Below, piece by piece: positions 1 to 64,000 of a stretch of DNA of 64,000 bases (positions are counted from its first letter, which is position 1; each line of letters opens with the position of its first letter). The stretch is from Metabacillus sp. B2-18 (lineage in GTDB: Bacteria > Bacillota > Bacilli > Bacillales > Bacillaceae), in the NCBI RefSeq assembly GCF_021117275.1, contig NZ_CP088245.1:2331501-2395500 (forward strand), read 5' to 3'. A program made the translations under genes and the position numbers. The notes under the pieces were generated by a model. That model was not told the origin of the DNA, searched no databases, and was given only the letters and a program-made list of their open reading frames with translations.

Positions 1-282
1 GAAGGTAATTACCGCGTTTATAACCAAGAGCATGTGTTTTGTATCAATGGTATTAAACAACTCCGATCATTAGGCGTATCACTGGAGGAAATGAAAGATT
101 TAATAGTGATTTTCGAAAAAAATACGGTGGAGATAGAACCGCATCTACAACATTTGTTAAAAGATAAACTGACCAAGATAGACGAACAAATCAACGAACT
201 ACAAAAGTTGCGTAAACACATTGAATCGTACCTTGATTCCCCGAAAGAGGCATTCAATCAAATGGAGGGATTTAAACAATGA
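1..282 (+). CDS. merR: MerR-family regulator, 5' end outside window
   Basis: The reading frame is open from base 1, so the N-terminal helix-turn-helix is outside the window. What remains is the end of the DNA-binding domain (RVYNQEHV), the linker (LRSLGVSLEEMKDL, typical of MerR proteins) and the C-terminal coiled coil. Its stop overlaps the start of the next gene by four bases (ATGA), so it is cotranscribed with a MerB gene. From that context it is most likely a mercury-responsive activator of the second mer operon; the metal-binding cysteines of classical MerR are not obvious in the visible part, so the ligand is inferred. The order merR, merB, merB matches the end of the known Bacillus mercury transposon TnMERI1. 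Confidence 0.8.
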   Translation, partial: EGNYRVYNQEHVFCINGIKQLRSLGVSLEEMKDLIVIFEKNTVEIEPHLQHLLKDKLTKIDEQINELQKLRKHIESYLDSPKEAFNQMEGFKQ

Positions 283-908
283 AGAATAAAACAGAACTCA
301 AAAAATTTTATGAACTATTGTTAGCTAAGCTGCCTAAAGAATCAGTGCCTATTCTTCGGACAATTTTTTTCTCCATTCGTGATGGGCAGGCAGTTACAGA
401 AAGTTCTTTAATAAATCAAACGGGAATTAATACAAAAACAGTTCAGTCAGTAGTGAAGATATTAGCCCAACGGCAGATGATCGTTCGGGAGGCGGATCAA
501 AAAATAGTAGGGGCATTGGGCTTATCGATTATACCGACTACTAACCAGATTCATTTAGGAGGACGAACTTTATTTGCCTGGTGTGCAATATCGACATTGG
601 AGCTGTCAACTGCTCTGGTTGCTGATGTCGATATACATTCCCGTTGTGCGTACACAGGTGAACCGATTGAGGTAACTGTCCGAAATGGAAAATTAGCAAA
701 AACAACTCCTGATTCAACAGTAATCTGGACAGTGCCGTTTGATTCTGAGGCTCCATGGGCCGGAGGAACATGTAAACAAATTCACTATTTTAGCTCAGTT
801 GAGCATGCAAACAAGTGGAAAGAAGAACATCCAAAATTGCAAGGGGAAATTATGACTTTGGAACAAGCTCTCTCTTTTGGAAACGAATTGAAAAAATTTT
901 TATCATAG
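279..908 (+). CDS. merB: Organomercurial lyase variant (MerB2-like, Asp to Ser)
   Basis: A 209-residue alkylmercury lyase homologue. MerB cuts the carbon-mercury bond of organomercurials and passes Hg(II) to mercuric reductase in the cytoplasm. The N-terminal winged-helix part covers roughly residues 1-80 and the catalytic core follows. The first catalytic cysteine is present in FAWCAIS, and the second in GGTCKQIHYF. The aspartate that follows the first cysteine in typical MerB (WCALD) is serine here. The same change is known for MerB2 of Bacillus megaterium TnMERI1. Translation is coupled to merR by ATGA overlap. Activity may therefore differ from the neighbouring MerB; that is inference. 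Confidence 0.9.
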   Translation: MKNKTELKKFYELLLAKLPKESVPILRTIFFSIRDGQAVTESSLINQTGINTKTVQSVVKILAQRQMIVREADQKIVGALGLSIIPTTNQIHLGGRTLFAWCAISTLELSTALVADVDIHSRCAYTGEPIEVTVRNGKLAKTTPDSTVIWTVPFDSEAPWAGGTCKQIHYFSSVEHANKWKEEHPKLQGEIMTLEQALSFGNELKKFLS

Positions 909-1057
909 GGTAGAGCCCATGAAGTTTCAAAAATCAGACAAGCTATGAAAAGGATGCTTTTATCGGTCAATTAGTCCAACAAATGGAGTTTTTAGGTAAT
1001 GAAAAGTAATATCGAAAATAATAATAGGAACAAAAAATAACAAAGGAGGAAAAAGAC

Positions 1058-1714
1058 ATGAAAACTGAAATTCAGGAAATCGTAACCCGACTTGACCAAC
1101 AGTCGAACAAGGGAGAGGGAGGAGAATCCATGAAGTGGCTGTTTCGCCCGTTGTTACAAATGCTAGCAGGGGGGGAGTCTGTCACCATTGAAGATATGGC
1201 GACAACGACCGGAAAACCTGTTGAAGAGGTGAAGAAAGTTCTCCAGTCTCTGCCAAGCGTGGAAATCGACGAACAAGGCCGTGTCGTTGGTTTAGGTCTT
1301 ACCCTTATCCCTACCCCTCACCACTTTACGGTTGATGGGAAGCAACTATATGCCTGGTGCGCCCTTGACACACTTATATTTCCAGCACTCATCGGTCGTT
1401 CGGTCAACATCGAGTCACCCTGTCACAGCACCGGAGAACCTATACGGTTGAATGTGGAACCGGACCACATTGTAAGCGTGGAACCTTCCACTGCCGTTGT
1501 CTCAATCGTGACGCCAGATGATATGTCCTCGATTCGTACGGCATTCTGCAACGAAGTCCATTTCTTCAGCTCACCGAATGCAGCCGAAGACTGGCTTGAC
1601 CAACATCCAGGGGGAAAAGTGTTATCTGTAGAAGATGCCTTTGAACTGGGTCGCCTAATGGGGACGCGTTACGAGGAATCTAGACCTGCCAATGGGTCAT
1701 GCTGTGACATTTAG
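1058..1714 (+). CDS. merB: Organomercurial lyase MerB, canonical active site
   Basis: A 218-residue alkylmercury lyase with the full Cys-Asp-Cys set: YAWCALDTL holds the first cysteine and the aspartate, and AFCNEVHFF the second cysteine. It has a good ribosome site (AAAGGAGG) ahead of the ATG. It is cytosolic and performs protonolysis of organomercury bonds. It ends with a Cys-Cys pair, which may help pass the metal on (inference). It follows the Asp-to-Ser paralogue after a 149-base gap that holds only a short unrecognised open stretch. The two MerB proteins share their core motifs but are clearly diverged, so they are not a recent duplication. Confidence 0.95.
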
Positions 1715-2089
1715 TCGCAAGTAACCACGATACCAGAAGGAGCCACAGGTCTGAAAGATGAAACCCAGGGCCAGCTCAGGACAGGTTTCCCTCTTTTATA
1801 CCTGATTTCTTATATCTCTGACCGCTAACTACGCGAAGTATGCAAAGGTGGTAAAACCTACAAAAATACCCGGTATTTCTGTACTAAGGAGCCGATCCGT
1901 ATATGCCATGGTACCGGAGTATTTATTCGATGCTACGATTGAAGGCTTTAAAGACGGAAAAACAGTACAAAAATACAGTTAAAATCCATAAATCATGGAG
2001 GTATTGAATAAAAAAATTCATCATTCTAGGAGGGAAAAATATGCAAACATTAATCTGTCCTGCTTGCGGATGTTCCCTCGTACGACTAG
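1715..2089 (+). other. Unassigned stretch inside the mer transposon
   Basis: No complete gene is recognised here. A 24-codon open stretch at 1908-1982 reads MVPEYLFDATIEGF and onwards but I cannot assign it. A 46-codon ORF from 2041 to 2181 has a ribosome site (AGGAGGG) and a CPACGC motif. Its 3' half overlaps the transposase tail in another frame, so it is probably a chance or chimeric product of deletion. The stretch reads as scar sequence left after loss of most of the transposition genes. Confidence 0.4.
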
Positions 2090-2254
2090 GGATTGAAAAA
2101 GATAGGGCAGCTGTGTACAAATATAAGTTTACGAGAAGACCTGCTAAAACATATTTCTCCATTGGGATGGGAACATATTAATTTTCTTGGCGAATACACA
2201 TTTGATATGAAGAAAGTAGCAAGTTTATATTCACTACGCCCTCTTATTCAATAA
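2090..2254 (+). pseudogene. tnpA: Tn3-family transposase, C-terminal remnant
   Basis: In the frame ending at the stop at 2252-2254, the last 40 or so codons read EDLLKHISPLGWEHINF, then GEYTF and SLRPLIQ. This is the highly conserved C-terminus of Tn3-family TnpA, where SPLGWEHIN is nearly invariant. All upstream parts, including the DDE residues, are missing and the frame closes at 2087. It lies 59 bases inside the 38-bp terminal repeat, as expected for tnpA in this family. The remnant cannot be active, so the transposon end can move only if a transposase is supplied from elsewhere. Confidence 0.88.
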
Positions 2255-2262
2255 TACTAAAG

Positions 2263-2941
<679 letters not shown>

Positions 2942-2958
2942 TTAAGAAGAAAAAGAAG

Positions 2959-3006
2959 ACCATACTATCGTCTGAAACTTTGTGACGTTAGTATGGTTTT
3001 TCTTTA
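2959..3006 (+). terminator. Terminator of glpK
   Basis: ACCATACTA and TAGTATGGT form a long stem with a further CGTC/GACG part, followed by a T-rich tract. Confidence 0.85.
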
Positions 3007-3033
3007 TTAAAAACTTGATTGTTCTAATCTTTT

Positions 3034-4800
3034 TTATTGTTGTAAATGATATTTTTTAATTTTAAGATAAAGTGTATTACGGCTTATTTTTAAGATAGAA
3101 GCAGCACGAGTAATGTTCCAGCTTACATAATCTAAGGTTCTTTTGATCACTTCTTTTTCTGAATGAACTAAAGAGGTCAGGGTTGCTTCGTCTTCAGAAA
3201 ACGCTTCAGTAGATCGTTCATATTCCGTTTCAAAATCCAGGTCCTTTGCAAGTATTTCATTCCCTTCGACTAAAAAAGAAGCTTGCATAAGAACACTATT
3301 AAGCTCTCTAACATTTCCGGGCCAATGATAAGAAAGTAGCTTTTCTTTTGCCTCACGTGAAAGATGAAGAGAAGGAGATTCTAAATTTTTTATTAAATAG
3401 TTGGATAGTTCAATAATATCTGATCGCTCTCTTAAAGGAGGGATTGTCATAACGATTCCTTTAAGTCTATAATATAAGTCTTCTCTAAATCGTCCAGCTT
3501 CAATTTCTTTCCGAAGATTTTTATGTGTGGCAGCTATTACTCTTGTATTAATGGGGATAGATTTTATCCCGCCTACACGTGTTACCGCTTTTTCTTGAAG
3601 AACTCTTAACAAAACAGCTTGTGCTTTCAGTGGCATATCACCGATTTCATCAAGAAAGATTGTCCCATCATTTGCAGCTTCAAATTTCCCAATAACACCA
3701 TCACGATTAGCTCCAGTAAAAGCTCCTTTTTCATATCCAAATAATTCACTCTCAATAAGGTTTTCGGGAATTGCACTACAATTAACAGCAATAAAGGGCT
3801 TATCTTCTCGTAGCCCTGAAGTATGTAAGGATTGTGCAATTAGTTCTTTTCCTGTCCCACTTTCACCATAAATGATAATAGGAAAATCTGTTAACGCAGC
3901 TTTTTTTACCTTTTTTCTAACTTCATTCATTTTAGGACATGATCCAATAATATCTGTTATTGCGTATAATTTCTTATCTTTAGGATTTCTCTTAGATTGT
4001 TTATTAAAAGCCATAACTAGCCTTGATTGTTTTTGTGATGGATCTGAGATAACTTTTGTCATATATCCTGTTGTATGTTGAAACTCTTTGCCAATGCAGT
4101 CTTCCCCTAGAAGCTGTCGTGCTGACTGATTTGCTCGGATAATTCTTTTATCATCATCCAGAGATAGAAGAGGGACTGTTGACAAGCTAGAAATCGCTTC
4201 AAGTTCTTTTATTGTTATGACTTTTTCATGTGAAGCTTGATCAAAAAGTAAGCCATTTTGAATGGAATTTGCCATGATATTGGTTAAGGATATGATAAAT
4301 GGGTGGAATAATTCCTTTCTAGCACTAATATTAACGGCTCCAATTAGCTCTCCAGCTGGGGAGTAAATAGGGCTTGCTGCACATGTAAGAAATTGATTTT
4401 TTACATAGAAGTGATGATCAGCATGGGTAATAATGGGTACTTTTGCAAAGATAGCGAGTCCCATAGCGTTTGTTCCTTTGTTTTCTTCGGACCAATTTGA
4501 CCCTATTGATAAATAGTCTGTAGAACCTGAACCATCCAGTTGTCCTACTTTATGAATAATGGTCCCGTTTCGATCAACAATGACCACAACTAATTTTGAA
4601 CAATAGCTAGAGGGTAGTGAGTTAATAACAGTTGCTGCATGTTTAATTAATAACTCATTTTCTTTCATAAGTTTACGCAAGGCGTTACCGGTTAAAATTG
4701 AGTTTTCTATAGGGTCTGTTTGGGAAAGACCAATCTCTTGACAACGTTTCCAAGATTGATTAATTACATCGCTCTGTTCATAAAGAATCTCCGTAAACAT
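3034..4800 (-). CDS. Sigma-54-dependent transcriptional activator (AcoR-like)
   Basis: A 588-residue bacterial enhancer-binding protein. An N-terminal GAF-type sensor spans roughly residues 60-185, a short PAS-like part 200-245, and the AAA+ domain 280-510. Walker A is GESGTGKE (312-319), the sigma-54 contact loop is GAFTGA (359-364), and Walker B is GTIFLDEI (379-386). A Fis-type helix-turn-helix lies at about 560-583 (ITRAASILKISRNTLYLKI). It is divergent from the formaldehyde dehydrogenase gene, which has a -24/-12 promoter, so it very likely activates that gene. The signal sensed is unknown; an alcohol, aldehyde or ketone would fit. The GAF, PAS, AAA+, Fis order is that of AcoR and related regulators of acetoin and alcohol use. 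Confidence 0.92.
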   Translation of the reverse strand: MFTEILYEQSDVINQSWKRCQEIGLSQTDPIENSILTGNALRKLMKENELLIKHAATVINSLPSSYCSKLVVVIVDRNGTIIHKVGQLDGSGSTDYLSIGSNWSEENKGTNAMGLAIFAKVPIITHADHHFYVKNQFLTCAASPIYSPAGELIGAVNISARKELFHPFIISLTNIMANSIQNGLLFDQASHEKVITIKELEAISSLSTVPLLSLDDDKRIIRANQSARQLLGEDCIGKEFQHTTGYMTKVISDPSQKQSRLVMAFNKQSKRNPKDKKLYAITDIIGSCPKMNEVRKKVKKAALTDFPIIIYGESGTGKELIAQSLHTSGLREDKPFIAVNCSAIPENLIESELFGYEKGAFTGANRDGVIGKFEAANDGTIFLDEIGDMPLKAQAVLLRVLQEKAVTRVGGIKSIPINTRVIAATHKNLRKEIEAGRFREDLYYRLKGIVMTIPPLRERSDIIELSNYLIKNLESPSLHLSREAKEKLLSYHWPGNVRELNSVLMQASFLVEGNEILAKDLDFETEYERSTEAFSEDEATLTSLVHSEKEVIKRTLDYVSWNITRAASILKISRNTLYLKIKKYHLQQ

Positions 4801-4895
4801 GTTATGACGATTACCTCCTCTACACTTTAAGGCAATTTGTTCTTTGAATATATTATACTATTTTTTCTATAATTAGGAAAATTTTAGGTTGAGTT

Positions 4896-4936
4896 TGTCT
4901 TAAATTAGGACACAGTTTGTGCTATTTTTGAACACG
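4896..4936. promoter_or_regulatory. Candidate upstream activator sites
   Basis: Two imperfect palindromes lie 50-90 bases upstream of the -24/-12 promoter. The first runs from TGTC to GACA at 4896-4912; the second pairs TGTG with AACACA-like sequence near 4919-4936. Position and spacing suit binding of the divergent sigma-54 activator. Assignment is by context only. Confidence 0.5.
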
Positions 4937-4982
4937 CTTTCAGATGAGGGATTAAAGGATAAATAAAAACTAGCTTTCAGTG

Positions 4983-4999
4983 TTGGCATAAAAATTGCA
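4983..4999 (+). promoter_or_regulatory. Sigma-54 (-24/-12) promoter for the dehydrogenase
   Basis: TTGGCATAAAAATTGCA matches the consensus TTGGCAC-N5-TTGCA closely. The GG (4985-4986) and GC (4997-4998) are separated by exactly ten bases, as sigma-54 requires. It lies 48 bases before the start codon. Confidence 0.88.
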
Positions 5000-5046
5000 A
5001 ATATATAAGTGTAAGAAATTGAATGACAAGAGGGGATGAGTTAAAG

Positions 5047-6264
5047 ATGAAGGGAAATAGAGCGGTAGCGTATATGGGACCTGGAAAAGTGGAGGTTCAG
5101 GACATTGGATATCCTGACTTAGTGTTAAGAGATGGCCCTGGTGTAAATCCACTGAACGTTGGTCGAAAGTGTAATCATGGAGTTATTTTAAAGGTTGTCA
5201 CAACAAATATTTGTGGTAGTGATCAGCATATGGTAAGGGGAAGAACGACTGCACCTTCGGGTTTAATTCTTGGACATGAGATTACTGGGGAAGTCATTGA
5301 AGTAGGAAGAGATGTTGAGTTTATAAAAAAGGGAGACCTTGTATCCGTTCCATTTAATATTGCTTGTGGCCGTTGTCGAAGCTGTAAGGAACGTGATACG
5401 CATATTTGTGAAAATGTAAACCCTGACCGTCCTGGCTCAGCATATGGATATGTTGATATGGGTGGATGGGTCGGTGGTCAATCGGAATATGTAATGGTAC
5501 CATACGCTGATTTTCAGCTTTTGAAGTTTCCAGATAAAGACCAAGCAATGGAAAAAATAAAAGACTTAACCATGCTCTCAGATATATTTCCAACAGGCTA
5601 TCACGGGGCAGTAAGTGCAGGAGTTAAGCCAGGCTCAACTGTTTATATAGCTGGCGCTGGTCCAGTTGGTCTTGCAGCAGCACACTCTGCTCAATTACTA
5701 GGTGCGGCAGTTGTTATTGTTGGTGATTTAAATGGTGAGAGACTTGCTCAAGCTAAAAGCTTTGGATGTGAAACAGTAAACCTTCGAGAGCATCCAGACT
5801 TAGGAGAACAAATAGAACAAATCTTAGGTACACCAGAAGTAGACTGTGCAGTGGATTGTGTTGGTTTTGAAGCCTCAGCACACGGAGCAAATGGTGTTGA
5901 AGCACCTGCAACTGTTTTAAACTCAATTATGACTGTTACACGGGCAGGGGGGAGACTTGGTATTCCGGGACTTTATGTAACAGGTGATCCTGGCGCAATT
6001 GATGAGGATGCAAAAATTGGAACATTAAAGGTGCGACTTGGATTAGGATGGGCGAAAGCACACACATTCGTAACAGGACAAACACCTGTCATGCAATATC
6101 ATAGAGAATTAATGACAGCTATTTTGAGTGGTAGAGCACAAATTGCAAAAGCAGTTAACGCCACTGTTATCTCACTTGATGAAGCTCCAAGAGGATATCA
6201 GGAATTTGACAAAGGTGCTGCAAGAAAATATGTTATTGATCCACATGGACTAGTAAAAAATTAA
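5047..6264 (+). CDS. fdhA: Zinc-dependent formaldehyde dehydrogenase, glutathione-independent type
   Basis: A medium-chain zinc alcohol dehydrogenase of about 405 residues, closest in pattern to FdhA, which oxidises aldehydes such as formaldehyde with tightly bound NAD. Catalytic zinc ligands are in NICGSDQHM and GHEITGE. The structural zinc site is CGRCRSCKERDTHIC. The Rossmann motif is GAGPVGLAAA. The long insertion around AYGYVDMGGWVGGQ and the C-terminal GLGWAKAHTF stretch are typical of this subfamily. I take the ATG at 5047, preceded by GAGGGG, rather than the upstream ATG at 5023. It is transcribed from the sigma-54 promoter and ends in a strong terminator. Exact substrate is inferred from the family. 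Confidence 0.92.
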   Translation: MKGNRAVAYMGPGKVEVQDIGYPDLVLRDGPGVNPLNVGRKCNHGVILKVVTTNICGSDQHMVRGRTTAPSGLILGHEITGEVIEVGRDVEFIKKGDLVSVPFNIACGRCRSCKERDTHICENVNPDRPGSAYGYVDMGGWVGGQSEYVMVPYADFQLLKFPDKDQAMEKIKDLTMLSDIFPTGYHGAVSAGVKPGSTVYIAGAGPVGLAAAHSAQLLGAAVVIVGDLNGERLAQAKSFGCETVNLREHPDLGEQIEQILGTPEVDCAVDCVGFEASAHGANGVEAPATVLNSIMTVTRAGGRLGIPGLYVTGDPGAIDEDAKIGTLKVRLGLGWAKAHTFVTGQTPVMQYHRELMTAILSGRAQIAKAVNATVISLDEAPRGYQEFDKGAARKYVIDPHGLVKN

Positions 6265-6300
6265 TTGATACTTAACGGCAAGAATAAAGAAACCTTATAT

Positions 6301-6341
6301 AAAAAAGGCGGAGAACAACGAGGGTTGTTTCCGCTTTTTTA
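6301..6341 (+). terminator. Terminator of fdhA
   Basis: AAAGGCGGA and ACAAC pair with GTTGT and TCCGCTTT, followed by a T tract. Confidence 0.88.
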
Positions 6342-6370
6342 ATGGAGCATATAGGAATCATCACCGTGTT

Positions 6371-6586
6371 TTATCGTTTTTTCTTCTTAGGATCATTTGC
6401 TGGGTTATTTTTTATCACTTTATCAAAAATGACATAAACATATACAACGTTATCGTCAGTAAATTTCACATTTGAAACTTTAGCTTTACGGCCCTTAATT
6501 TTAATGTTTTCATTTTCAGATGGAGGTTGTTCTAAGAGCTGAGTTAAGACAACGGTATTATTTTCTACAAATTGCACAACAGGCAT
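6371..6586 (-). CDS. Small hypothetical protein (71 aa)
   Basis: Not recognised. It has a clear ribosome site (GAAAGGAG) at good spacing from the ATG. The product begins MPVVQFVENNTVVLTQLLEQ and ends in a basic tail (DPKKKKR). No signal peptide or membrane segment is visible; the alternating hydrophobic pattern suggests a small beta-rich domain. It stands alone, convergent with fdhA and divergent from the XerS-type gene. Confidence 0.7.
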   Translation of the reverse strand: MPVVQFVENNTVVLTQLLEQPPSENENIKIKGRKAKVSNVKFTDDNVVYVYVIFDKVIKNNPANDPKKKKR

Positions 6587-6693
6587 AAATCATTTCTCCT
6601 TTCGAAATATAGATAGAAGAAGGAAGGAACTCATGTGTAGTATAGATACATATTTAGAAAACTTGATAATTAGACCATCTTTATACAAATTAT

Positions 6694-6727
6694 ATTATTA
6701 CGTAAAATATAAATTTGACGTAATAAT
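6694..6727. repeat. 34-bp inverted repeat upstream of the recombinase
   Basis: ATTATTACGT and ACGTAATAAT are perfect inverted 10-bp arms with a 14-base AT-rich centre that itself pairs AAA with TTT. It lies 52 bases before the recombinase start. It could be the recombinase's own target or an operator for its promoter. Confidence 0.7.
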
Positions 6728-6778
6728 GTATATAATTTAAACTACTATTATAGAACTTTGGGTCTTGAGGTGAATTTT

Positions 6779-7861
6779 ATGGCTACAGAATCACAGCAGC
6801 AACATTATCGTAAGCTGCAACTATTACTAAAAGAATTACCGTGGTATGTTGAAGAATATATCGATCATAAACGCAGAAAGCTTTCAGCAGCATCATTACT
6901 GAATTACTGTCATGATTATAAAATTTTCTTCAATTGGATCATCTCAGAGCAACTTTATAACGGAAATCTCAAGGATATTCCTTTGGATTTACTTGAAACA
7001 TTAACTGTACAGCAAGTTGAAGGTTTTTTATATGCTTTGCAATACGAACTACATAACAAAGAAATTACTGTAAATCGAAAGTTATCAGCATTAAAGTCCC
7101 TTTTTAATTATTTACAAAACATTGCTGAAACGCGTGATTTAAAACCTTATATTCAGCGTAATGTGATGGCAAAAATTGAATTTAATGAGCTTAAGGATAG
7201 TATGGAGACGATTGCGAACAAAATGGAGGGAAAAATCCTCATTGGTGATGAGTATGAAAAGTTTCGTCGTTTTATCGCTCATGACTATGGTGAGGTTTGT
7301 AAAGAAAATAAGAAGCTTTTTAACTTTTATCGATTAAATCAAGAGCGTGATACCGCAATTGTCTCCCTTATTTTAGGATCTGGCCTACGTCTTTCTGAGG
7401 TAGTAAACCTTGATTTAGAAGACATTGATTTTACTAAGTTTTCTGCACGTGTAATACGTAAAGGAAATAAAGAACAATATGTATACTTTAGTAAAATTGC
7501 GATGGATGATCTTCAGGAGTATCTAAAAATAAGAGAAACTCGGTACCTTGTGGAGAAAAGCAACAAGGCTTTGTTTGTAGCAGCAGCAATGGGACCAAAA
7601 GGCAAATCCAGACGCCTGACAGCACGTTCAATAGAAAAACTTATTGAAAAATATGCTGCAGCGTTTGGAAAGCCATCCCTATCGGTTCATAAGTTAAGAC
7701 ATTCATTTGCTACGAGGTATCATTCTGAGATTAATGACGTACCTAAACTTAGAAGACAATTAGGCCATTCCTCTATTCAAACGACCATGATCTACACACA
7801 TATAAGAAATGATGATTTAAAAAGTGCTGTAGATCGTATGGATATGCCGAAAGAACAGTAA
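6779..7861 (+). CDS. xerS: XerS-like site-specific tyrosine recombinase
   Basis: A 360-residue tyrosine recombinase of the long XerS type known from streptococci and lactococci, where one enzyme resolves chromosome dimers. An N-terminal SAM-like core-binding domain (about 15-115) precedes the catalytic domain. Catalytic residues are visible: Arg in GSGLRLSEV, a Lys in the beta-hairpin (RKGNKEQ), His and Arg in HKLRHSFAT, His in LGHSS, and Tyr in MIYTHI. I choose the ATG at 6779, preceded by GAGGTGA; the TTG at 6758 lies upstream. The gene is alone, with an inverted repeat just upstream. Bacilli normally rely on CodV/RipX, so this may serve a different site. Confidence 0.9.
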   Translation: MATESQQQHYRKLQLLLKELPWYVEEYIDHKRRKLSAASLLNYCHDYKIFFNWIISEQLYNGNLKDIPLDLLETLTVQQVEGFLYALQYELHNKEITVNRKLSALKSLFNYLQNIAETRDLKPYIQRNVMAKIEFNELKDSMETIANKMEGKILIGDEYEKFRRFIAHDYGEVCKENKKLFNFYRLNQERDTAIVSLILGSGLRLSEVVNLDLEDIDFTKFSARVIRKGNKEQYVYFSKIAMDDLQEYLKIRETRYLVEKSNKALFVAAAMGPKGKSRRLTARSIEKLIEKYAAAFGKPSLSVHKLRHSFATRYHSEINDVPKLRRQLGHSSIQTTMIYTHIRNDDLKSAVDRMDMPKEQ

Positions 7862-7864
7862 ACG

Positions 7865-8035
7865 TTAAAGAGATTCCATTTCTTCTTCAAAATAAAACGT
7901 ATTCGGATACTCTTTTAATGTATAAGAGTATCTTTTCATGTTAGCAACATAACTACAGTTAGTAATTGTAACAACTTCCTTTTTAGCTTTCAGAAATACT
8001 TTTTCATTGATCTTAAATTTGTTATTATTTTTCAT
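7865..8035 (-). CDS. Small hypothetical protein (56 aa)
   Basis: The ORF begins MKNNNKFKINEKVFLKAKKE and ends FEEEMESL. It is rich in lysine and aromatic residues, with one cysteine and no membrane segment. A purine-rich GAAAG lies upstream of the ATG, a weak ribosome site. It is convergent with the recombinase gene. I do not recognise the family. Its codon use fits its neighbours, and the frame is uninterrupted. Confidence 0.55.
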   Translation of the reverse strand: MKNNNKFKINEKVFLKAKKEVVTITNCSYVANMKRYSYTLKEYPNTFYFEEEMESL

Positions 8036-8512
<477 letters not shown>

Positions 8513-9130
8513 TTAATCCAAACATTCGATTTTCATTAATTTAGGACCGTTTATTGTTCGAATTAAAATGGGCTTTTCTCCATTTGTCGCATATTCCGTT
8601 AATGAAAAGCCTCCCTCTTTCATATCAACTTGAACATCTACTCGTATTTTTACCTCATTGTTTAATTCAGTCAGTATGCTGTTAGCTAGCTCTTTCGTTA
8701 ATTCCTTTTTGAGACGTATGACAATATCAATGTCACTGGATTCTGTTGTTGCATCTTTTTTAGACGCTAGCTCAAACCCTACACTCCCGGTTGGTCCCCA
8801 CACAAGGGAATATTTATTCATAATACGGTTGATTAACTCTAAATGCTTGAAAATGTCCTTGCTCTTTCCTACCCATTCCCTTTCCCTGCTTAACTGTTCT
8901 GGAGAAATTCTTCTTATTATACGCTCAACGGGTAAAAATGAAGCAAATCGTTCATTTCTTTGCTGACCTCGAACACCAACCGCTACAAGACCCTCACCAG
9001 CTTGTGCTCGCCTTACGACTACAAATGGCGCAGATGCTATCGCATTTTCAACCCATTCAGGTATTTCTGTAAAACTAACTAAATCTGTGATAGCTCTAAT
9101 TTCTAATAAATCATGTGGAATTAATTCCAT
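8513..9130 (-). CDS. mdcG: Malonate decarboxylase holo-ACP synthase
   Basis: A 205-residue phosphoribosyl-dephospho-CoA transferase. It loads the unusual prosthetic group made by MdcB onto the serine of MdcC. The nucleotidyltransferase core is visible as GPTGSVGFELAS followed by the metal-binding SSDIDIVIRL. Its start overlaps the stop of the fused MdcDE gene by ten bases, so translation is coupled. It is the last gene of the mdc operon. Length agrees with MdcG (about 205-210 residues). Confidence 0.92.
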   Translation of the reverse strand: MELIPHDLLEIRAITDLVSFTEIPEWVENAIASAPFVVVRRAQAGEGLVAVGVRGQQRNERFASFLPVERIIRRISPEQLSREREWVGKSKDIFKHLELINRIMNKYSLVWGPTGSVGFELASKKDATTESSDIDIVIRLKKELTKELANSILTELNNEVKIRVDVQVDMKEGGFSLTEYATNGEKPILIRTINGPKLMKIECLD

Positions 9131-10809
9131 TGCTGCTCCAACTTTTGTCTAACCTTAATAGATGCTGCCCTTCCAGTAAGAGCAAATGAAGTTTTCAATC
9201 TTATACTTAAGTCATTTGAGTCTTCAACCAAAATGTCTTCTAGGGCTTTCTCAATTTCTTTACAGATTATTGTACGGTCTTCTAAACCCGGTGAGTCTGC
9301 TTCTACACCGTCTACTAGAGAAAATAAAGCTCCTAGCTTTTCAAATGACTGAATATCGTAAGCCATTGCTGGTACCTTCTTCGTTGCTTCTTCTAATTCT
9401 TCAAGGCTACGCTGTGTAACTCGAGCTGCCGATTGTTTTGACATGACGTGAATATTAACGCCTTCATCACGTAAAGCAATCAGTCTATTTGCTTGCATAC
9501 CATGTGATAAGAAAGCTCCTGATATCGCTTTTCCTGGTATAAATGAAATGATTGGATGACCTGATAATCTAGCAGAGGCATAAGCATCAACTGCTGCTGC
9601 ACAAGCTTGATGAATACCAAGAAGCTCTTCTCGATATCCATATGCCTGACTTGGTACATCAACAATTGCAACAATGGCACGTTTTTCTTTACCTTGATCC
9701 TCGTTTATTACATCATGTATTTGTTTTGCAATAGACCAACCTTCTAAAAGGCCTACTTCTCCATTTCTTGCACGTGGAAAACGACTATGTTGGTCAGGGA
9801 CAACCGCTATAAATCGTACTTTTTTCTCACCAATCATTCCATCAGAGACTCGAACCGATGGGATATCACCTACTTCCGGGAATTCACCACGCAATAAATC
9901 AAACCATGTACTTCCTCTCCCGGTATCTTTACTACTATTAATTACGTCTTTATCTCCCTCTTCAACACAGTCTTCAGATTGTAACCATAAAGATCTTACC
10001 TTCTCAGGAGTTAATGGCTGAGTGGGGTCAACCAAATTTAAGAGAGTTTGGTACTGACTTATTCTTTCTGTCCTCGGAGCTTGAGCATGTATTTTATCAT
10101 TGATAATTGACGTGATCGTTTCTTTTATTAGGCATTGATCATCTTTGACTAAAAAGTCTGCAAACCCGGAATTCATCCGTTGTTCCCCACCAATCGTTCC
10201 CCAAATTAGCTGTCGATCTTTTGAATCGAATTCTCTTATACCCGCTTCTTGCTCAATTACTTCAGGACCGTTTAATCCGAGTCTTCCTTCACGAGTCATT
10301 AAAATACTACTACAAAGCCCTGCCGTTATTGACATACCACCAAAGGCTCCAATCTTTCCAGGGATAACCCCAATAACCGGGACATAGTGCCGGAGTGCTA
10401 CAATTGCAGCACATATTTCAGCGATGGATAATAAACCGTAATTTGCTTCTTGCAACCTAACTCCACCTGTGTCAAACACTAAAACCGGAATAACTTTTTT
10501 ACCCTTTTCACAATCTTTTAATGCCAATTCTAAAGCCCCAGCTACTTTTGCGCCCGACACTTCACCAATTCCACCACCCTGGAATTTTCCTTCAATTGAT
10601 ATCACGATTGCTTGATGATTATGAATCGTCCCTTTTGCAACGACAACTCCATCATCGCTTTGTGGCACGATACCCTGTGGCTCCAGATGTGGTGACTCAA
10701 ACTCATCACTTGGTCCAAGTAATTCTCTATGATTCTCCTGATCTAAAATGCCTAGAGCTCTTTCACGAGCATTGCTCTCTACAAAACTAGTTTTTATTGT
10801 ATTTATCAT
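9121..10809 (-). CDS. mdcDE: Malonate decarboxylase beta and gamma subunits, fused
   Basis: A 562-residue protein joining two carboxyltransferase-like subunits that are separate in Klebsiella and Pseudomonas. The N-terminal half (to about residue 270) matches MdcD, with GTIHNHQAIVISIEGKFQGG and GVIPGKIGAFGGMS. The C-terminal half matches MdcE, with FIPGKAISGAFLSHGMQANR. Together they decarboxylate malonyl groups carried on MdcC to acetyl, releasing CO2. The start has a GAGGTGAG ribosome site and overlaps the end of mdcC; its end overlaps mdcG. There is no frameshift at the junction, so the fusion is real. Confidence 0.93.
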   Translation of the reverse strand: MINTIKTSFVESNARERALGILDQENHRELLGPSDEFESPHLEPQGIVPQSDDGVVVAKGTIHNHQAIVISIEGKFQGGGIGEVSGAKVAGALELALKDCEKGKKVIPVLVFDTGGVRLQEANYGLLSIAEICAAIVALRHYVPVIGVIPGKIGAFGGMSITAGLCSSILMTREGRLGLNGPEVIEQEAGIREFDSKDRQLIWGTIGGEQRMNSGFADFLVKDDQCLIKETITSIINDKIHAQAPRTERISQYQTLLNLVDPTQPLTPEKVRSLWLQSEDCVEEGDKDVINSSKDTGRGSTWFDLLRGEFPEVGDIPSVRVSDGMIGEKKVRFIAVVPDQHSRFPRARNGEVGLLEGWSIAKQIHDVINEDQGKEKRAIVAIVDVPSQAYGYREELLGIHQACAAAVDAYASARLSGHPIISFIPGKAISGAFLSHGMQANRLIALRDEGVNIHVMSKQSAARVTQRSLEELEEATKKVPAMAYDIQSFEKLGALFSLVDGVEADSPGLEDRTIICKEIEKALEDILVEDSNDLSIRLKTSFALTGRAASIKVRQKLEQQWN

Positions 10810-11098
10810 GACAACTCACCTCCAATGCCTGCTCAAGACGAAGTTTTACTACCCCGGGTGTAGCACCAAAATCATTAATTTTTACTTCTGCGGAGATATC
10901 ATGCTCTTGAAAAAAACGATGAATAACAGATTCCCATATAGTTTTATAGCCTCTAATACCTGTACGAATCGTGATGTTTGTTTTTGAATGGTTAGTTGGT
11001 TTTATTATGACCTCTAGATCACCTGATCCTACTACACCAACATGTGCAAAATGTTCAATTTGCTTTGATGCAGGAAAGGTGTATGAGATTTTTTCCAA
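10787..11098 (-). CDS. mdcC: Malonate decarboxylase acyl carrier protein (delta)
   Basis: A small carrier protein of about 103 residues that holds the malonyl/acetyl thioester on a phosphoribosyl-dephospho-CoA arm. I prefer the TTG start at 11098, preceded by GTGGGGTG. With that start the attachment serine in VGSGDLEV is residue 25, as in the Klebsiella protein. An upstream TTG at 11125 would add nine residues and overlap mdcB. The 3' end overlaps mdcDE. Confidence 0.88.
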   Translation of the reverse strand: MEKISYTFPASKQIEHFAHVGVVGSGDLEVIIKPTNHSKTNITIRTGIRGYKTIWESVIHRFFQEHDISAEVKINDFGATPGVVKLRLEQALEVSCHDKYNKN

Positions 11099-11112
11099 TA
11101 TTAGCACCCCAC

Positions 11113-11967
11113 TTATCTTATACAATGGTATTCTTTCAATTCTCTACCTTTATTCATCTGTTCTGTTTTATCTAAAAACAGTGTAGCTGCAAGAAGGTCT
11201 GCACTACCACCTGGAGAAATATTTCGTTTAATAAATTCCTGGTCCATTTTGTTTAAAGAATCAAAGTTGCCTGATTTTAAGAAAGAGCAAGCCTGTTCTT
11301 TAGCAAATTCTAGTCCTTGAATTCCTCCTCGGTGCAGAATACATGTGTCTTCCACAGTAGCAATTAAAGAAAGTAAAGAATTTAGTTTAGCCTGTTCATC
11401 GGTTAAACCGTTTTTTCTAGATTGGTATAACATTGGGAGTGAAAACTTTCTGATGTGAGGAAACCCTTCCTGTGCCTCCCCTTTTGCACCATTCACCCCA
11501 TATTTAACCATAGCATGGCGTCCATTCGTAACCGTTTTAGGACAATATCGATCAGGGTAACTAGCTAACTTGCCAGCAGTTGAAAGACATTTCTCAATTG
11601 AAAATGTCCCTTTTCCCATAGAAACAGCCGATGTTAGTAATCCGATCGCCCAAATGGCTCCTTTATGTGTATTTATTCCATTTGTAACTTCAAACATTTG
11701 TTTCTCGCCAGCTCTGCCAATCTCTGCAATTTCTTCTCTTAAAGACTGGGAAGGCAAGCGACCATAACTTGTATAGGCAATTTTTTTAAACGTATCTTTA
11801 AGTGATTCAGCAGATGCCCTCATCAGGGAACATGTTAAATCGCTGTGTGATCCAGTGTTATTTTGATCAACAAGACCTGGTTTAGGTGTAAGTTCCAACT
11901 CTTCAATTAGTGATTGAACTGCTACCGATGCAATAGAAGCACTAAATACCTTACTTTCAATCTCCAT
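11113..11967 (-). CDS. mdcB: Triphosphoribosyl-dephospho-CoA synthase
   Basis: A 284-residue CitG/MdcB-family enzyme that makes the precursor of the MdcC prosthetic group from ATP and dephospho-CoA. Family motifs seen are ELTPKPGLVDQNNTGSHSDL near the N-terminus, GINTHKGAIWAIGLL in the middle and SPGGSADLLAATLF near the end. I choose the ATG at 11967 with GGAGGGTGA just before it; a longer frame reaches back into mdcA. It sits between mdcA and mdcC in a tightly packed operon. Confidence 0.92.
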   Translation of the reverse strand: MEIESKVFSASIASVAVQSLIEELELTPKPGLVDQNNTGSHSDLTCSLMRASAESLKDTFKKIAYTSYGRLPSQSLREEIAEIGRAGEKQMFEVTNGINTHKGAIWAIGLLTSAVSMGKGTFSIEKCLSTAGKLASYPDRYCPKTVTNGRHAMVKYGVNGAKGEAQEGFPHIRKFSLPMLYQSRKNGLTDEQAKLNSLLSLIATVEDTCILHRGGIQGLEFAKEQACSFLKSGNFDSLNKMDQEFIKRNISPGGSADLLAATLFLDKTEQMNKGRELKEYHCIR

Positions 11968-11983
11968 TTTCACCCTCCATTCT

Positions 11984-13645
11984 TTACCAGCTTCTAAATT
12001 TCGCAGGAGGTTCATATAAGCCTTCAGACCAATCAACAAGTTCCTCGACATTTTTAGCTGCTAGTAATGATCGTTTAGCATCTGTTCTACGAATTTGTAA
12101 ATCTTCTGGAAGAGCTAGTAATCCTCTATTACGGAATTCTTCTAGTTTCTTAGAATTCTGCTTTAAACCAACAGGTGTTACCCCGGCCACAGCTGAAAGT
12201 ACCTCTCTTCTTTCTTGTACACTATCTGTTTTATACAAATAGGCAATTCCTTCCTCTGTCACTACATGTGTAACATCGTCTCCATAAATCATCACAGGTG
12301 CTATAGCTAGACCAGAATCTTTTTTTACATCAATTGCATCAAGAGACTCTACAAAAACAGGTTTGTTTCCTGCTTGAAATGTTTCTACTACCTGAACAAC
12401 AAGTTTTTTTCCATAACCGAGCGGGTCATCTGATGTCATCATATTTAACCAGGCTGGTGTTGAATGTCTACGTCCACCTGGATTATGACCCATATTAGGT
12501 GCTCCACCATATCCAGCAAGTCTTCCACTTGTTACAGTTGAGGAGTTTCCATCACGATCTATTTGTAAAGTAGAACCAATAAATAGATCAACTGCGTATT
12601 GTCCCGCCATCTGGCATAGAGTGCGATTTGATCGTAAACTGCCATCTCGTCCTGTGAAAAACACATCGCGTCTAGAAGAGATATATTTTTCCATCCCTAC
12701 TTCTCCACCAAAACAATGAACACTTTCTACCCATCCACTCTCAATTGCCGGAATTAATGTAGGATGTGGATTTAACGCCCAATGCTTGCAAATTTTACCT
12801 TTCAAACCAAGTGATTCCGCATATGTGGGTAGGAGGAGTTCTATTGCAGCTGTGTTGTACCCAATACCATGATTTAACGACTGTACCTGATGTTTTTCAT
12901 AGATACCACGAATGACCATCATAGCCTGTAATACTTGAATATCGGTGATGTGACGAGGATCTCGTGTGAATAAGGGCTCAAGTTCATATGGCTTATCTGC
13001 AACGACAACAAAATCTATCCAAGATCCGGGAATATCAACACGAGGCAATTCATCTGTTAATTCATTAACCTGTGCAATAACTATTCCATCTCGAAATGCA
13101 GCGGCTTCTACAAGTGTTGGTGTTTCTTCGGTATTAGGACCTGTATACAGATTGCCATGCTGATCTGCTTTATCAGCAGCAACTAGGGCGACTGAAGGAA
13201 TTAAATCGATAAAGAGCCTGCCATATAATTCGATATAGGTGTGAATTTCTCCCATTGTTAATTGGCCATCTTCAAGCATTTGAGCCATTCGCAAGCTTTG
13301 AGGACCCGCATAAGCAAAATCTATTTTTTTTGCTATCCCTTTTTCAAATAAATCAAGATGCTCAGGTCTTGAAATACTTGACATGATCATGTGTAAATTA
13401 AATACTTTTCCAGGATTTAATTGGGCAAGTGCTTGTGATAGAAAAGATGCTTGTTTTTGGTTATTACCTTCTAAAACAACACGGTCACCAGGTTGGATTA
13501 AACTCTCCATAGCGGTTACGATGTGTTCTGTAGGAATCACCCTTCCATCCACTAAACTCTTGACACTCTCCAATCGTTTCTGTTTTGCATCAAAACGCGT
13601 TGACCATGATCTTTTTTGACTTACAGAATTTTTTAATGTTTCCAT
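11984..13645 (-). CDS. mdcA: Malonate decarboxylase alpha subunit (acetyl/malonyl transferase)
   Basis: A CoA-transferase-like protein of 553 residues. It swaps acetyl for malonyl on the carrier protein, the first step of biotin-independent malonate decarboxylation. MdcA-type stretches include GDRVVLEGNNQKQASFLSQA, YNTAAIELLLPTYAE and GYGGAPNMGHNPGGRRH. I choose the ATG at 13645, preceded by GGGGAG; a longer frame begins at 13666 and overlaps mdcH. It is the second gene of the operon after mdcH. Confidence 0.93.
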   Translation of the reverse strand: METLKNSVSQKRSWSTRFDAKQKRLESVKSLVDGRVIPTEHIVTAMESLIQPGDRVVLEGNNQKQASFLSQALAQLNPGKVFNLHMIMSSISRPEHLDLFEKGIAKKIDFAYAGPQSLRMAQMLEDGQLTMGEIHTYIELYGRLFIDLIPSVALVAADKADQHGNLYTGPNTEETPTLVEAAAFRDGIVIAQVNELTDELPRVDIPGSWIDFVVVADKPYELEPLFTRDPRHITDIQVLQAMMVIRGIYEKHQVQSLNHGIGYNTAAIELLLPTYAESLGLKGKICKHWALNPHPTLIPAIESGWVESVHCFGGEVGMEKYISSRRDVFFTGRDGSLRSNRTLCQMAGQYAVDLFIGSTLQIDRDGNSSTVTSGRLAGYGGAPNMGHNPGGRRHSTPAWLNMMTSDDPLGYGKKLVVQVVETFQAGNKPVFVESLDAIDVKKDSGLAIAPVMIYGDDVTHVVTEEGIAYLYKTDSVQERREVLSAVAGVTPVGLKQNSKKLEEFRNRGLLALPEDLQIRRTDAKRSLLAAKNVEELVDWSEGLYEPPAKFRSW

Positions 13646-13662
13646 TCGTATTCTCCCCTTCC

Positions 13663-14595
13663 TCACTTCATTTGCTCACGTAATGCAACATATTGGCAAT
13701 CATCAAAACCATTTTTCTCTATAGATAAAACTCGAGCATCAGGAAATGCCTTAATAGCTAATTGAGATAAAACATTCCCTGGCGGCATTTCGATAAATAG
13801 ATTAGTTCCTTTTTCATATAAAACAGTTGCAGCATCATGCCATTGGACCGGAGAAGAAACACTTTCGGCAAGATCTTGACGAATATCATTTGGATCATAT
13901 AAAAGCCTTGCTCTTCGATTACCTGCATATGGTATTTTAGGTGGATAAAATGGAATTTCTTTTAAAGCTTGCAAAAGTGCTTTAGAAACTGGAGTTAGTA
14001 ACTGACAATGAGAGGGTGTACGAACGTTTAACATCCTGGCACATCTTATCCCCTTTTTACTTGCCTCTTCTAAAACTTTCTTTATACCAAAAATAGAGCC
14101 TGATATTGTTATTTGATCTGGAGCATTTTGATTCGCTATGTATACAGGAAACTTCTCATTGTATTCATCATGAACTATAGCTCTAAGCTGACGAACATCC
14201 ATGCCAAGCACGACTCCCATTCCATAACCATCTGGATGTGTTTTTTCCATTAACTCTCCTCGTAAACTAACGATATTTAGGGCATCTTTGAAATCAATAA
14301 CACCTGCGGCAACGGCTGCGCTAAATGCGCCGACCGAATGGCCTGCAACAAAATCCGGTATGACTCCTTCCGTAGCAAATGCTCGAGATACCGCTACACC
14401 AGAAACTAATAAACACAGCTGTACCGCTTTTGTAGAAACAAGTGCCGTTTCTGAATGGAGGTTGTATACGCTTTCATTTAGTATTTCAGATGCAGTTTCT
14501 ATGACATCATTCACTGCATCACACTTTGGTAAATCGTTCAAAAAATTAGGTCTTTGTGATCCTTGGCCAGGAAATAAAAAGGCAACCTTCAACAT
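13663..14595 (-). CDS. mdcH: Malonyl-CoA:ACP transacylase of malonate decarboxylase (epsilon)
   Basis: A 310-residue FabD-like acyltransferase that charges MdcC with malonyl from malonyl-CoA to start the cycle. The N-terminal FPGQGSQRP and the nucleophile elbow GHSVGAF (serine near residue 87) are intact, and TPSHCQ holds the catalytic histidine. The ATG at 14595 has an ideal AAGGAGGTG ribosome site; upstream start codons in frame were not used. It is the first structural gene of the mdc operon, after the GntR gene. Confidence 0.92.
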   Translation of the reverse strand: MLKVAFLFPGQGSQRPNFLNDLPKCDAVNDVIETASEILNESVYNLHSETALVSTKAVQLCLLVSGVAVSRAFATEGVIPDFVAGHSVGAFSAAVAAGVIDFKDALNIVSLRGELMEKTHPDGYGMGVVLGMDVRQLRAIVHDEYNEKFPVYIANQNAPDQITISGSIFGIKKVLEEASKKGIRCARMLNVRTPSHCQLLTPVSKALLQALKEIPFYPPKIPYAGNRRARLLYDPNDIRQDLAESVSSPVQWHDAATVLYEKGTNLFIEMPPGNVLSQLAIKAFPDARVLSIEKNGFDDCQYVALREQMK

Positions 14596-14614
14596 GTTCA
14601 CCTCCTTAGACATA

Positions 14615-15262
14615 CTAAGAACGAAGCACTTTTTGAACACTTACTATCACATCTTCATTATGTTTTACTATCAAATCTGATAATTCATCTAACTTTTGTT
14701 CATTCAAAAGGTTAATGATAAGCTGATGCTCATTAATAGATTTTTCAATATTACCTTCATTTGCAAAAGATACACTTTGAATCCGTAATAATGGCCAGCC
14801 AAGACGTAAATACATATTTTTAACTGTTTCACTTTTACTCATATTAATTAAACACATATGAAATGAATGATTTAATTGCGTGTAAGAATAAACATCCTTA
14901 ACTTCCTTCATTTGTTTTAGGATATTTTGCATTTCCTCTAACAATTCAGTGTCTATTCCATGTTTTTTAATACGTTCCATCCCCATGTTTTCAAGCATGT
15001 TGCGAATTTCTAGAAGATCATATATTTCATGCTCACTATACTCTTTTACTACAGCCCCTTTTCGTGGAATTCTTTCAACAAGACCTTCAATTGCTAGTAA
15101 ATAAATTGCCTCACGTACTGGAGCCCTGCTTGTGCCATATTCTTCAGCATAGATATGTTCAACTAATTTTTCTCCTGGCTTTAGGTCACCGCTAATAATT
15201 TGATCTGTAATATGTTTAGCAATAGAATTAGATAATGCATGATTTTCAAAGTTCGTTTTCAT
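14615..15262 (-). CDS. GntR/FadR-family regulator of malonate genes
   Basis: A 215-residue GntR-family repressor or activator. The winged-helix DNA-binding domain lies at residues 10-75 (SGDLKPGEKLVEHIYAEEYG, SRAPVREAIYLLAIEGLV). An FCD-type ligand-binding domain follows, with metal-site-like histidines (LNHSFH, NEHQLI). It is the promoter-proximal gene ahead of mdcH and faces madL. MdcY of Acinetobacter, which controls malonate use, is of the same family. Paired GTCGACTGT sites in the divergent region are its likely operators. Confidence 0.88.
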   Translation of the reverse strand: MKTNFENHALSNSIAKHITDQIISGDLKPGEKLVEHIYAEEYGTSRAPVREAIYLLAIEGLVERIPRKGAVVKEYSEHEIYDLLEIRNMLENMGMERIKKHGIDTELLEEMQNILKQMKEVKDVYSYTQLNHSFHMCLINMSKSETVKNMYLRLGWPLLRIQSVSFANEGNIEKSINEHQLIINLLNEQKLDELSDLIVKHNEDVIVSVQKVLRS

Positions 15263-15297
15263 ATTGACGACCCTCCTAAATTGAAGTTCGGAATATT

Positions 15298-15306
15298 GTC
15301 GACTGT
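15298..15306 (+). promoter_or_regulatory. GTCGACTGT site, copy 1
   Basis: The 9-mer lies upstream of the GntR gene start. An inverted copy lies 103 bases away near madL. A site that recurs only in the divergent control region is a good candidate for the GntR operator. Confidence 0.6.
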
Positions 15307-15409
15307 CGATTTCATTATACGAAATCCAAATGACGAATTCAATGTTTTTAGAAAATTTAAAATAGTATTTGCATTTTCTATCATTACCCTTTATGATAAT
15401 TTACAGAAT

Positions 15410-15418
15410 ACAGTCGAC
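15410..15418 (-). promoter_or_regulatory. GTCGACTGT site, copy 2 (inverted)
   Basis: ACAGTCGAC on the plus strand is the exact reverse complement of the 9-mer at 15298. It is 85 bases upstream of the madL start. The pair could let one regulator control both directions, possibly by looping. Confidence 0.6.
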
Positions 15419-15502
15419 TTTATACTCCTACTTTTGTAAACGCTTACTTACTTGTTCTCATCCTTCTACATACGGCTGTAAAAAAAACAGTGAGGTGTAT
15501 AC

Positions 15503-15931
15503 ATGGTTATTTTTGGTGTAGCGTTACTGGCAATATGTATGTTGTGTGGTATTTTCTTAGGAGAAATTTTTGGTCTTTCTTTAGGAATTGAAGCAAATGT
15601 AGGTGGCGTAGGAATCGCAATGTTAATGCTTGTCCTTATTGTTGACTACCTAAAAAAACGTGAGAAATTGAGTCAGGCTGCTCAGGATGGTCTAGGTTTT
15701 TGGAGCGCGATGTATATTCCTATCGTTATTGCCATGTCAGCAAACCAAAATGTTGCGGGTGCACTTGATGGTGGTCCTCTTGCTATTGTAGCCGGTATTG
15801 CTGTGGTCATTATTAGCTGGATTTTTGTACCGATTTTAAGTAAAGGTAAGTTTCAAGCATCAGGTAATAGTGCTGTTGAAAATAGCCATATGAATGGAGG
15901 CGGAAATTCAAATGTTCGAAACATTAAGTAA
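15503..15931 (+). CDS. madL: Malonate transporter subunit MadL
   Basis: A 142-residue integral membrane protein, the small subunit of the MadLM malonate carrier, with about four transmembrane segments (for example VGIAMLMLVLIVDYL and PIVIAMSANQ). A ribosome site (GTGAGGTG) precedes the ATG. It is transcribed away from the malonate decarboxylase operon. Its 3' end overlaps the start of madM, the usual arrangement. Confidence 0.9.
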   Translation: MVIFGVALLAICMLCGIFLGEIFGLSLGIEANVGGVGIAMLMLVLIVDYLKKREKLSQAAQDGLGFWSAMYIPIVIAMSANQNVAGALDGGPLAIVAGIAVVIISWIFVPILSKGKFQASGNSAVENSHMNGGGNSNVRNIK

Positions 15932-16272
15932 TGTTTTTACAGATAACCCACTCATCGTTTCTTTTGCTATTGTAGGTGTCACTATGTATATCGCATATGC
16001 TATTTCAAACAAATTAACAAAAGGTAGGATTCACGGATCAGCAATTGCTATTATTCTTGGTTTACTACTAGCATATGTAGGCGGTATAACAACTGGTGGA
16101 GAGAAAGGTCTATCTGATATTAGTATCTTTGCAGGAATAGGAATGATGGGAGGTGGCATGCTACGCGATTTTGCGATTGTTGCCACTGCTTTTGGTGCAA
16201 GCTTTGATGAAATAAAAAAAGCCGGAGTAAATAAAATGTACCCTTTGTAAAGGACAGTTTTAAAAAAAGGCA

Positions 16273-17124
16273 TTAAGCAGCCTGAAGAAGATGATCTCTG
16301 TATTTTACAGGGGTCATCTTTTTTAGGTTCCATTGATATCTATGATGGTTATAGTAAGTGATGTATTTGTCTATTTCGCGTTTTAGTTCGTCCAAAGTTT
16401 TACATGGCTTAATATTTGCTTCGTCTTTAAGGTGGCCAAAGAATGATTCTATTGGTGCGTTATCCCAACAGTTTCCCCGTCTAGACATAGATTGCCGTAA
16501 TCCCATTTTCTTCACAAGCTTTTGGAATCCTGGATGGGTGTAGTGAGTTCCTTGATCTGAATGAATGAGAGCGTCTTTAGCTTTCTTATAGTTTCGGTTC
16601 TTCTTTAACTTGTGCAAGGTGTTTGTAGCTAACTCCATGGTGATACGATCCGATAGATGATAAGCTAGAATTTCACCTGTTGATCCATCTTTAATTACTG
16701 ATAAATAAGCTCTTTGGCCATTATGGTAATGCATATAAGTGATGTCAGTAAGAAGTACGTTATATGGAATCCCTTGCTTAAATTGGCGGTTTAATATGTT
16801 TGGCACAACGCGATGTTCTTGGGTTGCCTTCATCATTCTTTTATATGGGTTAGCTTTTCTAATAGGACAGAAAATATTGTATTTCTTCATAATTCTGCGA
16901 ACACGTTTCAAATTAAAGACACACTGAAATTGACCCGCCAATGTCATCTTAATTTGGCGTGCCCCTTTCTTTCGACCTTTAAAGTGGAAGGCTTTTAAAA
17001 TTAATGCTTTAGCTTCTTCATCCCTCACTTCCTGACGTTTCCTTTGTTCTTCGGACTTAGCTGAGAAATAATTATAGTAACCACTTCGTGACACCCCGGC
17101 AACGTCACAAAGGAATTTCACCAT
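16273..17124 (-). CDS. IS3-family OrfB transposase, DDE catalytic domain
   Basis: The ATG-initiated part is 283 residues. The true OrfB frame extends upstream to the A6G site near 17224 and is normally made as an OrfAB fusion. The rve integrase core holds the DDE triad: D in LLTDITYMHY, D in LIHSDQGTHY, and E in APIESFFGHLKDE. The frame is complete, so the transposase should be functional. It lies wholly inside madM. Confidence 0.93.
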   Translation of the reverse strand: MVKFLCDVAGVSRSGYYNYFSAKSEEQRKRQEVRDEEAKALILKAFHFKGRKKGARQIKMTLAGQFQCVFNLKRVRRIMKKYNIFCPIRKANPYKRMMKATQEHRVVPNILNRQFKQGIPYNVLLTDITYMHYHNGQRAYLSVIKDGSTGEILAYHLSDRITMELATNTLHKLKKNRNYKKAKDALIHSDQGTHYTHPGFQKLVKKMGLRQSMSRRGNCWDNAPIESFFGHLKDEANIKPCKTLDELKREIDKYITYYNHHRYQWNLKKMTPVKYRDHLLQAA

Positions 17125-17189
17125 GTGTTTTAGGTTGTATTTTTCAATAACCTCACGAATAAGAATGTACCTCTGACTAGAAGGAAGCC

Positions 17190-17603
17190 TTACTTCTTCA
17201 GCCCCCTTTCTAACATACGAATCTTTTTTAGGAGTTCATTTTCTGCCTTTACAAGATTCATCTTAGCTTCTAATCTTGCATACTTCTCCTCAAGGGACAG
17301 TTCTTTTACTCGCGGTCTTCCAGAATTATTTTTCCTAGTGTCTTTAAGCCCCAACAAGCCTTCAGTTTTATAAGTGTTTCTCCAACGCTCTGAAGAAGAT
17401 TTAATTCTTTGCATGCCAATAATTTCAACATCAAATCCAGCTTCTTCAAAGATTTGTCTTGAAAGCTTCCCCTTACTGAATTCAGATACAAAATGTTGTT
17501 TAAACTCATCCGAGTAAGTAATTCCCTTTGAACTGACCGATTTCACATATGGGTTTTTAGATAATAGTTTGATTTCTTTTTCTGTAAATAGCTTTTTACT
17601 CAT
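17190..17603 (-). CDS. IS3-family OrfA (helix-turn-helix, leucine zipper)
   Basis: A 137-residue protein with a helix-turn-helix (residues 25-75, FKQHFVSEFSKGKLSRQIFE) and a leucine-zipper-like coiled coil at the end (YARLEAKMNLVKAENELLKK). The start at 17603 has CGGAGA upstream. Near the end an A6G run (17223-17229 on the opposite strand) is a typical -1 slippage site. It would yield the OrfAB transposase; OrfA alone usually acts as inhibitor. Confidence 0.9.
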   Translation of the reverse strand: MSKKLFTEKEIKLLSKNPYVKSVSSKGITYSDEFKQHFVSEFSKGKLSRQIFEEAGFDVEIIGMQRIKSSSERWRNTYKTEGLLGLKDTRKNNSGRPRVKELSLEEKYARLEAKMNLVKAENELLKKIRMLERGLKK

Positions 17604-18246
17604 GATTCTCCGTCTCCAAGTTATGTCTGTAGTTGTGATGCTTACATTATACAAAAAAGCACCCTATAGAGAGAGCACTTTTTTTAAGTGTCTACTCTAT
17701 AGGGTACATTTTAAAATGGAGTTGCCTCCCTCTTCATCGGTGTTATTCTTTCTTTTATCGTAGGTGTATGTATCGCGCTTGCCTTTGGATACACAGATGC
17801 TATTAGCCTGACAACCATAGGTGCGGGCACAGCAACTTATATAGTAGGGCCAGTAACAGGTGCTGCGATTGGTGCTAGCTCGGAAGTCATTACAATTAGT
17901 ATTGCCGCAGGTCTTGTTAAATCAATTTTAACAATGATTGGAACTCCTTTCGTGGCCAAATATATTGGTTTAAATAATCCGCGTTCAGCAATGGTATATG
18001 GTGGATTGATGGGTACTACTAGTGGTGTTGCTGGTGGACTAGCAGCAACAGATCCAAAATTGGTTCCTTACGGGGCTGTAACGGCAACCTTTTATACCGG
18101 CTTAGGATGCTTAATGGCACCTTCCATACTCTTTATCATAACGAATGCCATTTTTGGATAAGAAAATATAGATAAATACTATTAGATGTGTTAAATGTAA
18201 GGAGATAGTATGAACCTTTTTTGATGTATCCTATTAATAACTAGTT

Positions 18247-18292
18247 AGATGTCATATTAAACGATAGTCGTTTTATATATGACATCTTTTTT
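18247..18292 (+). terminator. Terminator of madLM
   Basis: AGATGTCATAT pairs with ATATGACATCT around a loop that itself pairs ACGA with TCGT, followed by a T run. Confidence 0.88.
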
Positions 18293-18328
18293 GTGTGAAC
18301 GGAACATTTTCAACATAGAAGCCAATGA

Positions 18329-19546
18329 TTAACCTTGTATTGATTTTCCTAGTTGATGGGGTTCTGGTTTTGTTTTTTTAATTGCTAACACAAATAAACT
18401 ACCAAATCCACAAAAAATACCAGCTAAAATAAATGCCCATGTATAAGAATTAAACATCTTAAAAAGCAGTCCTCCCCCATATGCCGCTACTGCAGCTCCT
18501 ACTTGGTGTGAGGCAAAAATCCAGCCATACACAATTACACTTTTCTCAACACCAAATACTTGTCTTGAAATACTGATTGTTGGTGGAACGGTTGCAATCC
18601 AATCTAATCCATAGAACACTGAGAAGATCACTAACAAGGTAAAAGAACCTTCCATTACCGCAAACGGTAGGAATAAAAGTGATGCTCCTCTTAAACTGTA
18701 GTACCAAAATAAAAGCCAGCGGTTATCAAAACGATCTGAAAGCCAACCAGAAAGAGTGGTTCCTATGAGATCAAAAATCCCCATAAAAGAAAGTAAAGAA
18801 GCTGCAGTCACTAACGGAATGCCAAATCCTATACAATATGAAACAAAATGAGTACCTATTAATCCGTTTGTAGAAAGCCCACAAATAAAAAAACTTCCGG
18901 CTAACAGCCAAAATTCTTTTACTCTAATAGCATCTAATAATACAGATAACGCAAGGGATATGGGGTTTTTCTTTTTACCTTGCTCAGGATCTAACACTTC
19001 TTTCGTTTGTCCATAAGGGAGAATTCCTAAATCCTTTGGGCTGCTTTTCATAAACAAAATAATCATCATAAACATTAACAAACCTATTGCTAAAATAGCG
19101 CCGATAGCAAAACGCCAGGAGTATTTTTCAATAATGAAAGCTAATACGGGAAGTAATAATAACTGTCCTGTAGCCGTGCTTGCCGTTAGAATTCCAACAG
19201 CAAGTCCCCTTTTTTCAACAAACCAATGATTTGCTACATATGGGCTTAAAACAGTAAGAAAGACAGCAGAACCAACCCCAATAATAACTCCCCAAATCAA
19301 TATCAATTGCCAAGATTCTTGCATAACGAATGTTAGTAAAAGGCCAATAATCATTGTGATCATTGAGTAGATCATCATCTTTTTTAAGCCTATCACTTCG
19401 ACTAGAGCAGCCATAAATGGGCCAGAAATTCCATATAAAAAAAGCCCTATGGCAAAGGCTAATGAAATAAGTGAGCGATCCCAGCCAAATTCTTGTTCAA
19501 AAGGATCAATAAACACCCCTGAAGAAGATCTTATAATACCTGCCAC
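18329..19546 (-). CDS. MFS transporter, start codon uncertain
   Basis: A 12-segment major facilitator protein (405 residues from the GTG at 19546). Its pattern is that of the monocarboxylate/oxalate-formate group: GWDRSLISLAFAIGLF, GPFMAALVEVIGLKKMM, WFVEKRGLAVGILTAS. The reading frame continues upstream as RRIHYSWIILIITFFSIIV, a natural first half of segment 1. A ribosome site (GGGGAGG) lies at the right place, but no ATG, GTG or TTG starts that extension in frame. Either a rare start is used or the start has been mutated. It may carry a carboxylate; its place next to madM suggests but does not show a role with malonate. Confidence 0.82.
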   Translation of the reverse strand: MAGIIRSSSGVFIDPFEQEFGWDRSLISLAFAIGLFLYGISGPFMAALVEVIGLKKMMIYSMITMIIGLLLTFVMQESWQLILIWGVIIGVGSAVFLTVLSPYVANHWFVEKRGLAVGILTASTATGQLLLLPVLAFIIEKYSWRFAIGAILAIGLLMFMMIILFMKSSPKDLGILPYGQTKEVLDPEQGKKKNPISLALSVLLDAIRVKEFWLLAGSFFICGLSTNGLIGTHFVSYCIGFGIPLVTAASLLSFMGIFDLIGTTLSGWLSDRFDNRWLLFWYYSLRGASLLFLPFAVMEGSFTLLVIFSVFYGLDWIATVPPTISISRQVFGVEKSVIVYGWIFASHQVGAAVAAYGGGLLFKMFNSYTWAFILAGIFCGFGSLFVLAIKKTKPEPHQLGKSIQG

Positions 19547-19624
19547 AATAATTGAAAAGAACGTGATAATTAATATGATCCAGCTGTAATGAATTCTTCT
19601 CGTTTTAACGCACCTCCCCTGTAT

Positions 19625-19978
19625 TTAAGAAACCTTACAAATCATCAGCATATTCCCATCAGGATCTTGAATATTAAACGAATGTCCATGCTCAATGTTT
19701 GTCACAATTTCTACTCCTTTCTCTTGCAAAAACTGATAAGCTTGGTGAATATCATCAGTATTAAAATGAAACATCGGTGTTTTTGCGTAAGAATCCTTCA
19801 TATAGATCTTACTATCTAGTACAATATTTAATCCATTATTGTCCATTGGAATGCAACAAAGATGATCAAACAAAATCTCATATGTAGGCTCTAAGTTTAA
19901 TAGTGAGCAATACCACTCTCGAGCTTTTCTAATATCACTAACTGGTATAAAAATGGCTCCAACTTTATTTAAGATCAT
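19625..19978 (-). CDS. VOC-family (glyoxalase/dioxygenase superfamily) protein
   Basis: A protein of about 117 residues with the beta-alpha-beta-beta-beta fold of the vicinal oxygen chelate family. Motifs are FIPVSDIRKAREWYCSLLNL at the N-terminus and HSFNIQDPDGNMLMICKV at the end. The metal ligands of true glyoxalases are only partly visible, so function is open. I chose the ATG at 19978; a TTG six bases upstream has better spacing to GGGGAGTG. It overlaps no neighbour and follows the MFS gene's upstream side. Confidence 0.82.
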   Translation of the reverse strand: MILNKVGAIFIPVSDIRKAREWYCSLLNLEPTYEILFDHLCCIPMDNNGLNIVLDSKIYMKDSYAKTPMFHFNTDDIHQAYQFLQEKGVEIVTNIEHGHSFNIQDPDGNMLMICKVS

Positions 19979-20175
19979 ACTCAAACAAATCACTCCCCTA
20001 TTAGTAATTGGAATTATTTCTTCAGTAACTTCCATACGTAACTACTTATCATATTTAAATAGATCTAGGTACACACTCACACCCAATAGAATTATATTCT
20101 CTTTATTTACTTTTTCACCTTTTTTATTGTGTAACTTTATTGTGAAACAAGAAAATTCGGGTAGTGACAGGCACC

Positions 20176-20204
20176 AAAAAAACAGGGCCTCATGAGAAGC
20201 CCTG
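20176..20204 (-). terminator. Terminator of prs
   Basis: On the minus strand CAGGGC pairs with GCCCTG around TTCTCATGAG, followed by seven T residues. Confidence 0.88.
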
Positions 20205-20242
20205 CTAATAAAATAACTATGTGAGTGTCTATGCACGATTAT

Positions 20243-21196
20243 CTACTGTACTAGCTCGTCTACTGATTGTTTTTCGTGAATTCGTTTAATCGCTTCACCT
20301 ATTAAAGGAGCAACAGAAAGTTCAACGATTTTATCAATTCTTTTGGATTCTGGAAGTGTAATCGAATCTGTTATAACGAGTTCTTTAATGTTTGAATTTT
20401 GAATACGTTCGATTGCCGGTCCTGATAAAACTGGATGTGTACAACATGCATACACTTCTTTTGCACCATTTTCTGTTAATGCGTTTGCCGCTAACGTAAT
20501 TGTGCCTGCTGTGTCTATAATATCATCGATAAGAATCGCTGTTTTTCCTTCGATGTTCCCGACAATATTCATCACTTCTACAACATTAGGTCTTGGACGT
20601 CTTTTATCAATAATGGCAATAGGAGCCTTTAGACGATCTGCTAATTTACGAGCACGTGTTACACCACCATGATCTGGTGAAACGATCACAAGATCCTCTA
20701 AATTCTTATCTAAGAAGTATTGCGAAAGGATAGGAACTCCTAAAAGATGGTCAATAGGAATGTCAAAGAATCCTTGAATTTGTGGTGCATGCAAGTCTAG
20801 AGCGATAACACGGGTTGAACCTGCTGTTTCAAGAAGATTTGCAACAAGCTTTGCAGTAATTGGCTCCCTTGCTCTCGCTTTACGATCTTGTCTTGCGTAT
20901 CCATAGTACGGAATGACCAAATTGATTGTTTTGGCTGAAGCACGCTTAAGTGCATCTACCATGATGAGCAGTTCCATTAAATGTTCGTTTACTGGGTCAC
21001 TGATTGATTGAATGATATAAACATCGCAACCACGAATACTTTCTTCAATATTTATTTGGATTTCTCCGTCACTAAAGCGAGTAACAGAACACTTTCCTAA
21101 TTCAACTCCAAGGATTTCACTAATTCTTGTTGATAGAGAAGGATCAGAGTTTAGTGAAAAAATTTTCAAATTAGGATCTTCATAGTGATTAGACAT
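20243..21196 (-). CDS. prs: Ribose-phosphate pyrophosphokinase, probable second copy
   Basis: A 317-residue PRPP synthetase that makes 5-phosphoribosyl 1-pyrophosphate from ribose 5-phosphate and ATP. The whole family pattern is present: [33 protein letters not shown], the [14 protein letters not shown] metal loop, and the PRPP-binding [14 protein letters not shown]. The ATG at 21196 gives the standard N-terminus ([16 protein letters not shown]); GGAGG lies 13 bases upstream. The usual prs locus is downstream of spoVG and glmU. Here it stands alone with its own terminator, so it is probably a paralogue. Confidence 0.93.
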
Positions 21197-21309
21197 GTTA
21201 ATGAGTAAACCTCCAATAGCCATTCTTAATTTTAAGTTAGTTTCCAATTTACTATTTTACACTATATTTACCTTACATTAATAATTATTTATTAAAAAAA
21301 GCAGAGAAA

Positions 21310-21843
21310 TTAATTAGGAAAATCTTCAGCCCCAAGATACGCTTCCTTTATAATCTTAAGGTGATGTAGCTCATGTCCTGCTAAAATAAAAACAAGTGCT
21401 TTTGCCGTTACTTCAGAACCAAGTGCTGTACCTTTTCTTTGTAAATCTTCTGAGGTAAGTGTTTTGATAAATTGTAAAGTGCTTTGACGAACAACAGAAA
21501 AATCTTCTAGCAACTTTTTAATAGACTTTCTATTAAAGTCAGCGTTTTTAATGTAGGCATCTTTATCATATCTATGAAGAGACATGTCTTCCCCTCTGGC
21601 GATACAAAGAAGGGTGAAACTTAAAATACGTTCGGTATCTGAGAGATGCCCAATCACTTCCTTGATACTCCATTTGTTAGGTGTATATTTAAATAACCCT
21701 TGTGTTTCAGAATAATTCTTAAGTAAGTCAATAGTTTCGTTATTTTGTTGTTGTAATAATTGGATAATGTCACCTTTAGGCACTATGTCTACATATTTTG
21801 CAAAATACGAATTAAATTCATCTGCAGCTGGTTTATTGATCAT
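21310..21843 (-). CDS. DinB-superfamily protein (putative metal-dependent)
   Basis: A 177-residue four-helix-bundle protein of the DinB/YfiT-like superfamily. The three metal-binding histidines are visible, in VIGHLSDTE and GHELHHLKII. NKWSIKEVIGHLSDTERI is the typical motif. Members include thiol S-transferases such as BstA, but the substrate is unknown here. It is a single gene between prs and thrZ. Confidence 0.88.
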   Translation of the reverse strand: MINKPAADEFNSYFAKYVDIVPKGDIIQLLQQQNNETIDLLKNYSETQGLFKYTPNKWSIKEVIGHLSDTERILSFTLLCIARGEDMSLHRYDKDAYIKNADFNRKSIKKLLEDFSVVRQSTLQFIKTLTSEDLQRKGTALGSEVTAKALVFILAGHELHHLKIIKEAYLGAEDFPN

Positions 21844-22067
21844 GTAATCTTATCCTTTCAACTGTAATTTTAGTTCATATTCTATGAAAAATAGCGGATT
21901 CCTCCTTTGTTAATTTTATCGAAAAACGAATATTCCGTTGAAAGCACCAAATAAAATGACAAAACTGCCTAATATATCTGTCAATCTTCAAATATCATCA
22001 AAAATTGGCAAATATATATGCGAAAACTCCCAATAAAAGGCACAACGTAATGCTGTGCCTGTTCATC

Positions 22068-23984
22068 TTATAAGCAGCGTCCGCTTATTTTTCTTACAAT
22101 TTCCTCTTTAAATTCCTGAATAGATACACTTTCCGACTGATGACCTCCATACTTTCGAACATTTACTTTCCCATTTTCCATTTCTTGATCTCCCAATACA
22201 AGCATATACGGAGTTTTCTTCATCTGAGCTTCTCTAATTTTGTACCCAAGTTTTTCGTTACTAGAATCAATTTTTACTCTGACCAAAGCATCCTTTAGCT
22301 CCGCTTGAATCTGTAGGCAATAATCCAAGTGAACATGTGACACTGGAATAATTTGCACTTGTGTTGGTGCGAGCCAAACAGGGAAAGCACCTGCAAAATG
22401 TTCAATTAATATCCCTAAAAACCGATCGATTGAACCGAATATTGCACGATGAATCACAACAGGACGCACTTTTTCGTTGTTTTGATTAATATAAGACAAA
22501 TCAAACTTATCCGGCATTTGAAAATCTAGTTGAATTGTTGCACATTGATGGCTTCTTTTTAAAGCATCTTTAATATGAAAGTCAATTTTAGGTCCGTAAA
22601 AAGCACCATCACCTTCGTTCAACTGATAGCTGACCTCCAAATCTTCAAGAACATTTTTTAATGCAGCCTCAGATATTTCCCATAGTTGATCATCTCCTAA
22701 AGAATCCTCGGGTCTAGTGGAGAGCTCAACAGAATACTCAAATCCAAAAGTACGATAAACTTTATCAATTAATTGAAACACCTGTTTAATTTCATCTTGA
22801 ATTTGATCGTCACGAACAAAAAGATGTGCATCATCTTGACAAAATGTACGAACCCGAAGAAGTCCATTTAATGCCCCACTGTATTCGTGGCGATGAACTT
22901 GACCGAATTCAGCCATTCGAATCGGTAAATCTCGATATGAATAAAGACTATTTTTAAAAATAAGCATATGCCCCGGACAATTCATTGGTTTTAAAGCAAA
23001 CTTTGTTGAATCAACTTCTGAAAAATACATGTTTTCATGATAATGATCCCAGTGACCTGATTTTTCCCATAACTGTTGATTCATCATAAAAGGAGTACGT
23101 ACCTCGTCATAGTATGCTTCATTTTGAAGTTCACGCGAAAACCTTTCAAGTTCATTTCTAATAATCTGGCCATTTCGTAAATAAAATGGCATTCCTGGTG
23201 CTTCCTCTGAGAACATAAACAGCTCTAATTGTTTTCCTAGCTTTCGATGATCTCGTTTTGCTGCTTCTTCTAAATAAAAGAGATAATCCTTTAAGTCGTT
23301 TTTCTTTTTAAAGGCCACTCCATAAACTCGTTGAAGCACATCATTCTGGTTATCGCCTCTCCAGTAGGCACCTGATACACGAGTTAATTTAAATGCTTTT
23401 ATAAAACCAGTTGATGGAAGATGTGGACCACGGCAAAGATCAATAAATTCACCTTGTTGATATAGTGACAGCTTTTCATTTTTCGGAATATCTTTTAAAA
23501 TTTCTACCTTGTAATTCTCTCCCTTTTCTAAAAAAAGCTTTTCTGCTTCATCATAAGAAACTTCAATTCGTTTAATCTCTAAGTTTTCTTTGATGATGTT
23601 TTCCATCTCTTTTTCAATTTTTTCTAAATCATTTGATGTTAAGCTAAGCTCCTCCAGATTCATATCATAATAAAAACCATCCTCAATCACTGAACCAATT
23701 CCTAATTTTACATTTCCAAATACTCTTTTCACCGCTTGAGCCAACACATGTGCAGTTGAATGCCTTAGGATTTGCAAACCTTCTTCACTATCAAGAGTTA
23801 AAATTGAAACTTTTGCATCTTGTTCAAGTTTGTAGCTGAGATCAACCAAATGATTATTCACTTTCCCTGCTACCGCATTCTTTTTTAAACTAGAGCTTAT
23901 CGATTCAGCTAGCATACTAACAGGAATACCTTTCTGACATTCTTTTATTTTCCCATCTGGTAATTCAATTTTCACAACATTCAT
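22068..23984 (-). CDS. thrZ: Threonyl-tRNA synthetase, T-box-controlled copy
   Basis: A 638-residue class II synthetase that charges tRNA-Thr. A TGS domain (1-65) is followed by the editing domain with HSTAHVLAQA, then the catalytic core with MNCPGHMLIF, motif 2 RVRTFCQDDAHLF and motif 3 GSIDRFLGILIEHF, and the anticodon domain from about 535. I chose the ATG at 23984 (MNVVKIELPDGK); the frame reaches further into the leader. Three tandem T-box elements precede it. This is exactly the known design of Bacillus thrZ, which is induced when uncharged tRNA-Thr builds up or thrS is insufficient. Confidence 0.95.
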   Translation of the reverse strand: MNVVKIELPDGKIKECQKGIPVSMLAESISSSLKKNAVAGKVNNHLVDLSYKLEQDAKVSILTLDSEEGLQILRHSTAHVLAQAVKRVFGNVKLGIGSVIEDGFYYDMNLEELSLTSNDLEKIEKEMENIIKENLEIKRIEVSYDEAEKLFLEKGENYKVEILKDIPKNEKLSLYQQGEFIDLCRGPHLPSTGFIKAFKLTRVSGAYWRGDNQNDVLQRVYGVAFKKKNDLKDYLFYLEEAAKRDHRKLGKQLELFMFSEEAPGMPFYLRNGQIIRNELERFSRELQNEAYYDEVRTPFMMNQQLWEKSGHWDHYHENMYFSEVDSTKFALKPMNCPGHMLIFKNSLYSYRDLPIRMAEFGQVHRHEYSGALNGLLRVRTFCQDDAHLFVRDDQIQDEIKQVFQLIDKVYRTFGFEYSVELSTRPEDSLGDDQLWEISEAALKNVLEDLEVSYQLNEGDGAFYGPKIDFHIKDALKRSHQCATIQLDFQMPDKFDLSYINQNNEKVRPVVIHRAIFGSIDRFLGILIEHFAGAFPVWLAPTQVQIIPVSHVHLDYCLQIQAELKDALVRVKIDSSNEKLGYKIREAQMKKTPYMLVLGDQEMENGKVNVRKYGGHQSESVSIQEFKEEIVRKISGRCL

Positions 23985-24004
23985 CTTAGGTAAACACTCC
24001 TTTA

Positions 24005-24260
24005 ATATAATAAAAAACACACTCATCCCTAGAGAAGGGACGAGTGTGTTAGTAACCCGTGGTTCCACCCAATTTCCCATAAGCAAAAACACTTATGGCT
24101 TTGGAGCTGTAACGTAGCCTAGACGATATCAGATACTACTTTTCCCTGATATAGCTCAGAAGGTGGTAAATGATTTTCCTAAGTTAGGAAGGTCACAGCA
24201 TTTCCTTCCCTCTCTGGAAACCGTAAAAATCATTCATGTCCTCATCGCAGCTTTTTTCTT
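24005..24260 (-). promoter_or_regulatory. T-box riboswitch 3 (nearest thrZ), threonine
   Basis: On the minus strand the T-box GGGTGGAACCACGGGT lies at 24053-24073, followed by a terminator with CACACTCGTCCC stems and a T run. Upstream the stem I region holds TTTACCACC, giving the threonine codon ACC as specifier. Uncharged tRNA-Thr should favour the antiterminator. Confidence 0.92.
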
Positions 24261-24264
24261 TAGT

Positions 24265-24510
24265 AAAATAAAAACGCACTCATCCCTCATAACAAGGGAC
24301 GAGTGCGTTTTACCCGTGGTTCCACCCAATTTCCCATAAGCAAAAACACCTATGGCTCTGGAGCTGTAACGTAGCCTAAACGATATCAGATACTTGCTTT
24401 CCCTGATATAGCTCTAAGGTGGTAAATGACCTTCCTAAGTTAGGGAGTCACAGCATTTCTCCCCTCTCTGAAAACCGTAAACATCATTCATGTCCTTTTC
24501 ATAGCATTGT
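24265..24510 (-). promoter_or_regulatory. T-box riboswitch 2, threonine
   Basis: The same layout as element 3: ACC specifier in TTTACCACC (near 24421), T-box TGGAACCACGGG near 24318-24330, and a terminator near 24271-24311. Sequence identity to element 3 is high, so the elements arose by tandem duplication. Confidence 0.92.
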
Positions 24511-24524
24511 ATTATTTTTGGAAA

Positions 24525-24765
24525 ACAAAAAACACACCCATCCCTGTACAAGGGACGAGTGTGTTATAACCCGTGGTTCCACCCAATTTCCCACAAGCAA
24601 AACACTCATGGCTATGGTGCTGTAACGTAGCATATACGGTATTGGATACTAATTTCCCCAATACAGCTCAAAGGTGGTAAACTACTTTACTGCGTTAGGA
24701 AGCTCTCAGCATATCTTCCCTCTCTGGAAACCGTTTAAAGTAACTCATGTCCTTATCATTGCGTT
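24525..24765 (-). promoter_or_regulatory. T-box riboswitch 1 (promoter-proximal), threonine
   Basis: The first of three elements. It has ACC in GTTTACCACC (near 24675), the T-box near 24573-24590 and a terminator at 24530-24566. It is more diverged from the other two, mainly in stem I. Confidence 0.9.
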
Positions 24766-24796
24766 CAAAAGTAAAATTCGGATTTGATTGATTTTG

Positions 24797-24825
24797 ATAC
24801 TACAATAAAATGGAAAGAAATGCAA
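24797..24825 (-). promoter_or_regulatory. Sigma-A promoter for the thrZ leader
   Basis: On the minus strand TTGCAT and TAGTAT are 17 bases apart, about 35 bases before the first T-box element. Confidence 0.65.
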
Positions 24826-24863
24826 GAAATAATTTTCTATTTTGATTGAGACTAGAATAGTTC

Positions 24864-24893
24864 TTGACGGTAAAAAAACAATCCTGTTATTCT
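24864..24893 (+). promoter_or_regulatory. Sigma-A promoter for the yibE-yibF pair
   Basis: TTGACG and TATTCT are separated by 18 bases. The site lies 52 bases before the chosen start at 24945 and faces away from thrZ. Confidence 0.65.
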
Positions 24894-24944
24894 ATGTCCA
24901 TTGCTTACAATTACATATTACTAGTTCATAACGGAGGTTTACTT

Positions 24945-26057
24945 TTGAAAGATATGTCTAGGCAAATCATTTTTTATACTCTTTTAGTATTTTTCTTTAT
25001 TGTTTCTATGTTTTTTGTACATAATAACTACTCTTTTTATGATCAACCTATTGCTAAAATTACTAAAACTCATTTAGTCGAAACAACTGAGACGGTCGAT
25101 CCTCACGAAAATGTTGATAAGCTTTTTACTCAGCATATAGAAGCAGTGATAAAAAACGGAGAACATCGAGGAGAAACTATTTCCTTAACAAATGAGTATT
25201 CATCATCTGGAGCATATGATCAAAAATTCGAAGCTGGAAATGAATTGTTTATTTCGATAGATACAGAGGAAAGTTCGACTTTAACTGGAACGATCAAAGA
25301 TGTAAAGCGTGATAAATATGTTGTATTCATAGCATGGATTTTCATCTTTACTCTACTGATTGTCGGGAAAAAACAAGGGCTTTTTTCAATCATTAGCTTG
25401 GCGGTCAATGCTGTTTTGTTATCGTATGCATTAGATGTGTATATGAATACATCAGGAGTTAGCTTGCTAGTAGTTTGTGGGATAAGTGCCATTCTGTTTA
25501 CGATCATTTCTTTATTACTCGTTAACGGCTTTAATGGAAAAACATATGCAGCTGTTATATCAACAATACTTGGAACGTTTATTTCCCTTCTGATTGCGAT
25601 TATTGTGATGTGGGTAACTGCTGAAGAAGGACTTCGTTATGAGGAAATGCAATTTTTAACTCGGCCTCCTCAAACAGTGTTTATAGCGGGAGTATTGATT
25701 GGGTCATTAGGAGCGGTTATGGATGTTGCTATTACCATGTCTTCATCTGTATACGGTTTGTATGAAGAAAATCATAATATTTCAATTAAAGCTCTGAAAA
25801 AGTCAGGAATGGATATCGGAAAAGATATTATGGGGACGATGACAAATATTTTATTTTTCGCTTATGTAAGTGGCGCGATTACTATGCTCATACTATATTT
25901 TAAAAACTCATCTCCATTGACTTATACTTTATCTATTAATCTTTCTTTGGAATTGGCTCGTGCTCTAGCTGGTGGAATTGGTATAGTCTTAACGATTCCG
26001 ATCGGTCTCTATACTTCTATATTGTTCATCAATCTTAGAAAAAGGACAAAATCATGA
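24945..26057 (+). CDS. YibE/F-family membrane protein, long form
   Basis: A 370-residue protein. One N-terminal membrane anchor (IIFYTLLVFFFIVSMFF) is followed by an extracellular beta-rich part of about 100 residues (GEHRGETISLTNEY), then seven or so transmembrane segments with the family stretch TMSSSVYGLYEENHN. I choose the TTG at 24945, seven bases after GGAGG; the open frame before it contains the promoter. It overlaps yibF by four bases (ATGA). The family is found next to many kinds of genes and its transport role is unknown. Confidence 0.88.
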   Translation: MKDMSRQIIFYTLLVFFFIVSMFFVHNNYSFYDQPIAKITKTHLVETTETVDPHENVDKLFTQHIEAVIKNGEHRGETISLTNEYSSSGAYDQKFEAGNELFISIDTEESSTLTGTIKDVKRDKYVVFIAWIFIFTLLIVGKKQGLFSIISLAVNAVLLSYALDVYMNTSGVSLLVVCGISAILFTIISLLLVNGFNGKTYAAVISTILGTFISLLIAIIVMWVTAEEGLRYEEMQFLTRPPQTVFIAGVLIGSLGAVMDVAITMSSSVYGLYEENHNISIKALKKSGMDIGKDIMGTMTNILFFAYVSGAITMLILYFKNSSPLTYTLSINLSLELARALAGGIGIVLTIPIGLYTSILFINLRKRTKS

Positions 26058-26824
26058 ATGTTTTAGTATGTTTAGCCGCTATTTTATTTTTATTAATGAT
26101 CCTTATAGGTGGAAAAAAAGGAGCACGTTCTTTTATTGCCTTATTTTTAAACTTTAGTGTACTCTTTTTAGCGACACTTTTTATGACAGATCCAAATGCT
26201 GATCCCATATTATTAACATTAATTGCAAGTACAATCATTAGTTGCATTACCTTGTTTTTTATCAATGAAGTAAATATGAAAACGAAAACAGCTTTTCTTT
26301 CTACAATTATCACTTTGGCTATACTTCTGTTCTTTATTATCTTCGTGACAGAACATACAATGACACAGGGCTTTGGGGAAGAAATAGAAGAGCTTAGTAT
26401 CTTTTCTATGTATATTGGAGTAGACTTTGTGAAAATTGGTGCATCCATGATCATCATGAGTACTATAGGTGCTATTACAGATGTTGCGATTTCCATTTCG
26501 TCTCCAATGCGTGAAATCTTACTTCATAACCCACACATAAGCAGATACGCATTATTTAAATTTGGACTAAGTATCGGAAGAGATATTCTAGGCACAAACA
26601 CAAACACATTGTTTTTCGCCTTTTTTGGAGGATATTTAGGACTGCTTATATGGTTTAAAGATTTAAATTATTCTTTTGGGGAAATTGTTAATTCAAAGGT
26701 ATTTAGTGCCGAGATGATTACAATCCTTTGTGCCGGTATTGGAATCGCCTTAATCATTCCGATTACATCATGGATTACTGCTTTTTTCTTTATTAGATCA
26801 AGAGACCATCATCAGGCGAAGTAA
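26054..26824 (+). CDS. YibE/F-family membrane protein, short form
   Basis: A 256-residue membrane protein homologous to the C-terminal part of the preceding gene product. The shared stretch reads GAITDVAISISSPMREI and then GRDILGTNTNTLFFAFFGG. About seven transmembrane segments are predicted and there is no extracellular domain. Translation is coupled through the ATGA overlap, so the two proteins probably form a complex. A shared terminator follows. Confidence 0.9.
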   Translation: MNVLVCLAAILFLLMILIGGKKGARSFIALFLNFSVLFLATLFMTDPNADPILLTLIASTIISCITLFFINEVNMKTKTAFLSTIITLAILLFFIIFVTEHTMTQGFGEEIEELSIFSMYIGVDFVKIGASMIIMSTIGAITDVAISISSPMREILLHNPHISRYALFKFGLSIGRDILGTNTNTLFFAFFGGYLGLLIWFKDLNYSFGEIVNSKVFSAEMITILCAGIGIALIIPITSWITAFFFIRSRDHHQAK

Positions 26825-26954
26825 TCTAATTTATTGGGCAACCAACTATATAATTACCATATTTTCGACATTGTTCGACAAGGACTTTTGAAATATAATA
26901 AGGATAAGACATTTGTGTAACCTTGCGAGATTATTTTATATATCTCTATTATAA

Positions 26955-26984
26955 AAAATGCCCCTCCTTTTGGATGGGCATTTT
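26955..26984. terminator. Bidirectional terminator
   Basis: AAAATGCCC pairs with GGGCATTTT around a short, partly paired loop. It serves the convergent yibF-like and dihydrofolate reductase genes. Confidence 0.85.
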
Positions 26985-27470
26985 CTATTTTCTCACATAC
27001 ACATGAAAATAATAAGTATACGGGTTTAGGTCATCCTTTATCCCTTTTTTAACAGATACCTCGTTCCATTCCTTCTCATTAACTTCCGGAAAAAATGTAT
27101 CTCCTTCAAAGCTATGATGGATTTTTGTCATATACATTTTATCCACATACGGTAAAAACAGTTTATAAATTTGTTCTCCCCCAAAAATAAACATTTCGTT
27201 TTCTTGTTTACATAATTCAAAAACATCTTCTGGGGAATGAACAATCTCACAGCCTTCAAAAGAAAAGTCTTTATCTCTAGTTAAAATAATATTTCTTCTA
27301 TCAGGTAATGCTCTTCCGATTGACTCTGAGTTTTTTCTGCCTAATATAATTGGATGACCCTTGGTTACCTTTTTCACATATTCCCAGTCTCGTGGAATTC
27401 TCCAAGGAATGTCATTTTGATATCCTATAACTCTATTTTGATCCATCGCGACGATTAAAGAAACTTTCAA
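26985..27470 (-). CDS. dfr: Dihydrofolate reductase, DfrG/DfrK-like
   Basis: A 161-residue dihydrofolate reductase (NADPH-dependent, makes tetrahydrofolate). It begins VSLIVAMDQNRVIG with the active-site block NDIPWRIPRDWE (Asp28 as proton donor) and the NADPH motif FIFGGEQIYKLF. From memory the sequence is closer to the acquired trimethoprim-resistance enzymes DfrD/DfrG/DfrK of Gram-positive bacteria than to the usual chromosomal enzyme; blocks such as HPIILGRKN, SIGRALP and RRNIILTRDK are shared. The TTG at 27470 follows TAGGAGG. There is no thyA next to it. Resistance is a prediction only. Confidence 0.9.
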   Translation of the reverse strand: MKVSLIVAMDQNRVIGYQNDIPWRIPRDWEYVKKVTKGHPIILGRKNSESIGRALPDRRNIILTRDKDFSFEGCEIVHSPEDVFELCKQENEMFIFGGEQIYKLFLPYVDKMYMTKIHHSFEGDTFFPEVNEKEWNEVSVKKGIKDDLNPYTYYFHVYVRK

Positions 27471-27490
27471 AACTAGACCTCCTATCTTAT

Positions 27491-27880
27491 TCAATATTTT
27501 AAATTTAATGCCCTAATAACCCTTGAAACTTGTAAGTCATCCTTCATCTCTACTAATGAGAGCCATTTAACCTCTGATAGAGTTTGCTCACTACCAGCTT
27601 CAGGATCAAAACCTAAAGAAGGTTTTTGATCATTTACTGTGCGAACTAAAAAACACCTTTCTTCTCCGTGACTATAGGTTCCGACAAATAAACATGTCTC
27701 TACTTCCACGTCCAAATTTACTTCTTCTCTCACCTCACGAATGACCGCTTCTTCGTAAGTTTCTCCTTCTTCTACTCCACCTCCAGGTAATGTCCAAAAC
27801 GTTTTATCCCGATAAACCTCTTTAACCATTAAAATATGATGATCCTTTATAATAGCAGCACATGATCTTCCTCTATTCAT
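27491..27880 (-). CDS. Nudix hydrolase
   Basis: A 129-residue pyrophosphatase of the Nudix family. The box is complete: GGGVEEGETYEEAV followed by IREVREEVNL, holding the GX5EX7REUXEEXGU residues. It would hydrolyse a nucleoside diphosphate linked to some group; the substrate cannot be told. It lies 20 bases upstream of dfr, on the same strand, and the two are probably cotranscribed. Confidence 0.92.
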   Translation of the reverse strand: MNRGRSCAAIIKDHHILMVKEVYRDKTFWTLPGGGVEEGETYEEAVIREVREEVNLDVEVETCLFVGTYSHGEERCFLVRTVNDQKPSLGFDPEAGSEQTLSEVKWLSLVEMKDDLQVSRVIRALNLKY

Positions 27881-28058
27881 TTTCTCACCTCTAAAGATTG
27901 AAAGTTATTATTTATATTCTAACAGTTACAATTAAAATGAGTATTTGTTTTTATTTAACAGGAAATTCACTAGAAAATTCAAGAAATTTAAAGTAGGATA
28001 AACATATCAACCATTACTAGCATTAATACAGGATAAGTTTACGGAGAGTGAAATAGAA

Positions 28059-28979
28059 TTGAAAACATTAACAGTTGAAAATTTGGTCAAACAATTTTCA
28101 TTAAAAGTCTTAACTGGAGTCCATAACTTACAGCAACCTATTTCCCAACCAAGATCACACCGCCCAGGCTTGGAGTTTGTTGGTCATTTTGACTTTTTTC
28201 CAACTGAACGTGTTCAAATTCTTGGAAGAAAAGAAATTAACTATTTGCATAAGTTAAGTATAGAAGAACGTCAAATGAGAATTGGAAATATTGTTAAATA
28301 CCATCCACCATGTTTTATTGTTACAGCTCGACCAGAAGGCTTAACATATTTGACTCAATATTGCATTGAAGAAAACATCCCCTTGTTATGCACAAACGAG
28401 CCAGAAACAACTTCTGAATTTATGATGAAGCTTGATTCTTATATGGTAAAAGCACTCGCTGAGGAAATTGCTGTACACGGCGTATGCGTGAATGTATATG
28501 GTATGGGGATTTTAATCCGAGGTAAATCAGGTGTTGGTAAAAGCGAAACAGCACACACATTAATAGGTAAAGGTCATCGACTTGTAGCTGATGATATTGT
28601 TGTATTAAAAAAGCTTAGTCCCCGAACAATCCTTGGGACTCATGATGAAAAAACAAAGGAATTTCTATCACTTCGTAGTATCGGGCTATTAAATGTTGTC
28701 CGCTTATACGGCAGAAAAGCATTCCAAGATGAAACTCGAATTGCACTTGATATTGAATTGAAGAAATGGGAAAAAAATTCACTTAATAATGAATTAGAGC
28801 ATGAACCTACTTTTACTGATTATATGGGTGTTCAAGTTCCACATATTGAAATCCAGCTTCAACCAGGTAGAGATGTAGCGGGATTAATTGAGGCTGCTGC
28901 AAACAATTGGCTTTTAAAGCAACAAGGTTATAGTGCAGCAGAAGAGTTTATGAAACGACTTGAGTCGGAATTTAATTAA
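28059..28979 (+). CDS. HPr kinase/phosphorylase paralogue
   Basis: A 306-residue HprK-type protein. The regular enzyme phosphorylates HPr or Crh at serine to run catabolite control. The Walker A loop is intact (GKSGVGKS, 155-162), as are the histidine before it (VHGV, 140) and HRLVADD (173-179). The second family signature, LEIRGLGIIN in Bacillus HprK, reads SLRSIGLLN (204-212), with the Glu and first Gly lost. The gene is alone, without lgt or ppaX, so it is likely a second, diverged copy. The start is TTG after GGAGAG. Confidence 0.88.
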   Translation: MKTLTVENLVKQFSLKVLTGVHNLQQPISQPRSHRPGLEFVGHFDFFPTERVQILGRKEINYLHKLSIEERQMRIGNIVKYHPPCFIVTARPEGLTYLTQYCIEENIPLLCTNEPETTSEFMMKLDSYMVKALAEEIAVHGVCVNVYGMGILIRGKSGVGKSETAHTLIGKGHRLVADDIVVLKKLSPRTILGTHDEKTKEFLSLRSIGLLNVVRLYGRKAFQDETRIALDIELKKWEKNSLNNELEHEPTFTDYMGVQVPHIEIQLQPGRDVAGLIEAAANNWLLKQQGYSAAEEFMKRLESEFN

Positions 28980-28988
28980 ATAAGGACT

Positions 28989-29025
28989 TTCAGGCACAAA
29001 CTAGTAAAATTAGTTTGTGCCTGAA
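28989..29025 (+). terminator. Terminator of the hprK paralogue
   Basis: TTCAGGCACAAACTA pairs perfectly with TAGTTTGTGCCTGAA, a 15-bp stem, followed by a T-rich tract. It may work in both directions. Confidence 0.88.
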
Positions 29026-29027
29026 TT

Positions 29028-29690
29028 TTATTTGAAGCTCTTATTTAGTTCATTATTAATCAATGTTCTTAATGTCTTCAGAGGATTAATAATATTTATC
29101 GAGGCCCTATTTTCAACCTGCTGAGCTGCCTCAACCATGGATAATTGAGCAACAGATATGACTCTATTCTTTTCTCTTAATTGTTCTATACAATCAACTA
29201 CTCTTTGATTATATTCTTCTTTTAATCCATTCATAATCAAGTTAAATGAGTTCTCCACCACAATAACTTCAAGATCAATCGATTTTTGCTGCGCAGAAGC
29301 ATATTGATAAAGGCGTGATATTGTTCCTTCAACAGTTGCCGGATTGGAGAAAACAATCGTTTGTGGTTCTTTTATCTGACAAATGGATTCAAAAAATGGT
29401 TCATCAATCTTAATAATTGGAACTGTTGTTGTTAATACCGCTTCCTCTAGAAGAGCAATATAGTTCGTACAAGAGATTAAAATAGCATCCACCTTGCATT
29501 TTGAAACCCATTCAATTTGCTCCCTCACCTTTTCTTGAGCTTCTTCCCTAGATAAGTAATTCCCAGCTTGAAGACAGTGCATTAAACCAGGATCAACAAA
29601 ATGAAGAAAATCTATATCGGAAGTTAAAAAAGCTTTTTCAAGATAATCTATATTTGAATAATGTGCGTGTATACAGCCTATTTTTTTCAG
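29028..29690 (-). CDS. Aspartate/glutamate racemase-superfamily protein
   Basis: About 220 residues. The frame is open from a CTG at 29690, which has AAAGGGGA seven bases upstream and gives the family N-terminus KKIGCIHAHYS. The first ATG in frame (29582) would cut off the first 36 residues of the fold, so a CTG start is more likely. One catalytic cysteine is visible (ILISCTNYIAL). The place of the second reads VAQLSMVEAA, with no cysteine. That suggests an inactive or different enzyme. It follows a methyltransferase gene on the same strand. Confidence 0.75.
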   Translation of the reverse strand: MKKIGCIHAHYSNIDYLEKAFLTSDIDFLHFVDPGLMHCLQAGNYLSREEAQEKVREQIEWVSKCKVDAILISCTNYIALLEEAVLTTTVPIIKIDEPFFESICQIKEPQTIVFSNPATVEGTISRLYQYASAQQKSIDLEVIVVENSFNLIMNGLKEEYNQRVVDCIEQLREKNRVISVAQLSMVEAAQQVENRASINIINPLKTLRTLINNELNKSFK

Positions 29691-29710
29691 GACGATTTCC
29701 CCTTTGTTTT

Positions 29711-30481
29711 CTATGATTTTATTGCTTTTAATAGTACAGCTTCTCCAAGAAACGATTCAACTTTATTTTGTTGAATGGTTATACGAAATTTATTTTTCAC
29801 CTCTTGATTGCTATTAACAATATATTCGTTTAATGCTTCTTTATCGCTCTGTGACATTTTCATTCGATCACACCAACTGTTAAATTCAAACCTTTTTTCA
29901 AATCGGTATAATTCTTGTATTTCAAATCCTGCATGCTCCAGCATGTTTATCCACTCTGTTTTCTTCCACGCGCGAAAATGACTATAATCTCTTATTTTTT
30001 CAATTCTATTATAAAATTGATCATATTCATTCACTTCAGGTGCGACATTATCATCAAGCAGGAACTGACTGTTAGCTTTTAATACCCGGTGAACTTCATT
30101 AACAAATTGTTGGACGTTGGGAAAGTGGTGTGGAGCAATACGACAAGTAACAATGTCGAACATATCGTTTGGAAAAGGTAGTTTTTCTGCATCTCCTTCA
30201 ACAAATGCTACATTTGCATGGCCATTTCCTTTAATAAACTTTTCAGCAGCAGTTAGCATTTCTGGTGTTAAGTCAACAGCTGTTACTTTGTTAACAAGAG
30301 GTGCAAAAGCGTTTGCCGTATGACCTCCTCCTGTTGCAACATCAAGAACATGCTCATGTCCTGTCACACGAGCTATTTCCACTAATTTTTTTAGATCCTC
30401 ACCCTTGCGATGACCGCTACTCTTAACATACTCATCAGCACTGCGCCCGAATTGCTTTTGAACATCTTTTTTAATATCCAT
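29711..30481 (-). CDS. Class I SAM-dependent methyltransferase (UbiE/YcgJ-like)
   Basis: A 256-residue protein with a Rossmann methyltransferase core: motif I HVLDVATGGGHTANAF (43-58), acidic motif TAVDLTPEM, and EGDAEKLPFPNDMFDIVTCR. The N-terminus QKQFGRSADEYVKS is common in YcgJ-like proteins of Bacillus. The substrate is unknown. Twenty bases separate it from the racemase-like gene downstream, suggesting cotranscription. Confidence 0.9.
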   Translation of the reverse strand: MDIKKDVQKQFGRSADEYVKSSGHRKGEDLKKLVEIARVTGHEHVLDVATGGGHTANAFAPLVNKVTAVDLTPEMLTAAEKFIKGNGHANVAFVEGDAEKLPFPNDMFDIVTCRIAPHHFPNVQQFVNEVHRVLKANSQFLLDDNVAPEVNEYDQFYNRIEKIRDYSHFRAWKKTEWINMLEHAGFEIQELYRFEKRFEFNSWCDRMKMSQSDKEALNEYIVNSNQEVKNKFRITIQQNKVESFLGEAVLLKAIKS

Positions 30482-30696
30482 TCCTTCTCCCCCGTTCGTT
30501 TGTTAGTAAGATCATCTATCTACTTTAATTATAATAAAAATGGGAGATAAGAAAATGTTGATTGTTTTATGAAATACAATAAGGGAAACTTATTGTTGTA
30601 AAAAGAACAGTAATTTATGGTTGCTACTTCAATTTACATGCTCTTCAGTTTTTTTCTTCATAATAGAACATACTAACACCTAAAGGAGGGATCTAA

Positions 30697-30864
30697 ATTA
30701 CAAATAAACCAAATAAAGGGTCATTGTCTAGAGGATATTCATCACAATCACAAAAATATAACGAAGAAATTAGCATGGAGACCTTAGCAAAACAAGCTCT
30801 TGATCAAACAATTAAAGAAGGCGGTGCCTTCGCACGAGAAAATTCTGATCAATTTAAACAATAA
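30697..30864 (+). CDS. Small hydrophilic protein (55 aa), apparent ATT start
   Basis: The frame reads TNKPNKGSLSRGYSSQ and ends GGAFARENSDQFKQ. It is short, glutamine- and lysine-rich, and has no membrane segment, like small spore or coat-associated proteins. A perfect AAAGGAGGG lies six bases before an ATT codon at 30697. The next ATG (inside, ISMETLAKQ) would leave only about 30 residues, so ATT is the best start. A terminator-like hairpin follows, then the 52-bp array. Family not recognised. Confidence 0.6.
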   Translation: MTNKPNKGSLSRGYSSQSQKYNEEISMETLAKQALDQTIKEGGAFARENSDQFKQ

Positions 30865-30882
30865 AAAAATGGTTAAATAAAA

Positions 30883-30929
30883 GGTGCCTAACTTTGCTGT
30901 AGGATTCCTTTATGTAAAGGACAGGCACC
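30883..30929 (+). terminator. Hairpin after the 55-aa gene
   Basis: GGTGCCT pairs with AGGCACC and inside it TCCTTT pairs with AAAGGA. There is no T run, so it may act as an RNA end or be a dispersed repeat. GACAGGCACC also occurs next to the prs terminator at 20165. Confidence 0.5.
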
Positions 30930-30986
30930 AATAACCTATGGATCAGCTGCCAGGATTGTTTCATGTCTAGGTTTGGTCTTGGTCTG

Positions 30987-32044
30987 TATCGAGACAAGAA
31001 TCTGCTCTTGGCTTCGAATAGTGTCTCGATTCAGGAAGTATCGAGACACAAATCTGCACTTGGTCCCGGGTAGTGTCTCGATTAAGGGGGTATCGAGACA
31101 CAAATTAGCTCTTGGTCCGAATGTGTGTCCCGATTAAGGCAGTATTGAGACACAAACTAGCTCAAAGTTCGAATTTGTGTCTCGATTCAGGAAGTATCGA
31201 GACACAAACTAGCTGGAAGTCCGAATATGTGTCGCGATTCAGGAAGTATCGAGACACAAATTAGCTCTTGGTCCGAAAGTGTGTCCCGATTAAGGGAGTA
31301 TCGAGACAAAAATTAGCTCAAAGTTCGAATGTGTGTCCCGATTAAAGGAGTATCGAGACACAAATCTGCACTTGGTCCCGGATAGTGTCTCGATTAAGGG
31401 AGTATCGAGACAAAAATTAGCTGAAAGTCCGAAAGTGTGTCCCGATTAAGGAAGTATCGATACAAAAATTAGCTCTTGGTCCGAAAGTGTGTCCCGATTA
31501 AGGGAGTATCGAGACAAAAATTAGCTCAAAGTTCGAATGTGTGTCCCGATTTATTAAAGGAATATCGAGACACAAATCTGCACTTGGTCCGAATGTGTGT
31601 CCCGATTAAGGGAGTATCGAGACAAAAATTAGCTGAAAGTCCGAATATGTGTCTCGATTAAGGGAGTATCGGGACAAAAATTAGCTGAAAGTCCGAATAT
31701 GTGTCTCGATTAAGGGAGTATCGGGACAAAAATTAGCAGAAAGTCCGAATATGTGTCCCGATTAAGGGAGTATTGAGACAAAAATTAGCTGAAAGTCCGA
31801 ATATATGTCCCGATTAAGGGAGTATCGAGACAAAAATTAGCTGAAAGTCCGAATATGTGTCTCGATTAAGGGAGTATCGGGACAAAAATTAGCTGAAAGT
31901 CCGAATATGTGTCCCGATTAAGGGAGTACCGAGACAAAAATTAGCTCAAAGTTCGAATGTGTGTCCCGATTAAGGGAGTATCGAGACAAAAATTAGCTCA
32001 AAGTTCGAATGTGTGTCCCGATTAAAGCAGTATCCAGACACAAA
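30987..32044. repeat. Array 1: about 21 palindromic units of 52 bp
   Basis: A unit is ATCGAGACA, then about 25 bases (AAAATTAGCTGAAAGTCC and on), then TGTCTCGAT, then TAAGGGAGT, totalling 52 bp. The 9-bp arms are inverted. Starts recur at 52-base steps from 30988 (30988, 31040, 31092) up to about 32033, with one unit 5 bases longer near 31550. Core variants (TTAGCTCTTGGTCC, TCTGCACTTGGTCC, CTAGCTGGAAGTCC) are interleaved, which points to unit shuffling. The edges are degenerate. ORFs inside are chance products of the repeats. Confidence 0.9.
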
Positions 32045-32167
32045 TCTTCTCTTGTTACCAATTCATGTCTCATTTAGTAACCAACGGCAAGCCGTTAATT
32101 CAGTTCAATGATGGTTTCTTCATGCTTTTTCAAGTTAACTCAGAAGCTGCAGCAAGAAATCGATCGT

Positions 32168-32695
32168 TTATCGAAAATCAGCAGAGGTACTTTTCGGAAC
32201 ATCGTTATTAAAGTTACTCAAGCTTTCCCTTAAAGCACTTATTGCAGTTATTACCTCTTTCACATTTTCTTCACTATTCATATTGTTTCTAGCATGAAGA
32301 AGCACAGGTCTTACCGACTCTACAGAACGACCAAACTCATACATCCACTCATAGCGCGGGACCATCCATGTATGAAAATGGTGGGTTGTATCTTCATTAT
32401 AAAAATAATAAATATGTTCTATACCTAAAGTCTCTCTTTGAGCTTTTCTGATCCTGGATAAAATAGTGATATAATCCATTCTTTCATCCTCGGTTAGTTC
32501 ATCTAAGCACTTTATATGTCGCTTAGATGCCAAAATAACTAACCCTTTTATCGGATAGGCAACATCTTGATGTGCATGAAAGAACTCAGTTTCAATCACA
32601 ACACCGCCTTCAGGCTCAATCATTCCACTTGTTAAGGCACAACTTAAACATTCAACTTCTACAATGTTTCCGTTAGACAAAGTTATTTTTCTCAT
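32168..32695 (-). CDS. HIT-like protein
   Basis: A 175-residue protein with histidine-triad-like features. The core DVAYPIKGLVILASKRHI is the usual second strand region of HIT proteins, and THHFHTWMVPRYEW carries two or three histidines in the place of the HxHxH triad, though the last is not in exact register. Two N-terminal cysteines (CLSC) may bind zinc. HIT proteins hydrolyse nucleotide phosphoramidates or dinucleotides. The start at 32695 has GAGGAAG upstream. Confidence 0.75.
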   Translation of the reverse strand: MRKITLSNGNIVEVECLSCALTSGMIEPEGGVVIETEFFHAHQDVAYPIKGLVILASKRHIKCLDELTEDERMDYITILSRIRKAQRETLGIEHIYYFYNEDTTHHFHTWMVPRYEWMYEFGRSVESVRPVLLHARNNMNSEENVKEVITAISALRESLSNFNNDVPKSTSADFR

Positions 32696-32906
32696 TGTGA
32701 TCTTCCTCTTAATTAGATGATTATCTATGTACATGCCACAAGTAAATATACAATAACCATTACATTAAGAAAACATGTTTTCAAAGAATCTATCATTACA
32801 AAGTGATAGACAGTTACACACACACACCTTAAAACTCCTTCCCCCAAAACACAACTAACGCTAACGGATAAAAAGCATGCCATTTCGTAAAATCAAAACA
32901 ATATAA

Positions 32907-32945
32907 TTGAATTAAAAAACTATATCTGGTACGATTTAATCGTAC
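32907..32945 (+). promoter_or_regulatory. Promoter with perfect palindrome for gpx-ohrR
   Basis: TTGAAT (32907-32912) and TACGAT (32930-32935) are 17 bases apart. The -10 lies inside a perfect 17-bp palindrome, GTACGATTTAATCGTAC (32929-32945). Binding there would block polymerase. The OhrR-like gene two genes down is the likely binder; the Bacillus OhrR box TACAATT/AATTGTA has similar form. Confidence 0.8.
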
Positions 32946-32974
32946 ACGATTTATATGTTGAAGGAGGAATCAAT

Positions 32975-33451
32975 ATGAATACAGTATTTGATTTCACAGT
33001 GAAAAAGCCAAATGGTGACACAAAGTCTTTAAGAGAGTATGAAGGAAAAACTTTACTTATTGTGAATACTGCTAGTAAATGCGGATTAACTAATCAATTT
33101 AGTGGGTTACAAGAGCTTTATGAAAAATATAACAGCAAGGGCTTGGAGATTTTAGGATTTCCATGTGGTCAATTTAATGACCAGGAGTATGAAAATATTG
33201 AGGAAACAACTCAGTTTTGTCAGTTAAATTATGGTGTTTCATTTCCGATGTTTGCAAAGATTGATGTAAATGGTGATCAAGCCCACCCCCTTTTTTCATT
33301 TTTAAAAGAACAAAAGAAAGGTGTCCTATCTAAAGAAATCAAATGGAATTTCACAAAATTTCTTGTTGATAAGGATGGAAATGTCGTTAAACGCTATGCA
33401 CCAACAACCGATCCAGCTAAAATAGAAAAGGATATCGCCCACCTACTATAA
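32975..33451 (+). CDS. bsaA: Glutathione-peroxidase-family thiol peroxidase
   Basis: A 158-residue Cys-type Gpx that reduces hydroperoxides, in bacilli usually with thioredoxin as donor. The peroxidatic Cys36 is in TASKCGLT, the partners Gln70 and Trp124 in FNDQE and KWNFTKFL, and the likely resolving Cys82 in QFCQLNYG. The ATG has an AGGAGG site. It is followed after 21 bases by an OhrR-like gene, so peroxide sensing and peroxide removal share one transcript. Confidence 0.93.
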   Translation: MNTVFDFTVKKPNGDTKSLREYEGKTLLIVNTASKCGLTNQFSGLQELYEKYNSKGLEILGFPCGQFNDQEYENIEETTQFCQLNYGVSFPMFAKIDVNGDQAHPLFSFLKEQKKGVLSKEIKWNFTKFLVDKDGNVVKRYAPTTDPAKIEKDIAHLL

Positions 33452-33472
33452 GTTTTATGAAGGATGAGTTAG

Positions 33473-33919
33473 TTGAATGATTTTTTAACCTTAGAAAACC
33501 AGCTTTGTTTTGCTATTTATGAAACAGGTAGTCTGTTTACGAAATTATACTCAAAAGCACTTAAAGAATTTGGAATCACTTATCCTCAATATTTAGTTTT
33601 ATTGGCATTATGGGAGAAAGATGGACTTACGGGAAAAGAGCTGGGAGAGAAGGTAAACCTTGGTACTGGCACTTTAACACCAATGCTAAAAAGACTTGAA
33701 GAAAATGGCTGGGTCAAAAAAGAGCGCTCTTCTATAGATGAAAGAAAAGTTAGTATTTATCTTCAAGCTAAAGCAATAGAAGAAAAAGAAGCCATTTCTG
33801 AAAAAATAACAAATGAAATGGTTTTATGCAATATTGAGTTGGAAGAATATGAGCAATTGATGAAAAACTTAAAGCTTTTACAAACAAAATTATATAAACA
33901 TAACAAAAGCCGGCCTTAG
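33473..33919 (+). CDS. MarR-family regulator, OhrR-like
   Basis: A 148-residue winged-helix protein. The redox-sensing cysteine of OhrR is present at residue 12 in LENQLCFAIYETGS, and the typical ITYPQYLVLLALWE follows, with the recognition helix in LGTGTLTPMLKRLEENG and wing DERKV. OhrR releases DNA when the cysteine is oxidised by organic peroxide. The start is TTG after AAGGATGAG. It probably controls its own operon through the palindrome at 32929. Confidence 0.9.
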   Translation: MNDFLTLENQLCFAIYETGSLFTKLYSKALKEFGITYPQYLVLLALWEKDGLTGKELGEKVNLGTGTLTPMLKRLEENGWVKKERSSIDERKVSIYLQAKAIEEKEAISEKITNEMVLCNIELEEYEQLMKNLKLLQTKLYKHNKSRP

Positions 33920-33932
33920 CTCGGCTTTTGTT
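33902..33932. terminator. Bidirectional terminator
   Basis: AACAAAAGCCG pairs with CGGCTTTTGTT. It overlaps the 3' end of the OhrR-like gene and faces the convergent LysR gene. Confidence 0.88.
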
Positions 33933-33952
33933 ATAAGAATCCCCTCTGAACC

Positions 33953-34825
33953 TCAGGGCTCAAATAGATAATTTTTTATAAACTCATGAAAACTTCTCAC
34001 TTCGTTTGTTTCTACTTTTGTTACTAAATATGTTACTGAAATAGGTGGTGAAATTTTATCAGAAACGATTTCTGAGAGGATGTTCTTTTTTATATCATCT
34101 TTCACCATAGAATATGGTAAATACGAAACTCCTAATGTATTTTCTATGAATTTTTTTGTTACTTCAACTTGATTCACAACCATTGTTTGAATGATTGGAT
34201 AATGTCTTTTCACATCATTCAACAAGGAGTCCCAATAATCTGGGTGATTATGTGTAATGAGTCTGTAATGTGATAATGCATGTTTTTCATGCTTTAAGCT
34301 GTCTTCCCATTCATTTGGACCAACCAAAATAACCGGCTCTTCGTGAATCTTTTCATTTTTAACATTTGTTTGTACTGGATAAATTCTAGTCAATCCTAAG
34401 TCGGCTTTTCCACTACTTATCGCTTCCCCTACATCGTAAGAGTTTACAACATCTACTATGACTTCAATATCAGGATTTGTATGGATAAATTCTTTCAATA
34501 ACCTCGGTAAAAATGATGAGGCAATTTGCGGTGCAGTGGCGATAGTTAACTTTCGATTATAGCCCTGCTTCCATGTTTCAAAACGGTTCATTCCTTCTTC
34601 ATAATTGGCTAAAAAATCCTTCGCATAAGGAAGAAATTTATGACCGGCAGAAGTTAGGTAAACTGCTTTTCCCCTTCTTTCAAACAGTTCTATATTTAAA
34701 TGCTCTTCAAGTCGTTTTATATGCTTGGTGATTGCTGGTTGAGTTAGGAATAGTTCTTCTGATGCTTGTCTAAAATTTTCAAGCTTCGCACAGACAATAA
34801 ATGTTTTTAACCATTTTATATCCAT
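33953..34825 (-). CDS. LysR-family transcriptional regulator
   Basis: A 290-residue LysR protein. The N-terminal winged helix-turn-helix is DIKWLKTFIVCAKLENFRQA, then FLTQPAITKHIKRLEEHL. A periplasmic-binding-like sensor domain follows (from about residue 90). It begins at the ATG at 34825 after AAGGGTGATC. It is divergent from a methyltransferase gene, with 139 bases between, so that gene is the likely target. The effector is unknown. Confidence 0.88.
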   Translation of the reverse strand: MDIKWLKTFIVCAKLENFRQASEELFLTQPAITKHIKRLEEHLNIELFERRGKAVYLTSAGHKFLPYAKDFLANYEEGMNRFETWKQGYNRKLTIATAPQIASSFLPRLLKEFIHTNPDIEVIVDVVNSYDVGEAISSGKADLGLTRIYPVQTNVKNEKIHEEPVILVGPNEWEDSLKHEKHALSHYRLITHNHPDYWDSLLNDVKRHYPIIQTMVVNQVEVTKKFIENTLGVSYLPYSMVKDDIKKNILSEIVSDKISPPISVTYLVTKVETNEVRSFHEFIKNYLFEP

Positions 34826-34964
34826 CGTGATCACCCTTATAACGAACTGTTATTAAAATTTTCCATTTTTGTTAATTTTAATTATACCCTTTATCCACTA
34901 TAATTCAATTACAACTCATAGTTTTCTAGATTAAAAGGTTGTTATGAAAAAGGAGGATTTTATC

Positions 34965-35732
34965 ATGAAGCAAGTTGTAAAGGATATGTGGGATGCGAGG
35001 TTATATGATGGAAACCATTCTTTTGTATCAGACTTTGGCCAAGATTTAATAAACATGTTATCACCCAAAAAAGGAGAAAGGATACTTGATGTAGGATGCG
35101 GAACAGGTGATTTAGCAAATCATTTAGTTCAATATGAGGTAGATGTGACTGGGATTGATAAGTCTGAAAATATGATCAACCAAGCATGTCTTAAATACCC
35201 ACATATACGATTTTTCTCCAAAGATGTATTGGAATTGGATGATAACGAAACATTTGATGCTGTTTTTTCTAACGCAACTCTGCACTGGATAAAAGAACCA
35301 GAGCAAGCACTTTACTGTATATTTAATAGCTTAAAGTCCGGAGGTAGATTTGTTGCAGAGTTTGGAGGACAAGGGAATGTACAGGTAATTACGAATGAAA
35401 TGATCAATCAATTTCAACTTGCAAATATTGAATATAAGGAGAAATTCCCCTGGTATTTTCCGAGTATAGGTGAATACACTTCGTTAATGGAAAGAGTTGG
35501 GTTTCGTGTAGCATTTGCATGTCATTTTGATCGACCAACTCCTTTAGATGGAGAAAGCGGCTTAAAGAACTGGATTACGATGTTTGCTGGGGATATGTTT
35601 ATTGATGTTGAGGAAAGTGAAAAGAATCAAATAATGAATCTTGTAGAAAATAATGTAAGAGAACTTCTCTTTCAAGATGGTCGTTGGGTGGCAGATTATA
35701 AAAGAATTCGCGTCGTAGGGATCAAGGAATAA
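34965..35732 (+). CDS. Class I SAM-dependent methyltransferase (Tam-like)
   Basis: A 255-residue methyltransferase. Motif I is RILDVGCGTGDLANHL, followed by VTGIDKSENMI and FDAVFSNATLHWIKEP. The last stretch (SNATLHW) resembles trans-aconitate methyltransferase. The ATG at 34965 has an AAAGGAGG site; an upstream ATG at 34944 is less likely. Its divergent neighbour is a LysR regulator. Confidence 0.88.
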   Translation: MKQVVKDMWDARLYDGNHSFVSDFGQDLINMLSPKKGERILDVGCGTGDLANHLVQYEVDVTGIDKSENMINQACLKYPHIRFFSKDVLELDDNETFDAVFSNATLHWIKEPEQALYCIFNSLKSGGRFVAEFGGQGNVQVITNEMINQFQLANIEYKEKFPWYFPSIGEYTSLMERVGFRVAFACHFDRPTPLDGESGLKNWITMFAGDMFIDVEESEKNQIMNLVENNVRELLFQDGRWVADYKRIRVVGIKE

Positions 35733-35768
35733 GAAAAAGAAGAGTACTTGGTTCTCTTCTTTTCTTAT
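35731..35768. terminator. Bidirectional terminator
   Basis: AAGAAAAAGAAGAG pairs with CTCTTCTTTTCTT between the convergent methyltransferase and modA genes. Confidence 0.8.
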
Positions 35769-35772
35769 AGAT

Positions 35773-36552
35773 TTATAGATTTGAAAAACCATATTTCTCT
35801 AGAATTGCTAAAGCATTTTCAGATTTCATATAGGTAAAGAAGACCTTTGCTTCTTCTACATTTTTACTTTCATTAATAACTCCTATTGGATAAATAATTG
35901 GTGTGTGTGTCCCCGCTTCTGCTGTTGCAATAACATTGACTTTGGAGGAAATAAGAGCATCTGTATTATAGACGATACCTGCATCGACATTTCCCGTTTC
36001 TACATAAGTTAACACTTGTCTTACATCTTTAGAGTACACAATTTTATTCTCAACACTGTCCCATTCCCCTATTGCTTCAAGCATTTCCTTTGCGTACTTT
36101 CCTGCCGGGACCGTTTCTGGGATGCCTATTGAAATTTTGTCCGCTTTTTCTTTTAAATTACTAAAGGACTCAATTCCTTTTTGGCTGTCTTTAGGGGTTA
36201 CTAAAACAATTTTATTCCCAACTAAATCAACCGCATTACCTTCATCAATGAACCCTTTTTTTATCAATTCATCAAACTTATCCTCTGCTGCTGAGAAAAA
36301 TATGTCTGCTGGTGCACCTTGCAAAATCTGTTGTTGTAAAGTTCCTGAGCTTCCGAAATTAAACGTGACTTTGATGTTTTGATGCTCGTTTTCAAACTGA
36401 GTTTTTATTTCATTCAGTGCATCTGTTAAACTAGCAGCAGCGGAAACGGTGATCTCTACAACTTCCTGTGAATTTCCTTCCGTTTCCTGTCCTGATGAGC
36501 TACAGCCAGCTAAGCAGAATAGAAAAACAAATAATATAAATAGCTTTTTCAA
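35773..36552 (-). CDS. modA: Molybdate-binding lipoprotein ModA, orphan
   Basis: A 259-residue substrate-binding lipoprotein of the molybdate ABC importer. The signal peptide ends in a lipobox (FCLAGCSSS). The mature domain has VSAAASLTDALNEI, FNFGSSGTLQQQILQGAPAD and DAGIVYNTDA, standard for ModA. The TTG at 36552 follows AGGAGAGA; upstream ATG codons are less well placed. No modB or modC is next to it, so the permease must be elsewhere or the system is partial. Confidence 0.92.
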   Translation of the reverse strand: MKKLFILFVFLFCLAGCSSSGQETEGNSQEVVEITVSAAASLTDALNEIKTQFENEHQNIKVTFNFGSSGTLQQQILQGAPADIFFSAAEDKFDELIKKGFIDEGNAVDLVGNKIVLVTPKDSQKGIESFSNLKEKADKISIGIPETVPAGKYAKEMLEAIGEWDSVENKIVYSKDVRQVLTYVETGNVDAGIVYNTDALISSKVNVIATAEAGTHTPIIYPIGVINESKNVEEAKVFFTYMKSENALAILEKYGFSNL

Positions 36553-36660
36553 GTTTACTCTCTCCTTGGTATCTTTCATCATACAGTCTATTTTAACTAA
36601 TTGTATTGATTAAGTAATGAAAAACGACAAAATTTATATAAAATTTTCAATCTATTGTGA

Positions 36661-37335
36661 TTATAAAAACGATGAGTTTTTTGACATCTTCAAAAATATG
36701 TTTGTAAGTAGTTTAGAGAAAAGAAAAATAATGCAATAAAATATGAAAAGGTAAAAATAATTCGCCCACTTATGAAGAAGAAAAAAATTGTGCATGACTA
36801 AAGTCGGCTTTAATATAAACGATAAAAATAGTGATAAAACAATAGAATATAAATAGAAGTTTTTATTATGATTTAATGTCCATTGGTAAACTAGAATAAA
36901 CAGAACCGGAATTAATGCTGTATCTAAAGACAAATTTCCAGGTATATATGGTGTTAGTTCATATGGATATCCCCATAATCCTTGTTTGTTTCCCCACGTA
37001 TCTATTAGTCCGAACCATGTGTTGATATTAAAGCCATAAAATCCTAAGAGAAATATTTTTTTTCGATCAATAGTGAAATATAACACTAATAATGGAGTCA
37101 AAAACATTAGGACGAATATAAACCAAAATTGCCAAGATTGAAAGTTTGAGTATTGGTGCCAATATTCAACCCTTAAATCTGTAACATCTTTCATCATTGA
37201 ATTAATTTTTTCATAAGTTTCCATTTGTTGTTGTTCCATATTAATTTTCAATAGTAACACTCCACTCATCGTCATTAATTCTATTTTTTGTAAAGAATAG
37301 GAAATAAATTCAAGAGTGGAAAAAAAACTTTTCAT
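36661..37335 (-). CDS. CBO0543-like multi-pass membrane protein
   Basis: Up to 224 residues. The N-terminal 30 or so look untypical, and the real start may be the ATG at 37239 (MEQQQMETYEKI). From there come WHQYSNFQSWQFWFIF and five or so transmembrane segments, with conserved-looking TWGNKQGLWGYPYELTP. This pattern occurs in a family of Bacillus and Clostridium membrane proteins of unknown role. Confidence 0.7.
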   Translation of the reverse strand: MKSFFSTLEFISYSLQKIELMTMSGVLLLKINMEQQQMETYEKINSMMKDVTDLRVEYWHQYSNFQSWQFWFIFVLMFLTPLLVLYFTIDRKKIFLLGFYGFNINTWFGLIDTWGNKQGLWGYPYELTPYIPGNLSLDTALIPVLFILVYQWTLNHNKNFYLYSIVLSLFLSFILKPTLVMHNFFLLHKWANYFYLFIFYCIIFLFSKLLTNIFLKMSKNSSFL

Positions 37336-37385
37336 GACTACTTTTTTTATATCACTCCCTACCTACGGTAATAAAGAGCAATATC

Positions 37386-38603
37386 TTATTCCTTAAAGAA
37401 AACAGGTGCAGAATCAACATTTTTTAACCATATATTTTCTTCTCCATCTACCCCTTTTTTAATCCAAACATCGCCACGAGAGTCCTCGGTTGATTTTTTA
37501 CGAACCCAAGTGATATAGGTAGAAACCGTTTGAGGGTCAATATCAATCTCATTACTTTTAGGATTAGTTATTTGAATTTGCTCGCTTGATTTTAGAGAAA
37601 TAAGATAAAGGGCTGTATACATTGTAGGAACTGGTCCTTCTTCCCACTCTTTATTTTCTTTGGCACGAGCGACAATCATTCTTTCAGGAGAGTACCATTC
37701 TAAATCGAGATCGACATAACCTTTAGGTGTATATTCTCTTTGCTTTGTCGTGGTAGGCATTTCTTTTATCTTGAGATTTTTGTTTTCAACAAAAAATCTT
37801 CCTTCTCCAGAAATATAAGCTAACTGTTCAGATGATGGTGCCCACTTTACCCAATCTGAATACCCTAGCATTTTCCCAACATGTTGGAATTGTTCTCCTT
37901 GCTCGGAAAGTACACATAAAGTGTTACTGTCCATAGACCATGATGCAGTTGGAACTCCTATGAAGCTAACCCATTTTCCGTTATAACTCCACTTAAAATA
38001 ATCAGCATAAATGGCAAATAAATCAGGGATTGTTGTATTAATTGTATAAAATGATTTTATTTTATTTGAGTTCAGATTTGCATCTATAGGCATTCTAAAA
38101 AGCTGTACAGGTCCCCATCCTGTAGGAAGTAAGTTGGCCTGTGAGGAAACGATAAATTCTTTTCCATTTGGAAACCAGTCAAAACCGTTAACTCCTACTG
38201 CAACATTTTCAAAGCCTTGCGGACGACCCTCCTTCATTTTCGTTACATTTAACACGCCACCTGATGTATAGGCTAATTGATTTTTAATCGGTGACCATTT
38301 AAAATCAGATGTTTCGACAACTATGTAAGGCTTGTAATTTTCTTTCTTTTTTATATCATAGATGAACAAATTTGATGACTCACCCAGCTTATTGCTCTTG
38401 GTATATGCTATAAACTGTCCATCATATGACCATTGTGGCGAACTTACGCAGCCGCTATTTGTAAGTTGGATTTCTTGGCTACCATTCTTAATCCACAGTT
38501 GATGGTCCCTAACAAATGCTGCTTTTAGTGGGGCTTCAGCACTTGCAATGCTTGAAAAAAGAATACAGTGTAAAATAAGAAAAAATAAAATACGAAAACC
38601 CAT
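37386..38603 (-). CDS. Secreted TolB-like beta-propeller protein
   Basis: A 405-residue protein with a cleavable signal peptide (MGFRILFFLILHCILFSSIA, cut after ASA). The rest consists of repeating WD40/TolB-like blades: SPQWSYDGQFIAYT, DFKWSPIKNQLAYT, GFDWFPNGKEFIVS, WVKWAPSSEQLAYI. It has a strong AAGGAGGGAG ribosome site. Such proteins act as extracellular scaffolds or as TolB-type domains; no catalytic residues can be assigned. Confidence 0.82.
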   Translation of the reverse strand: MGFRILFFLILHCILFSSIASAEAPLKAAFVRDHQLWIKNGSQEIQLTNSGCVSSPQWSYDGQFIAYTKSNKLGESSNLFIYDIKKKENYKPYIVVETSDFKWSPIKNQLAYTSGGVLNVTKMKEGRPQGFENVAVGVNGFDWFPNGKEFIVSSQANLLPTGWGPVQLFRMPIDANLNSNKIKSFYTINTTIPDLFAIYADYFKWSYNGKWVSFIGVPTASWSMDSNTLCVLSEQGEQFQHVGKMLGYSDWVKWAPSSEQLAYISGEGRFFVENKNLKIKEMPTTTKQREYTPKGYVDLDLEWYSPERMIVARAKENKEWEEGPVPTMYTALYLISLKSSEQIQITNPKSNEIDIDPQTVSTYITWVRKKSTEDSRGDVWIKKGVDGEENIWLKNVDSAPVFFKE

Positions 38604-38657
38604 GATGACTCCCTCCTTTTTAATAGGTTGTCCTAATCAAGTTTGAGAATTCGCATA

Positions 38658-38688
38658 ATAAAAAACAGTAAGGAACCATTCCTTACTG
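38658..38688 (-). terminator. Terminator of the ECF sigma operon
   Basis: On the minus strand CAGTAAGGA pairs with TCCTTACTG, followed by six T residues. Confidence 0.85.
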
Positions 38689-38705
38689 CCTATTTGATCA
38701 TAGTT

Positions 38706-38942
38706 TTAAATAAAGAAAATAGGTGTTATGAACACAATCAATAGCAAAATAAACGGATACATTACAAGTCGTGTGATCGAATTTCCTTTAATATTAAGTA
38801 GATCTATCGGGCTTTTTACAGGTGCATAAATCCAGTTTGCTATGCGGTCTACCTTACTTTTTGTAAGCGGGATATCCGGTACGTCAACTTGAAATTCCTC
38901 CAAATGGTTTTGAAGCTCCTTTGGAATCTCGTTTCTACTCAT
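38706..38942 (-). CDS. Small membrane protein, probable anti-sigma factor
   Basis: A 78-residue protein with a soluble N-terminal part (EIPKELQNHLEEFQVDVPDI) and a single C-terminal membrane segment (YPFILLLIVFITPIFFI). It overlaps the upstream sigma gene by four bases. This position and shape fit a short membrane-bound regulator of the sigma factor, like YxlC of the sigY operon. No zinc motif is seen. Confidence 0.7.
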   Translation of the reverse strand: MSRNEIPKELQNHLEEFQVDVPDIPLTKSKVDRIANWIYAPVKSPIDLLNIKGNSITRLVMYPFILLLIVFITPIFFI

Positions 38943-39463
38943 TCTTTTACCTCCAATAAAACCTTTAATTTTTTCAATGAAGCATGAAGTCTTGATTTCA
39001 CAGTACCTATTGGAATCTCAAGAATATTAGCAATTTCCTTCTGTGTTTGATCATGATAGTAAGTTAAAAGGATAACGGCACGTTGGTCATCGGGGAGCTG
39101 TTGTATGGCTGATTGAATTGTTAGTTTATCTTCTACAGATAATTCTTGTTGTTCGTTTTGTTGATATAAAAAAGGCAAAAGCTTTTTAAAGCGACTCCGA
39201 CGTTTCAAACGATTAATCATAATCTGATAAGCCATACGAAATAAAAAGGTTTTTAAACTAGATTTACTTTCATCAAAATTTCCCTGATACTTATGAAACC
39301 TTATAAACGTATCTTGCACAATATCAACGCTAAGTTGTTCATCTTGACAATATCGATAAACAAATTGATAGATTGAAGCTTTGTAGCTAACAAATATTTC
39401 TTCGATCGAATGTTTATCTCGCTTACCGTCATCATCAATTAAGAATTCTTTATTTAAACTCAT
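38939..39463 (-). CDS. ECF-type RNA polymerase sigma factor
   Basis: A 174-residue sigma-70 family protein with region 2 (YRYCQDEQLSVDIVQDTFIRFHKY) and region 4 (QLPDDQRAVILLTYYHDQTQKEIA, IPIGTVKSRLHASLKKLK). The linker is short, as in ECF sigmas. Its start overlaps the upstream membrane-protein gene by 14 bases. The three genes form one operon. From the layout it resembles SigY or YlaC systems that answer envelope stress; target genes are unknown. Confidence 0.9.
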   Translation of the reverse strand: MSLNKEFLIDDDGKRDKHSIEEIFVSYKASIYQFVYRYCQDEQLSVDIVQDTFIRFHKYQGNFDESKSSLKTFLFRMAYQIMINRLKRRSRFKKLLPFLYQQNEQQELSVEDKLTIQSAIQQLPDDQRAVILLTYYHDQTQKEIANILEIPIGTVKSRLHASLKKLKVLLEVKE

Positions 39464-39821
39464 GTGACCACCGTTCTTTTATCCCTTTAAAAACAAAAGC
39501 GATTCTTGTGATAAACCAAATAAATGTAAGTAAAGAAAATACAAATGTTTGATGCACAAAAAACTGGATCCACGGACTATCAATGTTATCGCCACGAAGT
39601 AAAAAAACAAAAAGCCCTGTAATACACAAAAATGTGTAAGCAGCTGCTAAAATAATCGTATAATCCCATCTCGTCCAGTGGAAATAGATGTCTGACTTAC
39701 TAAAATCAATATCACCTTTTGATTTTCTAACTACTTTTTTATTCATCGTTGCGATTAACATAGCAAATGTCGTACCGAGTAAAACAGCAATAATAGTACC
39801 AATAAGCCAACCTAACGCCAT
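39450..39821 (-). CDS. Small membrane protein of the ECF sigma operon
   Basis: A 123-residue protein with about three transmembrane segments (LGWLIGTIIAVLLGTTFAML, YTIILAAAYTFLCITGLFVF, FVFSLLTFIWFITRIAFVF). The ATG at 39821 has GGAGAGGGG upstream. It is the first gene of the operon, ahead of the sigma factor. It may be part of the sensing complex; this is inference from position. Confidence 0.75.
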   Translation of the reverse strand: MALGWLIGTIIAVLLGTTFAMLIATMNKKVVRKSKGDIDFSKSDIYFHWTRWDYTIILAAAYTFLCITGLFVFLLRGDNIDSPWIQFFVHQTFVFSLLTFIWFITRIAFVFKGIKERWSHEFK

Positions 39822-39854
39822 GTGTTCCCCTCTCCTTTTCATTCTTTTACTAAC

Positions 39855-39883
39855 TTATACAAGTAAATAGATGAAAAGGTTCA
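39855..39883 (-). promoter_or_regulatory. Candidate ECF-type (autoregulatory) promoter
   Basis: On the minus strand TGAACC and GTATAA are 17 bases apart, resembling ECF -35 (TGAAAC) and -10 (CGTATA) elements. It is 34 bases before the operon start. Confidence 0.5.
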
Positions 39884-40059
39884 TTTAATTTTGTAATAAG
39901 TAAAAATATTTTCTAAAAGTAATTGTACATCAAGTAATAATTTGCAGCTTGAATATTTGCATTAGTGAACCTAATGCTTTTAGGACTAATACAGCCGTCC
40001 AATCAAAGCCAAAATTAAATCATACTATACATCAACCTCATGTAAAGGAGGTGTAAGAT

Positions 40060-40170
40060 ATGAGTGGCGGATATGGTTACGGTGCAGGTTTTGCACTAAT
40101 CGTTGTCCTATTTATCCTTTTAATCATCATTGGTGCTTCTTACGTTGGTGGAGGCTATGGTGGTTACTAA
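40060..40170 (+). CDS. YjcZ-family small sporulation-type protein
   Basis: A 36-residue protein: a glycine/tyrosine-rich N-terminus ([12 protein letters not shown]), one hydrophobic segment ([16 protein letters not shown]) and a GGGYGGY tail. This is the YjcZ family of spore-associated small proteins. A perfect AAAGGAGGTG site precedes the ATG. A close relative is encoded at 52949-53098. A strong terminator follows. Confidence 0.88.
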
Positions 40171-40184
40171 TAAATAGGTGATTG

Positions 40185-40216
40185 AAGGCAGGCTATTTAA
40201 ATAGTCTGCCTTTTTT
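40185..40216 (+). terminator. Terminator of the yjcZ-like gene
   Basis: AAGGCAGGCTATTT pairs with AAATAGTCTGCCTT, followed by a T run. Confidence 0.88.
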
Positions 40217-40336
40217 ATGTTGTCAGACAGAATGAATATTTAGTTATGGATGAACACCTACTTCAACTTTATTTATCCGTTCATCCGAATAATTACCTCG
40301 ATCATATAAAAAGATAACGGTGAAAGGGGAATTGGT

Positions 40337-40513
40337 ATGAAAGATCATAAAGAACCACAATTTAGGAGCGGTGAGCTTGCGCCCGATAAGTTAAAAGGCT
40401 ATTACGGGATGGATCCAGAAATGAGTCTTCTGTCTGTAAACTTTGCAACAACTGAAAATCCATATCTTAACGAACATTACCAATTAGATTCTAAGGAAAA
40501 TGAAAAAGAATAA
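40337..40513 (+). CDS. Small hydrophilic protein (58 aa)
   Basis: The ORF has AAAGGGG upstream of its ATG and reads MKDHKEPQFRSGELAPDKLK, then YYGMDPEMSLLSVNF, ending in a charged tail. No membrane segment or cysteine is seen. I do not recognise it. Its layout between two terminators shows it is a single-gene unit. Confidence 0.65.
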   Translation: MKDHKEPQFRSGELAPDKLKGYYGMDPEMSLLSVNFATTENPYLNEHYQLDSKENEKE

Positions 40514-40514
40514 A

Positions 40515-40557
40515 ACACAAAAAGTCAGGCATTAGTTGAACTTAGCTCATGCCTGAC
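40515..40557 (-). terminator. Terminator of the lipoprotein gene
   Basis: GTCAGGCAT pairs with ATGCCTGAC; on the minus strand it is followed by TTTTTGTGTTTT. Confidence 0.75.
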
Positions 40558-40575
40558 AGTGTGAAAAACGTTATC

Positions 40576-41346
40576 CTATTCATTTAACAATTTCAATGTC
40601 TCTAACCCTATATTTTCATAGTGAACTTCCCCAAATTCACCAGACTTTGCATCTAAGTTAATTATAATCCGATCTGCTCCATCCTTGTGAACAGCACGAA
40701 AAATAACTGTCCACATTCCATCGTTTAAAATGCTGTCCTCTGATTCTATAGACATCCCTTCACCTTGATGTTCTTCAAACCACTTCTTCACTTCTTCCTT
40801 TTCCTTTGCTCTCTCTTTCGCTTGCTCAACAGTGAATATTTCAGGTTCTTGATCATTGTTCAGCTCTAAAGGAATTAAGGATACAAACGGTTCATTTTCA
40901 TGTTTTTGGAAAGAAAAAGACACCTCATACATACCATTTAGTGCTTGAACCGTACTTTGATTTGTAAAGTTTACTTCACGCTTAAAGGTTACTTGTTTCT
41001 CAAAGGTTTCATTAGGCTCCATCTTCTTTAAATCTTTAGGGTCAAAAACACTTTCACAATTCACTTCGTCTCCATTACTTCTCACAAGATATAGATGTGC
41101 ATCTTCTTTTTTTATAAAGATCATAAAAGGAATACCACATCGACCATTATAAATAATTGATTCTTTACTCGTATTAGTGATTGACGCGTTTAGTTTTATC
41201 TCTTTATCCACCTCAATAGTAGCTTCTAAAGCAATTCCATTCTCTTCAAATTCATGTGTGAGCACCTGCGTGTTACTTGATGATGGCTCATTTATACTAC
41301 AAGCACTAATCAGTAGAACTAATAAGACAGCTGCTAATTTTTTCAT
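40576..41346 (-). CDS. Lipoprotein with BsuPI-like domain
   Basis: A 256-residue lipoprotein with signal peptide and lipobox (VLLISACSIN). The middle part (EIKLNASITNTSKESIIYNG, then PNETFEKQVTF and NGMYEVSFSF) resembles the Ig-like BsuPI fold. The C-terminal part (residues 175-256) looks like a PepSY-type domain. Role unknown; cell-surface location is secure from the lipobox. Confidence 0.75.
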   Translation of the reverse strand: MKKLAAVLLVLLISACSINEPSSSNTQVLTHEFEENGIALEATIEVDKEIKLNASITNTSKESIIYNGRCGIPFMIFIKKEDAHLYLVRSNGDEVNCESVFDPKDLKKMEPNETFEKQVTFKREVNFTNQSTVQALNGMYEVSFSFQKHENEPFVSLIPLELNNDQEPEIFTVEQAKERAKEKEEVKKWFEEHQGEGMSIESEDSILNDGMWTVIFRAVHKDGADRIIINLDAKSGEFGEVHYENIGLETLKLLNE

Positions 41347-41573
41347 TTCATCCCCCCTTCATTTATGAACAAATACTCTTTCCCCTATATTAAGATAAAT
41401 GGTAATAATAGGTAAGTGTTTGTGTGAAATAATTGACAAAAGAATCAGTTTAACAAACTTACTATCAGTCTTTGTCCACATTTTCTTGAAAAAATAAAGA
41501 CTTAAAAACTTATATTCTTTATTTTAAAGTTAAATAGGGGAATAAATCAAAGTTCAGAAAGGGAATTTTATAA

Positions 41574-42215
41574 ATGAAAATTGAATCACCTAAAATACAA
41601 AATCAGCATGATTTACCATTGAAACATTTTACTGATATTTTCTATGAAGAAGATTTAGAATTAGAAATGTGTCAAATCAATGATGCATTATTTGAAAACG
41701 AAGTACTTCCTAAAGTGCGTTTATATAAGATGCTCTTTAAAAATTGTAAATTTAATTCTACAGACTTTTCAAATATTGATATCACAGATGTTACTTTTGA
41801 AAACTGTGACTTTTCCAACGCAAAAATGAATTCTTCTTCTATACATAGAGCTGAATTTATAAATTGTAAACTTCTGGGTGTGGATCTAACAGAGTCTAGC
41901 TTTGGTAATGTTCACTTTCATCATACTTTACTTAATTTATCAGGTTTTGGAAATTCTAAATTAGAAAAGGTGATTTTTCAAGATACATCATTAGAAAGCT
42001 CTGATTTTTATGAATGCAAATTTAAGAAGGTAGATTTTACAGATTGTAACATTAATGGTGCAAGCTTTGAAAGTACATCTCTTAAAGGTATAGATATTAG
42101 CACGTCTTCCTTTGAAACGCTAACTGTGTCATTATCAGATCTACAGGGGTGCAAAGTTTCTTCCTACCAGGCTGTTCAGTTTGCAGCGATATTAGGATTA
42201 GTTATTGTTGACTAA
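41574..42215 (+). CDS. Pentapeptide-repeat protein, Qnr-like
   Basis: A 213-residue protein made of A(D/N)LXX-type pentapeptides: FKNCKFNSTDFSNIDITDV, FENCDFSNAKMNSSS, FYECKFKKVDFTDCNINGA. This gives a right-handed quadrilateral beta-helix. Length and the closing part (LSDLQGCKVSSYQAVQFAAI followed by LGLVIV) resemble Qnr, which protects DNA gyrase from quinolones by mimicking DNA. The family likeness is from pattern only; many pentapeptide proteins do not act on gyrase. It is a single gene with AGAAAGGGA upstream. Confidence 0.85.
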   Translation: MKIESPKIQNQHDLPLKHFTDIFYEEDLELEMCQINDALFENEVLPKVRLYKMLFKNCKFNSTDFSNIDITDVTFENCDFSNAKMNSSSIHRAEFINCKLLGVDLTESSFGNVHFHHTLLNLSGFGNSKLEKVIFQDTSLESSDFYECKFKKVDFTDCNINGASFESTSLKGIDISTSSFETLTVSLSDLQGCKVSSYQAVQFAAILGLVIVD

Positions 42216-42390
42216 TTTAATTGAATAATAGTTATCAGCAAAGCCATTCTTTTATGTGGCTTTGTTTTTCTTTGCAAATTTAATTTAGGACAATTAACCC
42301 AAGACTTTGCCCTTCATTTTTTTAGAGTAATATTTTAAAATATATAAAGGAATAAAGTGTCAACAACATACAAATATGGAGGAACTTTCA

Positions 42391-43218
42391 ATGAAATTTA
42401 ACTACCTAGATTCATATGAATTAAGAGATCTTTTTGAGAATAATTTAAATAATTTTGAAGAGTTACTTCTTTCTGAGGCTGTTAATGTTAAAGATAAAAT
42501 TCAAGAAATCTTACAAATAGGGAATATTGACCTGGTAAACAATGCTAAAAAGCTTGTTATTTATATAATTGATGGCAAAGAAGAAGAACTTCAACAGTTT
42601 GCGAAGCAAGAAGGAATTGCTTGGGCAACTCATTCCATTGACTTATCCTTTAAATTAGAGTGGGTGCAGGCTATTCGTAGGACAGTTTGGTATCTTATTA
42701 ATGAGTTTAATAAATTAACGAAAGAACAGCTGAATGTTAATGAATTTTTCACTCTTGAAAAAGAAATAAATAACCACATAGATAATTTTTTAAATGCCTT
42801 CTTTATTAGTTATTCTACATACAAAGATTCATTGATTAATGCACAAAGAGAAATGGTTGAAAATCTATCTGTTCCAATAATACCAATAAATTCTTCTGTT
42901 TGTATTTTGCCACTTATTGGCACAATCGATGAATTCCGAACAGTTATTTTAGAGGAAAAAGTACTAACTGAAATTGGAGAATCACGTATTCAGACTTTGA
43001 TTATTGACCTATCAGGAATCGCTGATATGGAAATTGAGGTGATCGACCACTTGTTAAAGATAATCGATGGAGCCGAAATGATGGGATGTAAATCAGTAAT
43101 TACCGGATTAAGAGCAGAGGTAGTACGGAAAATGATACATCTTGGCATCTCATTTAACAAAAAGACAGATACATTAGGTACATTACAACAAGCTTTAAAC
43201 GATTATTTACTTAAATAA
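42391..43218 (+). CDS. RsbR-type STAS-domain protein
   Basis: A 275-residue protein with an RsbR-like N-terminal globin-fold domain (1-140, with EWVQAIRRTVWYLINEF) and a C-terminal STAS domain (about 160-275, LPLIGTIDEFRTVILEEKVL, TLIIDLSGIADMEIEVIDHL). RsbR proteins build the stressosome that controls SigB. By my alignment the two phosphorylated threonines of RsbRA are replaced (isoleucine in DMEIEV, lysine in VVRKM). The ATG at 42391 has GGAGG eight bases upstream. No RsbS or RsbT is next to it, as for other RsbR paralogues. Confidence 0.85.
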   Translation: MKFNYLDSYELRDLFENNLNNFEELLLSEAVNVKDKIQEILQIGNIDLVNNAKKLVIYIIDGKEEELQQFAKQEGIAWATHSIDLSFKLEWVQAIRRTVWYLINEFNKLTKEQLNVNEFFTLEKEINNHIDNFLNAFFISYSTYKDSLINAQREMVENLSVPIIPINSSVCILPLIGTIDEFRTVILEEKVLTEIGESRIQTLIIDLSGIADMEIEVIDHLLKIIDGAEMMGCKSVITGLRAEVVRKMIHLGISFNKKTDTLGTLQQALNDYLLK

Positions 43219-43227
43219 TAAGTCAAG

Positions 43228-43256
43228 AAAGACCCTATTATACAGGGTCTTTTTAT
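43228..43256 (+). terminator. Terminator of the rsbR-like gene
   Basis: AAAGACCCT pairs with AGGGTCTTT, followed by a T tract. Confidence 0.85.
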
Positions 43257-43436
43257 TTTCTTTAAATTTTTTGTTAAATTAAACTAGAATCAATGCAGTC
43301 TTTAAATACCTTCTTCGTATGTTTCATAAGATAATTGACTATCTTTGGATTGAAATTTTATTTATCAATCACCCTTATAAAATTACTGTATATAAACAAT
43401 AGTAACGTTTCCTTCAATAAAAAATAGAGAGATTTA

Positions 43437-44090
43437 CTACAAAATGCGAGTAGTCTTTCCCTCCCTTAACTTTATATGAATATTCATTGAAGTTCCTGAG
43501 CTAATATGGTTAGGTACATCTGTTAGATTAAGTAACTGTTTTACTTCAATCGTTTCTTTACTATTTCCTTGTATTGTAAACTTAAGGGGACCATTTAAAT
43601 TCATGAGCGATTCCATTCGGACTTCTTCTTCAGGGGAAAATGAATCTAAAAATTCTAATTCAAATGAAACAGATTCACTGCTACGATTATGTAAAACAAG
43701 AGAGCATTCCCCATTTAATAAATCTTCACTCACACTATCAAAATGACAGATTCCATTTCCATCATAAGAAATAGCTGTTATCCCCTTAGCAAAGGTTTCT
43801 TGATACATTGTTATCAAAAGTGTTGGTAAAAATGAATAAATCAATACAACGAATACCATCGTTCTGAGATGATATTTCTTTAAGCCAATTACGAGTAAAA
43901 TTAAAGCAATCACAAACAATACTGAACCAATAATACCGAGTACAATGTATCCGTCTTGATTTCGAATTGGAAGCATCATGAATGTAGCTCGTGCGTCTAG
44001 TGTTTTGTTATTAGGAAACGGGAAATAGAAACTCATACATATACATAAAATTACAGCTGAAACAATGAGTGCTAGTTTGCTTCTTACCAT
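43437..44090 (-). CDS. Hypothetical membrane protein with extracellular domain
   Basis: A 217-residue protein. Three transmembrane segments (LALIVSAVILCICMSFYF; YIVLGIIGSVLFVIALILLV; TMVFVVLIYSFLPTLLITMY) come first. A C-terminal beta-rich domain of about 110 residues follows, reading SLVLHNRSSESVSFELEFLD with later IEVKQLLNLTDV. I do not recognise the family. The ATG at 44090 has GAGAGGG upstream. Confidence 0.65.
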   Translation of the reverse strand: MVRSKLALIVSAVILCICMSFYFPFPNNKTLDARATFMMLPIRNQDGYIVLGIIGSVLFVIALILLVIGLKKYHLRTMVFVVLIYSFLPTLLITMYQETFAKGITAISYDGNGICHFDSVSEDLLNGECSLVLHNRSSESVSFELEFLDSFSPEEEVRMESLMNLNGPLKFTIQGNSKETIEVKQLLNLTDVPNHISSGTSMNIHIKLREGKTTRIL

Positions 44091-44205
44091 CTTAACCCTC
44101 TCTAAATAAGTATTCATTACATTTATTTTTATCGGTTTTTCTCATCGTTTCTTTTACTCCATATTCTTAAGTTAAAATTACTACTTTATTTAAAGACAAT
44201 CAACT

Positions 44206-45141
44206 TTATGAATAAGACTGCTTCTCCACTTTATTTGTTTCAGCCAACTTCTCTTTCATTTGTTTTCGATCAATTGTAGGTGGGGAACCAAACATTCGAG
44301 AATATTCACGACTGAATTGTGACGGACTTTCATAACCTACCCGAAATGCTACATCAGCAGCATCTGTTAATTCAGTCATTAACAATCTCCTAGCTTCCTG
44401 AAGTCTTATTTGCTTTTGAAACTGAATTGGGCTCATTGTTGTCATCTCTTTGAAGTGCCTATGAATCGAAGCAACACTTAGATTTGCTCTTTCCGCCAGT
44501 TCCTCAATTTTAAATGGCTTGTCATAGTGCGTAATAATATGTTCGATAATGTCGCGAATATGATAGGCGTGATTCCCTTTTATAGTCAGTTGTTTAATAG
44601 CATCCCCATGTGGACCTTGTAACAGTTTATAGAGAATTTCCTTTTTAAATAATGGTGCTAGAACAGGGATATCTTTCGGATTTTCTAGTAATCGTGCTAG
44701 CCTAACTACCGCATCAAACATTGAGGTTTCCAATTTATCAACAAATACAGCACGTTTCGCATTTTTTCTCGGGTTTGCTTTAATGTCAGCATCACTTAAA
44801 AGCTCTACTATATCACCAGGATCAAATTCAAGTTTAAGAGACAAATATGGTTTGTTAGGATTTGCTTTTATTACTTGTCCTGTAATTGGTAGATCGACGG
44901 ATGCAACAAAATAATCACCAGGACGATATCTAAATTTTTCTTGTGCAAGCATGTATTCCTTTTCCCCTTGAACGATCACACAAAAAGAGGGCTTAAAAAC
45001 TCGATATCGCGGTTCAGTGGTTTGAGATTCATTGTAAAAAAATAAAGAAGAGATTTCAGTTTCATGATGACTATTTTGTTCTGAATACCTTTTTATCAGG
45101 CTAGCGAGCTCTTGCTGTTGATGATGTAATTGTTCAATCAT
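44206..45141 (-). CDS. AraC-family transcriptional regulator
   Basis: A 311-residue regulator. The N-terminal cupin-like domain (FKPSFCVIVQGEKEYMLAQE, YRPGDYFVASVDLPITGQV) matches the AraC_N type often linked to aldehyde or oxidoreductase genes. The C-terminal DNA-binding domain has two helix-turn-helices (KIEELAERANLSVASIHRHF and DAADVAFRVGYESPSQFSRE). The ATG at 45141 follows GAGGTGA. No obvious target gene lies next to it. Confidence 0.9.
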   Translation of the reverse strand: MIEQLHHQQQELASLIKRYSEQNSHHETEISSLFFYNESQTTEPRYRVFKPSFCVIVQGEKEYMLAQEKFRYRPGDYFVASVDLPITGQVIKANPNKPYLSLKLEFDPGDIVELLSDADIKANPRKNAKRAVFVDKLETSMFDAVVRLARLLENPKDIPVLAPLFKKEILYKLLQGPHGDAIKQLTIKGNHAYHIRDIIEHIITHYDKPFKIEELAERANLSVASIHRHFKEMTTMSPIQFQKQIRLQEARRLLMTELTDAADVAFRVGYESPSQFSREYSRMFGSPPTIDRKQMKEKLAETNKVEKQSYS

Positions 45142-45246
45142 AAGTTTCACCTCATAGTTTTTGACCTAATAGGCTCATTATAATACAGGCAACTCGTATT
45201 GCGTAAGTGCTTGTGATAGGATTAGGCAATTATGTGATACGTATTT

Positions 45247-45642
45247 TTATTCAATACTCATCCGTAGGTGTGATACGACTCCCAGGAGTAATAGTAACGA
45301 ACAAACCGTTTTTTCAAAAGTTGTTCTTACTAATTGTTGTAAAAAACCAAAAGACCATAATATAACAAAAAAACAACTTATAACAGTCATTACTTTATTA
45401 TATTTATAAAGTTTGTTTCCACCGATCTTTATCGTAAAGACTAATCCAATTATACAAATGAACATATTCATAATAGATATTGAAAACTGAGCTGCAAATG
45501 AGTCCGAACGTCCACCATTGACCCATGTATAAGGGATAATACTGCTAATAATAAGAACATGGATTAACATTGATAAAGAGTAAAAACAAATCCCCATATA
45601 TAGAGCTGTTTTCAGTTTCATCTTTCTAAGTTTACCTACCAT
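45247..45642 (-). CDS. Four-segment membrane protein, unknown
   Basis: A 131-residue protein with four predicted transmembrane segments (ALYMGICFYSLSMLIHVLII; FSISIMNMFICIIGLVFTI; VMTVISCFFVILWSFGFL; VCSLLLLLGVVSHL). The ATG has GAGGCTG upstream. Family not recognised. It stands between the AraC gene and mobilisation debris. Confidence 0.65.
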   Translation of the reverse strand: MVGKLRKMKLKTALYMGICFYSLSMLIHVLIISSIIPYTWVNGGRSDSFAAQFSISIMNMFICIIGLVFTIKIGGNKLYKYNKVMTVISCFFVILWSFGFLQQLVRTTFEKTVCSLLLLLGVVSHLRMSIE

Positions 45643-46009
45643 AAATCAGCCTCACTTTTTCATGTATTGGACGATTTTAGTTGCTTAGAAAATGAACAAG
45701 ATAAAATAATCTCATTTCCCCTTAATCCGAATAGTTGTTCTGATGTTGAGGGGCCTTCGACACACGTACACGCTTCCTTCCTAATAAAGTCTATTGAAGA
45801 AAGCAAGTATTCATTCCATCTTGCAAATTACAACCTTATATACACTTTATTCCAAGCTCGTTTCTTTATAATCTACCATAAATAAGAAAAGCGCGAATGT
45901 TAATTATTCCACATTCGTGCTTCTATGTTGGAGACATTATAGAAAGCTATTTTTTAGCTAAAGCAGCCTGTACTATAGCTGAATGAAAAGTTTAATTTGC
46001 ACACTTTCA
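45643..46009. other. Intergenic region with a hairpin at 45885-45920
   Basis: A 72-codon plus-strand frame (45667-45885) lacks a ribosome site and looks like chance. At 45891-45920 GCGCGAATGT pairs with ACATTCGTGC; the T-rich side is on the minus strand, so it would terminate the mob fragment. Nothing else is seen. Confidence 0.5.
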
Positions 46010-46588
46010 TTAGAAAAACATTTTTGCTAATTCCTCACGGTTGCCAGAAACTGAGCGTTTTAAAACAAATCCAGCTTCATTTAGATGAATTAGTAAATCA
46101 TCTTGAAGCATGACCAAGTTTAGACGCGTAAATATATCATTTGCATTAAGTCTAAAGTCTTCAGTGATTGGGACAAAACCAACATGCATATGAGGCGTTT
46201 TTTCATCGTAATGAACGGTAGCATAGATGATATTTTCAGCTCCGTATCTTTTTTGAAGAAATTCTAATCCTTTCATAAAAAATCTCTTGATCTCTTTTTC
46301 TGATAACTTATTAAAGAAATCTTTTTCAGAACTAATCAGGATTTCACAAAGTCTCACAGCATCTTTTCGGATTTTCTTTTTAGAAAGAATGGCTTTCTCT
46401 ATCCTTTTTTCCACAGCTTCTTGATAGTCTATCCTTTGAGGATTTAGGATGTCATAGTTTAAATGGGACTTCTCCTTATCAATATAAGGATTTGTTTTAC
46501 TTACCCCTTCTCGTTGATTATGAAATTGAGCCTCAAGAATTTCAGAAGCTTTTAATTTTTGCATTTTTATAATAAAGAAATAACTCAA
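46010..46588 (-). pseudogene. MobV-type (Mob_Pre) relaxase, C-terminally truncated
   Basis: The first 192 residues of a plasmid mobilisation/recombination protein, which is normally 400 or more. The N-terminus is normal (KMQKLKASEILEAQFHNQRE, SKTNPYIDKEKSHLNYDI). The metal-binding histidine motif is intact (VHYDEKTPHMHVGFVP). The frame stops soon after (REELAKMFF), so the C-terminal part is lost. It marks an integrated plasmid or mobile element in decay. Confidence 0.85.
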
Positions 46589-46992
46589 TGGGTAAAACCT
46601 CTCCTCTCTGCAAATGAATGGTAAGGGACAAATCTTAGTGTTTTATGCTAATCTTTCAATATATAAATTTTCTCTTCTATAAATTGTAAATCTTTACACT
46701 CGTCAAAACCTTTCTTTGGACTTTTTCTCTTTATTATGGAGCATGTTAAAAAGTAAACGTTATCACATTCCTATCAAGTTTTTGCCTAATCCTATCAAGA
46801 GCATAAACAGCTAACCGTCGATCACTTAACAAAGTTAATTCATAGGAAATGTCTTGTAAACTTATGTTAATTCCTAGAGTTAACTAGAGGTCAAGTGAGT
46901 TCTTAATTTCCACTGCCACAGAAGTTACAATGTTCTACTTATCATTTATCAATCTGACCTAAATAAAAAAGCACAATCCAAGTTTAAAGTGA
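46589..46992. other. AT-rich remnant region between mob and PPOX fragments
   Basis: No gene is seen. On the minus strand this is the upstream side of the mob gene, where a MobV oriT would lie; GTGTAAAGATTTACAAT at about 46685-46701 is weakly palindromic and could be a relic of it. I cannot support more than that. Confidence 0.35.
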
Positions 46993-47466
46993 AATGGAGA
47001 AGGACAATGTGATGTAACTCCAAGAGGAGATGCACCTGGATTTGTGACGGTATTAGATGAACATCATTTATTTATTCCAGAACGACCAGGAAATAAAAGA
47101 ATGGATTCCGTTCATAATATCATTTCCAATCCAAACATTGGGCTGCTTTTTTTCATTCCTGGATTAGGAGAAACATTAAGAATCAACGGGAAAGCTTATA
47201 TTTGTCGTGATCCTGAACTTCTAGAAAAAAGTATGGTAAATGGAAAAAGCCCTTTATTTGGTCTATTAGTAGAAGCGCAAGAATGTTATGTCCACTGTGC
47301 GAAAGCTTTTATACGATCACAGCTATGGGATGCTGATTCGTGGTTAGCGAAAGAGGCTCTTCCCTCAGCTCCACAAATGTTGGTTGCGCACTCCAAATTA
47401 CCAAATGTTTCATCAGATCAAGTTGCAAAGGAATTGAATGAAAGCTACACACAACGGCTTTATTAA
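46993..47466 (+). pseudogene. PPOX-family flavin protein, N-terminally truncated
   Basis: A pyridoxamine-phosphate-oxidase-like protein, family of FMN-binding split barrels. The frame is open from 46993 (stop at 46990) and begins NGEGQCDVTPRGDAPGFV, which in this family lies about 50 residues into the protein. The rest (HHLFIPERPGNKRMDSVHNI, SNPNIGLLFFIPGLGETLRI, ECYVHCAKAFIRSQLW) is intact to the C-terminus. A GTG at 47044 is in frame but cannot restore the fold. The N-terminal part has been lost, consistent with the debris around it. Confidence 0.82.
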
Positions 47467-47619
47467 ATCATTTAAACTAGTTTGCTAGTATTTATTTCAC
47501 TAAAATGAGGGTGACTCAAAAGGTTGTTAAATAACGACCTTTTGAGCACCCTTTCTTTATTTTTTGCATAGAAACCAAATAAGTAGGATTTTTTAATGAA
47601 AAAGGGGTATTCCTCCCCC

Positions 47620-49203
47620 TTATTGGCATCCAATTTCCTCTTTTACTTTATTTCTTTTTATTGCTTTCTGCATTTTTTTACAGTTATGCGCAACGCAAAG
47701 AAGCCCCCATTCAATTGTATTTTTTTGGAGGCCACGCATCGAAAAGCGTCTGAACTGCTGATTATGTTTTATTTGTCCAAATACACTTTCCACATCACAT
47801 TTTCGTTGACTATATAATTTTCTTCCTTCTTCACTCTGAAGACGTTCACGAATCTCTTTTCGTTGTCTTTGATTTTCTAGAGATATTGTAATTGTTTTTT
47901 GTTCTTTTCCTTTGGCACAAGTTTTTTGGAAAGGGCAGCCGGCACATTCAAAACATGAATATTTTCTTTTAATTGAAACATATTCATTTTCAGAAGTTTT
48001 TGAGGTTTCATACTGGAAAACAAGGCTTTGCTTGTTTGCACATATAAACTCATCTAGTTCCTCATCGTACTCCATATTTTCTACACGTTCGATTTTCTTT
48101 TTCCAGTTTCTTTTTTGTTCTTGATCAAATGTATTATATTTTATGTACGCTGTTCGTCCTTCTCTTTCTAAAAAGTCATAGTTTTCCTCACTACCATAAC
48201 CAGAATCGGCAACTATTTTTTCTGGTTTCACTCCGTGCTCCTCCAGGTGTTGAAGATGAGGGATCAAGCAGCCTGGATCACCTGCTCTTTGATGTAGAGA
48301 GAAACCTGTAATAAATTGACCTTCTGTTCCTGTTTGTACATTATATCCTGGTTTTAACTGCCCATTTCGCATATGATCTTCCTTCATTCTCATAAAGGTT
48401 GCATCATTATCTGTTTTCGAGAAACTGTTTCTTCCATTGAAAAGTTGATTTTGTTCTTCATATTTCATTTTTCGAGGAAGATAGTCTTTCTTTAATAATC
48501 GAACAGCTTTTTTTGCCTCTTTATTTTTAGGTTCTGTCTCTAAATGCTTTTCTAACTTTTTAATACTTTCTTCAATCTGTTCTGAAGTAATAGGAGTTTC
48601 TTTCAGCTTTTCTTCTAGCCCCATGGAAGGGGCCGTCTTTTCCTCATTTTCAAGGATGTGCTCAATTTGTAAAGCGAGTTGACGATATTTATCATCTAAA
48701 CTTTTTTCATATTTCTCTGTCGCTTTCCGCCAAACAAAAGTATACTGATTTGCATTTGCTTCAATCTTAGTCCCATCTACAAAATAGTGCTCCAGCTTGA
48801 CTAATCCTTTTTCACGTAGTAACTCTACAATTGAGAAGAAGACTTGATAGATAATGTCTTTCATTCGCTCTGATCGAAACCGATTGATCGTACGAAAATC
48901 AGGAGTTTGACTACCGCTTAACCACATAAAGTAGATATTTTCGGTTAGTAACTTTTCCATTTGTCTTCCTGAATAAACTTTTTGTGTATAAGCATATATG
49001 ATGACTTTAAGTAACATTTTTGGGTGATAGGATGGGCGTCCACCACCTTTGTAGGGTTGAACCAACAAAGTATCGTCTAGCTTTTCTACAGCTTCGTGAA
49101 CAATGATAGATAAATGATTTTGAGGGATGAGAATTTCAAGGTCTAATGGAAGAACTAACTGATTCATGTTATAATTAACGAAAGAGATATGATCATATTT
49201 CAT
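47620..49203 (-). CDS. IS1182-family transposase
   Basis: A 527-residue DDE transposase. The N-terminal DUF772-type domain is seen in GGGRPSYHPKMLLKVIIYAY and GSQTPDFRTINRFR. The catalytic part has HYFVDGTKIEANANQYTFVW (first Asp), KIVADSGYGSEENYDFL (second Asp) and RKCDVESVFGQIKHNQQF (Glu). A cysteine cluster (CFECAGCPFQKTCAKG) lies near the C-terminus, usual in this family. The frame is complete. The ATG at 49203 follows AAAGGAA. Confidence 0.93.
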   Translation of the reverse strand: MKYDHISFVNYNMNQLVLPLDLEILIPQNHLSIIVHEAVEKLDDTLLVQPYKGGGRPSYHPKMLLKVIIYAYTQKVYSGRQMEKLLTENIYFMWLSGSQTPDFRTINRFRSERMKDIIYQVFFSIVELLREKGLVKLEHYFVDGTKIEANANQYTFVWRKATEKYEKSLDDKYRQLALQIEHILENEEKTAPSMGLEEKLKETPITSEQIEESIKKLEKHLETEPKNKEAKKAVRLLKKDYLPRKMKYEEQNQLFNGRNSFSKTDNDATFMRMKEDHMRNGQLKPGYNVQTGTEGQFITGFSLHQRAGDPGCLIPHLQHLEEHGVKPEKIVADSGYGSEENYDFLEREGRTAYIKYNTFDQEQKRNWKKKIERVENMEYDEELDEFICANKQSLVFQYETSKTSENEYVSIKRKYSCFECAGCPFQKTCAKGKEQKTITISLENQRQRKEIRERLQSEEGRKLYSQRKCDVESVFGQIKHNQQFRRFSMRGLQKNTIEWGLLCVAHNCKKMQKAIKRNKVKEEIGCQ

Positions 49204-49338
49204 AAAAAAATCGTTCCTTTCTTGTATAAGGTGGTGTGGTAACTTCATTATACAAAATTGGACGATTTTTTTGTTTTAATTTTGTCTTTTAAAAAGCTGT
49301 TTTCGTAGATTGATGCAGATAAATATTATTTTAAATGG

Positions 49339-49465
49339 ATAGTGGAATGGAGCGGAAGACACTTGACTCCTGCGGGAGGTAGAGGAAAGGCTGAGACCCC
49401 GCAGGCGAAGGCGAGGAGGCTCAGCTTCCTCCCCGCGGAAAGCAAGTGTCTGGAGCGCAATGTAA
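49339..49465. repeat. GC-rich dispersed hairpin repeat typical of Bacillaceae
   Basis: The stretch begins near GGAATGGAGCGGAAGACACT and ends GCAAGTGTCTGGAGCGCAAT. AGACACTTG near the start pairs with CAAGTGTCT at the end, and GCGGGAGG-type stretches pair inside (CTGAGACCCCGC, GCTCAGC). Such GC-rich stem repeats occur in many copies between genes in this family. Its GC content is far above its surroundings. Confidence 0.75.
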
Positions 49466-49598
49466 CGAACCAGTTTTTATATTTAACTTTATTAAAAACA
49501 CTTTTAAAAAAAGGCTAACCCAAAGGTCTAAAATCTAGACTTTTGGGTCAGCCCCATTTTAGTTTCACTTTCAATGTCTCTTCCCTAAACTTTTTTAT

Positions 49599-50267
49599 CT
49601 AATTTCTAAGTTTCTCAGCAAGTTCCTCTAGTTCCTTAGGCTTTTGTATAAGATAGTGTCGTCCGTCCTTCTCCAAATATCCCCTCTCACAAAATTGCGA
49701 AAGAACATGTAAGAGATGTCGATAGGATACACCTAAAAAGTCACAAACAGTAACATGCTTTTCTTTATAAATTCCTTCATCTGCCGTTTTCATAATGAAA
49801 TCAGCTAGTCTATTTTCAAGTGGGAATGCAAAGCTTTGAGAGGATTTGGCGGCCATTTTTGTTGCTTTCGAACTGAGAAATTTGCATAATTCACGTAAAA
49901 ATGCTGCATCTTCCATCATCTGTGATCGGCATTGCTGAAAAGGAATGGCAAAGCATACCGTTTTCGTTGAGGTTTGAATTCCCTTTGTATAATAAACTTT
50001 GTGCAATAATTCCATTTCTCCGATGAAATCATTTTCATGAATAAAATTTAGTAAAGAAACTTTACCATTTTGATGTGTAATATAAATTTTTGCATTTCCT
50101 TCAATCACATAAAATAAAAAATCAGGTCTATTTCCTTCTTGGATAATCCATTCCCCGCGTTTATACTCACGGACTTCTATAAACTCTTCAATAGGAAAAG
50201 AAAATAAATGTGTAATCGAATAATGATCTAAGTAGTACTGTCTTTGCTCTTGTTTATAAATTTTCAT
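49599..50267 (-). CDS. Crp/Fnr-family regulator, YeiL-like
   Basis: A 222-residue protein with an N-terminal cyclic-nucleotide-binding-like beta-roll (EYKRGEWIIQEGNRPDFLFY, GNAKIYITHQNGKVSLLNFI) and a C-terminal winged helix (HVTVCDFLGVSYRHLLHVLS). The effector-binding motif of Crp is not kept and there is no Fnr-type cysteine cluster at the N-terminus. It is divergent from an MFS transporter gene, with a perfect palindrome between them, so it probably controls that gene and itself. Confidence 0.88.
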   Translation of the reverse strand: MKIYKQEQRQYYLDHYSITHLFSFPIEEFIEVREYKRGEWIIQEGNRPDFLFYVIEGNAKIYITHQNGKVSLLNFIHENDFIGEMELLHKVYYTKGIQTSTKTVCFAIPFQQCRSQMMEDAAFLRELCKFLSSKATKMAAKSSQSFAFPLENRLADFIMKTADEGIYKEKHVTVCDFLGVSYRHLLHVLSQFCERGYLEKDGRHYLIQKPKELEELAEKLRN

Positions 50268-50279
50268 TCTACACCTCAA

Positions 50280-50299
50280 AATATGAGATTTCTCATATT
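50280..50299. promoter_or_regulatory. Palindromic operator between yeiL-like and MFS genes
   Basis: AATATGAGATTTCTCATATT is a perfect palindrome of 9-bp arms around TT. It lies 13 bases from the regulator start and 48 from the transporter start, fitting a Crp/Fnr-type dimer site. Confidence 0.75.
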
Positions 50300-50346
50300 A
50301 TTGTACCTATCTCCATGCTAACATGTAAACATTGGAGGGAAACAAA

Positions 50347-51540
50347 ATGAATACATACCAATGGATGAGTAAACGTTTTTTTATTTTTTATATGACTTGG
50401 GGCATTTTTCTTCCATACTGGACGGGATGGATGATTATTGAAAAAGGAATTACAGTTTCTCAAGCTAGTTTAATTATGAGTCTCGGCCTTGTGGCTAGAG
50501 GGCTTTCAACATTATTTGCCTTTCCTTATCTATCTGAAAAATTTAGTGCAAAGACCATACTAAATGGAATGGCGATCGGAACACTTATAGCAATTTTATG
50601 TTATATTCCTGCTGATTCCTTTCCTAGCTTACTTGCTGTTACGTTTTTTCTACATGTTTTTTATCCAACCTTAATGCCTGCTTTAGATAGTGCGGCTGGA
50701 TACCTTGTACAAAGTAAGCAGTTAAAGCATTATGGAAAAAGTCGTTCATGGGGATCGATCGGATTCGTAGTAGCGGGTCTTATCTTAACGGTTTTAACTG
50801 GGGCTTTTGGAGATTCCGTTATTTTATGGGTATTGCTAATTGGAATAATGGCGTTCATTGTTCTGTTAGTTTTGCGCGCACCAGATATTCTAACTGAGAA
50901 ACCAAAAATTGATCCTACTAAAAAAGGTGGCATTCGTGAATTATTTCGCATCAAGTATTTTGGATTAGTGCTGATGATCGTGATCCTACTGCAAGCAGCT
51001 CATGCCTCTTATTACAATTATGGGTACATTTATTTACAAGAAATAGATGCACCAAAATATTTAATCGGTGTGATTATCAATATTGGCGTCATTGCAGAAA
51101 TTATTTTCTTTCTACTTGCAGACAAGAAATTTCAAAAATTTTCAGTTGGCTCCTTACTAGCAATGGCAGCTCTTGGTTCAACCGTTCGATGGATTTTAGT
51201 ATTTGCCTTCCCAAATGTGATTGTCTTTAGTTTTGCCCAAACATTACATGCCTTCTCTTTTGCAATGGGTCACTATGCTTTTATGAAATACTTAATAAAT
51301 AATATTCCGCATACAAAGATTCCAATGGCACAAGGTGTATATTCTGCCCTTGCACTCAGCTGGAGCACGGCTGTATTTACGATTTTTGGCGGCTATTTAT
51401 ACGAAATTGAACCAAGATACGCGTTTATTGGGATGATTATCTGTACAATTCCATCCATGCTGTTTGCCCTTTTGTATCGTCATTTAGCGAATAAAAAGGA
51501 AGTGACGATTGTTCGTAATGAAACGATGGTTGATCATTAA
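50347..51540 (+). CDS. MFS transporter (HcaT/LacY-like subfamily)
   Basis: A 397-residue 12-segment transporter. The N-terminus RFFIFYMTWGIFLPYWTGWM and motif AAGYLVQSKQLKHYGKSRSWGS resemble HcaT (phenylpropionate) and nucleoside-type permeases. The ATG at 50347 has TTGGAGGG upstream; an in-frame ATG at 50332 is inferior. It is controlled in all likelihood by the divergent Crp-like regulator. The substrate is unknown. Confidence 0.85.
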   Translation: MNTYQWMSKRFFIFYMTWGIFLPYWTGWMIIEKGITVSQASLIMSLGLVARGLSTLFAFPYLSEKFSAKTILNGMAIGTLIAILCYIPADSFPSLLAVTFFLHVFYPTLMPALDSAAGYLVQSKQLKHYGKSRSWGSIGFVVAGLILTVLTGAFGDSVILWVLLIGIMAFIVLLVLRAPDILTEKPKIDPTKKGGIRELFRIKYFGLVLMIVILLQAAHASYYNYGYIYLQEIDAPKYLIGVIINIGVIAEIIFFLLADKKFQKFSVGSLLAMAALGSTVRWILVFAFPNVIVFSFAQTLHAFSFAMGHYAFMKYLINNIPHTKIPMAQGVYSALALSWSTAVFTIFGGYLYEIEPRYAFIGMIICTIPSMLFALLYRHLANKKEVTIVRNETMVDH

Positions 51541-51558
51541 TCGATACTTTTCCATTTT

Positions 51559-51597
51559 GGGACATCTCTTACCTTTTAGTGAGAATGTCCCTTTTTT
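51559..51597 (+). terminator. Terminator of the MFS gene
   Basis: GGGACAT pairs with ATGTCCC, with further CTC/GAG pairing inside, followed by seven T residues. Confidence 0.85.
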
Positions 51598-51628
51598 ATT
51601 TCCGCAAAACGCCAAACGAGCAAAGCTA

Positions 51629-52363
51629 TCATCTTCCTTCTACTATTTGAGCAAAATCGTCAATAGTAGTTGAATACTTTACATAAATTCGCGGTAAAAG
51701 ATAAAGTTCATTTTTAATCCCTTTATTAGAAAAGTATTCAGGAGTTGTTGTGAGTCCAAAAGAATAATATTTCTTCGTTTCATCTACAACTTTGTTATTT
51801 GCATTGCCATAGGGATAGGCAAGTGCAATAACTGGTTCTCCTGTTATGTTATAAATTTTATCTTTTGAATCTTTGAGTTCATGTTCAAATTTGGTTATCT
51901 TCGTTAAATCAGGATGTGTTGCCGTATGAGATTGGATGGAAATGATACCAGAGTCAGACAACATCTTTAAATCTGCAGATGATAAACGGTTAGATCGTCC
52001 GATAAAGTCACTTATCACAAAAATAGTCGCTGTTGGCTTAAAGCGTTCATTCTCTAGCTTTTTAAAGATAGCAAATGCATGTAAATTATTTTTGTATCCA
52101 TCGTCAAAAGTTATAAAAATCGGCTTCTCTACTTTATCAAGATCTTGCCATCGTTCAAAAGTCAGTAAGGTAAACCCATTGTCTCGTAGATACCTCATTT
52201 GGTTTTCAAAATTTTCAGGTGTAACGTACAACTCCTTGTCACCAAGTCCTTTAAATTCGTCAATGGAATGATAAATTAAAATCGGAACTTGTTGTTGAGC
52301 TGAAATATGTATTGGAAATACTAATGTAACAAAGCACAATAACATTGTTATGATTGGTTTCAT
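51629..52363 (-). CDS. Secreted polysaccharide deacetylase
   Basis: A 244-residue NodB-type deacetylase with a signal peptide (MLLCFVTLVFPIHISAQ). Catalytic motif 1 is ITFDDGYKNN (the DD pair), motif 2 is SHTATHPDL (the zinc histidines), and YPYGNANN is motif 3. It removes acetyl groups from a wall or capsule polysaccharide. The single gene has a good upstream purine-rich site. Membrane release depends on cleavage after SAQ-like residues. Confidence 0.9.
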   Translation of the reverse strand: MKPIITMLLCFVTLVFPIHISAQQQVPILIYHSIDEFKGLGDKELYVTPENFENQMRYLRDNGFTLLTFERWQDLDKVEKPIFITFDDGYKNNLHAFAIFKKLENERFKPTATIFVISDFIGRSNRLSSADLKMLSDSGIISIQSHTATHPDLTKITKFEHELKDSKDKIYNITGEPVIALAYPYGNANNKVVDETKKYYSFGLTTTPEYFSNKGIKNELYLLPRIYVKYSTTIDDFAQIVEGR

Positions 52364-52421
52364 ATTTTTCCTCGCTTTTCATTCTTTTACCTTTATTGTT
52401 CCGAATAATACAAAGTTAATG

Positions 52422-52457
52422 AAAAAACACCTCTTCATTAAGTTTAATGAGGAGGTG
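52422..52457 (-). terminator. Terminator of the 95-aa membrane protein gene
   Basis: CACCTC and TCATT pair with AATGA and GAGGTG; on the minus strand six T residues follow. Confidence 0.82.
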
Positions 52458-52474
52458 CACAATACTTATGTGAG

Positions 52475-52762
52475 TTAAAAATAAAGATACAGCATTTTCT
52501 TTTGTCGATTTTCCATGCTAGCTTTTAAGATAATAGCAACAATGACTAATAAAATGAAAAGTACGGCAATCAGAATAAATTCTGAACAACGCTCATTTCT
52601 TTTATTTAGATAAAGAACTGGTTTCGGGAGTTCGGAAGTAGGTCGTTTGTGAACATTTAATGTTCGAAGAGAAATGAACCCAATGATAATAAGCAAAACA
52701 AATAAAATGATAACAAGAACCCATCCAATATCTTTAGAAACTTGAGGATATTGATCAAGCAT
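52475..52762 (-). CDS. Small two-segment membrane protein (95 aa)
   Basis: Two transmembrane segments (WVLVIILFVLLIIIGFISL and FILIAVLFILLVIVAIIL) flank a 30-residue basic loop. AAAGGGGGAAG lies upstream of the ATG. Family not recognised. It has its own terminator. Confidence 0.7.
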   Translation of the reverse strand: MLDQYPQVSKDIGWVLVIILFVLLIIIGFISLRTLNVHKRPTSELPKPVLYLNKRNERCSEFILIAVLFILLVIVAIILKASMENRQKKMLYLYF

Positions 52763-52890
52763 TTTTTCTTCCCCCTTTTATGTAAAGGGCCCTCTAATCA
52801 GCATCGTATGACGAAAATGTCAGATTGTTTACTGTATCATATGATTGAAACGTTTATTATGTATGGACTTTAGAGCTTGTTTGAAATATT

Positions 52891-52919
52891 AAAACAGAAA
52901 GACTCCTTTATAGGAGCCT
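52891..52919 (-). terminator. Terminator of the second yjcZ-like gene
   Basis: On the minus strand AGGCTCCT pairs with AGGAGTCT, followed by TTTCTGTTTT. Confidence 0.75.
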
Positions 52920-52948
52920 CCTGTATAAAACCGATTGTTTTTATAGTC

Positions 52949-53098
52949 TTAGTACCAAGGATTTCCGTACCCATAACCACCGTATCCTCCATGTCCATAA
53001 CCACCAGTTGTATAACTTGCTCCAACAATGATTAGAAGGATAAACAACACAACAATAAGTGCAAAGCCTGCACCATAACCGCCTACTGCTTCACTCAT
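52949..53098 (-). CDS. YjcZ-family small sporulation-type protein, second copy
   Basis: A 49-residue protein: [20 protein letters not shown], then GASYTT and a glycine/tyrosine tail ([18 protein letters not shown]). The hydrophobic core is the same as in the gene at 40060, with a longer tail. The site GGAGGTG precedes the ATG. The family occurs in many copies in spore formers. Confidence 0.88.
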
Positions 53099-53382
53099 TT
53101 TCCTTCACCTCCCAAATTTCTCAATTCTCATAGTATGTTGCACTAGTAAATTCGTTTGGGCTTTTGCATTAATTTTTTGAATGAACTAATAAAACTGGGC
53201 CTATTTCTAAGTGCTAATTCCGCCTAAGTGCTACAGTATAGCCCACTCTTTGATTTTCTTGAAATACATTAGAGTTAAGAAAATGTAAGCAGTGAATAAA
53301 CATGAATTTTCCGTTTGAATGAAACTTACAGAAATAAATAGCATTTTTATATCATTTTTTGGTAATTCATCTTAAATTAATA

Positions 53383-53412
53383 TTGGTTTAATCTCATTTT
53401 GAGATATATAAT
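53383..53412 (+). promoter_or_regulatory. Promoter with palindrome in the spacer, copy 1
   Basis: TTGGTT (53383-53388) and TATAAT (53407-53412) are 18 bases apart. The spacer holds the perfect palindrome ATCTCATTTTGAGAT (53391-53405). A repressor or an MerR-type protein bound there would sit between -35 and -10. The same arrangement is found at 59539. Confidence 0.75.
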
Positions 53413-53471
53413 AAAACCAAGAAGTTCAAGAAAGGTTTACATGCGTAACTTCTAAATAAGGAGGATTTCAA

Positions 53472-53618
53472 ATGAGCCAACAAGTTAGAGATTTCAAAGT
53501 GAATGATTTACTAAAAAAACACAAATTTAACGAAAAAGAAATTGCTGAAATGGATGATTCACAAATTGAATATTTTCACTGGCTCTATTTCGAAGATTCT
53601 GTATACGATTATATGTAA
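53472..53618 (+). CDS. 48-aa acidic protein, cassette copy 1 (BH0509-like)
   Basis: The product reads MSQQVRDFKVNDLLKKHKFN, then EKEIAEMDDSQIEYFHWLYF, ending DSVYDYM. It is helical and acidic at the C-terminus, resembling the small BH0509-type proteins of bacilli, whose role is unknown. AAGGAGG precedes the ATG. A second copy at 59631 differs at one residue (V to A). A strong terminator and then a 52-bp array follow. Confidence 0.8.
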   Translation: MSQQVRDFKVNDLLKKHKFNEKEIAEMDDSQIEYFHWLYFEDSVYDYM

Positions 53619-53640
53619 TTATTAATATAAAAAATATATA

Positions 53641-53672
53641 AGCTATTGTGCTAAGAGCACAATAGCTTTTTT
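53641..53672 (+). terminator. Terminator of cassette copy 1
   Basis: AGCTATTGTGCT pairs perfectly with AGCACAATAGCT around a 3-base loop, followed by T residues. Confidence 0.9.
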
Positions 53673-53708
53673 AGTGTTAAATGAATAGTTTTGGTTTTCA
53701 TTAAATTT

Positions 53709-54066
53709 ATGAACGACAGTTAGCGTCAGATCATAACTAGTTTTGTTGTTCATCCACCTCATGAACGACAGAACGTATTCCGTTCCGGCCAGTTTTGTCG
53801 TTCATCCACCTAATGAACGACAGAACGCATTCCATTCCAGTCACATTTGTCGTTCATTCACCTTATGAACGACAGAACGCATTCCGTTCCGGCCACTTTT
53901 GTTGTTCATCCACCTAATGAACGACAGAACGCATTCCGTTCCGGCCAGTTTTGTCGTTCATTCACCTTATGAACGACAGAACGCATACAATTCCAGTCAC
54001 TTTTGTCGTTCATTCACCTTATGAACGACAGAACGCATACAATTCCAATCACTTTTGTCGTTCATC
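53709..54066. repeat. Array 2: seven palindromic units of 52 bp
   Basis: A unit is ATGAACGACA, then 25 bases (GAACGCATTCCGTTCCGGCC and on), TGTCGTTCAT, then 7 bases (CCACCTA or TCACCTT). Units start at 53709, 53761, 53813, 53865, 53917, 53969 and 54021, an exact 52-base step. Arms are 10-bp inverted repeats. Cores vary (CGTTCCGGCCAGTT, CATTCCAGTCACAT, CAATTCCAGTCACTT). It lies between the terminator of a small gene and the 3' end of the pectinase gene. Confidence 0.92.
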
Positions 54067-54117
54067 AACCTCATGGGGACAAGAAACCTGTCCCCACGGC
54101 CCTTTCCCCACGGCCTT

Positions 54118-57100
54118 TTATTTCATTAGTTCTTGTGTGAATTGAATGAGATAGGTAGCTTGTTCTGTTGTTAGTTCTTTGTCTGTTTTAGCTTTAACAT
54201 GGTTGATGAAAGCATTTAATTGTCCGTTTCTGGCTTTTGTATTATTTTTTTCAGCTGACTTTTTAGCAGCTTCTAATTTTTTAAGATATGGTTGGAAATT
54301 AGCTTCCTTTCCATTTTCTATGAGAAATTGTTGTGTTAAGTTTGCTAAGCTATCATACTCTACTTTTATTAAAATTGAAATGGAGCTATTTGTTTTGTTG
54401 CCGGCTAGGTCGATTGCTTCAGCAGTAAACTCATGATTTCCTACTCCAAGCTGGTAGGCTGGCTGTGTGTTCTCCTTACAAGTAGAAGAATCTATGCCAG
54501 ATAGAGCGTCAACAGCTTCGCAAGTAACATTTATTTCTTCATCGATACCAAATTCTATTCCATCTTCAAGGTTAAAGGTAATGACCGGTGAAGTTGTGTC
54601 TAGATTTATGGCTACTTCTTTCTTATCTTCAACATTACCAGCTTCATCCTCACTCCAATAGTGAATAATATGCTTACCGTCTTCTTGAATTGTAACAGTA
54701 TTTCCTGATTGTTCAGAGCCATTATTTACTTTAAAATACGTATTCTCTACCTCAGACTCATTGTCAACTGCTGTAAAGTTAATTTTTACAGCTTCTTTGT
54801 ACCAATTGTTCTGAGCTGCTCCAGTTATTTCATGAGTTGTTTCAGGTGCATTTTCATCATTTTTCCCACCAGACACTAAATAAATATTAGGTGATGGTGG
54901 TTCTTCCATTCCTTCACCAATATAAAAACTAGGGTGTGGAGGTTGGTTGTAGCCAACATTTTGCCATGCGATGGATTGTCGATATTGAGCATCATGCATG
55001 AGAGTAAAAATTTTATGATCGGTTACAGCTGTTGTTGTGTAAAGGCGTAACGCACTGCTGTCTTCTGTTCTCCAAATCGCTTCTTCTCTCCAGTCACCTA
55101 AAAGATCAGCCTGTAAAGAAGGAGTACCCTTTGTTGAGTTATTGGAGTAAGTACCTTCAGCAAGTAATAGATTCTCAAGTTTTTTGTCTTCGTGATTCCA
55201 TTTTGCGATTGTACCTGTTCCTACTCCTTTATTAGCATCCCATTTATGATCGAGCAATTCTCGTAAAAGATCTCCATCCCACCAAATACCGAAGTTTGAA
55301 GATGGAATATTTTCAGAGATTTTCTCACCAGTAGCTGAATACAAACCACCAGTTGTACTATTCCATTCACCTGAAATAGCCCATGCCTCAGCACCATCAT
55401 AAGTAGGATCAATATCAGCCGTCATACCACGGCCAGTATCTTCACCAGTTTTAACGCCCCAGATGAATTCACCTGTTTCAGCATCACGAAGATCATAGCC
55501 ATATTTTGCATCGGTATGCTCTTGTACGGAGAAAATTTCAAGTCCTGGACGATTAGGATCTAAATCACTAACATGAAGGGCGTCACCATGACCTAATCCA
55601 GAGTTATAAAGACCAGAGCCATCATCATCGATCGTCATTTGACCATAGACAATTTCATCTTTTCCATCATGGTCAACATCAGCGACGCTTAAGCTATGAT
55701 AGCCTTGACCCGCCCAGCTACTATAGCCTTCATTATTCGTATCAAATGTCCATTCTTTTGTTAGCTTCCCATCTCTAAAGTTATAAGCTGTCACAACGGT
55801 TCTAGTGTAATAGCCTCTGGCCATAATAAGACTAGGTTTCTCACCGTCTAGATACGCAACTCCAGCAAGGAAACGATCGACACGGTTACCATATGAATCA
55901 CCCCAAGATGAGACATCACCACGTTGTGGGTCATAGTCAGTTGTGACAAGTTCCTTACCAGTTTCACCCTCAAATACTGTGAGATATTCTGAGCCTTGAA
56001 GGATATAACCTGATGAATTTCGATGATCCGCATCTTTCTTACCAATGACGTTTCCTTGTCCATCCACTGTTCCATCGGCCGTTTTAAAAGCAATCTCTGC
56101 TTTGCCATTTCCATCAAAATCGTAAACGATGAACTGAGTGTAATGGGCTCCTGCGCGAATATTTTTACCAAGATCAATTCTCCACAGTTTTGTTCCATCC
56201 AGCTTGTATGCATCGATATACACATTTCCAGTGTAACCAGCTTGTGAATTGTCTTTTGCATTTGATGGATTCCATTTTACAATGATTTCATACTCGCCAT
56301 CACCATCTAGATCTCCAACACTTGCATCATTCGCTGAATACGTGTAAGGATCTCCTAATGGTGTGACACCATCCTTTGGCTTATCAAGTGGAATGTCTAA
56401 GAAGTTATTGCTTAAAACATTTGCGCGATCTTTTGTTTTCTTTTCTTTCCTATCTAAAACAGCGCGTACCTCGTAAACGTCATCTACGGTTCCTTCTTTG
56501 TCAACAAAGTTTGTGCTGTCTGAAAGAGGTGAAGTGTTAATTTTCTCATCGTTGCGATATAAGTTGAATGACACATCCTTAGGATCAGTTCCTAATAATC
56601 TCCAACCGAGATAAACGCCTTCATCGGTTTTAACAGCTACGAGACTGCGATCAATTGATTCCATTTGTCTATTTAGTACTGTTACTGCCGGTGTTTCAAG
56701 GCTATCAGATTGTTCAGAGATTCCACCAGCATTTACCGCAGCAACTTTGTAGTAGTATTTAATAGTGGTTAGAACCGTTTTATCTGTATATTTCGTATCA
56801 CTTGTTTTACCAACTAATTGATACGTTCCATCTTTCTTTTTAGATCGATAAACATTATATGTTTTAGCTCCTTCCGTTTTATCCCAGCTAAAGGTTAGAT
56901 CATTTTTATTAACATCTCCAAGCTTAAGGTTTACGGGTGCATTTGGAACAGAAACAGATGGATCAATCATCGATACAGCTAATGGCATAGAAGGAACAGT
57001 TTCGATATTCGCACTGTCAATTGTAGTAACTGTGTACTCATATTCCATACCAACATCGATACTAGTATCTTTGTAAGAATTCGTTGCTGATGTACCAATA

Positions 57101-59202
57101 AGCTCTACCTTATTAGTTCCTGCAACTTTTCGGTAAATATTATATTTTGATGCACCGTCTACTGCTTTCCATGATAAATTAACAGACGGATTTTCAGGAT
57201 CAATCGTCACTTCCTCAGCCTTCAGTTCTGATGGTGCGAGTAAAATCGGCGTAAGCTCAAGACCATTTGCAATTCCAGTAGATCCTTTGAAATTCACATT
57301 CATTTGACCATCTGTTACAGAAACATCAGAAAACACCTTTGACGTATAATTTCGACTTGAAGCATTTACAGGACCTAAGTCTTTACCCTCTATCGATACG
57401 TCTGTTCTAGCACTTCCAAGGAAATCTGCAACATGAACCTTCACAGCATATAGTCCATTTGGTACATCCACTTTGAATTCCCAACCAACGTTAAAATATC
57501 CTAGCCAATCACGTGTTACGTCTCGAAGTGGTGTATCTCCATCTCCACGGTCACGTGTGATCATGCCTGTATTATCTTTAATTCCATACCCTCTTTCTTC
57601 GGTATATACAGTATTAAGATCAACATTCGTAAAACCCTCGGCAACAGGACTGCCAACCGGCCCGAAGTCAAACTTAAGAGTTGCTTCTTTTGTTTTTATT
57701 TCAACAACATCTGAACGATCGGACTCTCCTTTTCCATTTACAGCAACCACATGCAGATGATAGGTATTTCCTTCATCCATACCTGATAAGCTGATTCTAG
57801 GAATAGTTGAGGTACCAGCTAAAACATAATTTTCTTCAGTTGAAAGTTTACGATAAATTTTATAAATATCCGTATTCTCAACTACATCCCATGTTAACAC
57901 TGCCCCGGCATTACTGATGCTGCTTGCCGTTACACCAGTAGGCTTGTTTGGAACATTTGCTGGAGGCTCAACGTCTGTTACATACGAAGCTAGTGGACTA
58001 CTTAACTCTTTTATTCCAGACGATAAAAGGCGTGCAATTTGAATTGCTCCATATTCCTGGAAGTGCGTATCATCTTGTGAACCATTTGGAAACGCTTGAT
58101 AAATCCCTGGCTCTGTATGAAGGAATATAGAAAGAGTCCCAATAGGACCAATTGAGTTATAATATTCACGGCTAAGTGTACTTAAATCAACCAACTCAAC
58201 ATCAAGTTCAGCTGCCACTTCTTTCATACCTTCTACATATTCTGGAAAACTTACATTAAAAATGCCTGTTTCTGAATTAAAATCACGTCGACCAACAGGT
58301 GTAACTAAAATTGGAGTGGCACCACGTTGTCTTGCTCCATTAATATAGGTTTTTAAATAATTTTTATAATCTGGAACTGATGCATAACGCTCAGGTCTGC
58401 TGATGGTAGCATCGTTATGTCCAAATTGAATAAGAAAATAATCATCAGGACGGATTTCTGTCAAAATATGATCTAATCTTCCTTCGAAAATAAACGACTT
58501 AGAACTTCTTCCACCTATAGCATGATTGTCAAAAAGAATGTCATCATTAAAGTATCGTGGAATCATCTGTCCCCAACCTGCTTCAGGCTTCCAATATTCA
58601 TCATATGTTTGCACAGTAGAGTCACCTGCAATATAGACAGTTGGCTTCTCACCTGCATCACGTTTAGCTAGTTCTGTAATAATAAGTCCGTTAATTTTTG
58701 GATTACTGCCAGTAAGCTCAACATTCAATTGTCCGTCTACTAATGCAATAGAAAAACTACGATCAATGAATTCTCCTGCGGCAACAGCTGTATCCTGAAT
58801 CTTTTGAATGGTTTCAGCTTTCACACCTATATTTGTAGCTTCCTTCGAATCTCCCGCAATAACTGATACAGAATAATCACCATTTGGCAAATCTACATTA
58901 AAACTTGTTTCCTTTGTTGAAATAAAATCAGACTGCAATGCGTCAGTTGCTCCATTGTCTCCTGAAACGACCTTTGATGGATCTTGAAAACCATATCCAA
59001 CGTCTTCGCTATAAGCAGATTCCTCTGAGACTTTGCTATATCCTTCTTTTACTGCACTTGATGATGTTCAAAAATCAAATTTTTTCGTTAATACATTTTC
59101 CTCTGCCTTTGCAGCTTGAAAACTAATAGGAAAATTAGATAGCACTAGCATGGCACTTAATAATATTGCAGCATGCTTCCTACCTTTTCTCATACCTTTC
59201 AT
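54118..59202 (-). pseudogene. Secreted rhamnogalacturonan acetylesterase-lyase fusion, nonsense codon near start
   Basis: A frame of 1695 codons starting at an ATG (59202) with a signal peptide (AILLSAMLVLSNFPISFQAA). A TGA at 59068-59070, in KFDF-stop-TSSSAV where this domain family has glycine, interrupts it. The downstream part is open for 1606 residues. In that numbering a CBM-like domain is followed by a CE12 SGNH esterase (GDST 105-108, GGRS 142, GHND 173, DDTH 289), an FnIII, a second CBM-like domain (418-565), two FnIII, a YesW-like PL11 rhamnogalacturonan lyase (about 755-1340, NDASVGDLDGDGEYEIIVKW), two Ig-like domains and an FIVAR-like C-terminus. It should cut and deacetylate pectin backbone outside the cell, if made. 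Confidence 0.9.
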
Positions 59203-59538
59203 AAGTTCACTACCTTTCGTTATTGAAAATAGTCACCTTATGCCTTGTCGAGTTGAATGTATCCCTCCCTTCACCATTTTTGAAAACCCTTACAAAAGTA
59301 CATAATAGATGTTGTCAGAATATTTAGATATATAAAATTCAGACATTCTCGTTTAAAAAACAGATATGATTTATAAGTAGTTCTTTTTGACTATCCAAAT
59401 TTCTCTGGGTTATAAATCCTTTTTCTTAGTAACTTTGCAAATGTCATGACAAATGGATTAGTAAATCAGTACACTTATAGGAATTTTGTTTACATCCCTT
59501 TTTTATATCATTTTCTGATAAATCATCTTAAATTAATA
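59203..59538. other. Intergenic region upstream of the pectinase gene
   Basis: GAAAGGT and GTGAA before the ATG at 59202 serve as ribosome site. No gene is seen. The last part, from about 59490, is the start of the duplicated cassette leader. A promoter for the pectinase gene could not be placed with confidence. Confidence 0.5.
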
Positions 59539-59568
59539 TTGGTTTAATCTCATTTTGAGATATATAAT
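59539..59568 (+). promoter_or_regulatory. Promoter with palindrome in the spacer, copy 2
   Basis: TTGGTT (59539-59544) and TATAAT (59563-59568), again 18 bases apart, with ATCTCATTTTGAGAT at 59547-59561. The whole stretch from about 59510 to the ATG is nearly identical to that before 53472. Confidence 0.75.
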
Positions 59569-59630
59569 AAAACCAAGAAGTTCAAGAAAGGTTTACAAAG
59601 CATAACTTCTTTATATTAGGAGGATGTAAA

Positions 59631-59777
59631 ATGAGCCAACAAGCTAGAGACTTTAAAGTGAATGATTTATTAAAAAAACATAAATTTAACGAAAAAGAAA
59701 TCGCTGAAATGGATGATTCACAAATCGAATATTTTCACTGGCTCTATTTCGAAGATTCTGTTTATGATTATATGTAA
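59631..59777 (+). CDS. 48-aa acidic protein, cassette copy 2 (BH0509-like)
   Basis: Nearly identical to the product at 53472, with MSQQARDFKV in place of MSQQVRDFKV and otherwise only silent changes (AAACACAAA against AAACATAAA, GTATAC against GTTTAT). Silent differences with a conserved protein suggest selection on the product. The ribosome site AGGAGG is kept. A terminator and a 52-bp array follow, as in copy 1. Confidence 0.8.
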   Translation: MSQQARDFKVNDLLKKHKFNEKEIAEMDDSQIEYFHWLYFEDSVYDYM

Positions 59778-59799
59778 GTGTTAAGATAAGAAATATAAA

Positions 59800-59835
59800 A
59801 GCTATTGTGCACATGTTGGCACGATAGCTTTTTTA
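59800..59835 (+). terminator. Terminator of cassette copy 2
   Basis: AGCTATTGTGC pairs with GCACGATAGCT (one G-T pair), followed by six T residues. The loop differs from copy 1. Confidence 0.88.
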
Positions 59836-59874
59836 ATAGTTAAATATTAATAAGTTTTTTCCTTCATAGTGGCT

Positions 59875-60082
59875 ATGAAGACCATTAGTGGTGGTTTTGG
59901 TAGGAGTTTTGGTCTTCATCGGGGTTATGAAGACCATTGCCGGTGGCTTGGATGAAAGAGTTATTCTTCATCGCAATTATGAAGACCATTAGTAGCTGTA
60001 CCGCTAAAAGTATTAGTTATCATTTAGTTCATGATCAACAGTACGGGCTCTTTCCTTCCCACTTTTGTCGTTCATGAACCGA
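59875..60082. repeat. Array 3: four in-phase palindromic units of 52 bp
   Basis: Units start at 59875, 59927, 59979 and 60031, exactly 52 bases apart. The first has ATGAAGACCA, 25 bases, TGGTCTTCAT and 7 bases. The second and third keep the left arm with degraded right arms (TTCTTCAT, TTATCAT). The fourth, still in phase, is of array-2 type: ATGATCAACA, 25 bases, TGTCGTTCAT. Two unit families thus share one phase. Confidence 0.88.
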
Positions 60083-60145
60083 CATTGCCTTCTTGCCTTT
60101 TTAGCTTTAAATTTAACGAAATCTACTATACTCTTTAATGAAATA

Positions 60146-60193
60146 ATAAAAAGACCAGACCCCCAGTTAAGTAGATAACTAAGATTCTGGCCT
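60146..60193 (-). terminator. Terminator of the diguanylate cyclase gene
   Basis: On the minus strand AGGCCAGA pairs with TCTGGTCT, followed by a T run. The loop is long (about 26 bases). Confidence 0.65.
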
Positions 60194-60202
60194 TAAAAAT
60201 AT

Positions 60203-61729
60203 TCATCCTCTTAACTTCACATCATGCTTTTCTTCATACATCCTTTTATCTGCTACACTATATAGTTCATCCATGATTTCTCCATCAAGAGGATAACGAC
60301 TAACACCAATACTAGCAGAAAGAGTCATTTGTCCTGAACCTGTTCGCTTCATCGGAATAGCTAATTGCTTGCGAATTTGCTTGATAATGGTTTCTGTTTT
60401 ATCAATATTTAGTAACAAAACAAATTCATCACCGCCTAGTCTTGCGGTATGATGTTCAGCTCCAGCTGCTTCTTGTAAGATTGTTGCAAGGTATCGTATA
60501 GCATGATCGCCTGCTTGATGTCCTAATGTATCGTTTATTTTCTTTAATTTATTAAGATCTAGCAAAACAAGGTCAAACATTTCTTTTCTACTTATAAGCT
60601 CTTGAATTTTTATTTCAAAAGCAGCCCGATTGGATAATCCTGTTAAAATATCGTGGTATGCGAGATAATACTCATGTTTCACCTTATTTTTGGCTTCTGT
60701 AACATCTTTTACCATAACAAACTGAAGTGTCTTTCCTTCTAGTAAAATAAAGTCGGAATCAAACGACAATATTGTTTCTTCCCCTTTTATATTCACAAAA
60801 GAAAGTTCTTCGTCAGTAAGCCTAATTCGATTTTGAAAAAATGTTTGATGTGCTTTTATAAACTTTTCTTTATCAACACCATTTAAAAAAGACAGAATCG
60901 AATTTTGAATAAGTTCCTTATTGCTAACACCTAGATAATTGGCTACCTGAGGACTAGCCTCATGAACAACCGCATCTTCATCCATAAGGAGGATCCCTAG
61001 TGGAGATCGCTGAAACAAGATGTTATATCGTTTCTCATACGATGATAAATAATCATATTTTGACATACTAAGGAAAATGGCGTATGCCCAAAATAATGAA
61101 CCGTGCGGAATTAAGAAAGTGATAAATGATAAATTCGTATTTTGTAAAAGGATGGAGCCTACCAACATCGTTAAGGTCCATACAAAAAATAAGATCATAC
61201 CTTTGAACCATAATACTGCAGCTTGATTTCCCTTTTTCATTTCCTTTATGGTTAAAAATACGTTTACTATAAGATACGCAAAATCCACAATCCATAACAA
61301 GATCAGACCGGGACCTGGAATAAACATAGGTTTTAATGCGGTCTCATCAAATTCGTTTAACATCCATGAATCAAAAGGAATCGTTGCAATCACAACGATT
61401 CCTGGAATAAATAATAGCTTAAATAATTTCCCGTTTTTCATTTTATACATATTAGCATTGATTAAAAAAAGATGCAGGGATAACAAAGCACTAACGGCAA
61501 TTGACCCATTTATCCAGTAAACAACAATTTTATCAAGATACTTAGGATAAATAAGGCTAGATGTAAATACCCCAAAAAACCATAGAGACGACGATAGAAA
61601 AAATAAACTACATGTAATATGCTTCCGACACTTTCGATTATGACCATAAACCATACCTGCCAAAAAAATAAAAATAATCGCAGGAATCAGATACATGATA
61701 CTGAAAAAGAAAATTTGCAAAACCCTCAC
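60203..61729 (-). CDS. Membrane diguanylate cyclase (7TM-PAS-GGDEF)
   Basis: A 508-residue protein. The N-terminal 220 residues hold about seven transmembrane segments of the histidine-kinase 7TM type. A PAS domain follows (230-345, RSPLGILLMDEDAVVHEASP), then GGDEF (355-508) with an intact ARLGGDEFVLLL (GGDEF 432-436) and LAYHDILTGLSNRAAFE. The RxxD inhibition site is absent (GAEHHTAR region). It should make c-di-GMP. The GTG at 61729 may be replaced by the TTG at 61720, which has GGTGAGG upstream. A c-di-GMP riboswitch lies in its leader. Confidence 0.92.
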   Translation of the reverse strand: MRVLQIFFFSIMYLIPAIIFIFLAGMVYGHNRKCRKHITCSLFFLSSSLWFFGVFTSSLIYPKYLDKIVVYWINGSIAVSALLSLHLFLINANMYKMKNGKLFKLLFIPGIVVIATIPFDSWMLNEFDETALKPMFIPGPGLILLWIVDFAYLIVNVFLTIKEMKKGNQAAVLWFKGMILFFVWTLTMLVGSILLQNTNLSFITFLIPHGSLFWAYAIFLSMSKYDYLSSYEKRYNILFQRSPLGILLMDEDAVVHEASPQVANYLGVSNKELIQNSILSFLNGVDKEKFIKAHQTFFQNRIRLTDEELSFVNIKGEETILSFDSDFILLEGKTLQFVMVKDVTEAKNKVKHEYYLAYHDILTGLSNRAAFEIKIQELISRKEMFDLVLLDLNKLKKINDTLGHQAGDHAIRYLATILQEAAGAEHHTARLGGDEFVLLLNIDKTETIIKQIRKQLAIPMKRTGSGQMTLSASIGVSRYPLDGEIMDELYSVADKRMYEEKHDVKLRG

Positions 61730-61810
61730 CTACTAATTAACACTAATATGTTATAATTTCTCGCTTATATTTTGGAACCCAATTTCATATAAAGAATACT
61801 GACAAAACAC

Positions 61811-61838
61811 AAAAAAACTGCTTACACAGCAGTTTTTT
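61811..61838 (-). terminator. Terminator in the riboswitch expression platform
   Basis: On the minus strand AAAACTGCTG pairs with GCAGTTTT, followed by seven T residues. It comes directly after the aptamer and about 80 bases before the cyclase start. Confidence 0.85.
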
Positions 61839-61844
61839 GACATG

Positions 61845-61920
61845 ATTTGTAACCCGGCTATCATGCTGTGCGTAGACCCGTGGCTTTGCGTCCTATGCTT
61901 TCACATAGTTTGCCAGAAAT
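61845..61920 (-). ncRNA. c-di-GMP-I (GEMM) riboswitch
   Basis: Read on the minus strand, GGCAAAC is followed by a hairpin with a GAAA tetraloop (CTATGTGAAAGCATAG), then GGACGCAAAGCCACGGGTCT, then a second hairpin and CCGGGTTAC. These are the conserved core, tetraloop and tetraloop-receptor parts of the GEMM-I aptamer. It lies in the leader of the GGDEF gene, with an intrinsic terminator after it, so c-di-GMP very likely tunes synthesis of its own producer. Confidence 0.92.
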
Positions 61921-62308
61921 ATATGATTAACTTCATTATAGTCTATTTTTACTAGGAATAAAATACTGTTAGATAGTAATGGGTTCTGCCAATTTATGAC
62001 TTCTACATAAAAGCCTGAGATGTATATTGAGTATTGGTATATTACCCATTGAAAGAAGATTAGGCAAACTTCTTTAATTACTATTAATGAACCAACGCTT
62101 GACTCATTAATCATTGTAATTGAAACAGGACTTGAGCAACAAAACAAGGATTGGTCGCAAAAAAGCAGTACATTGAGATTGACGAGATCACCTCGTTAAC
62201 GTTTAAAACATTTTTAAGCAATATGAACTGCAATTAGTTTTTCTCCAATCGTTAATTGATGTTTAGGAGAAGAAAAAGTAAGAAAGGAAAGAATGCACTC
62301 TTCCCTTT
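61921..62308. other. Intergenic region upstream of the riboswitch
   Basis: No gene is supported. A plus-strand open stretch of about 50 codons (62050-62199, with INEPTLDSLIIVIETGLEQQN) has protein-like composition and a stop at its end but no start or ribosome site. It may be a gene remnant of unknown kind. The riboswitch promoter should lie in the right part of 61921-62000 on the minus strand; I could not place it. Confidence 0.45.
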
Positions 62309-63172
62309 TTAATGTGGTTCAATATGGATATGAACTCTTTCGATATTATAAATGTCTCGGAGTCTTTCCTCGATTTTATCTGTAATACCATGTCCTTCTA
62401 CTACGGAAAGAGTAGATTTCACAAACACGATCGCATCTACTGTTGTTTGATTTCCTGATACGCGAGCCTTTATATCTTTTACAAACGTAACTCCTGGTGT
62501 ATTTTTAATCGTTTCTTCTATCTCTTTTAACTTTTCCGCATCAAAGCCATCTGTTAAATCATGAACAGCTTCTCTAAAAATCCCATATGCAGTATGAATG
62601 ATAATCAGCCCGACAATACCCGCAACAATTGGATCTAAAAAGCCCCAGCCTAAATATGCTCCAACAATCCCAATTACGGCACCTATACTAACTAACGCAT
62701 CAGAACGGTTATCCTGAGAAGCTGCATATAGTGCCTTACTTTCAAGTTTTTTGGATAAATTGCGGTTATATCGATAAACAAAAAACATAAAAATAGCACA
62801 AAATAACGCAACGAATGCCGTAAACAGCTGTGGTGTAGTCTCTGCCGGAGATCTTAGATTATTAAAAGCATCAACAATAACTTGTATACCAACTGTAAAC
62901 ATAATGATTGAAGCAATTAATGAGGCAATCGTTTCTGCTCTTGAATGACCATATTTATGATTTTCATCGGCAGGCTTTTGGGCAATCCTTAATCCGACTA
63001 AAACAGTTACAGATGCAATTACGTCTGTTAAGTTATTTAACCCATCAGCTTTTAATGCATCTGAATTCCCAATATAACCGGAAATTAGTTTAACTGTAGA
63101 TAGAAAAACATAAGCGGCTATGCTAATCCATACACCTTTCTCGGCTTTCTTTAAATTTGTATTTTCCATCAT
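62309..63172 (-). CDS. Cation diffusion facilitator (probable Mn/Fe/Zn efflux)
   Basis: A 287-residue CDF exporter with six transmembrane segments and a C-terminal cytosolic metal domain. Metal site A residues are in KADGLNNLTDVIASV (segment 2) and SQDNRSDALVSIGAV (segment 5). The HKYGHSRAE loop and C-terminal RVHIHIEPH are typical. The DGLNNLTD pattern resembles MneP-type manganese exporters of Bacillus, but metal choice is not certain. It is a single gene. Confidence 0.9.
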   Translation of the reverse strand: MMENTNLKKAEKGVWISIAAYVFLSTVKLISGYIGNSDALKADGLNNLTDVIASVTVLVGLRIAQKPADENHKYGHSRAETIASLIASIIMFTVGIQVIVDAFNNLRSPAETTPQLFTAFVALFCAIFMFFVYRYNRNLSKKLESKALYAASQDNRSDALVSIGAVIGIVGAYLGWGFLDPIVAGIVGLIIIHTAYGIFREAVHDLTDGFDAEKLKEIEETIKNTPGVTFVKDIKARVSGNQTTVDAIVFVKSTLSVVEGHGITDKIEERLRDIYNIERVHIHIEPH

Positions 63173-63265
63173 TTCCTCCTACTACGACCTGAAACTTATG
63201 TAAGTATAGTAATTAGCTTTTATTGGGTATTTTATTACTGTGAGGAAATGGAGCATTAAAAAATA

Positions 63266-63298
63266 AAAAAAAGCAACTATCATATCATAGTCGCTTTT
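63266..63298 (-). terminator. Terminator of the ABC ATPase gene
   Basis: On the minus strand AAAAAGCGACTAT pairs with ATAGTTGCTTTTT, followed by a T run. It begins inside the last codons. Confidence 0.85.
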
Positions 63299-64000
63299 TC
63301 AACATCTTTTCCTCTTCCAAGATAAATTCAACGATTTCCTCAAGTGTTAATTTGTCACTATGCTGAATGGAAATCCCCTTTTTCATTAATTCACTGTCTA
63401 GGTTAGAAAACTGATTTGTTACAACTTCAATCGATGTGCTATTAATAGTGTTCACACTCACTATACTAGGATGATTTTTCAACTCATTTGGTAATTCAGT
63501 AATCCACAATCTCGCCCATTTTTCATGAATTTCATCTTTTTCAAAAGAATGAAGAATGTTTCCTTTTTCTAATATCGTAATATAATCACAGATTTGTCTC
63601 ACATCGTCCATATTGTGAGTTGCCAGAACAATGCTTTTCTCTCCATCCTCCATAAAGTGAATTAAATCTTCTTTTAGCTTTCTTTGTGACATAATATCTA
63701 GGTTTGCTGAAGGTTCGTCTAATAAAAGGATGTCTGGGTTATGACAGATAGAGAAAACAAATTCTACTTTCTTTTTTGTCCCTTTTGAACATTTACCAAA
63801 TTTCTCATTTTCGTTAATGTTATATCTGTTTATGAAATGAGTATAACGATCATGATCCCAATTTGGATACCAACGTGAAATTAGTTTAGCAAGCTCTTTT
63901 ACTTTAAGAGAAGAGAATGGTTCAAATAAATCACCAATATACCCTATTCTTTGCTTCGATTCTGTTTATGTTCTCTCCAAACATAGAGATTGTACCTGCT
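63285..64000 (-). pseudogene. ABC transporter ATP-binding protein, frameshifted, 5' end outside window
   Basis: On the minus strand the frame encodes RIGYIGDLFEPFSSLKVKEL, the signature-like CSKGTKKKV, Walker B ILLLDEPSANLD and the H-loop VLATHNMDDV, so it is an ABC ATPase of the YxlF/EcsA-like type. No ATG, GTG or TTG opens this frame before 63692. Near 63960-63967 the upstream coding (GTISMFGENINR) is in another frame, and one missing base between FGENIN and ESKQRIG joins them. Either the gene is broken or a base was lost in sequencing. Confidence 0.78.

Follow-up and report, generated by a model that had tools for sequence, protein, structure and literature searches.

The genome of Metabacillus sp. 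B2-18 has more than 20 intergenic arrays of inverted repeats that step by 52 bp, including arrays that differ in sequence. Among the own-genome loci examined, 199 of 234 neighbouring dyads of the same type lie exactly 52.0 bp apart. These arrays are interpreted here, with about even confidence, as helically phased docking strips for a putative DNA-binding protein, strips that an IS256-family insertion sequence (IS) uses as landing pads. More generally, and tentatively, it is proposed that Bacillaceae possess arrays whose defining trait is not sequence but helical spacing, of five turns or, in a second class, two; that a transposon family picks its targets by this periodicity; and that half-site families are gained and lost, at times inside a single array, against a constant ruler. 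The main rival of the docking interpretation is shared descent.

Array geometry in the window and across the genome

The window (i.e., the whole 64,000-nucleotide stretch of DNA that was analysed) contains three such arrays, two of which adjoin copies of a duplicated block:

Array 1, 30986..32054, no strand: about 21 units of 52 bp with type-A arms, GTCYCGAT / ATCGRGAC
Duplicated block, copy 1, 53344..53682, plus strand: a 48-aa ORF (53472-53618) and a terminator-like hairpin; adjoins array 2 on the left
Array 2, 53693..54075, no strand: seven type-B units, GTCGTTCAT / ATGAACGAC, with a C-like left arm in the first unit
Duplicated block, copy 2, 59500..59845, plus strand: a 48-aa ORF (59631-59777); adjoins array 3 on the left
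Array 3, 59858..60082, no strand: three type-C units, GGTCTTCAT / ATGAAGACC, a degenerate unit and a final GTCGTTCAT half-site

A preliminary description of this DNA had reported that all three arrays share an exact 52-bp period, and this is borne out both by Tandem Repeats Finder and by dyad-by-dyad measurement. The program assigns a period of 52 to array 1 (30986-32054, 20.5 copies), to array 2 (53741-54075, 6.4 copies) and to array 3 (59862-59993, 2.5 copies, 74% match). The 19 type-A dyads of array 1 (loop 9) are separated by steps of which 17 of 18 are exactly 52.0; the odd step, of 108, equals 2 × 52 + 4 and corresponds to a unit lengthened by 4 bp through an insertion near 31551. All six steps between the seven type-B dyads of array 2 (loop 7), and both steps between the three type-C dyads of array 3, are 52.0; the degenerate fourth unit of array 3 was recognised by eye from a B-like right arm, ATGATCAAC, at 60031, exactly 52 bp past the third. 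The unit counts given earlier (about 21, 7 and 4) are fair. The strongest palindromes of the genome consist of arms of 8-10 bp with a short gap of 6-9 and a long gap of about 24-27. The two copies of the duplicated block are 89.6% identical and, because one lies to the left of each of arrays 2 and 3, these two arrays look like paralogues.

Like CRISPR, the arrays consist of regularly spaced palindromic repeats, but their cores are near-copies within an array: in the window, units of each of the three arrays, with their cores, match one another at 74-89% (Tandem Repeats Finder). With no unique spacers, and with no cas-like domain in seven neighbouring proteins, a CRISPR identity is rejected, as it had been at the outset.

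The spread of unit lengths was surveyed in 40 evenly spaced 20-kb stretches (800 kb) of the same genome. A period of 52, which exceeds chance, was found in six array stretches representing four loci (two of them split by the IS), and a second class, with a period of about 20.6/103 bp, at two loci; the remaining non-coding calls are one 30-bp AT-rich array and one 24-bp array 63 bp long, and arrays of 45 and 63 bp (at loci L040 and L220) resemble, by eye, parts of small genes. (Two 52-bp stretches, at L206, were flagged as coding, open frames running through them, and were counted as arrays.) A wide range of unit lengths was looked for in 800 kb and no broad spread was seen, which agrees with the initial proposal that the geometry is what is kept. 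A genome need not hold strictly to one length, since Ureibacillus acetophenoni has arrays of both 52 and 51 bp. (Array geometries were taken from arrays with a period of 45-58, at least 2.4 copies and at least 70% match, each array centre being entered once.)

Arms, cores and register

The arrays had also been described as largely unrelated in sequence. This holds insofar as their arms differ between arrays, but not fully: of 28 nominal arm families, 18 contain GTC, as against 4.5 in shuffles. These families come from 68 arrays (arm score 6 or higher, gap no longer than 11), and some of them are near-duplicates from one genome. The arms have a loose common motif, GTC...AT, and families A, B and C all occur in other species too. 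Moreover, different families can occupy one register. In the array 2 orthologue of another genome (G015), four C-like dyads (with 2-4 mismatches to C) precede B dyads, and every step from the dyad at 1292 to that at 1760 is 52.0 across the change of arm family; similarly, at locus L002 a B dyad is followed by a C dyad 52.0 bp away, and the type-C units of array 3 give way to a B-like half-site without loss of register. Because B and C thus occur together in one array, their common 52 bp could descend from one ancestral array.

Six comparisons between orthologous arrays, of which three were made among the same three arrays, yielded identical positions at 92/96 within arms, 33/54 within loops and 96/162 within spacers; for these comparisons units were delimited solely by register, and the arm pattern was used only afterwards, to rotate the completed consensus. 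Half-sites that stay constant while the spacers vary freely, as seen here, are the mark of a protein-binding array, such as an operator or parS-like array. Nine single arrays were folded, and in most of them arm uniformity barely exceeded that of the cores; both cores and copy number turn over between species. In 21 of 24 array groups the cores have an excess of purines on the leading strand, which may have a mutational cause or may point to another function.

An expectation that arms are kept by compensating changes was not borne out at the one variable pair examined. Among 157 units (only those whose arms match exactly and whose loop is 9 bases long), this pair is TA in 26, CG in 27, TG in 81 and CA in 22; true pairs are slightly below independence, the Y and R bases of the two arms being uncoupled. 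Hairpin pairing therefore gains no support from the variable arm base, and cruciforms or hairpins, including the cruciform spacing that had been suggested as one possible purpose of the arrays, become weaker candidates. Uncoupled arms that share GTC fit protein half-sites better than hairpins.

An IS256-family insertion sequence and its targets

The transposase of the IS scores 427.5 bits against PF00872 (Mutator-type) and 392.5 bits against NF033543 (IS256; cut-off 150); together with terminal inverted repeats of 25 bp and target duplications of mostly 8 bp, this places the element in the IS256 family. Its left end carries GTC-N3-AT, with the same polarity as the arms at the insertion dyad. 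Arrays of this kind house such an IS in 24 genomes: B2-18 and 23 more, with one borderline case among the latter. Ninety-eight of 100 insertions were scored (the two left out lacked, respectively, a flank and a left end): arrays of 51-53 bp account for 50, arrays with a period of 20-21 bp or a multiple of it for 12, and a CRISPR-like array for one, which belongs to a relative of the IS. No array was detected around 34, some of them next to a contig end or a run of N; the two copies in genome G002 and one own copy (L061), however, lack an array although their flanks are complete. Twelve of the 13 own copies are in 52-bp arrays. Within N. mesonae and within G. timonensis, one IS (97-100% identical pieces) occurs in differently armed arrays, and several IS-bearing arrays (e.g., L105, L114 and L121) have weak arms. 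On a transposase tree (60 of 69 rows usable, 41 labelled), target class is clustered, requiring 4 changes as against 8.9 in shuffles, with none of 500 as low; because near-copies help that result, it is not taken as proof.

Target sites within the unit were placed for 30 insertions having a target duplication, a period of 50-54 and a dyad score of at least 0.58, a set that omits 13 sites in 50-54-bp flanks whose dyad is too weak to place. The target duplication is no more than 1.5 bp from the long dyad at 18 of these sites, roughly 10 or 20 bp off it at a further nine, and off this helical pattern at three. For own-genome copies with a measured dyad the distance is at most 1.5 bp in all 11 cases, that is, they have the fixed insertion point characteristic of REP-type IS targets; in other genomes the insertion point varies, and the long dyad accounts for 7 of 19 sites. 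That most target sites centre on the dyad or lie some 10 or 20 bp from it lends support to the earlier conjecture that 52 bp represents five helical turns, with successive units facing the same side.

Several known systems offer partial parallels. In neisserial intergenic mosaic elements, dRS3 inverted repeats alternate with variable, longer RS units; dRS3 has one sequence, the RS units vary in length and no fixed helical spacing is known. These elements thus resemble the present arrays in combining short intergenic inverted repeats with longer units, but are not known to keep a fixed spacing. Plasmid-origin iterons, which are direct repeats some 20-22 bp long that share one helix face, resemble the 20-21-bp arrays, whereas the 52-bp arrays are inverted pairs scattered over the chromosome. 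Tobes and Pareja (2006; PMC1525189) describe REP-type extragenic palindromes as exact targets of ISs, including an IS256-family member; to that extent the REPs, palindromic units and BIMEs of enterobacteria and pseudomonads are, like the present arrays, short extragenic palindromes serving as IS targets. REPs, however, are defined by sequence, through a GTAG/CGTC tag (PMC3733652), whereas the arrays here vary in sequence between and within genomes and keep the 52-bp step; neither GTAG nor CGTC occurs in the array 1 consensus unit, and arms differ between arrays. The multicopy, paired putative regulator sites of Geobacter metallireducens, with ISGme8 or ISGme9 at a fixed distance (PMC2700814), likewise bring repeated sites together with insertion sequences, but they are paired at variable distance, in contrast to a tandem arrangement of fixed period. 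Searches of an open-access library yielded no description of bacterial 52-bp tandem palindromes or of IS256 elements targeting tandem arrays.

Proposed docking strips and competing explanations

Under the docking interpretation, paired inverted half-sites recur every 52 bp, a distance of about five helical turns, and protein copies, if bound, would share one face. The putative protein would bind as a dimer, and the IS would recognise either the bound or the phased array, which would offer it a harmless landing pad. In favour of this interpretation stand the exact step, arms that stay conserved between species over changing cores, a register unbroken by a change of arm family, uncoupled arm bases, the common GTC motif, and the placement of the IS within the arrays. 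Against it stand the joining of types B and C in one array, arms and cores of nearly equal uniformity inside most single arrays folded, the IS insertions with no detected array, the weak arms of several IS-bearing arrays, the target sites off the helical pattern or with dyads too weak to place, the two lengths in U. acetophenoni and the purine bias of the cores. Arrays would grow in whole-unit blocks, by slippage or unequal recombination, as is suggested by the higher-order periods of 104 and 156 bp that Tandem Repeats Finder reports in the window arrays. A domesticated Mutator-type transposase was considered for the role of the array protein and rejected: neither G006 nor G015, genomes of two related species and both rich in units, has a PF00872 match (E ≤ 0.001).

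Shared descent dispenses with any present constraint on length: an ancient 52-bp tandem repeat would have spread and diverged, its length being kept by homogenisation within arrays and not by a measuring protein. The joining of B and C types in one array, the apparent paralogy of arrays 2 and 3, the loose GTC motif across many arm families, higher-order periods read as block copying, and arms hardly more uniform than cores inside an array are all in its favour; yet it leaves unexplained the near-fixed arm consensus as against 41% spacer differences at orthologous arrays, the entry of most IS copies in helical phase, and the second class at 20-21 bp. It is judged rather unlikely. It is distinctly improbable that the arrays are instead selfish, self-copying palindromes, in which hairpins of single-stranded DNA at the replication fork drive slippage by one unit and units with good arms outgrow the others. 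Palindromic arms with 6-9-nt loops, cores and copy numbers that change from species to species, and a core orientation that follows replication in 21 of 24 groups would suit such a process, but a variable arm pair free of compensating changes and the poor palindromes of several arrays would not.

That the arrays act at gene 3' ends, either transcribed as strings of hairpins or extruding cruciforms, appears highly improbable. In its favour, the arrays tend to avoid divergent promoter regions: divergent flanks number 2 of 23 (beside 9 convergent and 12 co-directional; ORFs of at least 80 aa only) as against 36 of 150 other gaps longer than 150 bp (20 convergent and 94 co-directional), although these cases are too few to be firm. 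Against it, the arrays match no known RNA family in Rfam at gathering thresholds, the Y/R variation of the two arms is independent, and no T-run follows the hairpins of array 1. Finally, construction or maintenance of the arrays by the IS256-family transposase itself is barely credible and largely refuted. The occurrence of the IS with 51-53-bp arrays in as many as 24 genomes, and the arm-like GTC-N3-AT of its left end, point toward it, but G006 and G015 contain 338 and 353 type-A units, respectively, with no Transposase_mut match at E ≤ 0.001, from which it follows that the IS is not needed for arrays; and G006 has an uninterrupted array where genome G000 has IS copies. The IS is on these grounds rejected as array maker.

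If the docking interpretation is correct, then spacing itself would be the conserved trait of these chromosomal arrays, pointing to a new phased nucleoprotein structure; the IS copies within the arrays of 24 genomes would provide a ready readout of array structure; and the family would present a possible case of IS target choice by architecture rather than by sequence.

Period of the arrays in the window and across the genome

The window (bases 2331501-2395500 of a 5.14-Mb contig) holds three intergenic arrays of palindromic units:

window 30986-32054, array 1
window 53693-54075, array 2
window 59858-60082, array 3

That all three share a 52-bp period, as the preliminary description claimed, is borne out by dyad-by-dyad measurement: exact 52.0-bp steps account for 17 of 18 in array 1, 6 of 6 in array 2 and 2 of 2 in array 3, whose fourth unit, read from the sequence, starts exactly 52 bp further on (at 60031) with a differing arm. 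Such arrays occur genome-wide. As queries against their own genome, array 2 yields 18 matches and array 1 yields 53 (the query itself and overlapping pieces being counted), and the strict palindrome of one arm family, termed here type A, occurs 218 times versus once for the reversed control; these strict units (218 × 52) total about 11 kb, or 0.2% of the contig. Within the own-genome loci examined, 199 of 234 steps between adjacent dyads of the same type are exactly 52.0 bp, 24 are 51, 51.5 or 52.5 bp, and 11 are other.

Unit lengths were sampled in 40 evenly spaced 20-kb stretches of this genome. A 52-bp period was found in six stretches (four loci) and, at two loci, a unit of about 20.6 bp that also shows a 103-bp super-period. 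The remaining non-coding calls were one 30-bp AT-rich and one short 24-bp array, and two calls of 45 and 63 bp resemble, by eye, parts of small genes. Hence the wide range of unit lengths that would have marked the shared 52 bp as chance is not seen. The shorter class consists of arrays with motifs like GACGTGA every ~20.6 bp (i.e., two helical turns):

L029 (a locus) 16297-16603, non-coding ~20.6-bp array
L042 (a locus) 3140-4026, non-coding ~20.6-bp array

Two compared genomes, G014 and G015, have 21-bp arrays whose sequences differ from the GACGTGA type. The window also contains:

window 24033-24768, minus strand, three tandem T-box leaders repeating every 257 bp, upstream of a 674-aa ORF
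window 61845-61924, minus strand, c-di-GMP-I riboswitch, close upstream of the gene for a GGDEF protein (60203-61729)

The thrZ gene of Bacillus subtilis likewise has three T-boxes in tandem.

Arm sequence, register and paralogy

The arms form families: type A is GTCYCGAT-9-ATCGRGAC, type B is GTCGTTCAT-7-ATGAACGAC and type C is GGTCTTCAT-7-ATGAAGACC. Among 100 genomes searched, type A occurs 218 times in the own genome (G000), 338 times in G006 and 353 times in G015 (both congeners), and once each in two further genomes; the lone match in G084, from another family, sits in an array of period 51. Across 21 genomes of the genus, exact type B numbers 23 in G000, 11 in G006, 135 in G015 and 1 in G002, and exact type C 64 in G000, 68 in G006, 43 in G015, 23 in G018, 14 in G013 and 2 in G001. 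Lone exact type-B or type-C palindromes without neighbours are found, among the places listed, in G006, G001, G002 and G000 (for example G000:C1:377673 and G006:C1:1507967); these may be array seeds or relics.

Arms do differ between families, as the preliminary description's claim of largely unrelated sequences implies, but a loose motif qualifies that claim: GTC is found in 18 of 28 nominal arm families from the own and other genomes, against a mean of 4.5 and a maximum of 13 after shuffling; GAC, which averages 2.9 in the shuffles, is found in none. Some of these families come from one genome and are not independent. The frequency of GTC and absence of GAC therefore indicate that the arms have polarity and a loose common motif.

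Between genomes the arms are constrained and the cores are not: when the units of orthologous type-A arrays of G000, G006 and G015 were delimited by register, the arms being ignored, consensus identity over six comparisons was 92/96 positions in arms, 33/54 in loops and 96/162 in spacers. A counter-indication is that, inside single arrays, arms are barely more uniform than cores in most of nine folded arrays, partly because indels blur the register. Compensating arm changes, for which a check had been proposed, are not seen in 157 type-A units at the single pair that varies: the left-arm T/C and its partner A/G vary independently, with TA 26 (33.4 expected), CG 27 (33.7), the mismatched TG 81 (73.6) and CA 22 (15.3), and other 1. 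In G000 the purine-rich strand of the cores coincides with the leading strand in 21 of 24 array groups, switching between replichores; array 2 is one of three exceptions. The sign of the GC skew switches between 2.25 and 2.5 Mb, which places the window near the terminus.

The register is kept through a change of arms. Array 2 has an orthologue in G015, its flanks being 82-88% identical, in which four C-like dyads with 2-4 mismatches are followed by B dyads; those at 1292, 1344, 1396, 1448, 1500, 1552, 1604, 1656, 1708 and 1760 are all separated by steps of 52.0, the switch from C-like to B included, and a final B dyad follows after 51.5 bp. At L002, a locus of the own genome, B likewise gives way to C at 52.0 bp. 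In other words, the 52-bp register outlives arm sequence, and the proposal that geometry is kept without shared sequence is supported at both places. Arrays 2 and 3 are apparently paralogues of each other: the roughly 340 bp on their left form a duplicated block (89.6% identity), a 21-bp match covers the B half-site ending both, and their calculated distances from first dyad to shared end differ by 156 (3 × 52) bases. To their left lie:

window 53472-53618, 48-aa ORF left of array 2, no Pfam match
window 59631-59777, 48-aa ORF left of array 3, near-identical to the former

Each ORF is followed by a terminator-like hairpin and then the array, and the two flank a 1606-aa rhamnogalacturonan lyase gene, one per side.

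An IS256-family insertion sequence within the arrays

An insertion sequence (IS) about 1.47 kb long, which has 25-bp ends and encodes a transposase of the IS256 family, gives 13 long matches in the own genome: ten are 96-100% identical and three 69%. Twelve of them lie inside 52-bp arrays, the exception being a shorter copy, L061. A public-genome scan found 83 transposase relatives; judging by the named genomes in which the IS has near relatives, the source genome belongs in or close to Bacillaceae. The 80 loci kept, together with seven congener copies and those of the own genome, gave 98 scorable insertions out of 100. With flank periodicity scored between 15 and 74 bp, 50 of the 98, across 24 genomes, lie in 51-53-bp arrays (locus L081 barely above its shuffles), another 12 in arrays whose period is 20-21 bp or a multiple of it (locus L080 weakly), one in a CRISPR-like array (68 bp) and one beside a weak 24-bp periodicity; no array was detected at 34. 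At the CRISPR-like locus (L107 2904-4291, Bacillus niameyensis) the 8-bp duplication of the IS relative lies inside the palindromic repeat. The period is mostly genome-specific--51 bp at all six loci of Gracilibacillus timonensis, 53 in Rossellomorea vietnamensis and Bacillus sp. P14.5, mostly 52 or 51 in other genomes, and both 52 and 51 in Ureibacillus acetophenoni--and within Neobacillus mesonae and within G. timonensis the same IS lies in arrays with differing arms.

The arrays do not require the IS: Transposase_mut (PF00872) has no match at E ≤ 0.001 in G006 or G015, the genomes with most type-A units, and at the place where IS copies stand in G000 the array of G006 runs through 21.5 units without interruption.

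The target duplication is 8 bp in most insertions. Thirteen sites with weaker dyads were left out; at the 30 where the dyad was measured, the insertion centre is no more than 1.5 bp from the long dyad in 18 (11/11 in the own genome, 7/19 elsewhere) and 10-10.5 or 19.5-21.5 bp away in nine; three are off-pattern, at 6.5, 17 and 25.5 bp. Among 20,000 uniform draws, a single one attained the 10.4-bp phase score of the 19 sites from other genomes. On this set, IS entry appears to be mostly in helical phase. The left terminal repeat of the IS contains GTCCRTAT (i.e., GTC-N3-AT), with the polarity of the arms at the insertion dyad; to the transposase, the long dyad may resemble an end-to-end IS junction.

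Spacing, descent and a putative array protein

Palindromic extragenic repeats are established IS targets, an IS256-family case included (PMC1525189). Searches of an open-access library turned up no description of 52-bp arrays conserved in geometry, nor of tandem arrays as targets of IS256; the arrays are therefore classed beside such repeats, as a variant of the extragenic palindromic repeats that serve as IS targets.

The main rival explanation is that a single ancient 52-bp repeat has spread by plain descent and homogenisation. This accounts for the shared length, but leaves unexplained the conservation of arms between species, the phased insertion and the two-turn class. The most economical reading is instead that the arrays are paired half-sites for a DNA-binding protein, which we infer together with its binding and its recruitment of the IS. 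Half-site pairs about five helical turns apart would place bound protein copies on one face of the DNA. A bolder reading, that spacing itself defines this class of array, is entertained tentatively, as somewhat less probable than its contrary. On the half-site reading, the IS would use the array as a safe site for insertion and may be directed there either by the bound protein or by the helically phased DNA alone.
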